A DNA stretch of 25,492 bases from a virus. This document shows positions 1 to 25,492 of the stretch, piece after piece. The notes beneath the pieces were generated by a model. That model had not been told where the DNA came from and ran no database searches. It saw only the letters and a program-made list of their open reading frames with translations. Within the stretch, counting starts at the first letter, position 1. Each line of letters starts with the position of its first letter. The position numbers were made by a program, and so were the translations under genes. Where the stretch lies: IMG/VR virus record IMGVR_UViG_3300000553_000250, positions 1-25,492 of that record; one strand, 5' to 3'.

Positions 1-357
1 AGTGCTATTAGTAGCCGCAGTCGTTTGCTAATTGCACAGCATGTTGCTGATAGCGCCGAAACACCTGCGCAACTTATTGATTGGCTAACCAAGAAGTATG
101 TTGATAATTGGCAACTTAATGCAATGCGTCTAAGTGATGAAAAGAAAATGATGCGCACCACTGCACAGTTGATGTTAGTGCCAAAAGACCTAACAATGTT
201 CGTGCGTCCTATTCAAAGCAATATCAAGTTTAACTTCTGGAAACTTAATGGCGCAAAGGATAACAAGATGTGGGTTGAATTGCTTACAAACCGTGTGTTG
301 CGCACTGGCGAAGATGACCCATCTATTCCAACTAATCTATCACATATTGAAGATTAA
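1..357 (+). CDS. Hypothetical protein, 5' end missing
   Basis: The reading frame is open from base 1 (it begins Ser-Ala-Ile-Ser-Ser) and stops at 355-357, so this is the last 118 codons of a gene that starts outside the window. I do not recognise a family. The fragment is soluble-looking and mixed in charge, with no signal peptide or membrane segment. It converges on the minus-strand gene at 354-605 and the two stop codons overlap by 4 nt, as expected in a compact phage genome. A TTG at 25 could be read as a start, but the frame runs through it without interruption, so I treat it as internal. Confidence 0.6.
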   Translation, partial: SAISSRSRLLIAQHVADSAETPAQLIDWLTKKYVDNWQLNAMRLSDEKKMMRTTAQLMLVPKDLTMFVRPIQSNIKFNFWKLNGAKDNKMWVELLTNRVLRTGEDDPSIPTNLSHIED

Positions 358-605
358 ACTGGAAAGTGGGCTAAACCCCAATCATAGGCTTTCCAATACA
401 CACCAAACAATACTGCATCTTCGCTGCGTTCAAATGACCACTGAGTGGTATACCCATGCGCTTCGTTAGCATAAGGCCATTTGTTTAGGGTAAACTTAAT
501 GTCATTTGACTCACACCATTTATACATCTGGTCAACCCAAAACTGCGAAGCATATGCAGCATGGGCGGCAGGTAGTGTGATATCAATTTTATAAATTTCA
601 GTCAT
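354..605 (-). CDS. Hypothetical protein, 83 aa
   Basis: Small soluble protein rich in aromatic residues (many Trp, Tyr and Phe), starting MTEIYKIDITLP. It has no signal peptide, membrane segment or motif I can assign. The Trp-rich central half suggests a compact alpha/beta fold, but that is a guess. It lies directly downstream of tRNA-Leu on the same strand and converges on the partial gene at 1-357. No strong Shine-Dalgarno is visible before the ATG. The long aromatic-rich frame and close packing argue that it is real. Confidence 0.6.
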   Translation of the reverse strand: MTEIYKIDITLPAAHAAYASQFWVDQMYKWCESNDIKFTLNKWPYANEAHGYTTQWSFERSEDAVLFGVYWKAYDWGLAHFPV

Positions 606-621
606 GATTACTTTTTGTGTT

Positions 622-704
622 TGGTGTCCCCTGCCAGACTCGAACTGGCACTCCGAAGAAGCAGATTTTAAGTCTGCTGCGGCTACCTATTACGCCAAGG
701 GGAC
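622..704 (-). tRNA. tRNA-Leu (UAA)
   Basis: Read on the minus strand, the acceptor GTCCCCT pairs fully with AGGGGAC, followed by discriminator A and an encoded CCA. The anticodon stem AGCAGA/TCTGCT closes the loop CTTAAAA, giving anticodon TAA (Leu, reads UUA/UUG). The T arm GCCAG-TTCGAGT-CTGGC is canonical. The gene is 83 nt with a short class II variable arm. UUA is an expected high-use codon in such an AT-rich genome. Confidence 0.93.
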
Positions 705-711
705 ATTATCT

Positions 712-999
712 TTATTTTACACTAATACTATGTATAGAGTCAATTCTAAAAGAACGCCATTCGTCAATGTCAGTTACAAAAACTGCGAGCGAAGTATCGC
801 TAACCTTGCGTTCGCGCTTCTCTTCGCCTTCTACTACAACCACAGGTGGTAGCAGTTCAGGCTTAAGAGTGCAAGGCATAGTGCGCAAATCGCCATTAAC
901 CTTAGTAAAAGTTACTTCGCATACACCTTCACGAAGCATATCACGCAGCATATCAATGCTTGGTTGAACTTGCGTATTAAATTCAATATAAGATGTCAT
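712..999 (-). CDS. DUF2693-like small beta-barrel phage protein
   Basis: A 95-aa protein with the pattern LRDMLREGVCEVTFTKVNG, then RTMPCTL, and near the C-terminus LAVF..DIDEWRSFRIDSI. From memory this matches the DUF2693 / SH3-like beta-barrel proteins common in T4-type and marine phages, whose function is unknown. The middle segment (about 48-66) is charged and low in complexity. The ATG at 999 overlaps the stop of the upstream SGNH gene by one base (TAATG), so the two are translationally coupled. The family call rests on pattern recognition, not a search. Confidence 0.72.
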   Translation of the reverse strand: MTSYIEFNTQVQPSIDMLRDMLREGVCEVTFTKVNGDLRTMPCTLKPELLPPVVVVEGEEKRERKVSDTSLAVFVTDIDEWRSFRIDSIHSISVK

Positions 1000-1418
1000 T
1001 AGTCTATTACCTCTTTAGTTGACTTGGCCAATTCTTTATAGCCTGTTGCAGTAGGATGAATGCTATCGTGACTCAACCAGTTGTTATGCAACTTGATAGT
1101 GCCATCATTGAACTCTCGTGCCATATCTTCAATTGCCGCAAATGCAAGCGGAAATAGTTTTTCGTTAGGCAACACCCAGATAACATAATTTGCATCAACT
1201 CGTTCACGCAGAACCCATAGCTGCTCTCTGTCACTGACTTTAGGATTATCGTTTGAACCAAGACTTATGATCGCAATGCTACTAGTTGGAAGTTTGGTGC
1301 TATATGCTTCAACATAGTGTTCAGTGTTGATACCGACTTTAGCAATAGTTGTGCAATCACGGCGAACATCGCCAAGTCCTTTTGCAATACTATCACCTAT
1401 AATTAAACAATCTAGCAT
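999..1418 (-). CDS. SGNH/GDSL-type hydrolase
   Basis: A 139-aa protein with the SGNH hallmarks: GDS at 8-10 (nucleophile Ser10), GSND at 54-57 (oxyanion Asn), and DSIHP at 118-122 supplying Asp118 and His121. It is shorter than most esterases of the family (about 180-220 aa) but keeps all the catalytic blocks. No signal peptide is seen, so it should act in the cytoplasm or virion. Probable substrates are O-acyl or ester groups on sugars or lipids; the sequence does not say which. A Shine-Dalgarno (AGGAAG) precedes the ATG. The downstream gene at 712-999 is coupled by a one-base overlap. Confidence 0.85.
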   Translation of the reverse strand: MLDCLIIGDSIAKGLGDVRRDCTTIAKVGINTEHYVEAYSTKLPTSSIAIISLGSNDNPKVSDREQLWVLRERVDANYVIWVLPNEKLFPLAFAAIEDMAREFNDGTIKLHNNWLSHDSIHPTATGYKELAKSTKEVID

Positions 1419-1436
1419 ATCATACTTCCTAAATTT

Positions 1437-1513
1437 TGGTAGGGGATGCCAGAGTCAAACTGGCTTAAGCACTGTTATGAGCAGTGAGCGTCCTTCACTT
1501 CCGCCTATCCCCC
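1437..1513 (-). tRNA. tRNA with CAU anticodon (Met or lysidine-type Ile)
   Basis: On the minus strand, acceptor GGGGGAT pairs with ATCCCCT (one G-U at the end), then discriminator A and encoded CCA. The anticodon stem CACTG/CAGTG closes loop CTCATAA (anticodon CAT), and the T arm is GCCAG-TTTGACT-CTGGC. Total length is 77 nt. CAT could mean elongator Met, or Ile(AUA) if the C is lysidinylated; a paired 1-72 position makes initiator tRNA less likely. The first bases overlap the last codons and stop of the homing endonuclease gene at 1505-2176. Confidence 0.9.
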
Positions 1514-2176
1514 ATAAATTAATTCTTTTATAGTATATTGTTTTTTTCTAATTTTGTCAATCTCTTTTTGTTTCAATACTATTAAATTTTTTACGACTGC
1601 CCATTTTGCTAGATCACGCTCTCGTTCATATCCTTTAACTTCAATAAATTTGTCAAAGTCAGGCAAATAAAAATCTGGAAAATATAAATGCCAATCATTA
1701 TTCCAAAAGTATGGTATAGGATTTTCAGGTTGTTCAAACTTAATATTATTATCTAACAAAAATTTTCCTACTTCTAATTCCCAATTTCCTTTAAAAATAT
1801 ATCCAGAATGTTCAATATTTTTCACTCTTCCTGATATATTTTTTTTACTATACGAATCAGGATTATTTTTTACAACTTTCTTCATTCGTTCCGATTGTGC
1901 TTTTTTATATTCTTCGGTGTTATGTAATTTTTTAATTTTAACAGATATTTTTGTTTTTGTTTCTTCTGTTAGATCACCTTGTTTTATTCTTCCTTTTTTG
2001 CCCCATTCTTTTAATTTTTCTCGGTGTTCATCTGTAAAAAAATTAGGTTGACTTCCATTCTCATATTGTTGTTCCAACCAAGTTTTTTGCCTATCAGGAT
2101 TGTTTTTACATAATCTTTGATGATTTTTTAATGAATTTAAATTTGTTTTAACTGACCCGCAAAATACGCATTCCAT
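1505..2176 (-). CDS. Homing endonuclease with zinc finger and PD-(D/E)xK domain
   Basis: A 223-aa free-standing nuclease. The N-terminus has a zinc-finger pattern C3-x2-C6-x12-H19-x3-C23. Residues about 70-100 are NUMOD3-like basic repeats (EETKTKIS...). The C-terminal half is a Vsr-like PD-(D/E)xK domain: NWELEVGKFL at 131-140, PDF at 167-169 and catalytic E179-V-K181. This order is typical of phage homing endonucleases, which make a DNA break and spread their own gene. The gene is more AT-rich than its neighbours, consistent with recent arrival. Its last codons, GGG GGA TAG, lie inside the 5' end of the tRNA-CAU gene. A late-type octamer at 2200-2207 and a Shine-Dalgarno (AGGA) precede the ATG. 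Confidence 0.85.
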   Translation of the reverse strand: MECVFCGSVKTNLNSLKNHQRLCKNNPDRQKTWLEQQYENGSQPNFFTDEHREKLKEWGKKGRIKQGDLTEETKTKISVKIKKLHNTEEYKKAQSERMKKVVKNNPDSYSKKNISGRVKNIEHSGYIFKGNWELEVGKFLLDNNIKFEQPENPIPYFWNNDWHLYFPDFYLPDFDKFIEVKGYERERDLAKWAVVKNLIVLKQKEIDKIRKKQYTIKELIYGG

Positions 2177-2199
2177 TTTTATTATCCTATTGATAATAT

Positions 2200-2207
2200 T
2201 ATTTAGA
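2200..2207 (-). promoter_or_regulatory. T4-like late promoter octamer
   Basis: TCTAAATA on the minus strand fits the NNTAARTA pattern seen at other late-type genes here. The predicted start (6 nt downstream) is near 2194, giving an 18-nt leader with AGGA before the endonuclease ATG at 2176. Homing endonuclease genes in T4 are also often expressed from late promoters (established knowledge). Confidence 0.55.
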
Positions 2208-2251
2208 AAAAGTTAATAAAAATATTAATTAATGAAGGGGATGATATTAAC

Positions 2252-2464
2252 TTATACTGTTTTGTTTAACCTGTCAAGAAAAAGTTTCTTTAACGCTTTC
2301 TCAAAGATTTCACTATTTCCTTCAACACGAGCCAAAAACAATTCGTAAACCAGTGGGTCATCTTTTTCTGGTTTGAAATTTACACCACGAGCCTCTAACT
2401 CTTCAATAAGTTCATCATCATCAAAGTCATCTAGATCAACTTCTACTTCTACATAATGTGCCAT
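2252..2464 (-). CDS. Acidic hypothetical protein, 70 aa
   Basis: A small, very acidic protein beginning MAHYVEVEVDLDDFDDDELIEELEARG, continuing with a predicted helical C-terminal half (ALKKLFLDRL). It has no recognised domain, signal peptide or membrane span. Acidic early phage proteins of this size are often DNA mimics or host-protein inhibitors, but nothing in this sequence proves that. AGGA lies 8-9 nt before the ATG. It sits between the class II tRNA and the homing endonuclease on the same strand. Confidence 0.72.
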   Translation of the reverse strand: MAHYVEVEVDLDDFDDDELIEELEARGVNFKPEKDDPLVYELFLARVEGNSEIFEKALKKLFLDRLNKTV

Positions 2465-2482
2465 GATTTATCCTTTGAAATT

Positions 2483-2574
2483 TGGTAGGGACGCTAGGAT
2501 TTGAACCTAGTCAAGAACACCCATCTGATGCTAAAGAGTTTATAAAACTCTCCCGTGTACCAACACCCGCCCCC
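2483..2574 (-). tRNA. Class II tRNA, anticodon reads UAU (isotype uncertain)
   Basis: On the minus strand, acceptor GGGGGCG pairs with CGTCCCT (two G-U pairs), followed by discriminator A and encoded CCA. The T arm CTAGG-TTCAAAT-CCTAG is canonical. The anticodon stem AGAGT/ACTCT closes loop TTTATAA, so the anticodon reads TAT, which would decode Ile AUA. A 24-nt variable region can form a 5-6 bp stem (GCATC/GGTGT), a class II trait normally found in Leu, Ser and Tyr tRNAs. The D arm is short (GTGT/ACAC closing 4 nt). Total is 92 nt. Functional identity is unclear. Confidence 0.75.
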
Positions 2575-2581
2575 ACTATGG

Positions 2582-2665
2582 TTAGGCAGGTATGTAATGT
2601 AACAACTGACCTGCTATTGCGCCAAAGGCAGCAGCACTAACAAAGAATAAGAATTTCTTAAGCAT
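2582..2665 (-). CDS. 27-aa single-span membrane peptide
   Basis: The short frame encodes MLKKFLFFVSAAAFGAIAGQ followed by LLHYIPA: a lysine-flanked N-terminus, one hydrophobic helix (residues about 4-21) and a short tail. GGAG stands 8 nt before the ATG and a clear sigma70-type promoter lies upstream at 2691-2718, so it is probably expressed. The tRNA at 2483-2574 follows immediately and may be co-transcribed. The function is unknown; tiny early phage membrane peptides can alter host envelope functions, which here is only a possibility. Confidence 0.65.
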   Translation of the reverse strand: MLKKFLFFVSAAAFGAIAGQLLHYIPA

Positions 2666-2690
2666 TTGTGTCTCCGTTGTTTGTATTATA

Positions 2691-2718
2691 ACTATATATC
2701 ATTTTGAAAAATTGTCAA
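2691..2718 (-). promoter_or_regulatory. Sigma70-type promoter
   Basis: Minus strand: TTGACA (2713-2718), 16-nt spacer, TATAGT (2691-2696). It overlaps the final codons of the HNH gene and faces the 27-aa peptide and the tRNA. Confidence 0.7.
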
Positions 2719-3425
2719 GTATTATCTTTAAAATATTCTTTTAAATATTTGAAGCATGCTTGCTTCACTTTTTCACTTGACCGTTCAAGAAATACTGTAT
2801 TGGCAATAGACCATACATACCCGTTAGCATCAAACACCACATTGTCACGATAAGGCTTGTTGCAAATCTGACATTGCGGAATAATGTTGCCAGCTTCTAG
2901 CGGCTTCTCAGGGTCCATATGACCTTTTTCTAGCACCGTAATAGTTCCGCGCTTGCGATTGTTTGGCTTGTTTTCTTCACTTCCACAACAAGCACACCGA
3001 AATTTGTAATGATGCTTAACTGCGTCCCAGTTACCTGTTGTAACTGCAACGGCGCGATTATTTTTCCAATCTGGCGCAGTAAGGTTCATATCTAACAGCG
3101 CATAATAACTAGGCTTAAGCTTTGTGCCATCTGGCATTGCGCCATTGCGACTGCGAGCATTGTAACCATTGACATTGCTCATATGACGCAGTGACTGCGC
3201 GTCTGTTACTTTTTTGTTTAAAATATTACTAGCAAATTCTAGCGCATCCTTGCCATTAAACGCATGTCCAATATGACAATAAGCATAAAGATAGATCATA
3301 CTAGTATTGGTACCAAACATAGGCGGTTTAGTTACGCCTAACTGTTTTAGGTTTGCTTCCCATTCACTATAAAATTTATCATAGATTGGTTTTGCTTCAT
3401 CTAGTGTGGTTGGTAGCGCAATCAT
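2715..3425 (-). CDS. HNH-family nuclease, restriction-enzyme-like
   Basis: A 236-aa protein whose C-terminal half carries a zinc-bound HNH module: C144-A-C-C147, then GHMDP at 168-172, N180 and C185-x2-C188 (QCQICN). The long N-terminal region (1-130) is helical, with no NUMOD repeats. The arrangement resembles HNH type II restriction endonucleases more than classic phage homing enzymes, although I cannot separate the two without a search. No methyltransferase partner lies beside it. It is divergent from the PLP-fold gene at 3462. The AT-rich spacer before the ATG includes a weak GGAG-like site. Confidence 0.75.
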   Translation of the reverse strand: MIALPTTLDEAKPIYDKFYSEWEANLKQLGVTKPPMFGTNTSMIYLYAYCHIGHAFNGKDALEFASNILNKKVTDAQSLRHMSNVNGYNARSRNGAMPDGTKLKPSYYALLDMNLTAPDWKNNRAVAVTTGNWDAVKHHYKFRCACCGSEENKPNNRKRGTITVLEKGHMDPEKPLEAGNIIPQCQICNKPYRDNVVFDANGYVWSIANTVFLERSSEKVKQACFKYLKEYFKDNT

Positions 3426-3448
3426 ATTATTTCTCCAATAACTTTTTA

Positions 3449-3456
3449 TCTAAGTA
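3449..3456 (+). promoter_or_regulatory. T4-like late promoter, leaderless spacing
   Basis: TCTAAGTA ends exactly 5 nt before the ATG at 3462 and no Shine-Dalgarno lies between. With T4-late geometry (octamer at -13 to -6) the +1 base is the A of the ATG. Confidence 0.55.
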
Positions 3457-3461
3457 TTTCC

Positions 3462-4364
3462 ATGAGCGACGAGTTTAAAAACCTATATGGCAGTATGCTA
3501 GTCAAGGATGCCAAGAGCATTCAAAACGCATATATTAAAGAGTATATCATCGAAAACAAAATTACGCAACGAATATTTTCAGATGAACTGCCTATAGATG
3601 TGCAAGATGATTTCTTAGATTTTTATCCTCGTTGGATTGCTAGTAGTAAACTCAATAACTTTAGTGGACTGTTTGCATTTCCGCATCGTTATATCAGCAT
3701 AGGCACTACACAGTCAATAGATGATTTTCATTTTTGGTGCAAAAAAACAAATCGCACCGTTAAAGTTTTTCGTGGTGAATATCCTTATAGCAGAAATATA
3801 TCTGTTAAAGAAGGCGACAAATTTATAGATGATAGCGAATTAAAGTGCGGCGATGCTGTTATTATCAGCTTACCATTTAGCGCAACTGGCAACATTCATC
3901 CGCAATGGAATGAACTTATGGATACTTGTGATAGGTTGAAAATACCAGTTATGGTTGATGCTGCTTTCTTTGGTACATGCTATGACATCACTGTTGATCT
4001 AAGTCGCGATTGCATTGACACCGTTGCATTTAGTCCAACGAAAGGATTAAATTGTGGCAAATGGCGCAGCGGTATTTGCTTTACAAAACGCAGTCCGCTG
4101 CATTGTCCGTTGGGCATACAAACCGAATGGCATCATGGCGTTCATCTAAACACTGCAATATGTTATCATCTTATGCAAGCATTCTCACCAGACACAGTTC
4201 CGTTAAAATGGAAAGATGCTCAACATCGAGCTTGTGCGCATTATGGATTAACCCCTAGCAAAACAGTGCATCTGACAATAGGCGATGAAAGATGGAAATA
4301 TTTTGCTAGAGATGATCTTTATAACAGAGTTAATATCTACTCTGCAATCAAGCTTTTTTCTTAA
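3462..4364 (+). CDS. PLP-dependent aminotransferase-fold enzyme
   Basis: A 300-aa protein with the core of a fold type I PLP enzyme: ISLPFSATGNIHPQW at 135-149 (Asn144 at the cofactor-binding turn), VDAAFFG at 165-171 (Asp166, expected to bind the pyridine nitrogen) and FSPTKGL at 190-196 (Lys194, the Schiff-base lysine). It is shorter than usual aminotransferases (350-450 aa), mainly in the C-terminal domain. Substrate unknown; amino-sugar or amino-acid chemistry fits the sugar-enzyme genes elsewhere in the window. The ATG follows a late-type octamer by 5 nt. The 3' end overlaps the convergent protease-like gene by 17 nt. Confidence 0.8.
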   Translation: MSDEFKNLYGSMLVKDAKSIQNAYIKEYIIENKITQRIFSDELPIDVQDDFLDFYPRWIASSKLNNFSGLFAFPHRYISIGTTQSIDDFHFWCKKTNRTVKVFRGEYPYSRNISVKEGDKFIDDSELKCGDAVIISLPFSATGNIHPQWNELMDTCDRLKIPVMVDAAFFGTCYDITVDLSRDCIDTVAFSPTKGLNCGKWRSGICFTKRSPLHCPLGIQTEWHHGVHLNTAICYHLMQAFSPDTVPLKWKDAQHRACAHYGLTPSKTVHLTIGDERWKYFARDDLYNRVNIYSAIKLFS

Positions 4365-4788
4365 CCTGTGATTGAAGGAACATGCGGTACAGTCCAAGTT
4401 CGCGACCGAACGCTTCGATCTCCCAAGGCGTGTCCCAATAGTTCATGTTCTCTGGATAATATTTTCCAGCAAAGCGATACATGCGCTTGCGTTCGCTGAA
4501 ACCAAAATTATCCTGAACATGCTGCTTGACATGCACCATCTCGTGAGCAAGGCCCAAGAGAATAGCGCGTTTTCCCATGCTAGCATCAATCGTAATGGTA
4601 AATTCTTTACCATCGTCGTTTACGCAGTCAGCATCGTTGCCGCTGTTTTCTTTGTAGTTCTTTTCAAAGTCAAGATAGACATCAACCTTGTCATGGTTCT
4701 TCATAAGATAATCGGCGTAAAATGCCATCGCTGCCTTGACAGTCTTGCGGTCAACTTTGGATGGCTTGCCAGAAATCGTGAGGTACAT
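4348..4788 (-). CDS. SprT-like zinc metallopeptidase-fold protein
   Basis: A 146-aa protein with HEMVH at 82-86, the HExxH zinc motif, within LGLAHEMVHVKQH. A downstream Glu in the PWEIEAFGRE segment (about 121-130) is a likely third zinc ligand. The N-terminal part predicts helices and strands of a compact zincin. There is no signal peptide. SprT-like proteins and small phage zincins are cytosolic; the target here is unknown. It has its own sigma70-type promoter (4818-4845), and GGAG lies about 9 nt before the ATG. Confidence 0.8.
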   Translation of the reverse strand: MYLTISGKPSKVDRKTVKAAMAFYADYLMKNHDKVDVYLDFEKNYKENSGNDADCVNDDGKEFTITIDASMGKRAILLGLAHEMVHVKQHVQDNFGFSERKRMYRFAGKYYPENMNYWDTPWEIEAFGRELGLYRMFLQSQVKKKA

Positions 4789-4817
4789 GGGTAAATCTCT
4801 CCATTGCTTATATTATC

Positions 4818-4845
4818 AATATAACACGATTTTAGGGGTTGTCAA
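4818..4845 (-). promoter_or_regulatory. Sigma70-type promoter with extended -10
   Basis: Minus strand: TTGACA (4840-4845), 16-nt spacer, TATATT (4818-4823) preceded by TGT. It overlaps the last codons of the kinase gene and drives the metallopeptidase-like gene. Confidence 0.8.
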
Positions 4846-5302
4846 GCATTATTATCTCGTCAAACCCCTCAGAAAGTTGTGGAATTTCAAGGGCTTCTAT
4901 CATTCCCTGTAAAATATTTTGAGGAATGTCTTTGCCAACCCGTGACTTTAAACGCCGTTCCAACTCAGGCGCATCTGGCGTAGGAAAAAATACCGCTACC
5001 TTGAGCCATTCGTCGTTAAATTGTCCCAGCTTGTACTTGCGGCCTTTAGCCATAGTGTTGGTCTGATCCCATACCAAATCCTTGCCTAACTTGATAGCTG
5101 TGTTGACCTGTGCCTTGCAGAAATCCATAGCATTGCCGATCTCACGGGAGAAGACATCGCTATAGGTCTTGCCTTGCTTGGCAGCAACCGTATCAATATA
5201 AGCATCGCTAGATGCAATGATCACATCTTCAAACTTCTGGTTTGCAACCCAAGTTGACTTGCCGCTACCTGGCACACCAATTAACATATAAACCTTGGTC
5301 AT
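4832..5302 (-). CDS. Polynucleotide kinase-like P-loop kinase
   Basis: A 156-aa AAA_33 / T4 Pnk-type kinase. The Walker A motif GVPGSGKST is at 9-17. A DQTNT segment near 100-104 and an RRLKSR lid segment near 135-140 match small phage 5'-OH polynucleotide kinases. It probably phosphorylates RNA or DNA 5' ends in end repair. T4 Pnkp fuses this domain to an HAD phosphatase; here the phosphatase is the separate gene at 5528-5968 in the same operon. Its ATG overlaps the upstream stop by 4 nt (ATGA), indicating translational coupling. Confidence 0.85.
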   Translation of the reverse strand: MTKVYMLIGVPGSGKSTWVANQKFEDVIIASSDAYIDTVAAKQGKTYSDVFSREIGNAMDFCKAQVNTAIKLGKDLVWDQTNTMAKGRKYKLGQFNDEWLKVAVFFPTPDAPELERRLKSRVGKDIPQNILQGMIEALEIPQLSEGFDEIIMLDNP

Positions 5303-5526
5303 TTTACACCTATCATTTCAACTTCTGCTTCTGTTTCAATCCAGAGTTTAGCACCACATTTGCGTGGTTTGTCTGGTCTATATACCATACGAGATGGACC
5401 CTTGATATCTACTTCCATGCAGTATGTTACCACACCATTCTGTTCAACGCGAACAACAGGCTCACTCTTATTGTGCTTAGAGTTAGCCTGTATAATGTTT
5501 CGGTTGATATGGATAATAGTAGTCAT
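5299..5526 (-). CDS. Hypothetical protein between phosphatase and kinase, 75 aa
   Basis: I start this at the ATG at 5526 (MTTIIHINRNII), one base after the phosphatase stop, rather than at the open-frame start 5649, which would run deep into the phosphatase gene. The protein is basic, with a beta-rich centre (VVRVEQNGVVTYCMEVDIKG) and no motif I know. Its stop overlaps the kinase ATG. Its place between the two halves of a split end-repair enzyme makes a nucleic-acid-related role plausible but unproven. Confidence 0.7.
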   Translation of the reverse strand: MTTIIHINRNIIQANSKHNKSEPVVRVEQNGVVTYCMEVDIKGPSRMVYRPDKPRKCGAKLWIETEAEVEMIGVK

Positions 5527-5527
5527 A

Positions 5528-5968
5528 TCAGAAATTACCTTCGGCAACTTGTAAAACACGAACGCCTTCTGCTCTGATCGCCTGCACCACTTGCTCTCTA
5601 TCGTCGAACCATAAAAACGGTGGTCCCCAATCCTTACGGATTTGTTCAAGCAATTCTACCTTGACGATGCTATCCTTCCTGTAATCTTTTTCCGCTCGCA
5701 TGTATAACGCATTGAAGTCAATACCATGCTGATGCAACCATGTTTCAGTAACGCCCCGTGTTTCCTCACCACGCCCACTGCACAAGATGATACGGTCTCC
5801 ACGAGCAAATAACATACCCAACAGTTCAACAATATCTACATGAACCGTATCATTAGCCATGCCAGCGTTCCAAGCAGCCCAGTTCTTTGGCTTGCTCGCA
5901 ACCCAATGCTTGCGATGTTCAGTGTTGGCAAGGGTACCATCAATGTCCACGACTATTACCTTACTCAT
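5528..5968 (-). CDS. HAD phosphatase, T4 Pnkp C-terminal type
   Basis: A 146-aa HAD-superfamily phosphatase. From the chosen ATG at 5968, motif I is DIDGT at 8-12 (nucleophile Asp8, acid/base Asp10). CSGRGEETR is motif II with the conserved Ser and the Arg patch, a Lys in YRKDS supplies motif III, and WFDDR supplies motif IV. This is the pattern of the 3'-phosphatase domain of T4 polynucleotide kinase/phosphatase. The start was chosen because ATGA overlaps the stop of the 52-aa gene. The kinase partner follows in the same operon. Confidence 0.85.
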   Translation of the reverse strand: MSKVIVVDIDGTLANTEHRKHWVASKPKNWAAWNAGMANDTVHVDIVELLGMLFARGDRIILCSGRGEETRGVTETWLHQHGIDFNALYMRAEKDYRKDSIVKVELLEQIRKDWGPPFLWFDDREQVVQAIRAEGVRVLQVAEGNF

Positions 5969-6123
5969 TTCAACCAATCCTTATGATAGTCAACGAGAGC
6001 CTTAATCATGTCTTGACTAAGTTCACCGTTGGATAGCAAACCTTCCATATATGAGTCATAAACAAGGTTTTTTCTGTCACAATAAAGTGACACCAAAAAG
6101 CGTAATTTATCCATGTCATACAT
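5965..6123 (-). CDS. Hypothetical protein, 52 aa, first gene of the end-repair operon
   Basis: The frame is open from 6174, but the promoter -35/-10 boxes occupy 6147-6174. The real start is therefore the ATG at 6123 (MYDMDKLRFL), with AAGGAG upstream. The product is a small helical soluble protein, ending VDYHKDWLK. I recognise no family. It leads the operon 52-aa protein, HAD phosphatase, 75-aa protein, kinase, all joined by 1-4 nt junctions. Confidence 0.72.
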   Translation of the reverse strand: MYDMDKLRFLVSLYCDRKNLVYDSYMEGLLSNGELSQDMIKALVDYHKDWLK

Positions 6124-6146
6124 TGTTTGTGTTCTCCTTATAACCC

Positions 6147-6174
6147 AATATAGCACAAATTTAGAAGCTGTCAA
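6147..6174 (-). promoter_or_regulatory. Sigma70-type promoter with extended -10
   Basis: Minus strand: TTGACA (6169-6174), 16-nt spacer, TGC-TATATT (-10 at 6147-6152). It drives the phosphatase/kinase operon and is back to back with the plus-strand promoter at 6189-6216. Confidence 0.85.
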
Positions 6175-6188
6175 GGGTTATTTTTCGC

Positions 6189-6216
6189 TTGACAAGACCT
6201 GAAAACATGCTATATT
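6189..6216 (+). promoter_or_regulatory. Sigma70-type promoter with extended -10
   Basis: TTGACA (6189-6194), 16-nt spacer, TGC-TATATT (-10 at 6211-6216), followed by GGGG. Only 14 nt separate its -35 from the -35 of the divergent promoter. The two share TGCTATATTGGG around the -10. Confidence 0.85.
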
Positions 6217-6240
6217 GGGGTATTAGCAATGGAGAAAACT

Positions 6241-6351
6241 ATGCGTATTACATATGATGATTTCTTTGCGCTTCTTGGTTTTTCCTTTTTTGCCTATTTT
6301 ATAGGTACTGGCAAAATCTGGGATACTATTATCTACCTTGGACATCTTTAA
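6241..6351 (+). CDS. 36-aa small membrane protein
   Basis: A short frame encoding MRITYDDFFALLGFSFFAYF and 16 more residues: a polar N-terminus, a hydrophobic span at about 8-22 and a second semi-hydrophobic C-terminal stretch. GGAG precedes the ATG at 6241; an in-frame ATG at 6229 lies upstream of that GGAG and is a weaker choice. It is the first gene after the plus-strand promoter. The stop is 12 nt before the next gene. Function unknown. Confidence 0.62.
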   Translation: MRITYDDFFALLGFSFFAYFIGTGKIWDTIIYLGHL

Positions 6352-6363
6352 TAGGAGAATAAA

Positions 6364-6585
6364 ATGAGTAATCAACGAGCAGGTAAAACCCATGCAGCAG
6401 CATTGGTTGATAGTGACAAGATTTCTGTTACCAGTTTGATTAGGTTCTTGCGAGAAGCCAAGAGCGATCTTGAAAAAAGCGGCGACGATGATGCGGCTCT
6501 TCGTTTTGAAATTCTCGCAGACTATCTTGTAGAAGATTATCGCGGCGGCGGTTTCAAGTATCAATCAAAAATGATTGGGCTGTAA
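6364..6585 (+). CDS. Hypothetical protein, 73 aa
   Basis: A soluble, largely helical protein starting MSNQRAGKTHAAALVDSDK, with an acidic middle (SGDDDAALRFEILADYLVEDY). AGGAG is placed well before the ATG. No family is recognised. It is co-transcribed with the 36-aa gene from the promoter at 6189-6216. Its stop codon lies inside a perfect hairpin (6574-6596), a probable transcript end. Confidence 0.72.
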   Translation: MSNQRAGKTHAAALVDSDKISVTSLIRFLREAKSDLEKSGDDDAALRFEILADYLVEDYRGGGFKYQSKMIGL

Positions 6586-6596
6586 AACAGCCCAAT
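6574..6596 (+). terminator. Hairpin at the end of the 6241-6585 operon
   Basis: A perfect 10-bp stem, ATTGGGCTGT with ACAGCCCAAT, closes a 3-nt loop. It includes the stop codon of the upstream gene. The downstream tract is AAATAT rather than a T run, so termination may be weak or the hairpin may protect the RNA 3' end. The late octamer at 6594-6601 overlaps its base. Confidence 0.55.
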
Positions 6597-6601
6597 AAAT
6601 A
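6594..6601 (+). promoter_or_regulatory. T4-like late promoter, leaderless spacing
   Basis: AATAAATA ends exactly 5 nt before the ATG at 6607, with no Shine-Dalgarno. The predicted +1 is the A of the ATG. Confidence 0.6.
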
Positions 6602-6606
6602 TCCAC

Positions 6607-7296
6607 ATGCAAATAATGGTATGTGGTGATAGTTTTGGCGTAAACACAAAACATAAGTTAAGTTGGATTAACTGGTTATCAAGATTATTAAATGTATCCG
6701 TTCATACATTTTGCCAAGGCGGATGCAGCAACTATTCTACATACTGGCAGTACAAAAATAATAATCCTGAAGATTATGATATTGCTATAATTTTAATCAC
6801 CAACACTCATCGCATTCCGATAGTAAAAGATAACCCACATCTTTGTTGTATGTTGGATAGCGGCGAGTTACGAAAGTCAAAATTATTGTCTATACCAAAA
6901 GATTATTCAGATGCACTTGATTATTATATAAAATATTACTTTAATGAAGAAGTTAATTTGTTTGTAAGTCAAAAATCAATACAAAATATTATTGACAGCA
7001 AACCAACAAACCAAAAACTTTTTATTTTAAATTCTGGATCAAGTAAAAATTTAGATATTGATTGCAACAACAGTGTTTATTGTTCTGGTTCACTGATTGA
7101 TGTTTTGCATGAAGAAGTAAAAAAATCTGGATTTTCAAGTGTATTGGAATATAATAATAAACATCCAGATGAATTAGATAAAATAAATCACCTGTCATTT
7201 CATAATAATTATAATTTGGCTAACTTTTTAAAAAATGTTATATTAGACCAAAGCGCAAATAAAAATTTATTAACACATAATTGGACATTCGATTGA
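6607..7296 (+). CDS. SGNH-hydrolase-like protein
   Basis: A 229-aa protein with GDSFG at 7-11 (candidate nucleophile Ser9), QGGCSNYS at about 37-44 (oxyanion Gly/Asn region), ILITNTHR at about 62-69 in place of the usual GxND, and NHLSFHNN near 193-200 as a candidate catalytic His. The usual Asp before that His appears to be Asn, so activity is uncertain. It may modify a sugar or lipid ester. The gene is AT-rich and overlaps the start of the C-methyltransferase gene. An internal ATG at 6616 is an alternative start. Confidence 0.68.
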   Translation: MQIMVCGDSFGVNTKHKLSWINWLSRLLNVSVHTFCQGGCSNYSTYWQYKNNNPEDYDIAIILITNTHRIPIVKDNPHLCCMLDSGELRKSKLLSIPKDYSDALDYYIKYYFNEEVNLFVSQKSIQNIIDSKPTNQKLFILNSGSSKNLDIDCNNSVYCSGSLIDVLHEEVKKSGFSSVLEYNNKHPDELDKINHLSFHNNYNLANFLKNVILDQSANKNLLTHNWTFD

Positions 7297-8507
7297 ATAA
7301 TTACAAACCACTTCGCCGTTGCCTATGTTGCGGCAATATCAATCTTAAACTTACATTAGACTTGGGTTCTCAGCCGCTTGCCAATAGTTTTAAGGCAACG
7401 GCTGTCGAGCCTGAAAACACTTATCCACTGGCAGTTAATTATTGTAGCGACTGTTCGCACCTACAGCTAACGCATGCCGTTGATGCAAATATCATATTCA
7501 AGAATTACCTTTATGTTAGCGGCACTAGTCTAACGATGCAAAATTATTTTGCATGGTTTGCAGATTTTGTCATGGAATATTTTCCAGATGTAAAACCTCG
7601 CAAAGTTTTAGAAATTGGCTGTAATGATGGAACACAGCTAAACTATTTTAAGAAGCATGGATTAGAAACAGTGGGCATTGATCCTGCTGAAAACATCTAT
7701 CCAATCTCTTCAAAGAACCATAAGATTATCTGCGATTTCTTGACACCAGAAGCCTTACTCAAAGTAGGCAAGACACCTGATATCATTTACGCACAAAATG
7801 TATTTGCGCACCAAGACGATCCAGAAACATTTTTGAAACTATGTCGCAATATTATGAATCCTAATACACTGTTGTTTATTCAAAACTCACAGAGTGATAT
7901 GATACAGAATAATGAGTTCGATACAATCTATCACGAGCATCGTAATTTCTTTAGTGTGAAGAGTTTATACACGCTTGCTAACAGTGTTGGCTTGAACATG
8001 ATTGATGTGTTTAAGGGAACCATCCATGGCGGCAGTAATATCTTTGTGTTCTCAACAGATCAACATAGTCCTGCTCGTATCTCCGCTTATCTTGATTGGG
8101 AGCGTATACAAGGACTGCATGATTATGCTACATATGAAGCATGGGCAAGTGGAGCAAGGCAGACAGTTAATGACCTTTCTATGGTCCTAGACGGGCAGCG
8201 CAAGGCACACAAACGCCTCGTGGTGGGCTATGGAGCGCCAGCAAAGGGCAACACTCTACTCAACTTTGGTAACATTGATATGGACTTTATTATTGATGAT
8301 AATCCACTTAAGCAAGGCAAATTCACGCCAGGAATGAGTATACCTGTTGTTACTATTGATGAGTTGAAGCGGTATCCTGATCGTGAGATTTGCTTTGTGC
8401 CACTTGCATGGAACTTCTTTGACGAAATTGTTGGCAGAATTAAAAAAGTTCGCAACTTTAAAGGCGATGTATTCGTTAAGTACTTTCCAGAAATAGTAAT
8501 CTCATAA
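7293..8507 (+). CDS. SAM-dependent sugar C-methyltransferase
   Basis: A 404-aa three-part methyltransferase. The N-terminal zinc-binding domain has CLCCG at 10-14 and CSDC at 51-54. The Rossmann core has VLEIGCNDGT (105-114) for SAM. The C-terminal part has YHEHRNFF, GTIHGGS and the VGYGAPAKGNTLLNF block typical of NDP-hexose C-methyltransferases (NovU/TylC3-like family). The likely reaction is C-methylation of a keto-sugar nucleotide for glycan or DNA/virion decoration. The start is a TTG, at 7293 (overlapping the upstream TGA) or possibly 7281; no ATG is available. Confidence 0.85.
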   Translation: MNNYKPLRRCLCCGNINLKLTLDLGSQPLANSFKATAVEPENTYPLAVNYCSDCSHLQLTHAVDANIIFKNYLYVSGTSLTMQNYFAWFADFVMEYFPDVKPRKVLEIGCNDGTQLNYFKKHGLETVGIDPAENIYPISSKNHKIICDFLTPEALLKVGKTPDIIYAQNVFAHQDDPETFLKLCRNIMNPNTLLFIQNSQSDMIQNNEFDTIYHEHRNFFSVKSLYTLANSVGLNMIDVFKGTIHGGSNIFVFSTDQHSPARISAYLDWERIQGLHDYATYEAWASGARQTVNDLSMVLDGQRKAHKRLVVGYGAPAKGNTLLNFGNIDMDFIIDDNPLKQGKFTPGMSIPVVTIDELKRYPDREICFVPLAWNFFDEIVGRIKKVRNFKGDVFVKYFPEIVIS

Positions 8508-8510
8508 ATA
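8503..8510 (+). promoter_or_regulatory. T4-like late promoter octamer
   Basis: CATAAATA overlaps the stop codon of the methyltransferase. The predicted +1 near 8516 leaves a 16-nt leader with CAGGAG before the ATG at 8532. Confidence 0.6.
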
Positions 8511-8531
8511 AACAGCAGGAGAGATTACGCT

Positions 8532-9173
8532 ATGAACAACGATATCAGACTTACAATGTTAGTGCTAGAAGGTTTAGAAATTAACCATAGCATGGACCCT
8601 GAAATTGCTGAATTAGTTCGTGGTTTAATGGTTGAAGGTTCACAACTAGACGAAGGTATCATTGATACCATCAAGGAAAAAGCTGCTGCTTTTGCTGATA
8701 AGGTAAAAGATAATGCAAAGAATATTCTGCCTTCGATAACTAAGAAATTTGAAAATGTCTTAGCACAAGTTCGTGCTAAACAAGGTGACGAAGCTGCTGA
8801 TGCAATTGAAACCGAAATGTCTAAAAAAGGCGGCAGCAACTGGAAATCTAACAGTACTAAAATTGCAGCAGCACTGGCTGTTGCTAGTAGTTTAGCACAA
8901 GCATCACCAGCACAAGCACAAGACATTTATATACGCATGATATCTCCATATCAAGCACAGCAATATGATATGCAGCGCCATGCAAATTTTGATCGTCAAC
9001 GCGCAATGATGTGGCAAAGACAACAACAATTTTACCAGCAGCAAGGATACCAACAAGGTTATCCACAAGGCTACTACCAACAGGATCAAGGCGCAAACAA
9101 TGCAGCAGCACTTGCAATCGGCGTTATGATTGGTGCAGCACTTGGCGCAGCTTTAAGTCAGCCACATAACTAA
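8532..9173 (+). CDS. Late protein with helical N-half, Q-rich linker and terminal membrane span
   Basis: A 213-aa protein in four parts: an acidic helical N-terminal region (1-50), an amphipathic Lys/Ala-rich helical segment (50-100), a hydrophobic segment with a signal-like end (AAALAVASSLAQASPAQAQ, about 112-130), and a Gln/Tyr-rich low-complexity stretch (QQGYQQGYPQGYYQQ, about 166-180) before a C-terminal hydrophobic span (ALAIGVMIGAALGAALS). The N-terminal part contains LDE-G, which resembles the T4 gp21 protease cleavage pattern. It may be a virion or membrane-active protein. I know no named family. Shine-Dalgarno CAGGAG is present. Confidence 0.7.
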   Translation: MNNDIRLTMLVLEGLEINHSMDPEIAELVRGLMVEGSQLDEGIIDTIKEKAAAFADKVKDNAKNILPSITKKFENVLAQVRAKQGDEAADAIETEMSKKGGSNWKSNSTKIAAALAVASSLAQASPAQAQDIYIRMISPYQAQQYDMQRHANFDRQRAMMWQRQQQFYQQQGYQQGYPQGYYQQDQGANNAAALAIGVMIGAALGAALSQPHN

Positions 9174-9176
9174 ATC

Positions 9177-9184
9177 AATAAATA
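9177..9184 (+). promoter_or_regulatory. T4-like late promoter, leaderless spacing
   Basis: AATAAATA ends exactly 5 nt before the ATG at 9190. No Shine-Dalgarno is present between, so the predicted transcript begins at the start codon. Confidence 0.6.
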
Positions 9185-9189
9185 TCTTT

Positions 9190-9915
9190 ATGCGCAGCAG
9201 AGAATTTATCACAGAGTCACGATTGCTCCTTGAGGGCGGAAATATGTTTAAGGATGCTGAAGATTTTGATCAACAGTATGCTACACACATTATTAAAATT
9301 GTAAACGATGCACTTGCTCCAACAAATATATCAGTAACGCCTATTGGTAGTGGCGCAACACCAACGCCAGGAAAGATAAGCGGCGATTTTGATGTTATGG
9401 CAGATGAAGGCGCAGTTCAATCGTATTTCAAAGTAAAAGATGCTAAAGAAGCTCGTCGTGCGCTGCGTGATTATCTAACACAAAAAGGTTTTGAGACTGC
9501 GCAAAGTGGCATCAATGTACATATGTTAGTTCCGCTACCAAATGGTAAAAAAGCACAGACTGATATTATGGTTACACCACACGCAGGTGAGATTAGCAAA
9601 TTTCACAAACATAATATTCCACTTGGCAGTAAGTTTAAAGGAACGCATAAAGCAATCCTAATGAGTGTGCTAGCTAAGACAAAAGGAATGATGTGGAGTC
9701 CATGGAATGGGTTGTTTAATCGTACACCAGATGGCAAGCGTGGTGACCTTATAAGCAATAATATTGATGTAGTTGCTCGCACTTTACTTGGCTCACATGC
9801 AATTGGCGGTGACCTTGGAAGTGTTGAAAGTATTCTTGCAAAACTTCCACAACAAAAAATAGATGAATTGATGACGCTGCTTGATGCTGATCCAAATTGG
9901 AAAGCTATAACATGA
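9190..9915 (+). CDS. Nucleotidyltransferase-fold protein with capsid-targeting-like N-terminus
   Basis: A 241-aa protein. The N-terminus MRSREFITESRLLLEGG resembles T4 capsid targeting sequences (MKTYQEFIAEA-type), with ITE-S and LLE-G fitting the gp21 protease pattern (I/L)-x-E. The main domain has GSGATPTP near 54-61, then GDFDVMAD (Asp-x-Asp) near 65-72, and AQTDIMVT near 117-124 with a third acidic residue, the layout of a nucleotidyltransferase active site. It could be an internal head protein injected with DNA that modifies a host target. Both the fold and the packaging are inferred. It overlaps the next gene by 4 nt. Confidence 0.7.
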   Translation: MRSREFITESRLLLEGGNMFKDAEDFDQQYATHIIKIVNDALAPTNISVTPIGSGATPTPGKISGDFDVMADEGAVQSYFKVKDAKEARRALRDYLTQKGFETAQSGINVHMLVPLPNGKKAQTDIMVTPHAGEISKFHKHNIPLGSKFKGTHKAILMSVLAKTKGMMWSPWNGLFNRTPDGKRGDLISNNIDVVARTLLGSHAIGGDLGSVESILAKLPQQKIDELMTLLDADPNWKAIT

Positions 9916-11264
9916 GAGCATCAGAATTTCTTATTGAGGCAAAAGGCGTTTTTGGTCGCAAAGAAGGCGATCCATATATGAACGATAATGGCGCAACCGC
10001 TAGGTTCATAGGCGTTCAAATGTATCCAGATACTAAACCTAACAATGGTTATAAAGATTGGGACACTGCCACAATCGCAATTGACCGCATTGAAAAAAGT
10101 ATGGGTAAACAAATTCAATGGGTAAATCGCCAGACTCCACAAACAAAAGCATTTGCTATAGCTACACTGCATGGCGATGATGGTGAACTAATTTTATGGG
10201 GCCGCTATTATAAACTAGTACCAACAAATACTGTTAGTAGTTGGAACAACAATGAATTACCAAGCGGATGGGTGTTTAATAGCAAGACTGCAAAGAAAGC
10301 AAGAAGTGGATTAACGCCACAAGATTTAATTCGTAGTGAAATGAAATTTACTGGAACTGATAATATCATTGATGCAATTGCGGCAAACGGTGCGCCAGAA
10401 GAAATAATTAATGGATTGCGCATGGCTGCTCTTGGACAAATGCCAATCTTTAGAAACAGTGCAGACAAACTAGAAAGTATCCGCGATCATCTTGGTGAAA
10501 TTATTACGCCTATTGCGTTAATGGCTGGATTGATTAGTGATTCAAATTCTAACAATGCTAAGAACGAATTGCTAAAGACAGATTGGGATAATTGTACAGT
10601 TCATTGGCCTCAAAATAAAAACAATAATTTAGTAGACAGTGAATTTACTGCGGCGGGTGGCGGAGTTATAGGCATCAGCAACAAAGGCAACAAAGGCGCA
10701 ATGGCAAGTGTTGCTAATATATTCCAAGCTATGCAAAAAGCAAGCGATACTTTAAGAAGAACGCACCAAAAAGCAGTTGATGTTATTGAAACAATTCAGC
10801 AAAATAATGCCAAAGAAGGTCCGATTAAACTTGCCGAAGACCTCGGTATTATTGATGAGTATCTTGGCAGAGAAATTCGTGATAATATAAAAGACGGAAC
10901 AGATGATCCAGAAGCATTAAGCGACAATGCTAAAAAACTTTTTGTAAAGTATGGCAGTGTTGGAACTAGTGCTGGTTACAAGATTGGATTAGTGTTGCTA
11001 GCAAACTGTGCTAAAGAAGTAGCAGCGAAACTTAATAAAGATAAAGAATTTCAAGAAAGCTGCATGTCTTTCTTAAACCAAGCAAGTATCTTGCAAGTAT
11101 ATACAGATGCTAAAGTAATTGGAAATGATGTTCACATAACAAAGTTTATGTCAACTTATCCGCCAAGATTTACTGGCGGCATAAAATTAGATGCTGGTAA
11201 AAATTATATGAGTACAATCGTCAAAGGTAAATTTTCATTTGACATAGGAAAAGGGCAGGATTAA
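9912..11264 (+). CDS. Large late protein with capsid-targeting-like N-terminus
   Basis: A 450-aa protein. I start at the ATG at 9912 (MRASEFLIEAKG), which overlaps the upstream TGA, not the in-frame ATG at 9897. The N-terminus again matches the T4 capsid-targeting pattern with a predicted cut after LIE, before Ala. The remainder is a soluble alpha/beta protein with no recognised catalytic motif; a helical region (about 265-300) includes ASDTLRRTHQKAVDVIETIQ. Coupled translation with the nucleotidyltransferase-like gene suggests a pair packaged in the head or acting together. It ends at a bidirectional terminator. Confidence 0.72.
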   Translation: MRASEFLIEAKGVFGRKEGDPYMNDNGATARFIGVQMYPDTKPNNGYKDWDTATIAIDRIEKSMGKQIQWVNRQTPQTKAFAIATLHGDDGELILWGRYYKLVPTNTVSSWNNNELPSGWVFNSKTAKKARSGLTPQDLIRSEMKFTGTDNIIDAIAANGAPEEIINGLRMAALGQMPIFRNSADKLESIRDHLGEIITPIALMAGLISDSNSNNAKNELLKTDWDNCTVHWPQNKNNNLVDSEFTAAGGGVIGISNKGNKGAMASVANIFQAMQKASDTLRRTHQKAVDVIETIQQNNAKEGPIKLAEDLGIIDEYLGREIRDNIKDGTDDPEALSDNAKKLFVKYGSVGTSAGYKIGLVLLANCAKEVAAKLNKDKEFQESCMSFLNQASILQVYTDAKVIGNDVHITKFMSTYPPRFTGGIKLDAGKNYMSTIVKGKFSFDIGKGQD

Positions 11265-11274
11265 CCTGCCCTTT
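11250..11274. terminator. Bidirectional terminator between convergent genes
   Basis: AAAGGGCAGG pairs with CCTGCCCTTT around loop ATTAA (10 bp). It is flanked by A-rich bases on the left and T-rich bases on the right, so it can end both the plus transcript from 9190 and the minus transcript through 11280. Confidence 0.8.
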
Positions 11275-11279
11275 ATTAA

Positions 11280-11642
11280 TTAAGCATCACGAGAAATATA
11301 GTGATGACGAATCTTCTGCGGCTTAAAATACTTTTCTACAGTGTTAAAGACAAGTTCGTTTTCAAATGGCTTACATGAGAAAACATCAATATAGAAATTG
11401 CCATCATTATCACAGAAATGACCAGTAATGTTTGATGTTTCAATCATCTGACAAAGACTATATCCAGCCTTGTCAGCAGCATGCGTTGCAAAACGCTCAA
11501 TCCAAGGTTCACCAAATGCTGTCATGTCAATAACAACAACTAGTTCCTTAATAAAATTATAGATATTTTCCTTTGAACCGATAAGTTCCTTATCGCCAGC
11601 GGTGCAGTCTAGTAGTAGGTGGCAACCCCAAGTCTTGCTCAT
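11280..11642 (-). CDS. speH: S-adenosylmethionine decarboxylase (SpeH/SpeD type)
   Basis: A 120-aa prokaryotic-type AdoMet decarboxylase: WGCHLLLDCTAG at 5-16, DMTAFGEPW at 39-47, IETSNITGH at 67-75 and YIDVFSCKPF at 84-93. Ser70, His75 and Cys90 keep the spacing of the pyruvoyl Ser63, His68 and Cys83 of the Thermotoga enzyme. The residue before the self-cleavage Ser is Thr instead of Glu. The product, decarboxylated AdoMet, feeds spermidine synthesis; polyamines neutralise packaged DNA, and speD-like genes occur in marine cyanophages. GGAG precedes the ATG. It follows the exonuclease gene on the same strand. Confidence 0.85.
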   Translation of the reverse strand: MSKTWGCHLLLDCTAGDKELIGSKENIYNFIKELVVVIDMTAFGEPWIERFATHAADKAGYSLCQMIETSNITGHFCDNDGNFYIDVFSCKPFENELVFNTVEKYFKPQKIRHHYISRDA

Positions 11643-11675
11643 GCCAGTCTCCTTTGTTTATAGCAATTTGAAGAA

Positions 11676-12227
11676 TTATTTATTTGGATATACGCCTAAC
11701 TTGTGGAAACACTCAGTTAGCCGTTGTATTTGTGACAAGCAATCCCATAGCGCATGGTGCTTGTTATTTTGTGGAATAAAATGGTCAGGAACCAGTTTAT
11801 AAATGGTGCGAGCATCTAATACTTGCCAGAAATGCCAAGAGTTATCAAACCCAACTTGTCGGTTACAGCTTTCAAGAATGCTGAAATCAAACTGAACTCC
11901 ATTTGCCCAATAGCGATCTGCTCCTTGCGCCCACTGGTTAAGACTCTTCATTGCTTCTGGCAGCGGCAAACGATTGCTATCAGCAAATGCTTCTGCCTTT
12001 GCTTCTTCTGGTTGTTTTGCCCACCACTGCACAGTATCTTCGTCAATTTGACGATTTTGATTTTCTACTTCTACACGAGTATAGAAAAAATCAAGTGTGG
12101 TTGGGTCTGCTACCATTCCGTAATTTCCCATACGGTCAAAGGCAATGCCAGCAATAGTTAAAACTGTGGCATCAGGCGTTTTGCCTAGCGTCTCGATATC
12201 GATCATTACATCTCTATGTTTTATCAT
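11676..12227 (-). CDS. DEDDh 3'-5' exonuclease
   Basis: A 183-aa RNase T/DnaQ-like nuclease. From ATG 12227: DIE at 10-12 gives the first Asp/Glu pair, FDF in the middle (NGVQFDFSILES) the second acidic site, and HHALWDCLSQ near the C-terminus the catalytic His and last Asp. It probably processes nucleic-acid 3' ends. The open frame extends to 12242, but the -10 box lies at 12234-12239, so 12227 (which would be leaderless) or the internal ATG at 12206 (MIDIETLG) is the true start. Confidence 0.85.
   Translation of the reverse strand: MIKHRDVMIDIETLGKTPDATVLTIAGIAFDRMGNYGMVADPTTLDFFYTRVEVENQNRQIDEDTVQWWAKQPEEAKAEAFADSNRLPLPEAMKSLNQWAQGADRYWANGVQFDFSILESCNRQVGFDNSWHFWQVLDARTIYKLVPDHFIPQNNKHHALWDCLSQIQRLTECFHKLGVYPNK
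11677..11684 (-). promoter_or_regulatory. Possible late-type octamer before the decarboxylase
   Basis: AATAAATA on the minus strand, within the last codons of the exonuclease gene. The predicted start near 11671 leaves a 29-nt leader with GGAG. Read-through from the exonuclease promoter is an equally good explanation. Confidence 0.35.
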
Positions 12228-12233
12228 ACTCTC

Positions 12234-12261
12234 AATATACACTAAAATATTATATTGTCAA
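12234..12261 (-). promoter_or_regulatory. Sigma70-type promoter
   Basis: Minus strand: TTGACA (12256-12261), 16-nt spacer, TATATT (12234-12239). The expected start, 7 nt downstream, is the A of the ATG at 12227. Confidence 0.8.
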
Positions 12262-12281
12262 CAAGTTTTTTGCTAAAAAAT

Positions 12282-12289
12282 GGTAAATA
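12282..12289 (+). promoter_or_regulatory. T4-like late promoter octamer
   Basis: GGTAAATA, predicted +1 near 12295, with a leader carrying CGGAG before the GTG at 12320. It opens the small membrane protein cassette and is divergent from the exonuclease promoter. Confidence 0.5.
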
Positions 12290-12319
12290 TGATTAGTAAG
12301 TTTTTCGGAGTACTAACCA

Positions 12320-12460
12320 GTGTCTACTCAAGAATGGCAATGCATTAAAAATAATGTACCTAATTTTATATTATGGCCTGAGTTTTTGTATGGTTGTTTG
12401 TTTGGCGCATGTGGCGGTGTTTTACTTCTTGAAGCAATATTAAAGATGGTAGTTCGATAA
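12320..12460 (+). CDS. 46-aa membrane protein, GTG start
   Basis: The frame from GTG 12320 encodes (M)STQEWQCIKNNVPNFIL, then a Gly/Cys/Leu-rich hydrophobic span (residues about 23-41, GCLFGACGGVLLLEA) and a basic tail. CGGAG lies 9 nt upstream. A glycine-rich single span of this size would suit a small holin-like or envelope protein, but there is no family match. It is followed 14 nt later by the first YvrJ-like gene. Confidence 0.58.
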   Translation: MSTQEWQCIKNNVPNFILWPEFLYGCLFGACGGVLLLEAILKMVVR

Positions 12461-12474
12461 ATTGGAAGTCACAC

Positions 12475-12753
12475 ATGGACTTTTTAAAATTAGTTGGTGA
12501 AGTTGGATTCCCTATTGCTGCCGCCTGTGCTGGCGGCTATTTTGTTTTTTTAACCCTAAAATTTATTCTTGCTGGCGTTACAAGTTCTGTGAATGGCATT
12601 AAAGGTATCATTATGGCACTTGATAACCGTGTAAAGACGATGAACCACGATGTTATTAGAATTGATACACTTATGAGTAATGCATTAGGTGTGCGTCCCG
12701 ACCTTGACCGTATTGCTCGTGCAGACGGTAAAAATGATGCTCGCAGAGATTAA
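12475..12753 (+). CDS. YvrJ/BhlA-like small membrane protein, copy 1
   Basis: A 92-aa protein with an N-terminal membrane span in VGFPIAAACAGGYFVFLTLKFI (about 10-31) and an amphipathic helical C-terminal region (ALDNRVKTMNHDVIRIDTL). The E/KxGFPI start of the span resembles the YvrJ and BhlA/UviB holin-like families. It is a paralogue of the gene at 14275-14646, which shares the GFPI-A-A-GYF-F core and the following D-R---D-IR pattern. GGAAG precedes the ATG. A role in membrane permeabilisation is possible but not shown. Confidence 0.65.
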   Translation: MDFLKLVGEVGFPIAAACAGGYFVFLTLKFILAGVTSSVNGIKGIIMALDNRVKTMNHDVIRIDTLMSNALGVRPDLDRIARADGKNDARRD

Positions 12754-12765
12754 AAGGAAAATAAA

Positions 12766-12855
12766 ATGGTAGAATATTTCGTAGTAACAGGCTTATTAAT
12801 TCAAATGGGCATACTTGCATTTGTTGGGAAAGATTATCTATGGGCAAAAGTATAA
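12766..12855 (+). CDS. 29-aa membrane peptide
   Basis: A short frame, MVEYFVVTGLLIQMGILAFV plus GKDYLWAKV: one hydrophobic span with a charged tail. The leader AAGGAAAATAAAATG is nearly the same as the one before the gene at 13158, which supports expression. Its end overlaps the start of the exported protein gene by 16 nt. Confidence 0.55.
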   Translation: MVEYFVVTGLLIQMGILAFVGKDYLWAKV

Positions 12856-13133
12856 AATATATTTTATTAATAGCATTATCGTTATCAACACCTGCGATGG
12901 CATTTGATATAAAAGGTGACAAGGGCGAACTTAAACGCACACCTCCGCCCAAAGTTGATGGTCTTTGGCGCATTGATCCTATTAGAATAACTGACCCTCC
13001 AATTTATTGGGGAGATTGGGTAGAGCATCCTCCACATCATCGCTACCATGAACATATACATCCATTATGTTCATGCATAGGCACTGTACATATACCATTA
13101 GATAAACTTAGAATATATCACCCACAAGAGTAA
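12840..13133 (+). CDS. Exported proline/histidine-rich protein, 97 aa
   Basis: Signal peptide MGKSIKYILLIALSLSTPAMA with cleavage expected after AMA (about residue 21), then a mature domain of about 76 aa rich in Pro, His, Trp and Ile (PPIYWGDWVEHPPHHRYHEH). Two Cys (CSC) could form a disulphide or bind metal with the His cluster. It should be periplasmic. I recognise no family. It overlaps the 29-aa gene. A spanin-like or envelope role is possible, but it lacks a lipobox. Confidence 0.68.
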   Translation: MGKSIKYILLIALSLSTPAMAFDIKGDKGELKRTPPPKVDGLWRIDPIRITDPPIYWGDWVEHPPHHRYHEHIHPLCSCIGTVHIPLDKLRIYHPQE

Positions 13134-13157
13134 TTACTTGCACCGAAGGAAAATAAA

Positions 13158-13253
13158 ATGAGTATGATTCTTAGTAGTCTAATTGTCATACAACTGATTA
13201 TAAGTACTGCTATTATAGGATGGATTTTACATGGACTTTACAAGGATGACTGA
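13158..13253 (+). CDS. 31-aa membrane peptide
   Basis: The frame encodes MSMILSSLIVIQLIISTAII and GWILHGLYKDD: one long hydrophobic span with a polar tail. It has the same AAGGAAAATAAAATG leader as the 29-aa gene. The end overlaps the DUF4337-like gene start by 23 nt. Confidence 0.55.
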   Translation: MSMILSSLIVIQLIISTAIIGWILHGLYKDD

Positions 13254-13848
13254 CATGGTTTTAAAAAATAAAGATGGCAAAGTACTGAGTCGCAGCGAAG
13301 GTGAAGCAGTTCTTAAAGATAAAGCAAGTGTTACGATTACGATTTTTGCTGCATTTTTGGCAATTTGTTCTTGGTTAGGCGGACAAGTTAGCGGTAAGAT
13401 TATGGCTAATAATATTCAACTTGGAGATGTATGGTCTTTCTACCAAGCAAAAAGTATTAAACAGAATATGTACCAACTTAACCTTGATGATTTAAAAATT
13501 CAAATTTCTGAAACTAATGATGCTAATATTAAGAAATCTCTTGAATCTCGCATAGAGAATTACCAAAAATATATTGATGTTCTTGAAAGTGATCCAAAAA
13601 CTGGCGAAGGTAAAAAAGAAATTCTTGCTAAAGGCCGTGCGTTGGAGGCAGAGCGTGATAGTGCCAAGAAGCGTAGCCCATATTTTGGTATCGCCGCTAC
13701 AGTACTTCAAATAGCTATCGTATTAAGCACAACAGCAATACTGGCAGTTAGCTTGGCATTATGGTATAGTAGCATTGGTGTTGGAATTATCGGCATTATT
13801 CTTTTAGCAGATGGTGTTTGGTATTTCTTGCCCCTGCCATGGTTATAA
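13231..13848 (+). CDS. DUF4337-like membrane protein
   Basis: A 205-aa protein: a charged N-terminus, one span at about 32-50 (VTITIFAAFLAICSWLGG), the segment WSFYQAKSIKQ at about 68-78 typical of DUF4337, a helical extramembrane domain (about 80-148), then two closely spaced spans (about 150-200) ending in PLPWL. DUF4337 proteins are bacterial membrane proteins of unknown function. The first ATG is 13231 with AGGA about 10 nt upstream; ATGs at 13246 and 13255 are alternatives. Finding one in a phage-like setting is unusual. Confidence 0.72.
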   Translation: MDFTRMTDMVLKNKDGKVLSRSEGEAVLKDKASVTITIFAAFLAICSWLGGQVSGKIMANNIQLGDVWSFYQAKSIKQNMYQLNLDDLKIQISETNDANIKKSLESRIENYQKYIDVLESDPKTGEGKKEILAKGRALEAERDSAKKRSPYFGIAATVLQIAIVLSTTAILAVSLALWYSSIGVGIIGIILLADGVWYFLPLPWL

Positions 13849-13851
13849 ATA
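13844..13851 (+). promoter_or_regulatory. T4-like late promoter, consensus match
   Basis: TATAAATA, identical to the T4 late consensus, overlaps the stop codon of the DUF4337-like gene. The predicted +1 near 13857 leaves a 30-nt leader with a purine-rich GGA-containing site before the ATG at 13887. Confidence 0.6.
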
Positions 13852-13886
13852 ATCTTGGTGGGAAAACTTAAAAAAAAGGAAATCCT

Positions 13887-14075
13887 ATGCGTAAAATTAT
13901 ACTAGTAGCAACCGTTATGGCGTTTGCATCAACTGGGTTTGTAAGTTCAGCGTTTGCAAAATCAGCATGTGATCCCGTATCAAATCCAAAAGCTTGCAAG
14001 AGCGTGGTACATCACAAAACACCAAAAGCTTCAATTTGCAAGATAAAAGACAAAAAGAAATGTCCTAAGAAATAA
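13887..14075 (+). CDS. Small exported Cys/Lys-rich protein, 62 aa
   Basis: Signal peptide MRKIILVATVMAFASTGFVS, with cleavage after AFA (about residue 24), then a mature peptide of about 38 residues, strongly basic, with four Cys in the pattern C-x8-C-x13-C-x6-C. It is expected in the periplasm, probably disulphide-bonded. Such small basic cysteine-rich peptides can bind membranes or proteins, but no family is recognised. It has its own late-type promoter. Confidence 0.7.
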   Translation: MRKIILVATVMAFASTGFVSSAFAKSACDPVSNPKACKSVVHHKTPKASICKIKDKKKCPKK

Positions 14076-14085
14076 TTAACTTTTT

Positions 14086-14093
14086 GTTAAGTA
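14086..14093 (+). promoter_or_regulatory. Possible T4-like late promoter octamer
   Basis: GTTAAGTA in the intergenic region, predicted +1 near 14099, 15 nt before the GTG at 14114. Confidence 0.4.
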
Positions 14094-14113
14094 TTTGGTG
14101 GTAAACTAATGAA

Positions 14114-14275
14114 GTGGAAAATGTACAGTATCCTTATCGTGTTGAAGAACACCGCCATGTAAATGGTGACCGATATTTTACTGTGTATTTCCATGGAAGA
14201 TTAATAATAATATTACGAAATAAAAAAACAGCAGACGAATACATAGAATTAAACAAGAAATATAAAGAGAAATAA
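14114..14275 (+). CDS. Hypothetical protein, 53 aa, GTG start
   Basis: The frame from GTG 14114 encodes (M)ENVQYPYRVEEHRHVNGDR, a beta-rich central part (YFTVYFHGRLIIIL) and a basic helical tail. The stop TAA shares its last base with the ATG of the next gene (TAATG), which supports translation of this frame. A competing ATG at 14109 opens only 17 codons. It has no signal peptide or full membrane span, and the Shine-Dalgarno is weak. The function is unknown. Confidence 0.55.
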   Translation: MENVQYPYRVEEHRHVNGDRYFTVYFHGRLIIILRNKKTADEYIELNKKYKEK

Positions 14276-14646
14276 TGGAATTGGGATTAGCAGACGCAAT
14301 TAACAAATATGGTTTTCCAATTGTTGCTGCGGCTGGAATGGGATATTTTATATTTTTTACCTGGCAATGGGCTACAACAGAAGTAAAACCAGTGTTAAGT
14401 GAAGCTAATACGGTGTTGATTGCTCTCATTGACCGTATTCGTATGTTAGATAACGATCTTATCCGTCTTAATCAAAAACTAAACATTGTGCTAATGTTGC
14501 GCGGCAAAGAGATTGAAAGCCAGCGCCATCTTGATGATGCCAAAGCTGCTGTTGCTGCACAAAAAGTAGAACTTGAAGCAGAAAAAACGCTAAAGAAAGC
14601 AGCTAAAGAAATCAATAAAAACGAAGCCGCTGGCGGTAATAGTTAA
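14275..14646 (+). CDS. YvrJ/BhlA-like small membrane protein, copy 2
   Basis: A 123-aa paralogue of the 12475 gene: KYGFPIVAAAGMGYFIFFTW (about 11-30) as membrane span, then the helical IALIDRIRMLDNDLIRLNQKL region, then an extra Ala/Lys/Glu-rich coiled-coil tail (about 75-118) missing from copy 1. The topology suits a holin-like or scaffold protein with a cytoplasmic coiled coil. Its start is coupled to the 53-aa gene. It meets the convergent HNH gene tail to tail with a 4-nt overlap. Confidence 0.66.
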   Translation: MELGLADAINKYGFPIVAAAGMGYFIFFTWQWATTEVKPVLSEANTVLIALIDRIRMLDNDLIRLNQKLNIVLMLRGKEIESQRHLDDAKAAVAAQKVELEAEKTLKKAAKEINKNEAAGGNS

Positions 14647-15170
14647 TTACTTAGAATTGCTTCTTTTTTAATTAAAAAAACAGAAGTATTATTTTGTCTT
14701 GCTGCTTCATTCAATCCTTTATATTCTACACCACGATAGATTACAGTTTTAAGAAGCGGATGCTTTAATCTTTTTTCTTCCGTGCAAGGTTGAAGTTTTC
14801 CTTTATTGGGAGAAACCTTTCCATATCTTGGATTTTTCTCACCAACCATTTTTCTTTTTTCCACCCATTCTGCGGATTGTTTTCGCCCTTTTCCTTGACC
14901 TTTTTTAGATTCACTAATTTTTCTTTTTGTTTCTTCGCTTAATGGTGGTCTTTTTACACCTCTACGAGCAGCATACATTATTTCCATTCTTTCTTCTTCT
15001 GTAATCAAACCAAGCAATCCTCTATATGCAACAAGGTCTTGCCACCTTCCATGCACTTCATACAAAATTTTGTGTGCTTCTGCGTGTTCTTCTATGGTTA
15101 GTTCTACGAGATTCGATGGGTCATCAGTTCCGCCCATATGTCTTGGAATAATATGATGTTTATGTTTCAT
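14643..15170 (-). CDS. HNH homing endonuclease with NUMOD3 and NUMOD1-like modules
   Basis: I start at ATG 15170 (MKHKHHIIPRHMGG), not at the frame's upstream limit 15317, which lies inside the cyclase gene. The 175-aa protein has HH at 5-6, Asn20 and His29 (an HNH core: HHIIPRHMGGTDDPSNLVEL), a NUMOD3 segment (LSEETKRKISESKKGQGKG, about 77-95) and a helix-turn-helix-like NUMOD1 tail (YRGVEYKGLNEAARQNNTS). It is a free-standing mobile gene. A late-type octamer lies exactly 5 nt before the ATG. It sits right behind the cyclase gene stop. Confidence 0.85.
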   Translation of the reverse strand: MKHKHHIIPRHMGGTDDPSNLVELTIEEHAEAHKILYEVHGRWQDLVAYRGLLGLITEEERMEIMYAARRGVKRPPLSEETKRKISESKKGQGKGRKQSAEWVEKRKMVGEKNPRYGKVSPNKGKLQPCTEEKRLKHPLLKTVIYRGVEYKGLNEAARQNNTSVFLIKKEAILSN

Positions 15171-15175
15171 ATTAT

Positions 15176-15183
15176 TATTTATG
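15176..15183 (-). promoter_or_regulatory. T4-like late promoter, leaderless spacing
   Basis: CATAAATA on the minus strand, then exactly 5 nt (ATAAT), then the HNH ATG at 15170. No Shine-Dalgarno is present. Confidence 0.6.
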
Positions 15184-15198
15184 ATTTGTTCTATAAAC

Positions 15199-17250
15199 CT
15201 ATTTTGAAGTTGCTCTAAAAACACCATCCCAACCTTCGCCTGGTAGATTTTCTGCCATCTCTGTACAGCGTTCAATCCACATATCATAATAGCCATCCAT
15301 TTGACCATCAAACTCACCTTTTAACTGCTTGCATGCATCAATAGCAGTTTTAAAGTGTTGTGAGCGATAATCATCCATCATACTAAGATGCCCACTTTTT
15401 GCTGCTAGGTATTCTGCGGCTGAACCAACATCATATATCTGTAGCACAGTGTGAATATTCACACCTTCTTTTTTACCCTTAACTGCAATGCAATCTAGTG
15501 GCAGAGTAAAGTACTCGTCCTTGACATATTCATTAGTCTTATCACCAATAACCATAGCAACATGATATGGTTTACTTTGTCCTTCTAAGCGTGATGCCAG
15601 ATTAACGCCATCACCAAGACAAGTATAATCAAAACGCTGACTAGAACCCATGTTGCCCACCACCACAGTAGCAGTGTTAATACCAAGCCCCATACCGAAA
15701 GGTGGAACACCTTCGGCAGCAACTTCTCTATTAAACGCATCTAAACTTCCTAACATTTGTAATGCTGTTTTCACAGCGTTTTTTGCATGGTCTGCATCAT
15801 CAAGTGGTGCGTTCCAAAATGCCATTTGTGCATCACCAATATACTTGTCAAGAGTGCCCTCGTTTTCTAATATCTTTGCTGTCATCGCTGTCATATAGCG
15901 ATTCATTATTTTGGTAAGACCTTGAACATCACTACCATAATGCTCAGAAATTGAAGTAAAGCCCCTAACATCGGTAAACATAATTGACAATTCACGAGAC
16001 TCTCCACCAAGCGTTAATAATTCAGGATTCTTTTGTAGTTTCTCAACCATTGCTGGTGAAAGATAAGTTCCAAATTGTTTCTTTATTTGTTGTTTTTGTA
16101 AGAACTCACTAACAAATTTAACTCCATAAGCATGCAATGCCACTAGTATAATTGTGACAGTAAATGCAGTAGCGTCAAACAAATAAAGGTTGCTACTAAA
16201 TTCGTACATGCTGCCACCAATACCAGCGAGAACAAGTACAACGACAGTTGATAATCCGACATAAGTCCACCTTGTTAAAAATAATAATAATAAACTACCA
16301 ATGATAAGAGCAGCAAGTTCTGCGCCTTCTGCATAATCTGGTCTAGAAATGTTAACCTTGTTTGCCAGTGTTGCAATAATTTTTGCTTGAATATCTTGTG
16401 GATATACAGCACCGATAGCAGTTGGAACAGGGTTAGCAATACCAGCCGCACTGGTGCCAACAATAACAACAGCGCCATCAAAGTTTTGTGGCATATTCAT
16501 AAGACTTACTTGCTTATGCTGTTGACTTAAATCAATCCATACACGACCAAGTTGATCAGTGGTGAATATAGACTTGCCCATGCCCATCTTATCAATACCA
16601 ATTTCACTTAACTTGACCTTAAAGTTCTTTTCTTGCATCAAGACACGCAGCGTCTCAATACCAATAGTAGGATAAAGTTTGCCGCCACTGCCAACAAGAA
16701 GTGGAATACGACGATTCACACCATCTATTTCAGGATATACATTTGTAGTTCCGACACCGATAGCGGCGTTTTCTAGTTCTGGAATGTTGGCGATTACCCC
16801 AGGATAATTGTAAATCCTATCAATAAAATTACTGTTGACAATGGCAGCACCGTTAGGGCGAGGCGTATTTTTACTCACGCTGCTTGGAATATTTGAAAGA
16901 ATGGTTGGGTGTTGCTTAAGAGTATCTGCTAGAACTGCATCACCGCCTTGACGGTCTGCCTCTGGCATCAACACTGTCCATACAACTAGACTTGCTCCAC
17001 GAGCATAGATATCTTTAATAATATCCGCATATATTTGTCTATTAAACGGCCACTGACCATACTTGTCAAGTGCTGCTTCATCAATATTGACTGTATAAAT
17101 TGGATTATCAGTTGGCGCTTTGTTGGTGATTAGCGTGTCAAAGTATCGTAACTTAATACTTTCAACAAAGTTGGGTGATGAAACTTTGATAGCAACTAAT
17201 ATTGCCAGCGTGATGAGTGCAGTCCATGGAGATAGCAGAATTTTTTTCAT
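15199..17250 (-). CDS. CHASE2-domain class III adenylate cyclase
   Basis: A 683-aa membrane enzyme. An N-terminal span (about 8-24) leads to a periplasmic CHASE2 sensor (about 30-300, with YTVNIDEAALDKYGQWPF and GAVYPQDIQAKIIATL), then three spans (about 310-378), a short linker and a class III cyclase domain (about 415-605). Metal-binding Asp427 (FTDVRGF) and Asp473 (KYIGDA), substrate residues Lys469 and Thr543, and Asn550 and Arg554 (NLASRLEG) are all present. The Lys/Thr pair is the class IIIb adenylate-cyclase signature. It should make cAMP from ATP in response to a periplasmic signal. Late-type octamer 5 nt before the ATG; terminator upstream. Confidence 0.9.
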   Translation of the reverse strand: MKKILLSPWTALITLAILVAIKVSSPNFVESIKLRYFDTLITNKAPTDNPIYTVNIDEAALDKYGQWPFNRQIYADIIKDIYARGASLVVWTVLMPEADRQGGDAVLADTLKQHPTILSNIPSSVSKNTPRPNGAAIVNSNFIDRIYNYPGVIANIPELENAAIGVGTTNVYPEIDGVNRRIPLLVGSGGKLYPTIGIETLRVLMQEKNFKVKLSEIGIDKMGMGKSIFTTDQLGRVWIDLSQQHKQVSLMNMPQNFDGAVVIVGTSAAGIANPVPTAIGAVYPQDIQAKIIATLANKVNISRPDYAEGAELAALIIGSLLLLFLTRWTYVGLSTVVVLVLAGIGGSMYEFSSNLYLFDATAFTVTIILVALHAYGVKFVSEFLQKQQIKKQFGTYLSPAMVEKLQKNPELLTLGGESRELSIMFTDVRGFTSISEHYGSDVQGLTKIMNRYMTAMTAKILENEGTLDKYIGDAQMAFWNAPLDDADHAKNAVKTALQMLGSLDAFNREVAAEGVPPFGMGLGINTATVVVGNMGSSQRFDYTCLGDGVNLASRLEGQSKPYHVAMVIGDKTNEYVKDEYFTLPLDCIAVKGKKEGVNIHTVLQIYDVGSAAEYLAAKSGHLSMMDDYRSQHFKTAIDACKQLKGEFDGQMDGYYDMWIERCTEMAENLPGEGWDGVFRATSK

Positions 17251-17255
17251 GAATA

Positions 17256-17263
17256 TATTTACC
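17256..17263 (-). promoter_or_regulatory. T4-like late promoter, leaderless spacing
   Basis: GGTAAATA on the minus strand, exactly 5 nt before the cyclase ATG at 17250, no Shine-Dalgarno. It lies just past the terminator of the upstream gene, so the cyclase has its own transcription unit. Confidence 0.6.
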
Positions 17264-17267
17264 CAAG

Positions 17268-17295
17268 AAAAAACCCCGCAAATTTCTTTGCGGGG
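17268..17295 (-). terminator. Rho-independent terminator after the GHKL ATPase gene
   Basis: On the minus strand CCCCGCAAA pairs with TTTGCGGGG around a 4-nt loop (9 bp, G/C-rich), followed by TTTTTT. Confidence 0.92.
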
Positions 17296-17305
17296 CGTTG
17301 GTGTC

Positions 17306-19276
17306 TTATGCCTGTTCTAAGTTTAGTAACTCAGTCATATTAGCATTTAAATTAGAAGTACTAATGCCAGCCTTAATGAGTTTGGCTTTCTTTTCCAAAC
17401 GCTTCTCACAATCATGCAAACTTTCATCTAGATTATCTGCATGAGTAGTCAGAGAAACTGGTTTTAGTGCGATCTCAACATCTGCTGTATCATACCCATC
17501 TTTTGCTCGCTTGCACAAGCTATGAATTACTGCCTTAGAAACAATCCATGCCATTTCCTCAGTAGCAATATCTTTTGCTGCTTCACGAATATCAGCAACA
17601 GTTCCTTCATCCTCATTAAGGTAAGGACCAACCATTGCATCAACTGCATAATTTACAGCATCATACATACAGTTAATATAAAGAGCAGTCTCAGTATATT
17701 GTGCCGCACGATGCTTTAACTGGTCAGCACTGCAACTTTCAAGATCAATCTCATTTCTGATAAACTCAATTGGCGGAAATGATTCTTGAATATCAGCAGC
17801 AGCCCCAATGCCACCAAAGAGAGGAGATTTTTTCTTAGGCGGAGAATGAGTAGCGCCTTTGCCAGTTGGCGGGTTACGGGTGCCATTTGTGCGACCATTG
17901 CTGCTGCGAACTGCAGCACTGCCGCGCATTTGCGTCATCAACTTATCAAGCAACTCTTGTGCTTTGTTTTGCAAATCATTTGCACTCAAGTTATTTGGAG
18001 CATAACTCTTGATTTTATCCTTGAACCATTGTGGCATATTTGCACGAATTTCGGGTGCAAAAGTAAGCAACTTAACTTCGGTCTTATGCTCATCATTGAT
18101 CATGATCTTCTTACGATGTGAGTCAGGCATGATTTCAAAGTCATCTGGAAGTTCTACAAAAATACGAAAGTATTTGTAGTTATATAGAATGTTCAACAAA
18201 CCTGCTGTGCCACGCCATACATTGTTATTAGTGAAATCATAGATTTCATTCTTCCAAACAAGGCCACTGAATGTGCTTTGACGAGAAGTTGGATTGCTAT
18301 AAATGCTCATGCTAAGATCATTTTTCGCAATAGGCTTGCCATCGTCGTCTAGTTCAGTTGTATTAGTATTAACAGGACCGTCCCATACATAAACGATCTT
18401 AACGCCATTTTCAAGCGCAACAATTTCTTTCTTAATTTTGTCTGGTTGTGACTCACACAGGTTGTCAATTCGTTCTTCAATGCTTACAAAACGAATGCTA
18501 TTCTTGTGAGCAAAACCAATACCAGTAAAGAAGCGCATTTCAATGCGCGGGTCAAGACGATAGAAACGAGCATATGCAGTGTTGACCAACCAGCCTCGTG
18601 CTTCCTCTTGCTGTGGGTCATATGGACGCTCTGCGGTATTTTGCTTGATGTTATTACCACACAACACGATAGCAGTCCAATCTTCATTGGTGTCCCAAGG
18701 AATCGTGTCAAGACCAGTAATATCCACAATGTCTTTATACTTTGATTTGCTCTGTGCATCGGTATCAAAGAAATCATACCGAACAAATTCTTCAACACCA
18801 GTCTTTTCATTTACTTGCTTCAAAAGCAAAACAAGTGATACCACCTTGTTTTTGCAAGTAATCCAAATCATACCTTTTTGATTGACTGCAAGTGCAGAAA
18901 TTTTAGCACCAATACCAAAGTTGTGCATTAGACTTTGCATTTTTTCAATGCTACTAGCTAAATCAACCGCCAAGCGAAGTTGATGAGCAGTCATTCCACG
19001 ACCGTTATTCCAGTAGGTAAGTTTTTTATTGCCATATGCATTATCTGATACACCACCTCGTGCACCAGAACCATAATAATTGAGATTATTGAGTGGATAT
19101 TCAAGGATGCCAAAAATTGCTGGATCAGTTTCCATTATATAAATTTTAGGAGATTCTGCATTTTGACTTGCTTCAATTGCATTTTGAAGTAGTTCTCGCA
19201 CCATCATATCACTTGGTGCCTGTGAAATAGTACGGGTAATATGACCCGTTGGATTGCCGAACGCGAGTGTACTCAT
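17306..19276 (-). CDS. GHKL (Hsp90-like) ATPase, 656 aa
   Basis: The N-terminal domain carries the GHKL ATP-binding motifs: RELLQNAIEAS at 26-36 (N box), NNGRGM at 89-94 (G1 box; Asp is replaced by Asn in the usual DxGxG) and FGIGAKISAL at 119-128 (G2 box). It continues with a transducer-like region (about 200-420), a low-complexity hinge rich in Ser, Arg, Gly and Pro (about 445-485), and a helical C-terminal domain. It is not topoisomerase or MutL by domain order, and may be a MORC/Hsp90-like remodelling ATPase. It has a sigma70-type promoter, a 5' leader hairpin and its own terminator. Confidence 0.78.
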   Translation of the reverse strand: MSTLAFGNPTGHITRTISQAPSDMMVRELLQNAIEASQNAESPKIYIMETDPAIFGILEYPLNNLNYYGSGARGGVSDNAYGNKKLTYWNNGRGMTAHQLRLAVDLASSIEKMQSLMHNFGIGAKISALAVNQKGMIWITCKNKVVSLVLLLKQVNEKTGVEEFVRYDFFDTDAQSKSKYKDIVDITGLDTIPWDTNEDWTAIVLCGNNIKQNTAERPYDPQQEEARGWLVNTAYARFYRLDPRIEMRFFTGIGFAHKNSIRFVSIEERIDNLCESQPDKIKKEIVALENGVKIVYVWDGPVNTNTTELDDDGKPIAKNDLSMSIYSNPTSRQSTFSGLVWKNEIYDFTNNNVWRGTAGLLNILYNYKYFRIFVELPDDFEIMPDSHRKKIMINDEHKTEVKLLTFAPEIRANMPQWFKDKIKSYAPNNLSANDLQNKAQELLDKLMTQMRGSAAVRSSNGRTNGTRNPPTGKGATHSPPKKKSPLFGGIGAAADIQESFPPIEFIRNEIDLESCSADQLKHRAAQYTETALYINCMYDAVNYAVDAMVGPYLNEDEGTVADIREAAKDIATEEMAWIVSKAVIHSLCKRAKDGYDTADVEIALKPVSLTTHADNLDESLHDCEKRLEKKAKLIKAGISTSNLNANMTELLNLEQA

Positions 19277-19296
19277 TGTTTATTTTCCTTTTTGTT

Positions 19297-19327
19297 GTTA
19301 CCATGAACAAACCCACCATGGGGTAAC
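19297..19327 (-). other. Hairpin in the 5' leader of the GHKL ATPase mRNA
   Basis: GTTACC pairs with GGTAAC, extended by ATG/CAT across a 2-nt bulge, around a loop of roughly 11 nt. It lies between the promoter (19347-19375) and the Shine-Dalgarno (AAAGGAAA). It could affect stability or translation; no function is shown. Confidence 0.4.
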
Positions 19328-19346
19328 TATGTCTAAGGTATAATTA

Positions 19347-19375
19347 TTTATACTATACAATTAGAGGCTTGTCAA
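19347..19375 (-). promoter_or_regulatory. Sigma70-type promoter
   Basis: Minus strand: TTGACA (19370-19375), 17-nt spacer, TATAAA (19347-19352). Its upstream AATGC context matches the promoter at 4818-4845. It drives the GHKL ATPase gene. Confidence 0.72.
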
Positions 19376-19404
19376 GCATTTTTTTTAATTATTTTCAATT
19401 ATTT

Positions 19405-20289
19405 TTAAGAAATTTTAAAGGCAATATAATTGACTATCTCGCTTGCAATGTCAAGGCCGCAATATTTTTCAAATCCTTCAAAGCCAGGCGCACTGTTAGC
19501 TTCACAGACTTTGTAACCATCTTTGTCAAATAGCAAGTCAATGCCAGCAATATCTAAACTAAGAGATTTAGCAGTTTCACGACATAGCAAATCAATTTCG
19601 TCCGTAATAGGAAATGGTTCTCCTGTGCCGCCACCAGTGATATTAGCACGGAAGTCTCCTTCTGGACCAATGCGTTTCATTGCGCCAATACACTTGCCGC
19701 CAATTACCCATACCCGCAGGTCAGTTCCAATAGCGGCATCAATGAACTCCTGAACGATCATTGTTTTCTTTACGCCAAGATTATCAACAAGGTCCATTAG
19801 ATTGACAAAGTGTTCTTTTGTTGGGCAAAGATGAACACCCTTGCCATGCGAACCTTGCAGCACTTTAACTACGCAAGGGAAACCAATTTCTTGTTCAACA
19901 GTTGTGATATGAACAGGAAACTTCACTAACATTGTTTTAGGTGTTGGTATATTATTTGCAACTAATATCTGGTGCGCAAGTAGCTTATCGCGCACATTAT
20001 TGATAGCATCACTGCTGTTGATTGTTTGCACATTATACTTCTCAAGATGTCGCATAACTGCACTGCTAAAATAATTTGTGCCAGCACCTGTTCGCGTTAG
20101 AACAAGTTTAGGCATGGCGATAAGATCACCTTGGTAGCGAATACTTTTATTCTTGCTACGGTTAACTATGATATCAAAATGATCGGGATGCATAAGTTTG
20201 GCGTCAATACCTTTGGCAGCAAATGCCGAAAGCAAACGACCATTCTCATAGCTATCACGATGTTGACTTAAAATCCACACTGTGCTCAT
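19405..20289 (-). CDS. rimK: RimK-like ATP-grasp ligase
   Basis: A 294-aa protein, the same size as bacterial RimK. The N-terminal domain (1-95) has LTRTGAGTNYFSSAVMRHLE, where RimK reads R-GA----YG-AV---. The ATP-grasp core has FPCVVKVLQGSHGKGVHL (about 137-154), QEFIDAAIGTDLRVWVIGG (about 185-203), and metal-binding Asp/Glu/Asn in GIDLLFD and CEANSAPGFEGFE. RimK adds glutamates to the C-terminus of ribosomal protein S6. A phage copy could modify the host ribosome or another C-terminal acceptor, though the substrate is not proven. No cognate S6-like gene is nearby. Confidence 0.85.
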   Translation of the reverse strand: MSTVWILSQHRDSYENGRLLSAFAAKGIDAKLMHPDHFDIIVNRSKNKSIRYQGDLIAMPKLVLTRTGAGTNYFSSAVMRHLEKYNVQTINSSDAINNVRDKLLAHQILVANNIPTPKTMLVKFPVHITTVEQEIGFPCVVKVLQGSHGKGVHLCPTKEHFVNLMDLVDNLGVKKTMIVQEFIDAAIGTDLRVWVIGGKCIGAMKRIGPEGDFRANITGGGTGEPFPITDEIDLLCRETAKSLSLDIAGIDLLFDKDGYKVCEANSAPGFEGFEKYCGLDIASEIVNYIAFKIS

Positions 20290-20304
20290 GCCATTAGTTA
20301 TTCT

Positions 20305-20402
20305 TTAATTGATTTGTCGCAAATAATTCACAAAACTATCTGTGCACTTTGTCCAAGTGTAATCTTTGCTGCTTTCGTACACATATTTACGATAAAAGTT
20401 GG
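20305..20402 (-). pseudogene. C-terminal remnant of a glycosyltransferase-like gene
   Basis: On the minus strand the frame reads about 30 codons, FYRKYVYESSKDYTWTKCTD then SFVNYLRQIN, to a TAA at 20305-20307. The W-x-K-C-x-D-x-F-x-x-Y ending resembles the last helix of group 1 glycosyltransferases. No start codon or upstream part survives: the frame breaks near 20400, where an unrelated fragment on the opposite strand begins. It is probably a leftover of a recombination or a homing event. The family call is tentative because the fragment is short. Confidence 0.5.
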
Positions 20403-20511
20403 TGCTGCTCGCAAAGGGAAAACTGCCATAGAGATTTATGGAGAGGAAAAAGCAAAAGCAATGATTGAAAAACGAATAGCAACAATGGCAGAAAAAAGAA
20501 GGTGCGGGTAG
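20401..20511 (+). pseudogene. Remnant of a homing endonuclease (NUMOD3-like segment)
   Basis: The plus-strand frame encodes RKGKTAIEIYGEEKAKAMIE followed by KRIATMAEKRRCG and a stop at 20509-20511. The GKT-x-EIYGEEKAK pattern is the DNA-binding NUMOD3-type segment found in GIY-YIG and HNH homing endonucleases. No catalytic domain is left on either side. A longer open frame from 20314 exists, but its first 29 codons are the antisense of the glycosyltransferase remnant. The fragment ends inside a tRNA-like RNA gene, a common type of homing target region. Confidence 0.6.
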
Positions 20512-20644
20512 GATTTATACCTACAATTTTAAATGGTATTATATAAAGCAGAAGGGCTTATCATTCCCGTGCTAGCTAGTTCGTCGTTCTATTCCCATTC
20601 TTCCCCGTATCTAGGGCTGTGTGTCCTGTCCACGCCGCCGCACC
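20501..20644 (-). ncRNA. tRNA-like RNA with oversized centre
   Basis: On the minus strand, GGTGCGG at the 5' end pairs perfectly with CCGCACC at the 3' end, and immediately before the latter stands a T-arm-like hairpin GTAGG-TATAAAT-CCTAC. A possible D-arm-like GTG/CAC hairpin follows the 5' acceptor strand. However, the element is about 144 nt, far longer than a tRNA; the T loop deviates from TTCRA; no CCA is encoded; and no clear anticodon arm is seen. It may be a tRNA relic with an insertion, or a new structured RNA. The adjacent nuclease remnant supports an insertion history. Confidence 0.42.
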
Positions 20645-20654
20645 TATCTCTTAC

Positions 20655-20888
20655 TTAACCTTGACTTACAAAGTCATTTAGAATCTTGGCTTTCTCAACA
20701 ATCTGTTCCATTGTATAAATTGGTGGGAGGTCTGGAATAGTAGGAACAGGTTTATGTCCTTCATGTGCCAATGAAACTTGATTGCTCCAATCAGTACGGA
20801 TCATATCACATTTTGTATGGTATTCTGTGTTAAGTGCATCTTGTGCCATCTTTAACAATTCAAGACGAAGCATATATGGATTTGACAT
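20655..20888 (-). CDS. Conserved-looking small phage protein, 77 aa
   Basis: I start at ATG 20888 (MSNPYMLRLELLKMAQDALN), which has a strong AAAGGAG 8 nt upstream; the frame extends to 20966 without a ribosome site. The protein is helical, with a Pro-rich middle (KPVPTIPDLPPIYT) and a second helix at the C-terminus. Short proteins starting MSNP-x-x-LR are common in marine T4-type phages as far as I recall, with unknown function. It is divergent from the curli-like operon. Confidence 0.72.
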   Translation of the reverse strand: MSNPYMLRLELLKMAQDALNTEYHTKCDMIRTDWSNQVSLAHEGHKPVPTIPDLPPIYTMEQIVEKAKILNDFVSQG

Positions 20889-20922
20889 TATAATCTCCTT
20901 TGTGTGTTTGTGTGTAATGTCT

Positions 20923-20938
20923 GTATACTGTTGTATAC
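20923..20938. repeat. Paired GTATAC palindromes
   Basis: GTATAC-N4-GTATAC lies in the leader of the 77-aa gene, downstream of TATATT and AATAAGTA boxes that could be its -10 or late element. It could be an operator or a leader stem; only the symmetry is observed. Confidence 0.4.
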
Positions 20939-20984
20939 CAATATACTTATTTTTAACTTCATACACAATAAAATAATTTCAACT

Positions 20985-20992
20985 GTTAAATA
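20985..20992 (+). promoter_or_regulatory. T4-like late promoter of the curli-like operon
   Basis: GTTAAATA, predicted +1 near 20998, 18-nt leader with GGAG 5 nt before the ATG at 21016. Confidence 0.55.
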
Positions 20993-21015
20993 TGTTAGGA
21001 ATTTTTGGAGCAACT

Positions 21016-21495
21016 ATGCGTAAATTTGGCATTTTTATGACAGTTTTAATGTTTTCATCTGCTGTTAATGCATCGCAGCTTGAATTTCAATTCAAGAGTC
21101 CACAGTTTAGTGGAAACGGTTATGGTACATATTCTCAGCAAATCGAAAACACTGAGTATACACGCCAACAAGCAATAGAAGCGTCAAAACAAGCAGCAGC
21201 CGCTGCTGCAGAATCTGCTGCAAAAAACAGTATTTTAAACCAATTTGTTAACAATTTACAAAGTCGTATCTATGCACAGGTTAGTCAAAACATAGCTAAC
21301 CAGTTGTTTAATGGCACTGCTGGGTCAGCTAGTACAACTTGCGCAACAGCAGCGGCTGGATGCACAGTTCAATTTCCAGATGGCAGCAATGTTACATTTT
21401 GGAATGATGGAACTAATGTTAGTTTACAAATAATTGGTGGGTCAAGTGATAGTTCAACAACGGTAACTATACCAATCGGAGCGTTCAAATTATGA
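21016..21495 (+). CDS. csgF: CsgF-like curli assembly factor
   Basis: I start at ATG 21016, which has GGAG upstream; the ATG at 20992 lies within the promoter box. The 159-aa protein has a signal peptide cut after VNA (residue 19). The mature N-terminus SQLEFQFKSPQFSGNGYGTY matches the CsgF pattern F-F-NP-FGGN that plugs into the CsgG pore. A helix (LNQFVNNLQSRIYAQVSQNI) and a C-terminal beta part (VQFPDGSNVTFWNDGTNVSLQI) follow as in CsgF. An Ala-rich insertion (QAAAAAAESAAK) makes it slightly longer than usual. CsgF couples the CsgG pore to amyloid nucleation at the cell surface. The stop overlaps csgG by 4 nt. Confidence 0.85.
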   Translation: MRKFGIFMTVLMFSSAVNASQLEFQFKSPQFSGNGYGTYSQQIENTEYTRQQAIEASKQAAAAAAESAAKNSILNQFVNNLQSRIYAQVSQNIANQLFNGTAGSASTTCATAAAGCTVQFPDGSNVTFWNDGTNVSLQIIGGSSDSSTTVTIPIGAFKL

Positions 21496-22343
21496 TTAAA
21501 AAACTTATTATATTAACCACAACGGTTCTTGCATTATCGGCATGCCAGACTGCTAAGGAAGTGGTAGTTAATGAAAGACCAACCATTGTTCAGCCCGAAC
21601 TGGTAAATGAATTTAAAAGCGTTCGTGCACCAGATGGTCCTCCGTTTGTAGTAGCACTTTATAACTTTAGTGACAAAACAGGTCAACGCAAACCAAACGA
21701 TGCTTATGCTAGTTTAAGTAGTGCAGTCACACAAGGCGCAGAAGTTCTTGTTATCAAGGCACTAAAAGAAGTTGGCAATGGCAAATGGTTTCGTGTTGTA
21801 GAACGAGTTGGAATTGATGATATTGTAAAAGAACGCCAAATGATTCGTCAAACTCGTGAAACATTTGAAGGAACAAGTGCAAAGCCACTAGACCCTATGT
21901 TATTTGCTGGCATATTAATTGAAGGCGGCGTAATAGGATATGACACCAACAAACAAAGCGGTGGTGTTGGTGCTGCCTTTCTTGGAATAGGCGCTGATAC
22001 ACAATATAGCCAAGATGTAGTAACTGTTTCTATGCGAGCGGTAAGCGTTCAAACTGGCGAAGTTCTTATGGAAGTAAGCACTACAAAGAACATATTAAGC
22101 ACAGGCAGCAATGTTACATTTTTTAAATTCTATGATTTAGGAACCCAACATGTAGAAAGTGAAGCAGGGTATACGATCAATGAACCTGTCACTTATGCTG
22201 TTAGAGTTGCAATAGAAGCGGCAGTAGTAGAACTAATCAAAGAAGGTGTGCGTAAAAAATATTGGAATTACGCTTCAAGACCTGATTCAACTAAATCTTT
22301 ATCAACAAAACCCGTTATACAAAATGGTGGAAGTAAGCAATAA
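21492..22343 (+). CDS. csgG: CsgG-like curli secretion channel lipoprotein
   Basis: A 283-aa lipoprotein: the lipobox LSAC places the lipid-modified Cys at residue 18. The mature protein shows CsgG blocks, including VVALYNFSDKTGQRKPND, WFRVVERVGIDDIVKERQMI, DPMLFAGILIEGGVIGYDTN, DVVTVSMRAVSVQTGEVLMEV and the C-terminal AVRVAIEAAVVELI helix. The two membrane hairpin regions (about 145-165 and 195-220) are retained. CsgG forms a nonameric outer-membrane pore that exports curli subunits. It is translationally coupled to csgF. CsgG/CsgF genes have been reported in some marine T4-type phages, as I recall. Confidence 0.93.
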   Translation: MIKKLIILTTTVLALSACQTAKEVVVNERPTIVQPELVNEFKSVRAPDGPPFVVALYNFSDKTGQRKPNDAYASLSSAVTQGAEVLVIKALKEVGNGKWFRVVERVGIDDIVKERQMIRQTRETFEGTSAKPLDPMLFAGILIEGGVIGYDTNKQSGGVGAAFLGIGADTQYSQDVVTVSMRAVSVQTGEVLMEVSTTKNILSTGSNVTFFKFYDLGTQHVESEAGYTINEPVTYAVRVAIEAAVVELIKEGVRKKYWNYASRPDSTKSLSTKPVIQNGGSKQ

Positions 22344-22366
22344 TATATTGTGATAAGGATGGAATT

Positions 22367-23095
22367 ATGAGTATAAAAAAAAGTTTAGCAATTGCAGCAA
22401 TGCTTTTGTACACGGGTATTGCAAACGCCAATGAATTATATATTGATCAAGTAGGTAACAGCGGAACTGTTAATTTAAATCAAACTGGTATAAACAATAC
22501 TATTGGAAGTTCTCCTGTGCCATTTAATATTACTGGTGATGGTAGCACTATCACTATGACACAAAGCGGCACAAGTAATACTATGACAGGCGATATTACT
22601 GGTTCAGCAGTAGAATTTACTTCTATTGTGTCAGGAAGTTTCAACACGCAAACTAATTATGGTACTGGCATGGATAATAGTACTATAACACAAACTATTA
22701 CAGGCGACACAAACACTGTTACAATAGGAAGTAGCGGTGCTGGATTAGCTGCTAATGGTATAAAAAGCACAGGCAGCGGACCAACTAGCACAATTGGTAT
22801 GGGAACTAATGTCACTGTGGCATTGGCTATCACTGGCAATACTAACAATGTATTAAGTATTCCACAAAGCAACAATGGTATACAAACCATTACTTTGAAT
22901 GGCAGTAATAACGATGTTACTGCGGTTCAAACTGGTGGCGGTGTTGGTAGTGGTCAAGGCCATGATTTAACATTGACAGTAACTGGTGGCTATAATACAT
23001 ATGATATTAACCAAAGTGGTTCAACTAAACAAATTGCTAGTGTTAGTACAATTGGAAGTAATAATACGGTTACTATTCGTCAAAATGGTAACTAA
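22367..23095 (+). CDS. Curlin-repeat amyloid-like exported protein
   Basis: A 242-aa protein with a signal peptide (cut after ANA, about residue 21). The mature part is a chain of about 8-10 degenerate curlin-type repeats with Gln/Asn/Gly spacing, for example YIDQVGNSGTVNLNQTGINN, ITMTQSGTSNTM, ITQTITGDTNTVTI, LTLTVTGGYNTYDINQSG and VSTIGSNNTVTIRQNGN. It is almost free of Lys, Arg and aromatic residues, as in CsgA/CsgB. It is the likely cargo of the CsgG/CsgF pore and may form beta-helical fibres on the infected cell or virion. AAGGATGG precedes the ATG. Confidence 0.85.
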   Translation: MSIKKSLAIAAMLLYTGIANANELYIDQVGNSGTVNLNQTGINNTIGSSPVPFNITGDGSTITMTQSGTSNTMTGDITGSAVEFTSIVSGSFNTQTNYGTGMDNSTITQTITGDTNTVTIGSSGAGLAANGIKSTGSGPTSTIGMGTNVTVALAITGNTNNVLSIPQSNNGIQTITLNGSNNDVTAVQTGGGVGSGQGHDLTLTVTGGYNTYDINQSGSTKQIASVSTIGSNNTVTIRQNGN

Positions 23096-23100
23096 AATCA

Positions 23101-24219
23101 ATGAAGAAGATACTGGCATTTCTCATGGTGATGGTATCATCCCAATGTGCAAGTGCTGCAGTGGGGACCATTACTGAACAAACTGGTCCCACTTCTATTA
23201 CCAGAGACAAATCCAGCTTTGATACACAAAAAGGCGCTGGAGTTGAAATGGCAGATACTATCAAAACTGCTAGATCGCGTGTTGGTATTCAATTTGAAGA
23301 TAATAGCACAGTTCAGATTACCGAAGATAGCAAACTTGAAATAGATGAGTTTGTTTATGATCCAGAAAAAAATGTAGGTAAAATGGCTATCAAGGTTGCG
23401 CTTGGGACTGTTCGCATGGCTAGCGGCAATATTGCTCATAACAGTGCAGACAATGTTAATATTCAAACGCCAACCGCTACTATTGCGGTTCGTGGTACTG
23501 ATTTTAGCATGAGCGTAGATGAAATTGGACGCAGTGTTATTGTGTTGTTGCCAAGTTGTCCGCCTTATATAAAAGATGAAGCATTATGTAAAGTAGGCGA
23601 AATATCAGTTATAACAAATAATGGTAAGGTCACACTTAATAAAGCATATCAAGCAACAGTTGTTAATAGTAGAAATTCTCCGCCGTCTACGCCAAAGATT
23701 GTTTCTATTGGTCTTGAAAATATCAATAATATGATTTTAATTGCTGTCCCAAAAGAAATTAAAAAAGAGTACAGCAACGACAATCAACTTAAGATTGATC
23801 AAGTTAATGTAGATTTTCTTGATAAAGATTTTTTAAAGTTTGATGAATTAAAGAAAAATGCGCTAGCTGATAATGCGTTATCAACTTATGGTGCTACTCG
23901 TTTAGATATTAACTTGTTGGCAGTAAGTTTTTTGTTTAATGTGCTATCTGTGGATGCTGACACAAGTGGATTAGGTGGAAATCTTCTTGCACAAGCGATG
24001 GACACTGTTTTACCAGATTTTAAACCTATTGCTGGTCTAAGTGCAGTAATTACGCCATATGATGTAACCATTACTCGTCAAGCAAGCGATCAACTTGCTC
24101 AAATAACAGTGCAGCGTTTTACTAACGCCACACTGACTATTTCACAAGATAACATTAAAACCATTACAAAAGTTAATGGCGGCAACACCGTTGCGTTTAA
24201 TATAAAACAAAGTCCGTAA
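23101..24219 (+). CDS. FecR-domain exported protein
   Basis: A 372-aa protein with signal peptide MKKILAFLMVMVSSQCASA (cut about residue 19). Residues about 20-150 are a FecR domain: GTITEQTGPTSITRD, GAGVEMADTIKTARSRVGIQF, DNSTVQITEDSKLEIDEFVYDP, KVALGTVRMASGNI and the hallmark VNIQTPTATIAVRGTDFSM. The C-terminal part (200-372) is beta-rich and unrecognised. Signal-peptide FecR proteins occur beside CHASE2 cyclases and surface structures in many Proteobacteria. It starts 5 nt after the curlin-gene stop, so it is probably in the same operon. It could bind carbohydrate or curlin at the surface. Confidence 0.86.
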   Translation: MKKILAFLMVMVSSQCASAAVGTITEQTGPTSITRDKSSFDTQKGAGVEMADTIKTARSRVGIQFEDNSTVQITEDSKLEIDEFVYDPEKNVGKMAIKVALGTVRMASGNIAHNSADNVNIQTPTATIAVRGTDFSMSVDEIGRSVIVLLPSCPPYIKDEALCKVGEISVITNNGKVTLNKAYQATVVNSRNSPPSTPKIVSIGLENINNMILIAVPKEIKKEYSNDNQLKIDQVNVDFLDKDFLKFDELKKNALADNALSTYGATRLDINLLAVSFLFNVLSVDADTSGLGGNLLAQAMDTVLPDFKPIAGLSAVITPYDVTITRQASDQLAQITVQRFTNATLTISQDNIKTITKVNGGNTVAFNIKQSP

Positions 24220-24222
24220 TTT

Positions 24223-24298
24223 TGGTTGGGGAGCCAGGGATCGAACCTGGAATCTCCTGAGTCAAAGTCAGGCGTATTGCCAATTATACCACTCCCCA
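24223..24298 (-). tRNA. tRNA-Gln (UUG)
   Basis: On the minus strand acceptor TGGGGAG pairs with CTCCCCA, then discriminator A and encoded CCA. The anticodon stem CCTGA/TCAGG closes loop CTTTGAC (anticodon TTG), and the T arm is CCAGG-TTCGATC-CCTGG. Length is 76 nt. It would suit the Gln-rich late proteins of this window (8532 gene, curlin protein). Confidence 0.96.
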
Positions 24299-24303
24299 AT
24301 AAC

Positions 24304-25041
24304 TTAGTTTTCGATTGCCTGTCCGTTTGGAGCAACCAATCCTTTTACACCAGTGCGGTCAAATTCAACCACATCTGCCTTTGGTAAGAATTTATACCAA
24401 AGATGTTCAATATCTATATATCCGCCAGCATTAACACGATCTTGCATATGTTCAGTCATATCTTCGAGAAGTAAAATAAACTCTGCAATACGATTACCAC
24501 CAAAACTATAAACACGCAACATATACTGCTGGTCTGTACCAGTAACTCCTGGAACAAATTGACTTAACATACGCTTAGAAACAACATACTTGTCACCAAC
24601 AATGTCATTTTCATAATCTTTAGTATTAAACTTTTCAGTTAGTGTATAACGACCACTGACCTTAAACACGCGATCACAATCTTTGAACCAACCTTCTTCC
24701 TGCGCAATATTAAAGAAACCTTGAACAACACCAAGTTCGGTTAAATTCTTTACAACATCTTGAACCGTAATGTTGTCATGAATCCATTTTACATTATCAT
24801 CATCACTAAAGTCTATAAAATAATCAACATTTGCAGAGTTTAGCTTGTTGGCAACTTCTTCACTAATTCCTGGCTGACTGCAATCTGTCAAACAAATAAC
24901 AGCATTTGGAATGCGTTCACGAACGCTCTTAATAGTTTCTAGCGTTTGTGCTAGTCTTTCTTCTGGACTATAAATTGAAAACTTTGCATTAATAGCACTA
25001 GTAATCAATACGCCGTATTTCTTTTCTGTTTTCTTAGGCAT
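24304..25041 (-). CDS. Glycosyltransferase-like protein, 245 aa
   Basis: A soluble alpha/beta protein starting MPKKTEKKYGVLITSAINAK. Features fit a GT-A-like fold: a first beta-strand/loop (GVLITSA), a segment ERIPNAVICLTDCS, a DFSDDD acidic motif at about 77-82, FKVSGRYTLTEKF at about 126-138 and an acidic C-terminal region with HLWYKFLP. The K-x-SGRY-x-L pattern is one I associate with putative glycosyltransferases in large viruses and phages; the identification is moderate. The ATG overlaps the stop of the dehydratase gene by 8 nt, placing it in a sugar-nucleotide operon. Confidence 0.62.
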   Translation of the reverse strand: MPKKTEKKYGVLITSAINAKFSIYSPEERLAQTLETIKSVRERIPNAVICLTDCSQPGISEEVANKLNSANVDYFIDFSDDDNVKWIHDNITVQDVVKNLTELGVVQGFFNIAQEEGWFKDCDRVFKVSGRYTLTEKFNTKDYENDIVGDKYVVSKRMLSQFVPGVTGTDQQYMLRVYSFGGNRIAEFILLLEDMTEHMQDRVNAGGYIDIEHLWYKFLPKADVVEFDRTGVKGLVAPNGQAIEN

Positions 25042-25492
25042 CTAAATTTAACCAATCTGGACGAGCAAGAGTCCAATCTACAACTTGTTTAATGCGTTCT
25101 GTAAGTTCAATCTTGGGTTCCCAACCAAGGCTCTTCATAAATTCACCACTCAGTGAATAACGAAGGTCATGTCCAGGACGGCTACTATGAAAATCAACCA
25201 TTTCATAGTGCAACTGTTTATCCTGTGAGTTGGCAATGATCTTGGCAAGTTCAAGGTTATCAATTTCTTGTTTGCCAACGATATTAAATTTAGGGCATTT
25301 TGCTCCACCAAACTCTGGTGGCATTGTAAAGTTTTCTAACCCTAAAATAAACATCAATGCTTCGGCAACATCTTTTGCATGGATGTAATGACGAGAACCA
25401 GGAATAGTGCGAGTTTTATCACTGTGCACGGTAATCGTTTCGCCATCACGCGCCTTACGGATGCACATAGGAATGAATTTTTCTGGATGCTG
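25034..25492 (-). CDS. NDP-sugar 4,6-dehydratase/epimerase (RmlB-like), C-terminal part
   Basis: The last 152 codons of an extended-SDR enzyme that starts outside the window; the frame is open to the right end (QHPEKFIPMCIRKA). Landmarks of dTDP-glucose 4,6-dehydratase type enzymes are present: RHYIHAKDVAEALMFIL, FNIVGKQEIDNLELAKII, and SRPGHDLRYSLSGEFMKSLGW near the C-terminus. It would supply keto-deoxy sugars that fit the C-methyltransferase (7293-8507) and the PLP enzyme (3462-4364) found elsewhere. The nucleotide-binding domain is not in view, so the exact reaction is not fixed. Confidence 0.85.
   Translation of the reverse strand, partial: QHPEKFIPMCIRKARDGETITVHSDKTRTIPGSRHYIHAKDVAEALMFILGLENFTMPPEFGGAKCPKFNIVGKQEIDNLELAKIIANSQDKQLHYEMVDFHSSRPGHDLRYSLSGEFMKSLGWEPKIELTERIKQVVDWTLARPDWLNLDA

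Follow-up and report, generated by a model that had tools for sequence, protein, structure and literature searches.

In the textbook account of T4-type late expression, mRNAs from the known promoters carry a leader, and the late octamer spans positions -13 to -6 relative to the transcription start. The 25,492-nt stretch of viral DNA analysed here (positions 1 to 25,492 of the IMG/VR record IMGVR_UViG_3300000553_000250, hereafter the window) raises the question of whether such promoters can also be set so close to a gene that transcription would begin on the start codon itself. A sequence-only reading of the window had proposed this for five NNTAARTA octamers, each exactly 5 nt from the ATG that opens a gene, and all five were found where that reading had placed them (Table 1). 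The source record is a 28.8-kb virus contig, i.e., a fragment, and a megablast comparison of the window with phage records gave no match. Since its cyclase and FecR-like genes match those of Methylophilales phage Melnitz and Pelagibacter phage HTVC008M, and since 15 stretches of the window align with the 338-kb contig G003, which encodes gp23 and gp55 homologues, the window belongs to a large aquatic group of T4-like phages, from lakes and oceans. This clade includes Melnitz, HTVC008M and Mosig (methylophage/pelagimyophage group, Kyanoviridae in GenBank), which themselves show the 5-nt trait. The clade set comprised 11 genomes, namely these three isolates and eight metagenomic contigs, the large clade genomes being mostly metagenomic contigs, and the comparator set comprised seven: T4, RB49-like Phi1, Syn9, S-SKS1, DLP6, P-HM1 and P-RSM6.

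Within the window, 5 of 27 genes carry the octamer at 5 nt; in 3000 dinucleotide shuffles, the mean was 0.06 and no shuffle had more than 2. No AGGA, GGAG or GAGG lies within 20 nt in any of the five, in agreement with the absence of a Shine-Dalgarno site that had been described for them, and the base before the ATG is C or T in every case. The clade octamer differs from the T4 form TATAAATA in that its first base is free and its second is often not A; because these two bases vary, exact TATAAATA-N5-ATG has no match in the window's own contig. The listed reading frame of the HNH endonuclease gene (14643-15317, minus strand) opens with a GTG upstream of the octamer, and comparison with homologues favours the ATG at 15170 as its real start. 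All five leaderless-spaced window genes are accessory, and none encodes a virion protein. The sequence-only reading had also set apart a group of more distant octamers followed by a Shine-Dalgarno-like site. This description fits the octamers at 2200 (minus strand), 8503, 13844 and 20985, which lie 21-35 nt from an ATG with such a site, but not the one at 12282, for which there is no clear gene at a sensible distance.

Table 1. Promoter elements, genes and hairpins of the window, in window coordinates.
Feature	Position	Strand	Arrangement or remark
Late octamer TCTAAGTA	3449..3456	+	5 nt, then ATG at 3462
Leaderless-spaced gene, 300 aa	3462..4364	+	Weak aminotransferase class I/II similarity
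Inverted repeat GGGCTG-TAAAA-CAGCCC	6577..6593	+	Directly adjoins the octamer; no T run
Late octamer AATAAATA	6594..6601	+	5 nt, then ATG at 6607
Leaderless-spaced gene, 229 aa	6607..7296	+	No family match
Late octamer CATAAATA, leadered contrast	8503..8510	+	21 nt with GGAG, then ATG at 8532
Late octamer AATAAATA	9177..9184	+	5 nt, then ATG at 9190; same spacing in the G003 homologue
Leaderless-spaced gene, 241 aa	9190..9915	+	No family match
Exonuclease gene (PHROG 255), leaderless-spaced from sigma-70	11676..12227	-	Same layout in relatives
Leadered octamer, absent from the sequence-only reading	11677	-	34 nt, AAGGAG
Sigma-70 promoter: TTGACA 12261-12256, 16-nt spacer, TATATT 12239-12234	12234..12261	-	6 nt, then ATG at 12227
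Leadered octamer, absent from the sequence-only reading	13199		24 nt, GGA
HNH/NUMOD3 endonuclease gene, leaderless-spaced	14643..15170	-	Octamer-5-ATG retained in five homologues
Late octamer CATAAATA	15176..15183	-	5 nt, then ATG at 15170
CHASE2-adenylate/guanylate cyclase gene, leaderless-spaced	15199..17250	-	
Late octamer GGTAAATA	17256..17263	-	5 nt, then ATG at 17250; retained in relatives, HTVC008M and Melnitz
Terminator-like hairpin CCCCGCAAA-GAAA-TTTGCGGGG with T run	17268..17295	-	Just upstream of the 17256 octamer
RimK-like enzyme	19405-20289		
Octamer GTTAAATA, leadered contrast	20985..20992	+	23 nt with GGAG, then ATG at 21016 (CsgF-like family)

Across the 11 clade genomes, for which simple longest-ORF calls were used and the first three in-frame ATGs considered, octamer-to-ATG distances are bimodal, with a sharp peak at 5 nt, a second mode at 15-30 nt and few octamers in between, at 8-14 nt. 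When every protein family is counted once per distance, there are 84 families at 5 nt, 28 at 4, 25 at 6 and 16 at 7, over a background of about 8 per distance (7.7 for the comparison at 5 nt) and beside a broad second mode at 16-25 nt. The genome-wide excess at 5 nt, on which the sequence-only reading had made its proposal depend, is thus present, and since it persists in this family-wise count, the signal does not come from a single gene passed on repeatedly. For the minority of octamers at 4, 6 and 7 nt, transcription would begin one base off or give a leader of 1-3 nt. In five genomes, the observed number at 5 nt and its shuffled expectation are 19 and 1.5, 18 and 1.6, 18 and 0.9, 7 and 0.3, and 11 and 1.0, and the window together with 80 IMG/VR loci gives 80 octamers at 5 nt, 1-24 at other distances up to 15 nt, and 32 as the highest count after the 5-nt peak. 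The top positional 6-mer is TAAATA at spacing 5, which ranks over every Shine-Dalgarno 6-mer, while AT-rich control hexamers have no peak at 5 nt; two further controls, ATRAATNN and ATAAATAN, are invalid, as both overlap the real motif. Start codons at 5 nt are 81 ATG, 4 GTG and 1 TTG, and the leaderless-spaced set as a whole comprises 143 genes in 111 families. Shine-Dalgarno sites are absent from this set and often present at genes leadered at 15-30 nt, although at the 5-nt genes their absence is partly forced, because the octamer takes their place. Totals at 4-7 nt and 15-30 nt are 195 and 298 in the 11 clade members, compared with 10 and 147 in the seven comparators (Fisher p about 1.5e-17). 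Among the latter, P-RSM6 is borderline with five octamers at 4-7 nt, and T4, RB49-like Phi1, Syn9, S-SKS1 and DLP6 have the second, leadered mode only. Among the genomes compared, leaderless spacing is limited to one clade.

The octamer has the character of a T4-type late promoter, in that its TAARTA core is conserved and the information content upstream of it is about zero, i.e., there is no -35 element. Homologues of gp55 are encoded in the contigs G003, G005 and G007, and both HTVC008M and Melnitz have an annotated gp55 gene; in the window, itself part of a 28.8-kb fragment, none was seen, so its late-promoter identity rests on relatives. In HTVC008M, the 5-nt octamers drive late (virion) genes. 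There, 12 of 14 TAAATA-N5-ATG sites coincide with starts annotated by the depositors, among them those of six virion-protein genes: DNA end protector (gp2), tail completion (gp3), head completion (gp4), a baseplate wedge subunit (gp25-like), a tail-tube-associated baseplate protein (gp48-like) and the tape measure. Bacterial RNA polymerase usually prefers a pyrimidine at -1 and a purine at +1. Among the comparators' leadered octamers, 87% have a purine at offset +5, and no other position in the downstream stretch read is as sharp in this respect; this is what the T4 octamer's span of -13 to -6 would lead one to expect. In the clade's 5-nt class (81 genes), the base before the ATG is a pyrimidine in 94%, as against 48% of 1281 other genes (p=6e-18). 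Both the purine peak and the pyrimidine bias independently support the earlier prediction that +1 would fall on the A of the ATG. In T4-type late promoters, about one helical turn separates the box from the start (PMC2988020).

The strongest evidence for leaderless starts is, however, a second peak that was not part of the sequence-only reading. In the clade phages, TATAAT peaks sharply at exactly 6 nt from the ATG, mostly with TTGACA 17 nt upstream. For sigma-70 promoters, 6 nt is a common distance between the -10 element and the start, one base longer than that of the octamer here; the octamer, at 5 nt, and TATAAT, at 6 nt, are each in the register that would be expected if +1 lay on the start codon. 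Relaxed sigma-70 matches number 47 at 6 nt, compared with about 5 per neighbouring distance. A Shine-Dalgarno site accompanies 2 of these 47, while 146 of the 261 leadered matches have one. Clade records contain 25 copies of exact TTGACA-N16-18-TATAAT-N6-ATG, and the reversed controls and the seven comparators none, whereas for relaxed matches the contrast between clade and comparators (Fisher p 0.005) is weaker than for the octamer. In the window, a sigma-70 promoter of this kind, with TATATT as its -10 element, precedes the exonuclease gene, the GTG at 12242 given for that gene being a product of longest-ORF listing. Its homologue on G003 (locus L098) has TTGACA, TATATT and 6 nt at the equivalent place, and the one at locus L050 has TACAAT at 6 nt. 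The sequence-only reading had spoken of leaderless late transcripts; the leaderless placement of late genes is borne out, but not the restriction to late genes, since sigma-70 promoters are leaderless-spaced as well.

The arrangement is also retained between orthologues. The cyclase octamer stands at 4-5 nt in the window, at loci L001-L003, L005 and L006, and in HTVC008M and Melnitz, in several copies directly after a terminator-like hairpin; many other cyclase copies are without octamer and have AAGGA-like sites, and the N-terminus (MKKILLSP-like) aligns across relatives of both kinds. Octamer-5-ATG is likewise retained at five homologues of the HNH gene with 43-57% identity, other copies being leadered. 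In eight divergent gene pairs, the ATG-to-ATG gap is only 26-52 bp with an octamer at each end, and the 26-bp gap from which gp2 and gp4 of HTVC008M diverge contains two octamers, so that no space remains for a leader. Hairpins at the octamer, considered as a general silencing device, were rejected, as they are not enriched in the leaderless class and show a mild excess in the leadered one.

If the octamer were instead an AT-rich translation signal, for example a site for protein S1, in RNAs begun further upstream, tight spacing would be expected, and AT-rich sequence just before starts can indeed help initiation. Such a signal does not, however, predict that two promoter types with differing registers should both set +1 on the A of the ATG, and the unrelated TATAAT, with TTGACA at 17 nt, behaves alike one base farther out. 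Moreover, the same octamer at 15-30 nt comes with a Shine-Dalgarno site, a terminator-like hairpin ends just before the octamer at 17256, and terminators are commoner upstream of the leaderless class (12 of 143 versus 17 of 1279 genes), so that we consider a translation signal very unlikely. Slightly less probable still is that the promoters are ordinary late ones and the starts misassigned, the genes really beginning at later in-frame ATGs that are preceded by leaders. For the gene at 9190, an ATG 54 nt farther down in the same frame does have a GAGG-like site, but four of the five window genes lack a Shine-Dalgarno site before a nearby in-frame ATG, the cyclase N-terminus is aligned across leaderless-spaced and leadered relatives, and the HTVC008M annotation agrees at all but two of its sites.

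That the pattern arose by chance, or as a side effect of AT richness or the TAA stop codon of the preceding gene, is hardly credible. The genomes are AT-rich and some octamers do include the upstream stop codon; yet shuffles and reversed patterns lack the signal, and the equally AT-rich T4 (35% G+C) has no octamer at 4-7 nt. Nor does the motif derive from stop codons, because among the TAANNN hexamers at spacing 5 TAAATA is found 103 times and the runner-up 6 times. More weight, though still a small one, may be given to very short leaders of 1-3 nt, with start points scattered over offsets 4-7, in which case the mRNAs would not be strictly leaderless. The smaller counts at 4, 6 and 7 nt and the frequent A at offset +4 in the 7-nt group are in favour of this, but the 5-nt class exceeds them three- to fourfold and carries the -1 pyrimidine/+1 A signature.

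In all probability, therefore, judging from promoter register, these promoters start transcription at the A of the start codon and yield leaderless mRNAs, late and early, as a trait of the clade. For late genes, the gp55-type octamer (NNTAARTA, -13 to -6) would sit 5 nt before the ATG, with gp55-RNA polymerase initiating at its A, and for some early-type genes a host sigma-70 promoter would sit 6 nt before it. Ribosomes are known to take a 5'-terminal AUG in leaderless mRNAs, and here they would recognise it directly, without a Shine-Dalgarno site; other genes of the same genomes would use the same promoters followed by a leader of 10-25 nt with such a site. A likely benefit is that a gene would stay silent in upstream read-through RNA, because its AUG has no preceding Shine-Dalgarno site, and would be translated only from its own promoter. 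It is conceivable, if improbable, that a two-mode programme is at work, in which phage bS21 and RimK-like enzymes alter the host ribosome such that leaderless messages from sigma-70 and gp55 promoters outcompete leadered ones. Phage-encoded bS21 is found in 14 of 20 records and a RimK-like enzyme in the window, and no phage-encoded initiation factor IF3 was found in 17 records.

The clade shares with the gp55/gp33/gp45-dependent late promoters of T4 (TATAAATA) the octamer core, the lack of a -35 element and the location at homologues of T4 late genes. Unlike the clade, T4, RB49-like Phi1 and Syn9 have the octamer at leadered distances and lack the 4-6 nt class. With bacterial leaderless mRNAs, e.g., those of mycobacteria (PMC4633059), it shares a -10 element in a register that would place +1 on the A of the ATG, the lack of a Shine-Dalgarno site and a preference for ATG; the difference is that here the setting is T4-like phages, in which a late promoter of phage type would serve alongside sigma-70. 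In the T4 genes e and soc and those of homing endonucleases such as I-TevI, the late promoter lies within a hairpin that hides the Shine-Dalgarno site in early read-through RNA (PMC2988022). These hairpins limit translation to RNA from the gene's own late promoter, and leaderless placement could do likewise without a hairpin. The authors of the Melnitz genome gave 15 late promoters by match to TATAAAT, the part of their report that deals with these making no comment on spacing (PMC9004378), late promoter prediction in pelagimyophages was reported to be unsuccessful (PMC7029224), and leaderless phage RNAs are mentioned in general (PMC5312081). In the open-access literature, no description of leaderless mRNAs tied to T4-type late promoters was found.

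The finding gives a sequence rule for locating late and early promoters in pelagimyophages and corrects start codon assignments, and it leads one to ask how host ribosomes deal with leaderless phage messages. Part of the genes of a large aquatic branch seem to have switched to leaderless expression, a change that its cousins have not made and that can therefore be dated and compared.

The 6-nt register between a sigma-70 promoter and the start codon, found in the window at the exonuclease gene, is seen repeatedly in the aquatic T4-like clade, where it is shared by 47 genes. Among the late promoters, a leaderless-spaced octamer (5 nt before ATG) also belongs to the HNH/NUMOD3 endonuclease gene itself, which directly follows the cyclase gene; this has a parallel in T4, in which several homing endonucleases are likewise confined to late times. 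In HTVC008M, gp2 and gp4 point in opposite directions away from a shared 26-bp gap, and seven further divergent pairs of this kind, with gaps of 26–52 bp, occur in the metagenomic contigs G005, G006 and G018. In these three contigs and in G007, octamers set 7 nt before ATG mostly show an A at offset +4 with two pyrimidines directly after it, as in TAAATANNNNACT-ATG, a pattern which suggests a subclass with a predicted 3-nt leader.

Features in the window and in HTVC008M (L081)
Feature	Location	Strand	Remark
Sigma-70 promoter TTGACA-N16-TATATT and exonuclease ATG	window 12227-12261	(-)	exactly 6 nt from TATATT to ATG
HNH/NUMOD3 endonuclease gene	window 15170-14643	(-)	
RimK-like gene	window 19405-20289		
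Leadered octamer to ATG, CsgF-family gene	window 20985-21016		
CsgF-like, CsgG-like, curlin-repeat-like and FecR-like genes	window 21016-24219		phage curli cluster, as discussed for Melnitz and HTVC008M
gp2/gp4 intergenic gap, HTVC008M	L081 18916-18943		26 bp, two opposed octamers

In CsgF-family homologues (e.g., loci L063 and L108), an inverted repeat encloses the leadered octamer and its 3' arm forms the Shine-Dalgarno, a layout resembling that of T4 gene e and I-TevI. Surrounding repeats of at least 8 bp accompany 6.9% of leadered octamers, versus 1.7% in shuffles.

As for translation-related genes, 14 of 20 records (G002–G018, HTVC008M, Melnitz) carry a gene for ribosomal protein bS21; no IF3 gene was found among the 17 records searched. 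Outside the clade, cyanophage P-RSM6 (HQ634193) has five octamers at 4–6 nt; the trait may occur there sporadically or at an early stage.

Follow-up and report, generated by a model that had tools for sequence, protein, structure and literature searches.

Two adjacent phage genes with T4-type capsid-targeting leaders, one encoding a predicted family-X-like nucleotidyltransferase

Introduction

Two adjacent genes, P0001 and P0002, in a fragment of a virus genome both encode proteins whose first residues resemble the capsid-targeting leaders of phage T4. This raises the question of whether their products are packed in the phage head and injected into the host with the DNA and, if so, what they would do there. 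In phage T4, IPI, IPII and IPIII are established examples of proteins that are packed in the head and then injected (PMC9026906, PMC12373910). Ten residues are enough for packaging in the case of IPIII, and the site cut by the gp21 protease is given in print as L/I-x-E (PMC9026906), while Ip1-3 have nothing in common but the leader (PMC12373910). Where a role has been assigned to a T4 internal protein, it is either to disable restriction enzymes or to modify the RNA polymerase of the host (PMC9026906, PMC12373910).

An earlier sequence-only reading of this locus proposed that both proteins carry such leaders and that the first, like T4 Alt, could be an injected enzyme with a protein or an RNA of the host as its target. 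Here, we compared the leaders, the predicted folds and the relatives of both proteins. The reading that we consider somewhat probable is that a jumbo phage of the T4 type packs P0001 and P0002 in its head and injects them, and that P0001 is a family-X-like polymerase that would act on the incoming DNA.

Materials and methods

The virus record that contains the window is a fragment of 28,774 bases, and the window analysed here covers its bases 1 to 25,492. The mechanical open reading frame (ORF) list starts P0002 at a TTG at 9897, upstream of the ATG at 9912. Leader counts covered four relatives only (G003, G008, G011 and G012), with mechanically called ORFs of at least 60 aa and greedy removal of overlaps. 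The strict leader pattern, M[RKF]x(1-3)[EDQ][FIL][ILVF]x(1-2)E[ASGTQ], was written after examples had been seen, and its matches take in relatives of P0001 and P0002.

The family alignment (A3) began with 81 loci; a 93% redundancy filter left 44 relatives, which together with P0001 make up its 45 rows. Of 80 loci fetched for PolX, the 56 that contained the motif went into the profile. Profiles for MNT (14 of 20 fetched loci), CCA (19 of 20) and RlaP (8 of 8) came from 20 genomes that also yielded PolX genes. The DNA-ligase profile used 16 of 17 fetched loci and the RNA-ligase profile 3 of 9.

Results and discussion

Both proteins begin with a T4-type leader

Like the T4 leader of the MKTYQEFIAEA type, MRSREFITES and MRASEFLIEA are built on an E-F-[IL]-x-E core, and each holds a predicted (I/L)-x-E protease site (Table 1), as the sequence-only reading had stated. 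Both window leaders are one residue shorter than the T4 internal-protein leader. In the structure models, pLDDT is below 50 for residues 1-13 of P0001 and 1-12 of P0002. The MRSREFITES-type leader is found throughout the clade of the window (L001-L005); L006 has MLIKDIITES, and most P0001 relatives lack it.

Table 1. Positions of genes and predicted features in the window (a slash within a motif marks the predicted cut)
Feature	Positions	Strand	Description
P0003	8532-9173	+	213 aa, gene directly upstream of P0001
AATAAATA	9177-9184	+	immediately upstream of P0001
P0001	9190-9915	+	241 aa, ATG start; leader and family-X-like (Pol beta/lambda palm-thumb) nucleotidyltransferase (predicted)
P0001 leader MRSREFITES	9190-9219	+	first predicted protease site, I7-T8-E9/S10
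P0001 second predicted protease site, L13-L14-E15/G16-G17-N18	9226-9243	+	family-wide; predicted final mature N-terminus G16 (9235)
G53-S54-x11-D66-x-D68	9346-9393	+	catalytic Pol-beta signature, aligned with PolX GS...GDxD
D125 (Q-T-D-I-M-V)	9562-9564	+	third catalytic carboxylate, aligned with PolX Q-V-D-L-R
P0002	9912-11264	+	450 aa, ATG; leader, predicted SH3-like N-terminal domain, weakly restriction-endonuclease-like C-terminal domain
P0002 leader MRASEFLIEA	9912-9941	+	predicted protease site, L7-I8-E9/A10
P0002 candidate nuclease residues E196, D242, S256-x-K258	10497-10685	+	invariant in 7 aligned relatives

A search for the leader motif at protein starts in the four large relatives did find it. 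The strict pattern occurred at 17 of 878 ORF starts (G003 3/178, G008 6/393, G011 4/168, G012 4/139), some of these ORFs being spurious because they were called mechanically, compared with 2 of 3,905 positions after an internal Met (G003 1/704, G008 0/1733, G011 1/791, G012 0/677). The pooled enrichment has a Fisher p of 8e-9 and the single genomes give p = 0.07 (G003), 0.0003 (G008), 0.015 (G011) and 0.0028 (G012), numbers that are indicative because examples were already known when the pattern was set and because G011 and G012 are close relatives. Shuffled N-termini gave a mean of 0.04-0.12 strict-pattern matches per genome, with a top single value of 2. An earlier, looser pattern applied to 11 records had 38 matches among 1,120 ORFs; counted per Met, these were 38 of 2,279 in the N-terminal zone versus 12 of 4,809 internal ones. 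A looser test for (I/L)xE at first starts was not significant in G008 (p = 0.21) and gave p = 0.001-0.03 in G003, G011 and G012. Leader-like starts also occur on small basic proteins, on DUF6267 proteins and on one protein that, by eye, resembles a gamma-glutamylcyclotransferase. These data support the idea that both proteins carry capsid-targeting leaders.

P0001 has a second, more conserved predicted protease site

The E9/S10 site had been taken as the place where P0001 would be cut to its mature form. A second predicted site, E15/G16, is absent from that earlier account and is far more conserved. The residue at its P3 position is L or I in all 45 aligned rows (L 35, I 10), and P2 varies among L, N and V; a P3 confined to L or I with a variable P2 is what L/I-x-E specificity predicts. 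Most relatives lack MRSREFITES and start with M-x-LLEGGNVF. The annotated relatives in three isolates, PA5oct (MSGNAF), Phosso (MGGAAF) and Atu_ph07 (MGGRAF), start with M-[GS]-G, which corresponds to the predicted mature end at G16, and no leader was found upstream of any of the three. The leader is thus a module that lies outside the P0001 fold. Because P3 is conserved, the isolate proteins start at G16 and the leader is disordered in the model, we place the predicted final cut at E15/G16; E9/S10 is probably an extra or earlier cleavage site, so that a protein cut after E9 would probably not yet have its final N-terminus.

P0001 is predicted to have a family-X-like fold

The Gly-Ser and Asp-x-Asp motif that had been noticed in P0001 is real, and D125 completes it (Table 1). 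G53, D66, D68 and D125 are invariant in the 45 aligned rows, down to approximately 28% identity; S54 falls outside the invariant list. The AlphaFold2 model made from this alignment has a mean pLDDT of 92.3, with a body average above 90, and the fold prediction agreed with a Pol-beta-type nucleotidyltransferase. The best Foldseek match was DNA polymerase lambda, with 22% identity over 207 columns at E 1.3e-8, and Pol lambda accounted for each of the 50 matches listed. VIA aligned 183 residues of the model (Z 11.9) with Pol beta 130-335, the C-terminal thumb included, and the alignment with Pol lambda ran to 575.

Profile comparison pointed in the same direction. With hhalign, the P0001 family matched 56 bacterial and archaeal PolX proteins (Prob 91.9, E 6.9e-7), aligning GS...GDxD, the third Asp and the KGxxxxxxGLF thumb segment. 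In controls, 40 column-shuffled profiles gave Prob values of 1.9 or less and the reversed profile gave 0.1. This signal comes mainly from the distant rows, since far rows reached Prob 94.2 and rows near the window alone and isolates alone reached 14.8 and 4.5. The Pfam models of the PolX thumb and palm (PF14791 and PF14792) each matched in none of seven records, and Pfam, PHROG and NCBIfam gave no family above cut-off for either P0001 or P0002. We conclude that P0001 very probably has a polymerase-type fold, the minimal palm-thumb of the Pol beta/lambda (family X) type. In its model the lyase domain is absent and all three catalytic carboxylates are present. P0001 is called family-X-like here rather than a filed member of family X.

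The suggestion that P0001 modifies a host protein or RNA in the manner of T4 Alt finds no support in this fold, and an Alt-like ADP-ribosyltransferase is ruled out by it; there was no such Pfam match. A broader form of the idea is that packaged P0001 serves as an effector and nucleotidylates a protein, toxin or tRNA of the host, following MNT-, RlaP- or Alt-like logic on a PolX-shaped scaffold. YFTG is the nucleotide-selection motif of PolX; it is not conserved in P0001, where hhalign places N-I-P-L-G-S opposite, and template-directed synthesis is unsure for this reason. The effector idea also gains from the best PDB sequence match of P0001, a weak one to a terminal uridylyltransferase (E 0.11), from Pol-beta nucleotidyltransferases being a named class of predicted protein modifiers in injected polyvalent phage proteins (PMC5512222, available text) and from a proposal that RlaP nucleotidyltransferases serve RNA repair in jumbo phages (PMC7824862, available text). 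Against it, the protein- and RNA-modifying Pol-beta families match far worse than PolX does (Prob 1.7 for MNT, 0.3 for RlaP and 0.8 for CCA versus 91.9), values that rule out an enzyme of the MNT, RlaP or CCA-adding type, and the structure model includes a thumb. We regard an effector of this kind as rather unlikely, and a polymerase-type enzyme remains our preferred reading of P0001.

P0002 is a candidate nuclease in a variable slot

The stop of P0001 and the start of P0002 overlap in ATGA. The P0002 model (mean pLDDT 76.3, 7-row alignment) had no Foldseek match below 0.001. Its residues ~10-113 resemble the SH3-like domains of EF-P/CarD (VIA Z ~3.5), and its C-terminal part gave VIA scores of Z 4.3 with MspI, 4.0 with HincII and 3.9 with HinP1I, a level (Z ~4) that is common for unrelated folds. 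The best weak profile match, phrog_10825 (E 0.0016), was below cut-off. We infer that E196, D242 and S256-x-K258 form a putative PD-(D/E)XK-type site, and P0002 is probably a nuclease.

In sister phages, slot 2, the place of P0002, holds other proteins. One is a 482-aa protein in L003 (phrog_3560) and another is a 331-aa protein on the opposite strand in L002 and L006, of which the L002 copy matches phrog_13937. Both have leader-like starts and, by eye, a D...SxK motif. No homology among the three slot-2 types was detected by BLASTP, which returned no significant similarity, or by profile comparison; when the P0002 family was compared with the L002/L149 variant, the best alignment covered residues 1-8 only (Prob 0.9). 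As judged from these comparisons, the slot-2 proteins keep the leader and are otherwise unrelated in their bodies. In PA5oct, the gene second in line ahead of the P0001 relative matches phrog_13937 (E 1.3e-5). The proposal that the coupled second gene encodes a partner of P0001 is plausible in light of this same-PHROG neighbour and of the unrelated leader-bearing proteins that fill the slot in sister phages.

The neighbourhood varies further in other IMG/VR phages, where DUF6267 and a HIGH-type nucleotidyltransferase, the latter with a leader-like start of its own, are fused to or come after members of the P0001 family. In Atu_ph07 and Phosso the gene before the P0001 relative encodes KLDG and EGVV motifs, and PA5oct has a KIDG protein near its P0001 relative. 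Pfam RNA_ligase matched below cut-off in Atu_ph07 (E 0.002) and Phosso (E 0.085), and the KxDG proteins of all three isolates reached a Prob of 1.0 at most against the ligase profiles. DUF6267, with its KWDG motif, was also considered as an ATP-dependent ligase and rejected, because it reached a Prob of 0.7 against the DNA-ligase profile and 0.1 against the RNA-ligase profile; it remains a lead only.

Relatives encode a prohead protease and one is annotated from virions

A gp21-type prohead protease was expected in the genome if the leaders are processed. Peptidase_S77 (PF03420) was not found in the 28,774-base record of the window, a fragment, nor in the other records of a first set (0 of 8 including this one). 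It was present in G008, G009, G011 and G012 (4 of 12 records; not in G010, of 212 kb, or seven shorter ones) and in all three isolates PA5oct, Phosso and Atu_ph07 (3 of 9 records). The expectation holds for seven of the eight family-bearing records longer than 150 kb. By eye, G008 also has a gp23-like protein (LAE/SASAG) and scaffold-like and portal-like genes.

The PA5oct protein EST35_0231 is a distant relative of P0001 (tblastn 33%, E 4e-6; hhalign Prob 98.9, E 3.8e-17). Its GenBank annotation (MK797984) reads "structural protein" with a note of ESI-MS/MS, a note borne by 11 of the 17 features listed in its block. Taken with the leaders, this suggests that P0001 and P0002 are in all likelihood packaged in the head as internal proteins. 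Leader and packaging are not strictly tied, because the three isolates encode the protease and yet their proteins have no leader.

Two other explanations bear on this evidence. P0001 could be an ordinary DNA-repair enzyme of the infected cell that stays outside the head, its N-terminal motif being a docking peptide or a coincidence. The virion annotation does concern a distant relative and not the window proteins, most relatives have no more than M-x-LLE before GGN and the isolate relatives are leaderless. The enrichment of the leader at ORF starts, its occurrence on unrelated slot-2 proteins, the protease in relatives and the ESI-MS/MS note all argue the other way, and we consider this explanation improbable. 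Alternatively, P0001 could serve in the head core or as a structural protein and keep its polymerase fold as a mere relic, and P0002 likewise, which would suit a PA5oct relative annotated as structural inside a block of such proteins. The four residues that stay invariant across the 45 rows oppose this, since such invariance is as expected of an active enzyme, and we think a relic very improbable indeed.

A possible role on incoming DNA

For packaged and injected proteins with P0001 as a family-X-like polymerase, we propose the following sequence of events. Late in infection, the leaders would dock P0001 and P0002 in the prohead core, where a gp21-type protease would clip after L/I-x-E, in P0001 finally at E15/G16. 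The freed proteins would remain in the head through DNA packaging, be ejected along with the DNA into the next host and act on the incoming phage DNA ahead of phage gene expression. Their most likely task would be to fill gaps and to trim or reseal ends where the DNA had suffered damage inside the particle or cleavage by the host. We are evenly divided on whether such a repair role is correct, and it presupposes that P0001 would act as a polymerase and P0002 as a nuclease.

A more tentative extension, which we hold to be possible and no better than that, is that large T4-type phages carry in the head an injected DNA-end repair kit made up of P0001, tagged by its leader and matured by the protease, the nuclease-like P0002 or its replacement and, in other lineages, the KxDG ligase-like protein. 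Of these, P0001 is well supported, P0002 is weak and the ligase is unproven because the ligase profiles did not confirm it. It is similarly doubtful, though conceivable, that such a kit would mend the genome in advance of all phage gene expression. If it exists, the virus would bring along its own equivalent of end-joining or gap repair.

Comparison with known systems

As with P0001 and P0002, T4 IPI, IPII and IPIII combine a short N-terminal leader containing L/I-x-E with bodies that are otherwise unrelated (PMC9026906, PMC12373910, available text). The T4 proteins inhibit Type IV restriction enzymes, whereas P0001 has a nucleotidyltransferase active site and a second protease site and P0002 is nuclease-like. 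T4 Alt is likewise a head enzyme with a short N-terminal propeptide that is removed (PMC9026906, available text), but it is an ADP-ribosyltransferase and P0001 has the Pol-beta fold. Pol lambda, Pol beta and bacterial PolX share with P0001 the palm-thumb, GS...DxD, the third Asp and the KGxxxxxxGLF thumb segment. P0001 differs from family X in having a head leader and in lacking the lyase and PHP domains, YFTG and a Pfam match.

The jumbo-like phage YerA41 has a PolX-type gene, DNAP03, and a predicted DNA polymerase, unspecified, is reported in its virions (PMC9023294). Unlike P0001, DNAP03 resembles PolX so closely that BLASTP can link the two, and the available text of that source describes no leader. 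Injected polyvalent proteins carry multidomain cargo that, as in P0001, includes Pol-beta nucleotidyltransferases; these are predicted protein modifiers, and neither a head leader nor a PolX-type thumb is described in the available part of that account (PMC5512222).

The P0001 family is present in at least 511 of 599 matched IMG/VR stretches. A tblastn search of INPHARED with P0001, P0002 and a relative from L030 gave no match, and no member was confirmed with one peptide pattern in 84,980 cellular species genomes. Among the open-access papers searched, no recognisable report of a leader-tagged family-X-like polymerase came up. If a polymerase family with such a leader is widespread, some phages would inject enzymes of DNA repair, and this would affect how they survive environmental DNA damage and host cleavage. 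With the leader as a guide, sequence alone may also show which proteins uncultured jumbo phages inject.

The region upstream of P0001

In the syntenic 338-kb phage G008, the three-gene slot is flanked by genes for a C-methyltransferase (PF08484) and an AdoMet decarboxylase (PF02675), flanks that match by eye, and the place of P0003 is occupied by a leader-plus-Tat-signal protein. The N-terminal region of P0003 itself contains L-V-L-E/G. Between P0003 and P0001 lies AATAAATA, which we take to resemble a T4-type late promoter. Sequences of this kind precede 6 of 19 leader-bearing ORFs versus 101 of 801 others (p = 0.03), a weak enrichment. Residues ~108-131 of P0003 form, by eye, a signal-peptide-like stretch.

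Leader-bearing and cargo-like proteins

In the related 338-kb phage record G008, the slot of P0003, the 213-aa protein encoded just upstream of the leader-bearing nucleotidyltransferase P0001, is occupied by a 298-aa protein with both a T4-type head-targeting leader and a twin-arginine signal. The TIGR01409 match covers residues 14-38 and scored 18.3 bits against a cut-off of 16.7, and the PF10518 match had an E value of 7e-4. The export signal directly follows the leader MRISEIIVEA. This protein may travel in the phage head, enter the host by injection and afterwards leave through the Tat system of the cell. P0003 itself is possibly an injected protein that acts on the membrane.

The 2,845-aa protein of G008 looks like a giant polyprotein that is packaged; by eye, it also has ParB-like and ART-like stretches. 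In G007, another related virus record, a gene row encodes a P0001 relative, DUF6267, a HIGH nucleotidyltransferase, a ParB-like protein and a basic protein.

Features of the window and related phage records
Feature	Position	Matches or character
P0003	8532-9173	V-L-E|G (bar, predicted cut) near N-terminus, mid-protein signal-peptide-like stretch, hydrophobic glycine-rich C-terminus (by eye)
S-adenosylmethionine decarboxylase	11280-11642	PF02675
HNH/NUMOD3 homing-endonuclease-like ORF	14643-15317	
CHASE2 + adenylate/guanylate cyclase protein	15199-17250	PF05226, PF00211
RimK-like ATP-grasp ligase	19405-20289	PF08443
Curli-type genes	20992-24219	CsgG (PF03783), curlin repeat (PF07012), FecR (PF04773)
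298-aa leader + twin-arginine signal protein	L128:68-964 = G008 297068-297964 (+)	TIGR01409, PF10518
2,845-aa protein	G008 234949-243486 (L124, L125)	N-terminus MMTIINSTLKEA; HIGH-type nucleotidyltransferase start (by eye)
Gene row	L018/L019 = G007 14379-20364	leader-like starts on several

Other genes on the phage contig

The position of the CHASE2-cyclase protein is conserved across syntenic phages, and the end of its gene is overlapped by the homing-endonuclease-like ORF. The CHASE2-cyclase product is a membrane cyclase carried by the phage. The decarboxylase and ligase genes are also present. Among the curli-type genes, the curlin repeat match was above the cut-off. Counterparts of these genes were seen by eye in a third related record (G003 57393-60937).

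Follow-up and report, generated by a model that had tools for sequence, protein, structure and literature searches.

Curli-type genes have been described before in pelagiphages and methylophages (Zaragoza-Solas 2020, PMC7029224; Buchholz 2022, PMC9004378; Wittmers 2022, PMC9599517), and the system itself is already known. The available sections of Wittmers 2022 report the gene order CsgF-CsgG-curlin-FecR with an adenylate cyclase nearby, a histidine kinase before CsgF in podoviruses, and detection of the module in metatranscriptomes. The linkage of a curlin cargo to FecR, which our preliminary description had considered possibly new, had thus been published there. Since the cyclase follows FecR frequently but not universally in that account, its position was not treated as defining. 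The absence of CsgE was likewise not counted, because this gate raises the yield in E. coli but is not essential, as stated in the accessible part of PMC7029224.

Here we analysed a window of 25,492 nucleotides from a 28.8-kb IMG/VR virus contig (IMGVR_UViG_3300000553_000250) which carries a four-gene cassette of this kind. As far as the available text of PMC9599517 and PMC7029224 describes the pelagiphage T8SS module, the two share the gene order, the presence of an adenylate cyclase, the lack of CsgE and the phage location; in contrast, the cyclase here is encoded on the opposite strand away from the operon, FecR has no adjoining second, adhesin-bearing curlin in the window, and the cassette has the reverse orientation to that of its relatives and is bounded by tRNA-Gln. 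The cultured phages Melnitz of Methylophilales (MZ577097) and HTVC008M of Pelagibacter (NC_020484) have the same order, with 40-54% identity for CsgG and 42-45% for FecR over the aligned part, whereas their second curlin and cyclase are contiguous with FecR. Bacterial curli systems (E. coli csgBAC/csgDEFG and alphaproteobacterial csgFG-curlin loci, three of which carried CsgF, CsgG and curlin) also combine CsgG, CsgF and a curlin-repeat cargo, but differ from the window, which has no CsgE; no FecR or CHASE2-cyclase was found within about 10 kb of the bacterial curli loci L202-L204.

The four genes of the operon and their upstream element

The cassette and its upstream element comprise the following features:

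20985-20992, plus strand: GTTAAATA, an element resembling a late promoter, some 24 bases ahead of the probable CsgF start
21016-21495 (annotated from 20992), plus strand: CsgF (PF10614, 35.9 bits, cut-off 25.8, E=9.5e-9; phrog_35372, E=1.1e-30)
21492-22343, plus strand: CsgG outer-membrane pore lipoprotein (PF03783, 173.2 bits, cut-off 20.8, E=5.9e-51)
22367-23095, plus strand: curlin-repeat cargo protein, Cur1 (PF07012, 23.1 bits, cut-off 20.7, E=6.9e-5, two stretches)
23101-24219, plus strand: exported FecR-domain protein (PF04773, 48.3 bits, cut-off 24, E=1.4e-12)

The genes are consecutive on the plus strand and all four products scored above the curated Pfam cut-offs, in agreement with the preliminary description, which had recognised them as one unit of exported proteins without CsgE. 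CsgG matched E. coli CsgG structures (E=8e-51) and carries the lipobox LSAC with Cys18, while Sec-type N-termini were read directly from the sequence for CsgF (FQFKSPQFSGNGYG), Cur1 and FecR. CsgE was found in none of seven records (this contig and six related ones). CsgF more likely starts at ATG 21016, which has GGAG upstream, than at ATG 20992, and its comparison with PDB sequences gave chance matches only. Cur1, which has the C-terminal motif VTIRQNGN, scored only just above the PF07012 cut-off, and 35 of its 44 homologues matched this profile. The AF2 model of Cur1 consists of strand-loop-strand repeats (pLDDT 82.8), and no PDB fold matched it below E=0.001.

A late-type octamer had also been proposed ahead of CsgF. 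Octamers resembling TATAAATA were no more frequent in the window than expected (62 against 62.35), so the element cannot be argued from the window alone. Upstream of CsgF in 106 distinct phage loci, however, TAAATA occurred in 71 where 14.2 were expected, and the exact TATAAATA in 18 against an expectation of 1.65, these values being derived from mononucleotide shuffles and the loci being partly related. A late-type promoter is therefore supported comparatively; this signal and the published metatranscriptome detection (PMC9599517) bear on the proposal that a working fibre may be expressed late in infection.

Conservation of the module and the case for an exported fibre

We found that CsgF, curlin and FecR accompanied CsgG in all 90 phage loci with full flanks, while the cyclase was present in 55/57 and a second curlin in 52/57 phage loci. 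The median dN/dS was 0.11 for CsgF, 0.13 for CsgG, 0.13 for curlin, 0.11 for FecR and 0.14 for the cyclase, indicating purifying selection on each. Together with the virus record, this completeness and constraint bear out the earlier view that pore, chaperone and curlin cargo are linked in a phage. Among the second curlins of relatives, 33/57 matched Curlin_rpt, 8 F5/8 type C and 6 PA14; in those examined the PA14 or discoidin adhesin domains were N-terminal, and gp018 of the cultured phage HTVC008M is such a PA14-curlin fusion.

The reading we favour, and consider somewhat better than an even bet, is that the phage encodes an export system of the curli type (type VIII-like) by which infected cells export an adhesive fibre, with FecR docked and possibly reporting to the cyclase, and with the cassette swapped beside tRNA-Gln. 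The curlin-repeat protein would cross the inner membrane by Sec, pass through CsgG and form an adhesive, probably amyloid, surface fibre. The PA14 or discoidin domains of the second curlins suggest that such a fibre would most likely bind glycans on cells or particles, and it may hold infected and neighbouring cells together. Against the fibre count the lack of clumping with Melnitz observed by Buchholz et al. (PMC9004378), the missing CsgE, the marginal score of Cur1 and the missing adhesin-bearing second curlin beside FecR in the window.

For Melnitz, the same authors drew on synteny with thyX/tmRNA to propose that CsgG-CsgF has been repurposed as a pinholin or gated secretin, a pore which times lysis by permeabilising the envelope, with curlin incidental (Buchholz et al. 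2022, PMC9004378). Two small proteins of the window are relevant here:

12475-12753, plus strand: small one-TM protein, paralogue 1 (phrog_18771), a recurrent neighbour of the module
14275-14646, plus strand: small one-TM protein, paralogue 2 (phrog_18771), which in relatives often immediately precedes CsgF

In 40/113 loci a small one-TM protein immediately preceded CsgF, and one such protein, Melnitz gp98, weakly matched a holin PHROG (E=1e-4); the missing CsgE gate would also suit a lytic pore. However, the site of action of pinholins is the inner membrane, and CsgG is an outer-membrane protein. The pinholin proposal rested on the absence of csgA/B, yet gp101 and gp103 of Melnitz are curlin-repeat proteins. 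Moreover, curlin never fails to accompany CsgG in the full-flank loci and is under equally strong constraint, which argues against a bare lysis pore, and we regard this explanation as unlikely.

A FecR-domain protein with a curlin-like C-terminus

The FecR of the window ends in a curlin-like strand (FNIKQSP), and this C-terminal motif was identified in 85/91 viral FecR proteins, compared with 0/70 bacterial FecR proteins and 8/552 other ORFs. By hhalign, the FecR C-terminus aligned on the curlin C-terminus (P=0.0015), the match being short with an HH probability of 16%. The FecR domain occupies residues 52-146 only; no N-terminal anti-sigma domain was found, and no internal transmembrane segment was seen in the AF2 model (pLDDT 79.6). 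Given its export, the absence of an internal transmembrane segment and the curlin-like strand, FecR here is not an anti-sigma regulator but looks like an exported soluble protein, and it most likely docks on curlin. A likeness to the anchoring domain of an antifreeze adhesin (5ix9) was too weak to be retained (Foldseek E=0.03; profile E=0.37).

These features bear on two further proposals. One option, in the available parts of Zaragoza-Solas 2020 (PMC7029224) and Wittmers 2022 (PMC9599517), is that the infected cell uses the pore to take up larger nutrients or cofactors, the pore being tuned by curlin and FecR. A CsgG pore without CsgE would be ungated and permeable, and the name FecR suggests iron; but uptake leaves the constraint on curlin, the adhesin-domain fusions and the curlin-like FecR tail unexplained and does not fit an exported soluble FecR, making it decidedly improbable in our view. 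Still less probable is that FecR regulates the operon transcriptionally in response to iron, an analogy drawn in the accessible text of Wittmers 2022 (PMC9599517). In its favour are the PF04773 match and the fold of the FecR domain, which resembles the cell-surface signalling domain of PupR (E=5.5e-4); but the protein has an N-terminal Sec signal, no anti-sigma domain was found in it and its model shows no internal transmembrane helix. Its nearest bacterial relatives pair instead with CHASE2 proteins (cyclase or SpoIIE phosphatase), and the Burkholderia BiofilmReg operon of FecR and a CHASE2-kinase shows a like pairing (PMC5192318).

Apparent exchange of the cassette beside tRNA-Gln

Comparison with related loci located two features:

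20654-24222: exchanged, inverted curli cassette, without close homology to loci L052 and L043, which match both sides
24223-24298, minus strand: tRNA-Gln (TTG), bounding the exchanged cassette (ARAGORN, Rfam)

The tRNA-Gln slot is common to loci L041-L044, L051 and L052. Homology to the relatives stops at the last base of tRNA-Gln, and identity to a relative falls from 83-96% in the flanking proteins to 30-54% in the cassette. Thus the cassette appears to replace and invert a relative's cassette in the slot, which is a new observation: the genes from CsgF to FecR would have been swapped and flipped while the resident cyclase stayed.

Loci homologous to the cassette sit in viral contigs of 164 to 338 kb, three of which carry the T4-type Gp23 capsid gene, supporting the phage rather than chromosomal setting supposed earlier. 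That misassembly or bacterial DNA placed a cassette here which is not phage-borne is hardly credible, for although the contig has no Gp23 or other recognised structural gene and its junctions (20654, 24222) differ from those of relatives, it is a virus record, encodes a phage exonuclease, polynucleotide kinase and homing endonucleases, and is collinear with L044, a locus from the 338-kb contig bearing Gp23, and the cultured HTVC008M and Melnitz carry the same module. The ten best 'bacterial' FecR matches (L120-L129) and L180 carry the phage module; we took them for phage contigs that had been binned into MAGs and did not count them as bacterial sources. A 'Salmonella phage' CsgG record (OR851715; 1.5 kb, a low-coverage node, unverified) is probably host csgG and was left out of the phage evidence.

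A CHASE2-adenylate cyclase as probable signalling partner

Two genes lie on the opposite strand, outside the operon and the exchanged cassette:

15199-17250, minus strand: CHASE2 sensor-adenylate cyclase (PF05226, E=7.9e-35; PF00211, E=2.2e-18), 91% identical to that of L052
17306-19276, minus strand: GHKL-ATPase-like protein (HATPase_c below cut-off; no kinase dimerisation domain seen)

The cyclase had been left unconnected to the system in the preliminary description; in relatives it immediately follows the operon, whereas here it is not downstream of FecR. Residues D427, K469, D473, D547 and R554 were invariant among 19 phage copies, and Asn550 is kept in the window and is Ser in Melnitz-type copies. 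We take D427 and D473 to be the metal Asp pair, K469 and D547 to specify adenine, and Asn550 and R554 to serve the transition state, and by these residues the protein is a class III adenylate cyclase. The GHKL-ATPase had no match in 50,697 phage records and one homologue, in L044, among the fetched loci; an rIIA-like identity was considered and found no support.

FecR and CHASE2 genes were paired in 25/69 bacterial loci, and in a less biased sample 9/35 CHASE2 genes lay within 5 kb of FecR (0.21 expected). Judged by gene neighbourhood, FecR-CHASE2 is a recurrent bacterial gene pair, and the CHASE2-cyclase is probably a signalling partner of the module. In the Proteobacteria (the Burkholderia BiofilmReg operon, PMC5192318; SAR11 FecR with CHASE2-SpoIIE), as here, an exported FecR is encoded with a CHASE2 inner-membrane sensor, but the FecR proteins examined there lie outside curli operons and, unlike phage FecR, have no curlin-like C-terminus. 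From this pairing, the FecR domain may report the state of export or of the fibre to the periplasmic CHASE2 domain. However, FecR is only 43% identical to that of L052, and such different recent histories of FecR and the cyclase argue against a tightly co-adapted pair. We therefore put forward only tentatively, as possible but doubtful, that FecR with an acquired curlin-type tail reads curlin export or fibre state and drives the cyclase, and that exchangeable adhesin-head cassettes swapped at the fixed tRNA slot would change the target of the fibre.

Implications for phage curli genes

New here, besides the completeness and constraint of the module, are the adhesin heads on second curlins, the curlin-like FecR tail and the recurrent FecR-CHASE2 pairing, which hint that in this phage family the fibre has sugar-binding heads and a link to a signalling enzyme; neither the PA14/discoidin heads nor the FecR tail was found in the available text of PMC9599517 and PMC7029224, and 'PA14' does not occur in that of PMC9599517. 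Since 2020, curli genes in phages have posed a puzzle, and the roles suggested for them range from sibling capture to a pinholin. An adhesive fibre with a tie to signalling is favoured by three features: a curlin that is conserved and under constraint, second curlins (one of them from a cultured phage) whose heads probably bind glycans, and the curlin-like tail of FecR. The exchange and inversion beside tRNA-Gln indicate that the exported components are able to travel together, separately from the cyclase. Curlin, heads and FecR tail can each be tested concretely in two phage-host pairs that are in culture.

The curli operon and its start

Four genes in consecutive order on the plus strand (20992-24219) encode CsgF, CsgG, a curlin-repeat protein and a FecR-domain protein. 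All four proteins exceeded the curated Pfam scores in a profile search, confirming the identities proposed in the preliminary description. CsgG carries a lipobox and matches solved E. coli CsgG over residues 5-266 (E=8e-51), while CsgF keeps an N-terminal FQF...NG stretch, which we take to resemble the E. coli CsgF peptide that inserts in the pore.

Judged by the upstream GGAG, ATG 21016 is the likelier CsgF start, with GTTAAATA ~24 bases upstream. The late-type octamer proposed earlier was borne out only in part: TATAAATA-like sites within the window occurred at chance level without enrichment, whereas TAAATA was strongly enriched upstream of CsgF in phage loci (71/106 vs 14.2 expected), a result that is supportive only because the shuffles were mononucleotide and the loci partly related. 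Just upstream of CsgF, three viral relatives (L042, L043 and L052, in the last at ~9505-9545) carry an inverted repeat, ACCCTTGTAA...TTACAAGGGT around CTAAATAATA, a possible operator. In eight other loci (L017, L018, L023, L053, L065, L075, L084, L097), the region upstream of CsgF encodes small proteins of 105-171 aa that are similar to the ~100-residue extension at the C-terminus of the phage CHASE2 sensor-adenylate cyclase but lack its catalytic domain.

Phage setting

The window is part of a 28,774-base IMG/VR virus record and encodes a phage exonuclease, polynucleotide-kinase halves and homing endonucleases; no capsid gene was found in it. Its collinear relative L044 comes from a viral contig of 338 kb on which a T4-type capsid gene (Gp23) was identified, and Gp23 was also present in two further curli-bearing contigs (168 and 286 kb). 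The supposed phage-borne context is supported.

Neighbouring features of the window
1505-2176: second endonuclease-like ORF
4832-5302 and 5528-5977, minus: polynucleotide kinase, whose kinase and phosphatase parts seem to be encoded by two separate genes
9190-9915 and 9897-11264, plus: two adjacent proteins of no assigned identity; common N-terminus MR(S/A)xEF(I/L)xE, possibly for targeting or of prohead type
12475-12753 and 14275-14646, plus: small one-TM proteins, two paralogues (phrog_18771)
13231-13848, plus: membrane protein with DUF4337 (PF14235, E=1.6e-41), flanked by the genes of the two small TM proteins
14643-15317, minus: HNH/NUMOD3 homing endonuclease ORF, overlapping the cyclase gene 3′ end on the same strand
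17306-19276, minus: GHKL-ATPase-like protein, 656 aa, adjoining the cyclase

The GHKL-ATPase-like protein had no match among 50,697 phage records; among the fetched loci it had one homologue (47%), in L044, there too directly before the cyclase.

The module across phages and bacteria

csgF/csgG were found in pelagimyophages (Zaragoza-Solas 2020, PMC7029224) and in the Methylophilales phage Melnitz (Buchholz 2022, PMC9004378). Wittmers 2022 (PMC9599517) reports podo- and myo-type pelagiphages that carry CsgF-CsgG-CsgA/B-FecR, in many cases together with a second curlin and an adenylate cyclase; the study gives the module an alphaproteobacterial origin and detects its expression in metatranscriptomes. 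Since these three papers describe the module, the window adds one member to an already published kind.

We fetched ~115 viral loci with CsgG and annotated them by profiles built in this analysis. CsgF, curlin and FecR accompanied CsgG in 90/90 loci with full flanks; where 9 kb downstream was available, the cyclase was present in 55/57 and a second curlin in 52/57. Median dN/dS was 0.11-0.14 in all five gene families, curlin among them, these values being approximate owing to high dS in many pairs. CsgE was found in 0/7 records searched. A set of 289 genomes yielded three alphaproteobacterial curli loci, which likewise had CsgF, CsgG and curlin, but with neither FecR nor the cyclase nearby. The phage module also occurred on contigs (L120-L129, L180) binned into MAGs of Flavobacteriaceae, Rhodobacteraceae, Pirellulales, Sphingobacteriales, Synechococcus and Pelagibacter.

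The relatives' second curlins range from ~110 to 1450 residues; among 57, Curlin_rpt was matched in 33, F5/8 type C in 8 and PA14 in 6, and the adhesin domains were N-terminal to the curlin repeats in the subset whose positions were checked. Pelagibacter phage HTVC008M gp018, annotated hypothetical, combines PA14 (27.7 bits, cut-off 24) with three curlin repeats; a keyword search of the literature collection used here found no paper linking PA14 with phage curli. Many second curlins end in a C(x)GC(x)VTQ cap, as does the alphaproteobacterial curlin of L203. Beside FecR in the window, a PA14 or discoidin second curlin is absent.

Cassette exchange at tRNA-Gln

When reverse-complemented, the contig is collinear with the viral relative L052. 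Amino-acid identity in the flanks was high (epimerase 96%, glycosyltransferase 83%, RimK 84%, cyclase 91%), in contrast to CsgF (41%), CsgG (52%) and FecR (43%); the window curlin had no significant BLASTP match in L052 and 30% identity to that of L043. The relatives' cassettes are 62-98% identical among themselves. Nucleotide homology to the relatives breaks off with the final base of tRNA-Gln (24223) and restarts at 20653, the weak matches inside the cassette have the opposite orientation, and tRNA-Gln adjoins the cassette in L041-L044, L051 and L052 too. The identity contrast, the homology breaks and the opposite-direction matches indicate that the CsgF-to-FecR unit appears to have been exchanged and turned round within a slot of fixed position, the cyclase staying behind. 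Misassembly at the two cassette junctions is a less likely alternative.

Export, fibre and lysis

What the sequences show directly is the content and order of the genes, their conservation and constraint, the domain fusions, the tail of FecR and the exchange of the cassette. By analogy with known family members, the curlin-system proteins would be exported by Sec, CsgG/CsgF would form a pore and fibres would assemble, for which an adhesive role is speculative. Buchholz 2022 (PMC9004378) instead proposed a pinholin/secretin, arguing that csgA/B seemed absent. That proposal loses this main premise, since gp101 and gp103 of Melnitz are both proteins with curlin repeats. However, holin-like small TM proteins adjoin CsgF and may tie the module to lysis: among curli loci of ≥15 kb, 56/70 contain a member of the phrog_18771 family, 40/113 loci have one immediately before CsgF, and Melnitz gp98 weakly matches a holin PHROG (E=1e-4).

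FecR as a possible link between curlin and CHASE2

In phage FecR proteins, a Sec-type N-terminus is followed by a single FecR domain and a helical linker, and the C-terminal region has six strands (AF2 pLDDT 79.6). A curlin-like C-terminal strand, scored by a fixed motif defined after inspecting 29 of these proteins, was found in 85/91 distinct phage FecR vs 0/70 bacterial relatives and 8/552 other ORFs. The full FecR profile aligned with the curlin profile (hhalign) with C-termini flush (P=0.0015, HH probability 16%).

In bacteria, FecR genes adjoin CHASE2 genes at 25/69 loci of a biased sample; among 31 alphaproteobacteria, FecR lay ≤5 kb from 9/35 CHASE2 genes vs 0.21 expected. The CHASE2 partner has a cyclase as its output; in SAR11 genomes the output is a SpoIIE phosphatase instead, and in a Burkholderia biofilm operon a kinase (PMC5192318). 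In Pelagibacteraceae loci (SAR11; L130-L132, L137, L143-L147 included), FecR lies ~1.3 kb from the CHASE2-SpoIIE phosphatase, in what seems to be a sensor pair of the host, similar in type to the phage pair. We infer that FecR touches curlin and CHASE2, and feedback to the cyclase is speculative. Given this bacterial neighbourhood with its varied outputs, FecR-CHASE2 seems to be a long-established sensor pair, joined to curli by phages.
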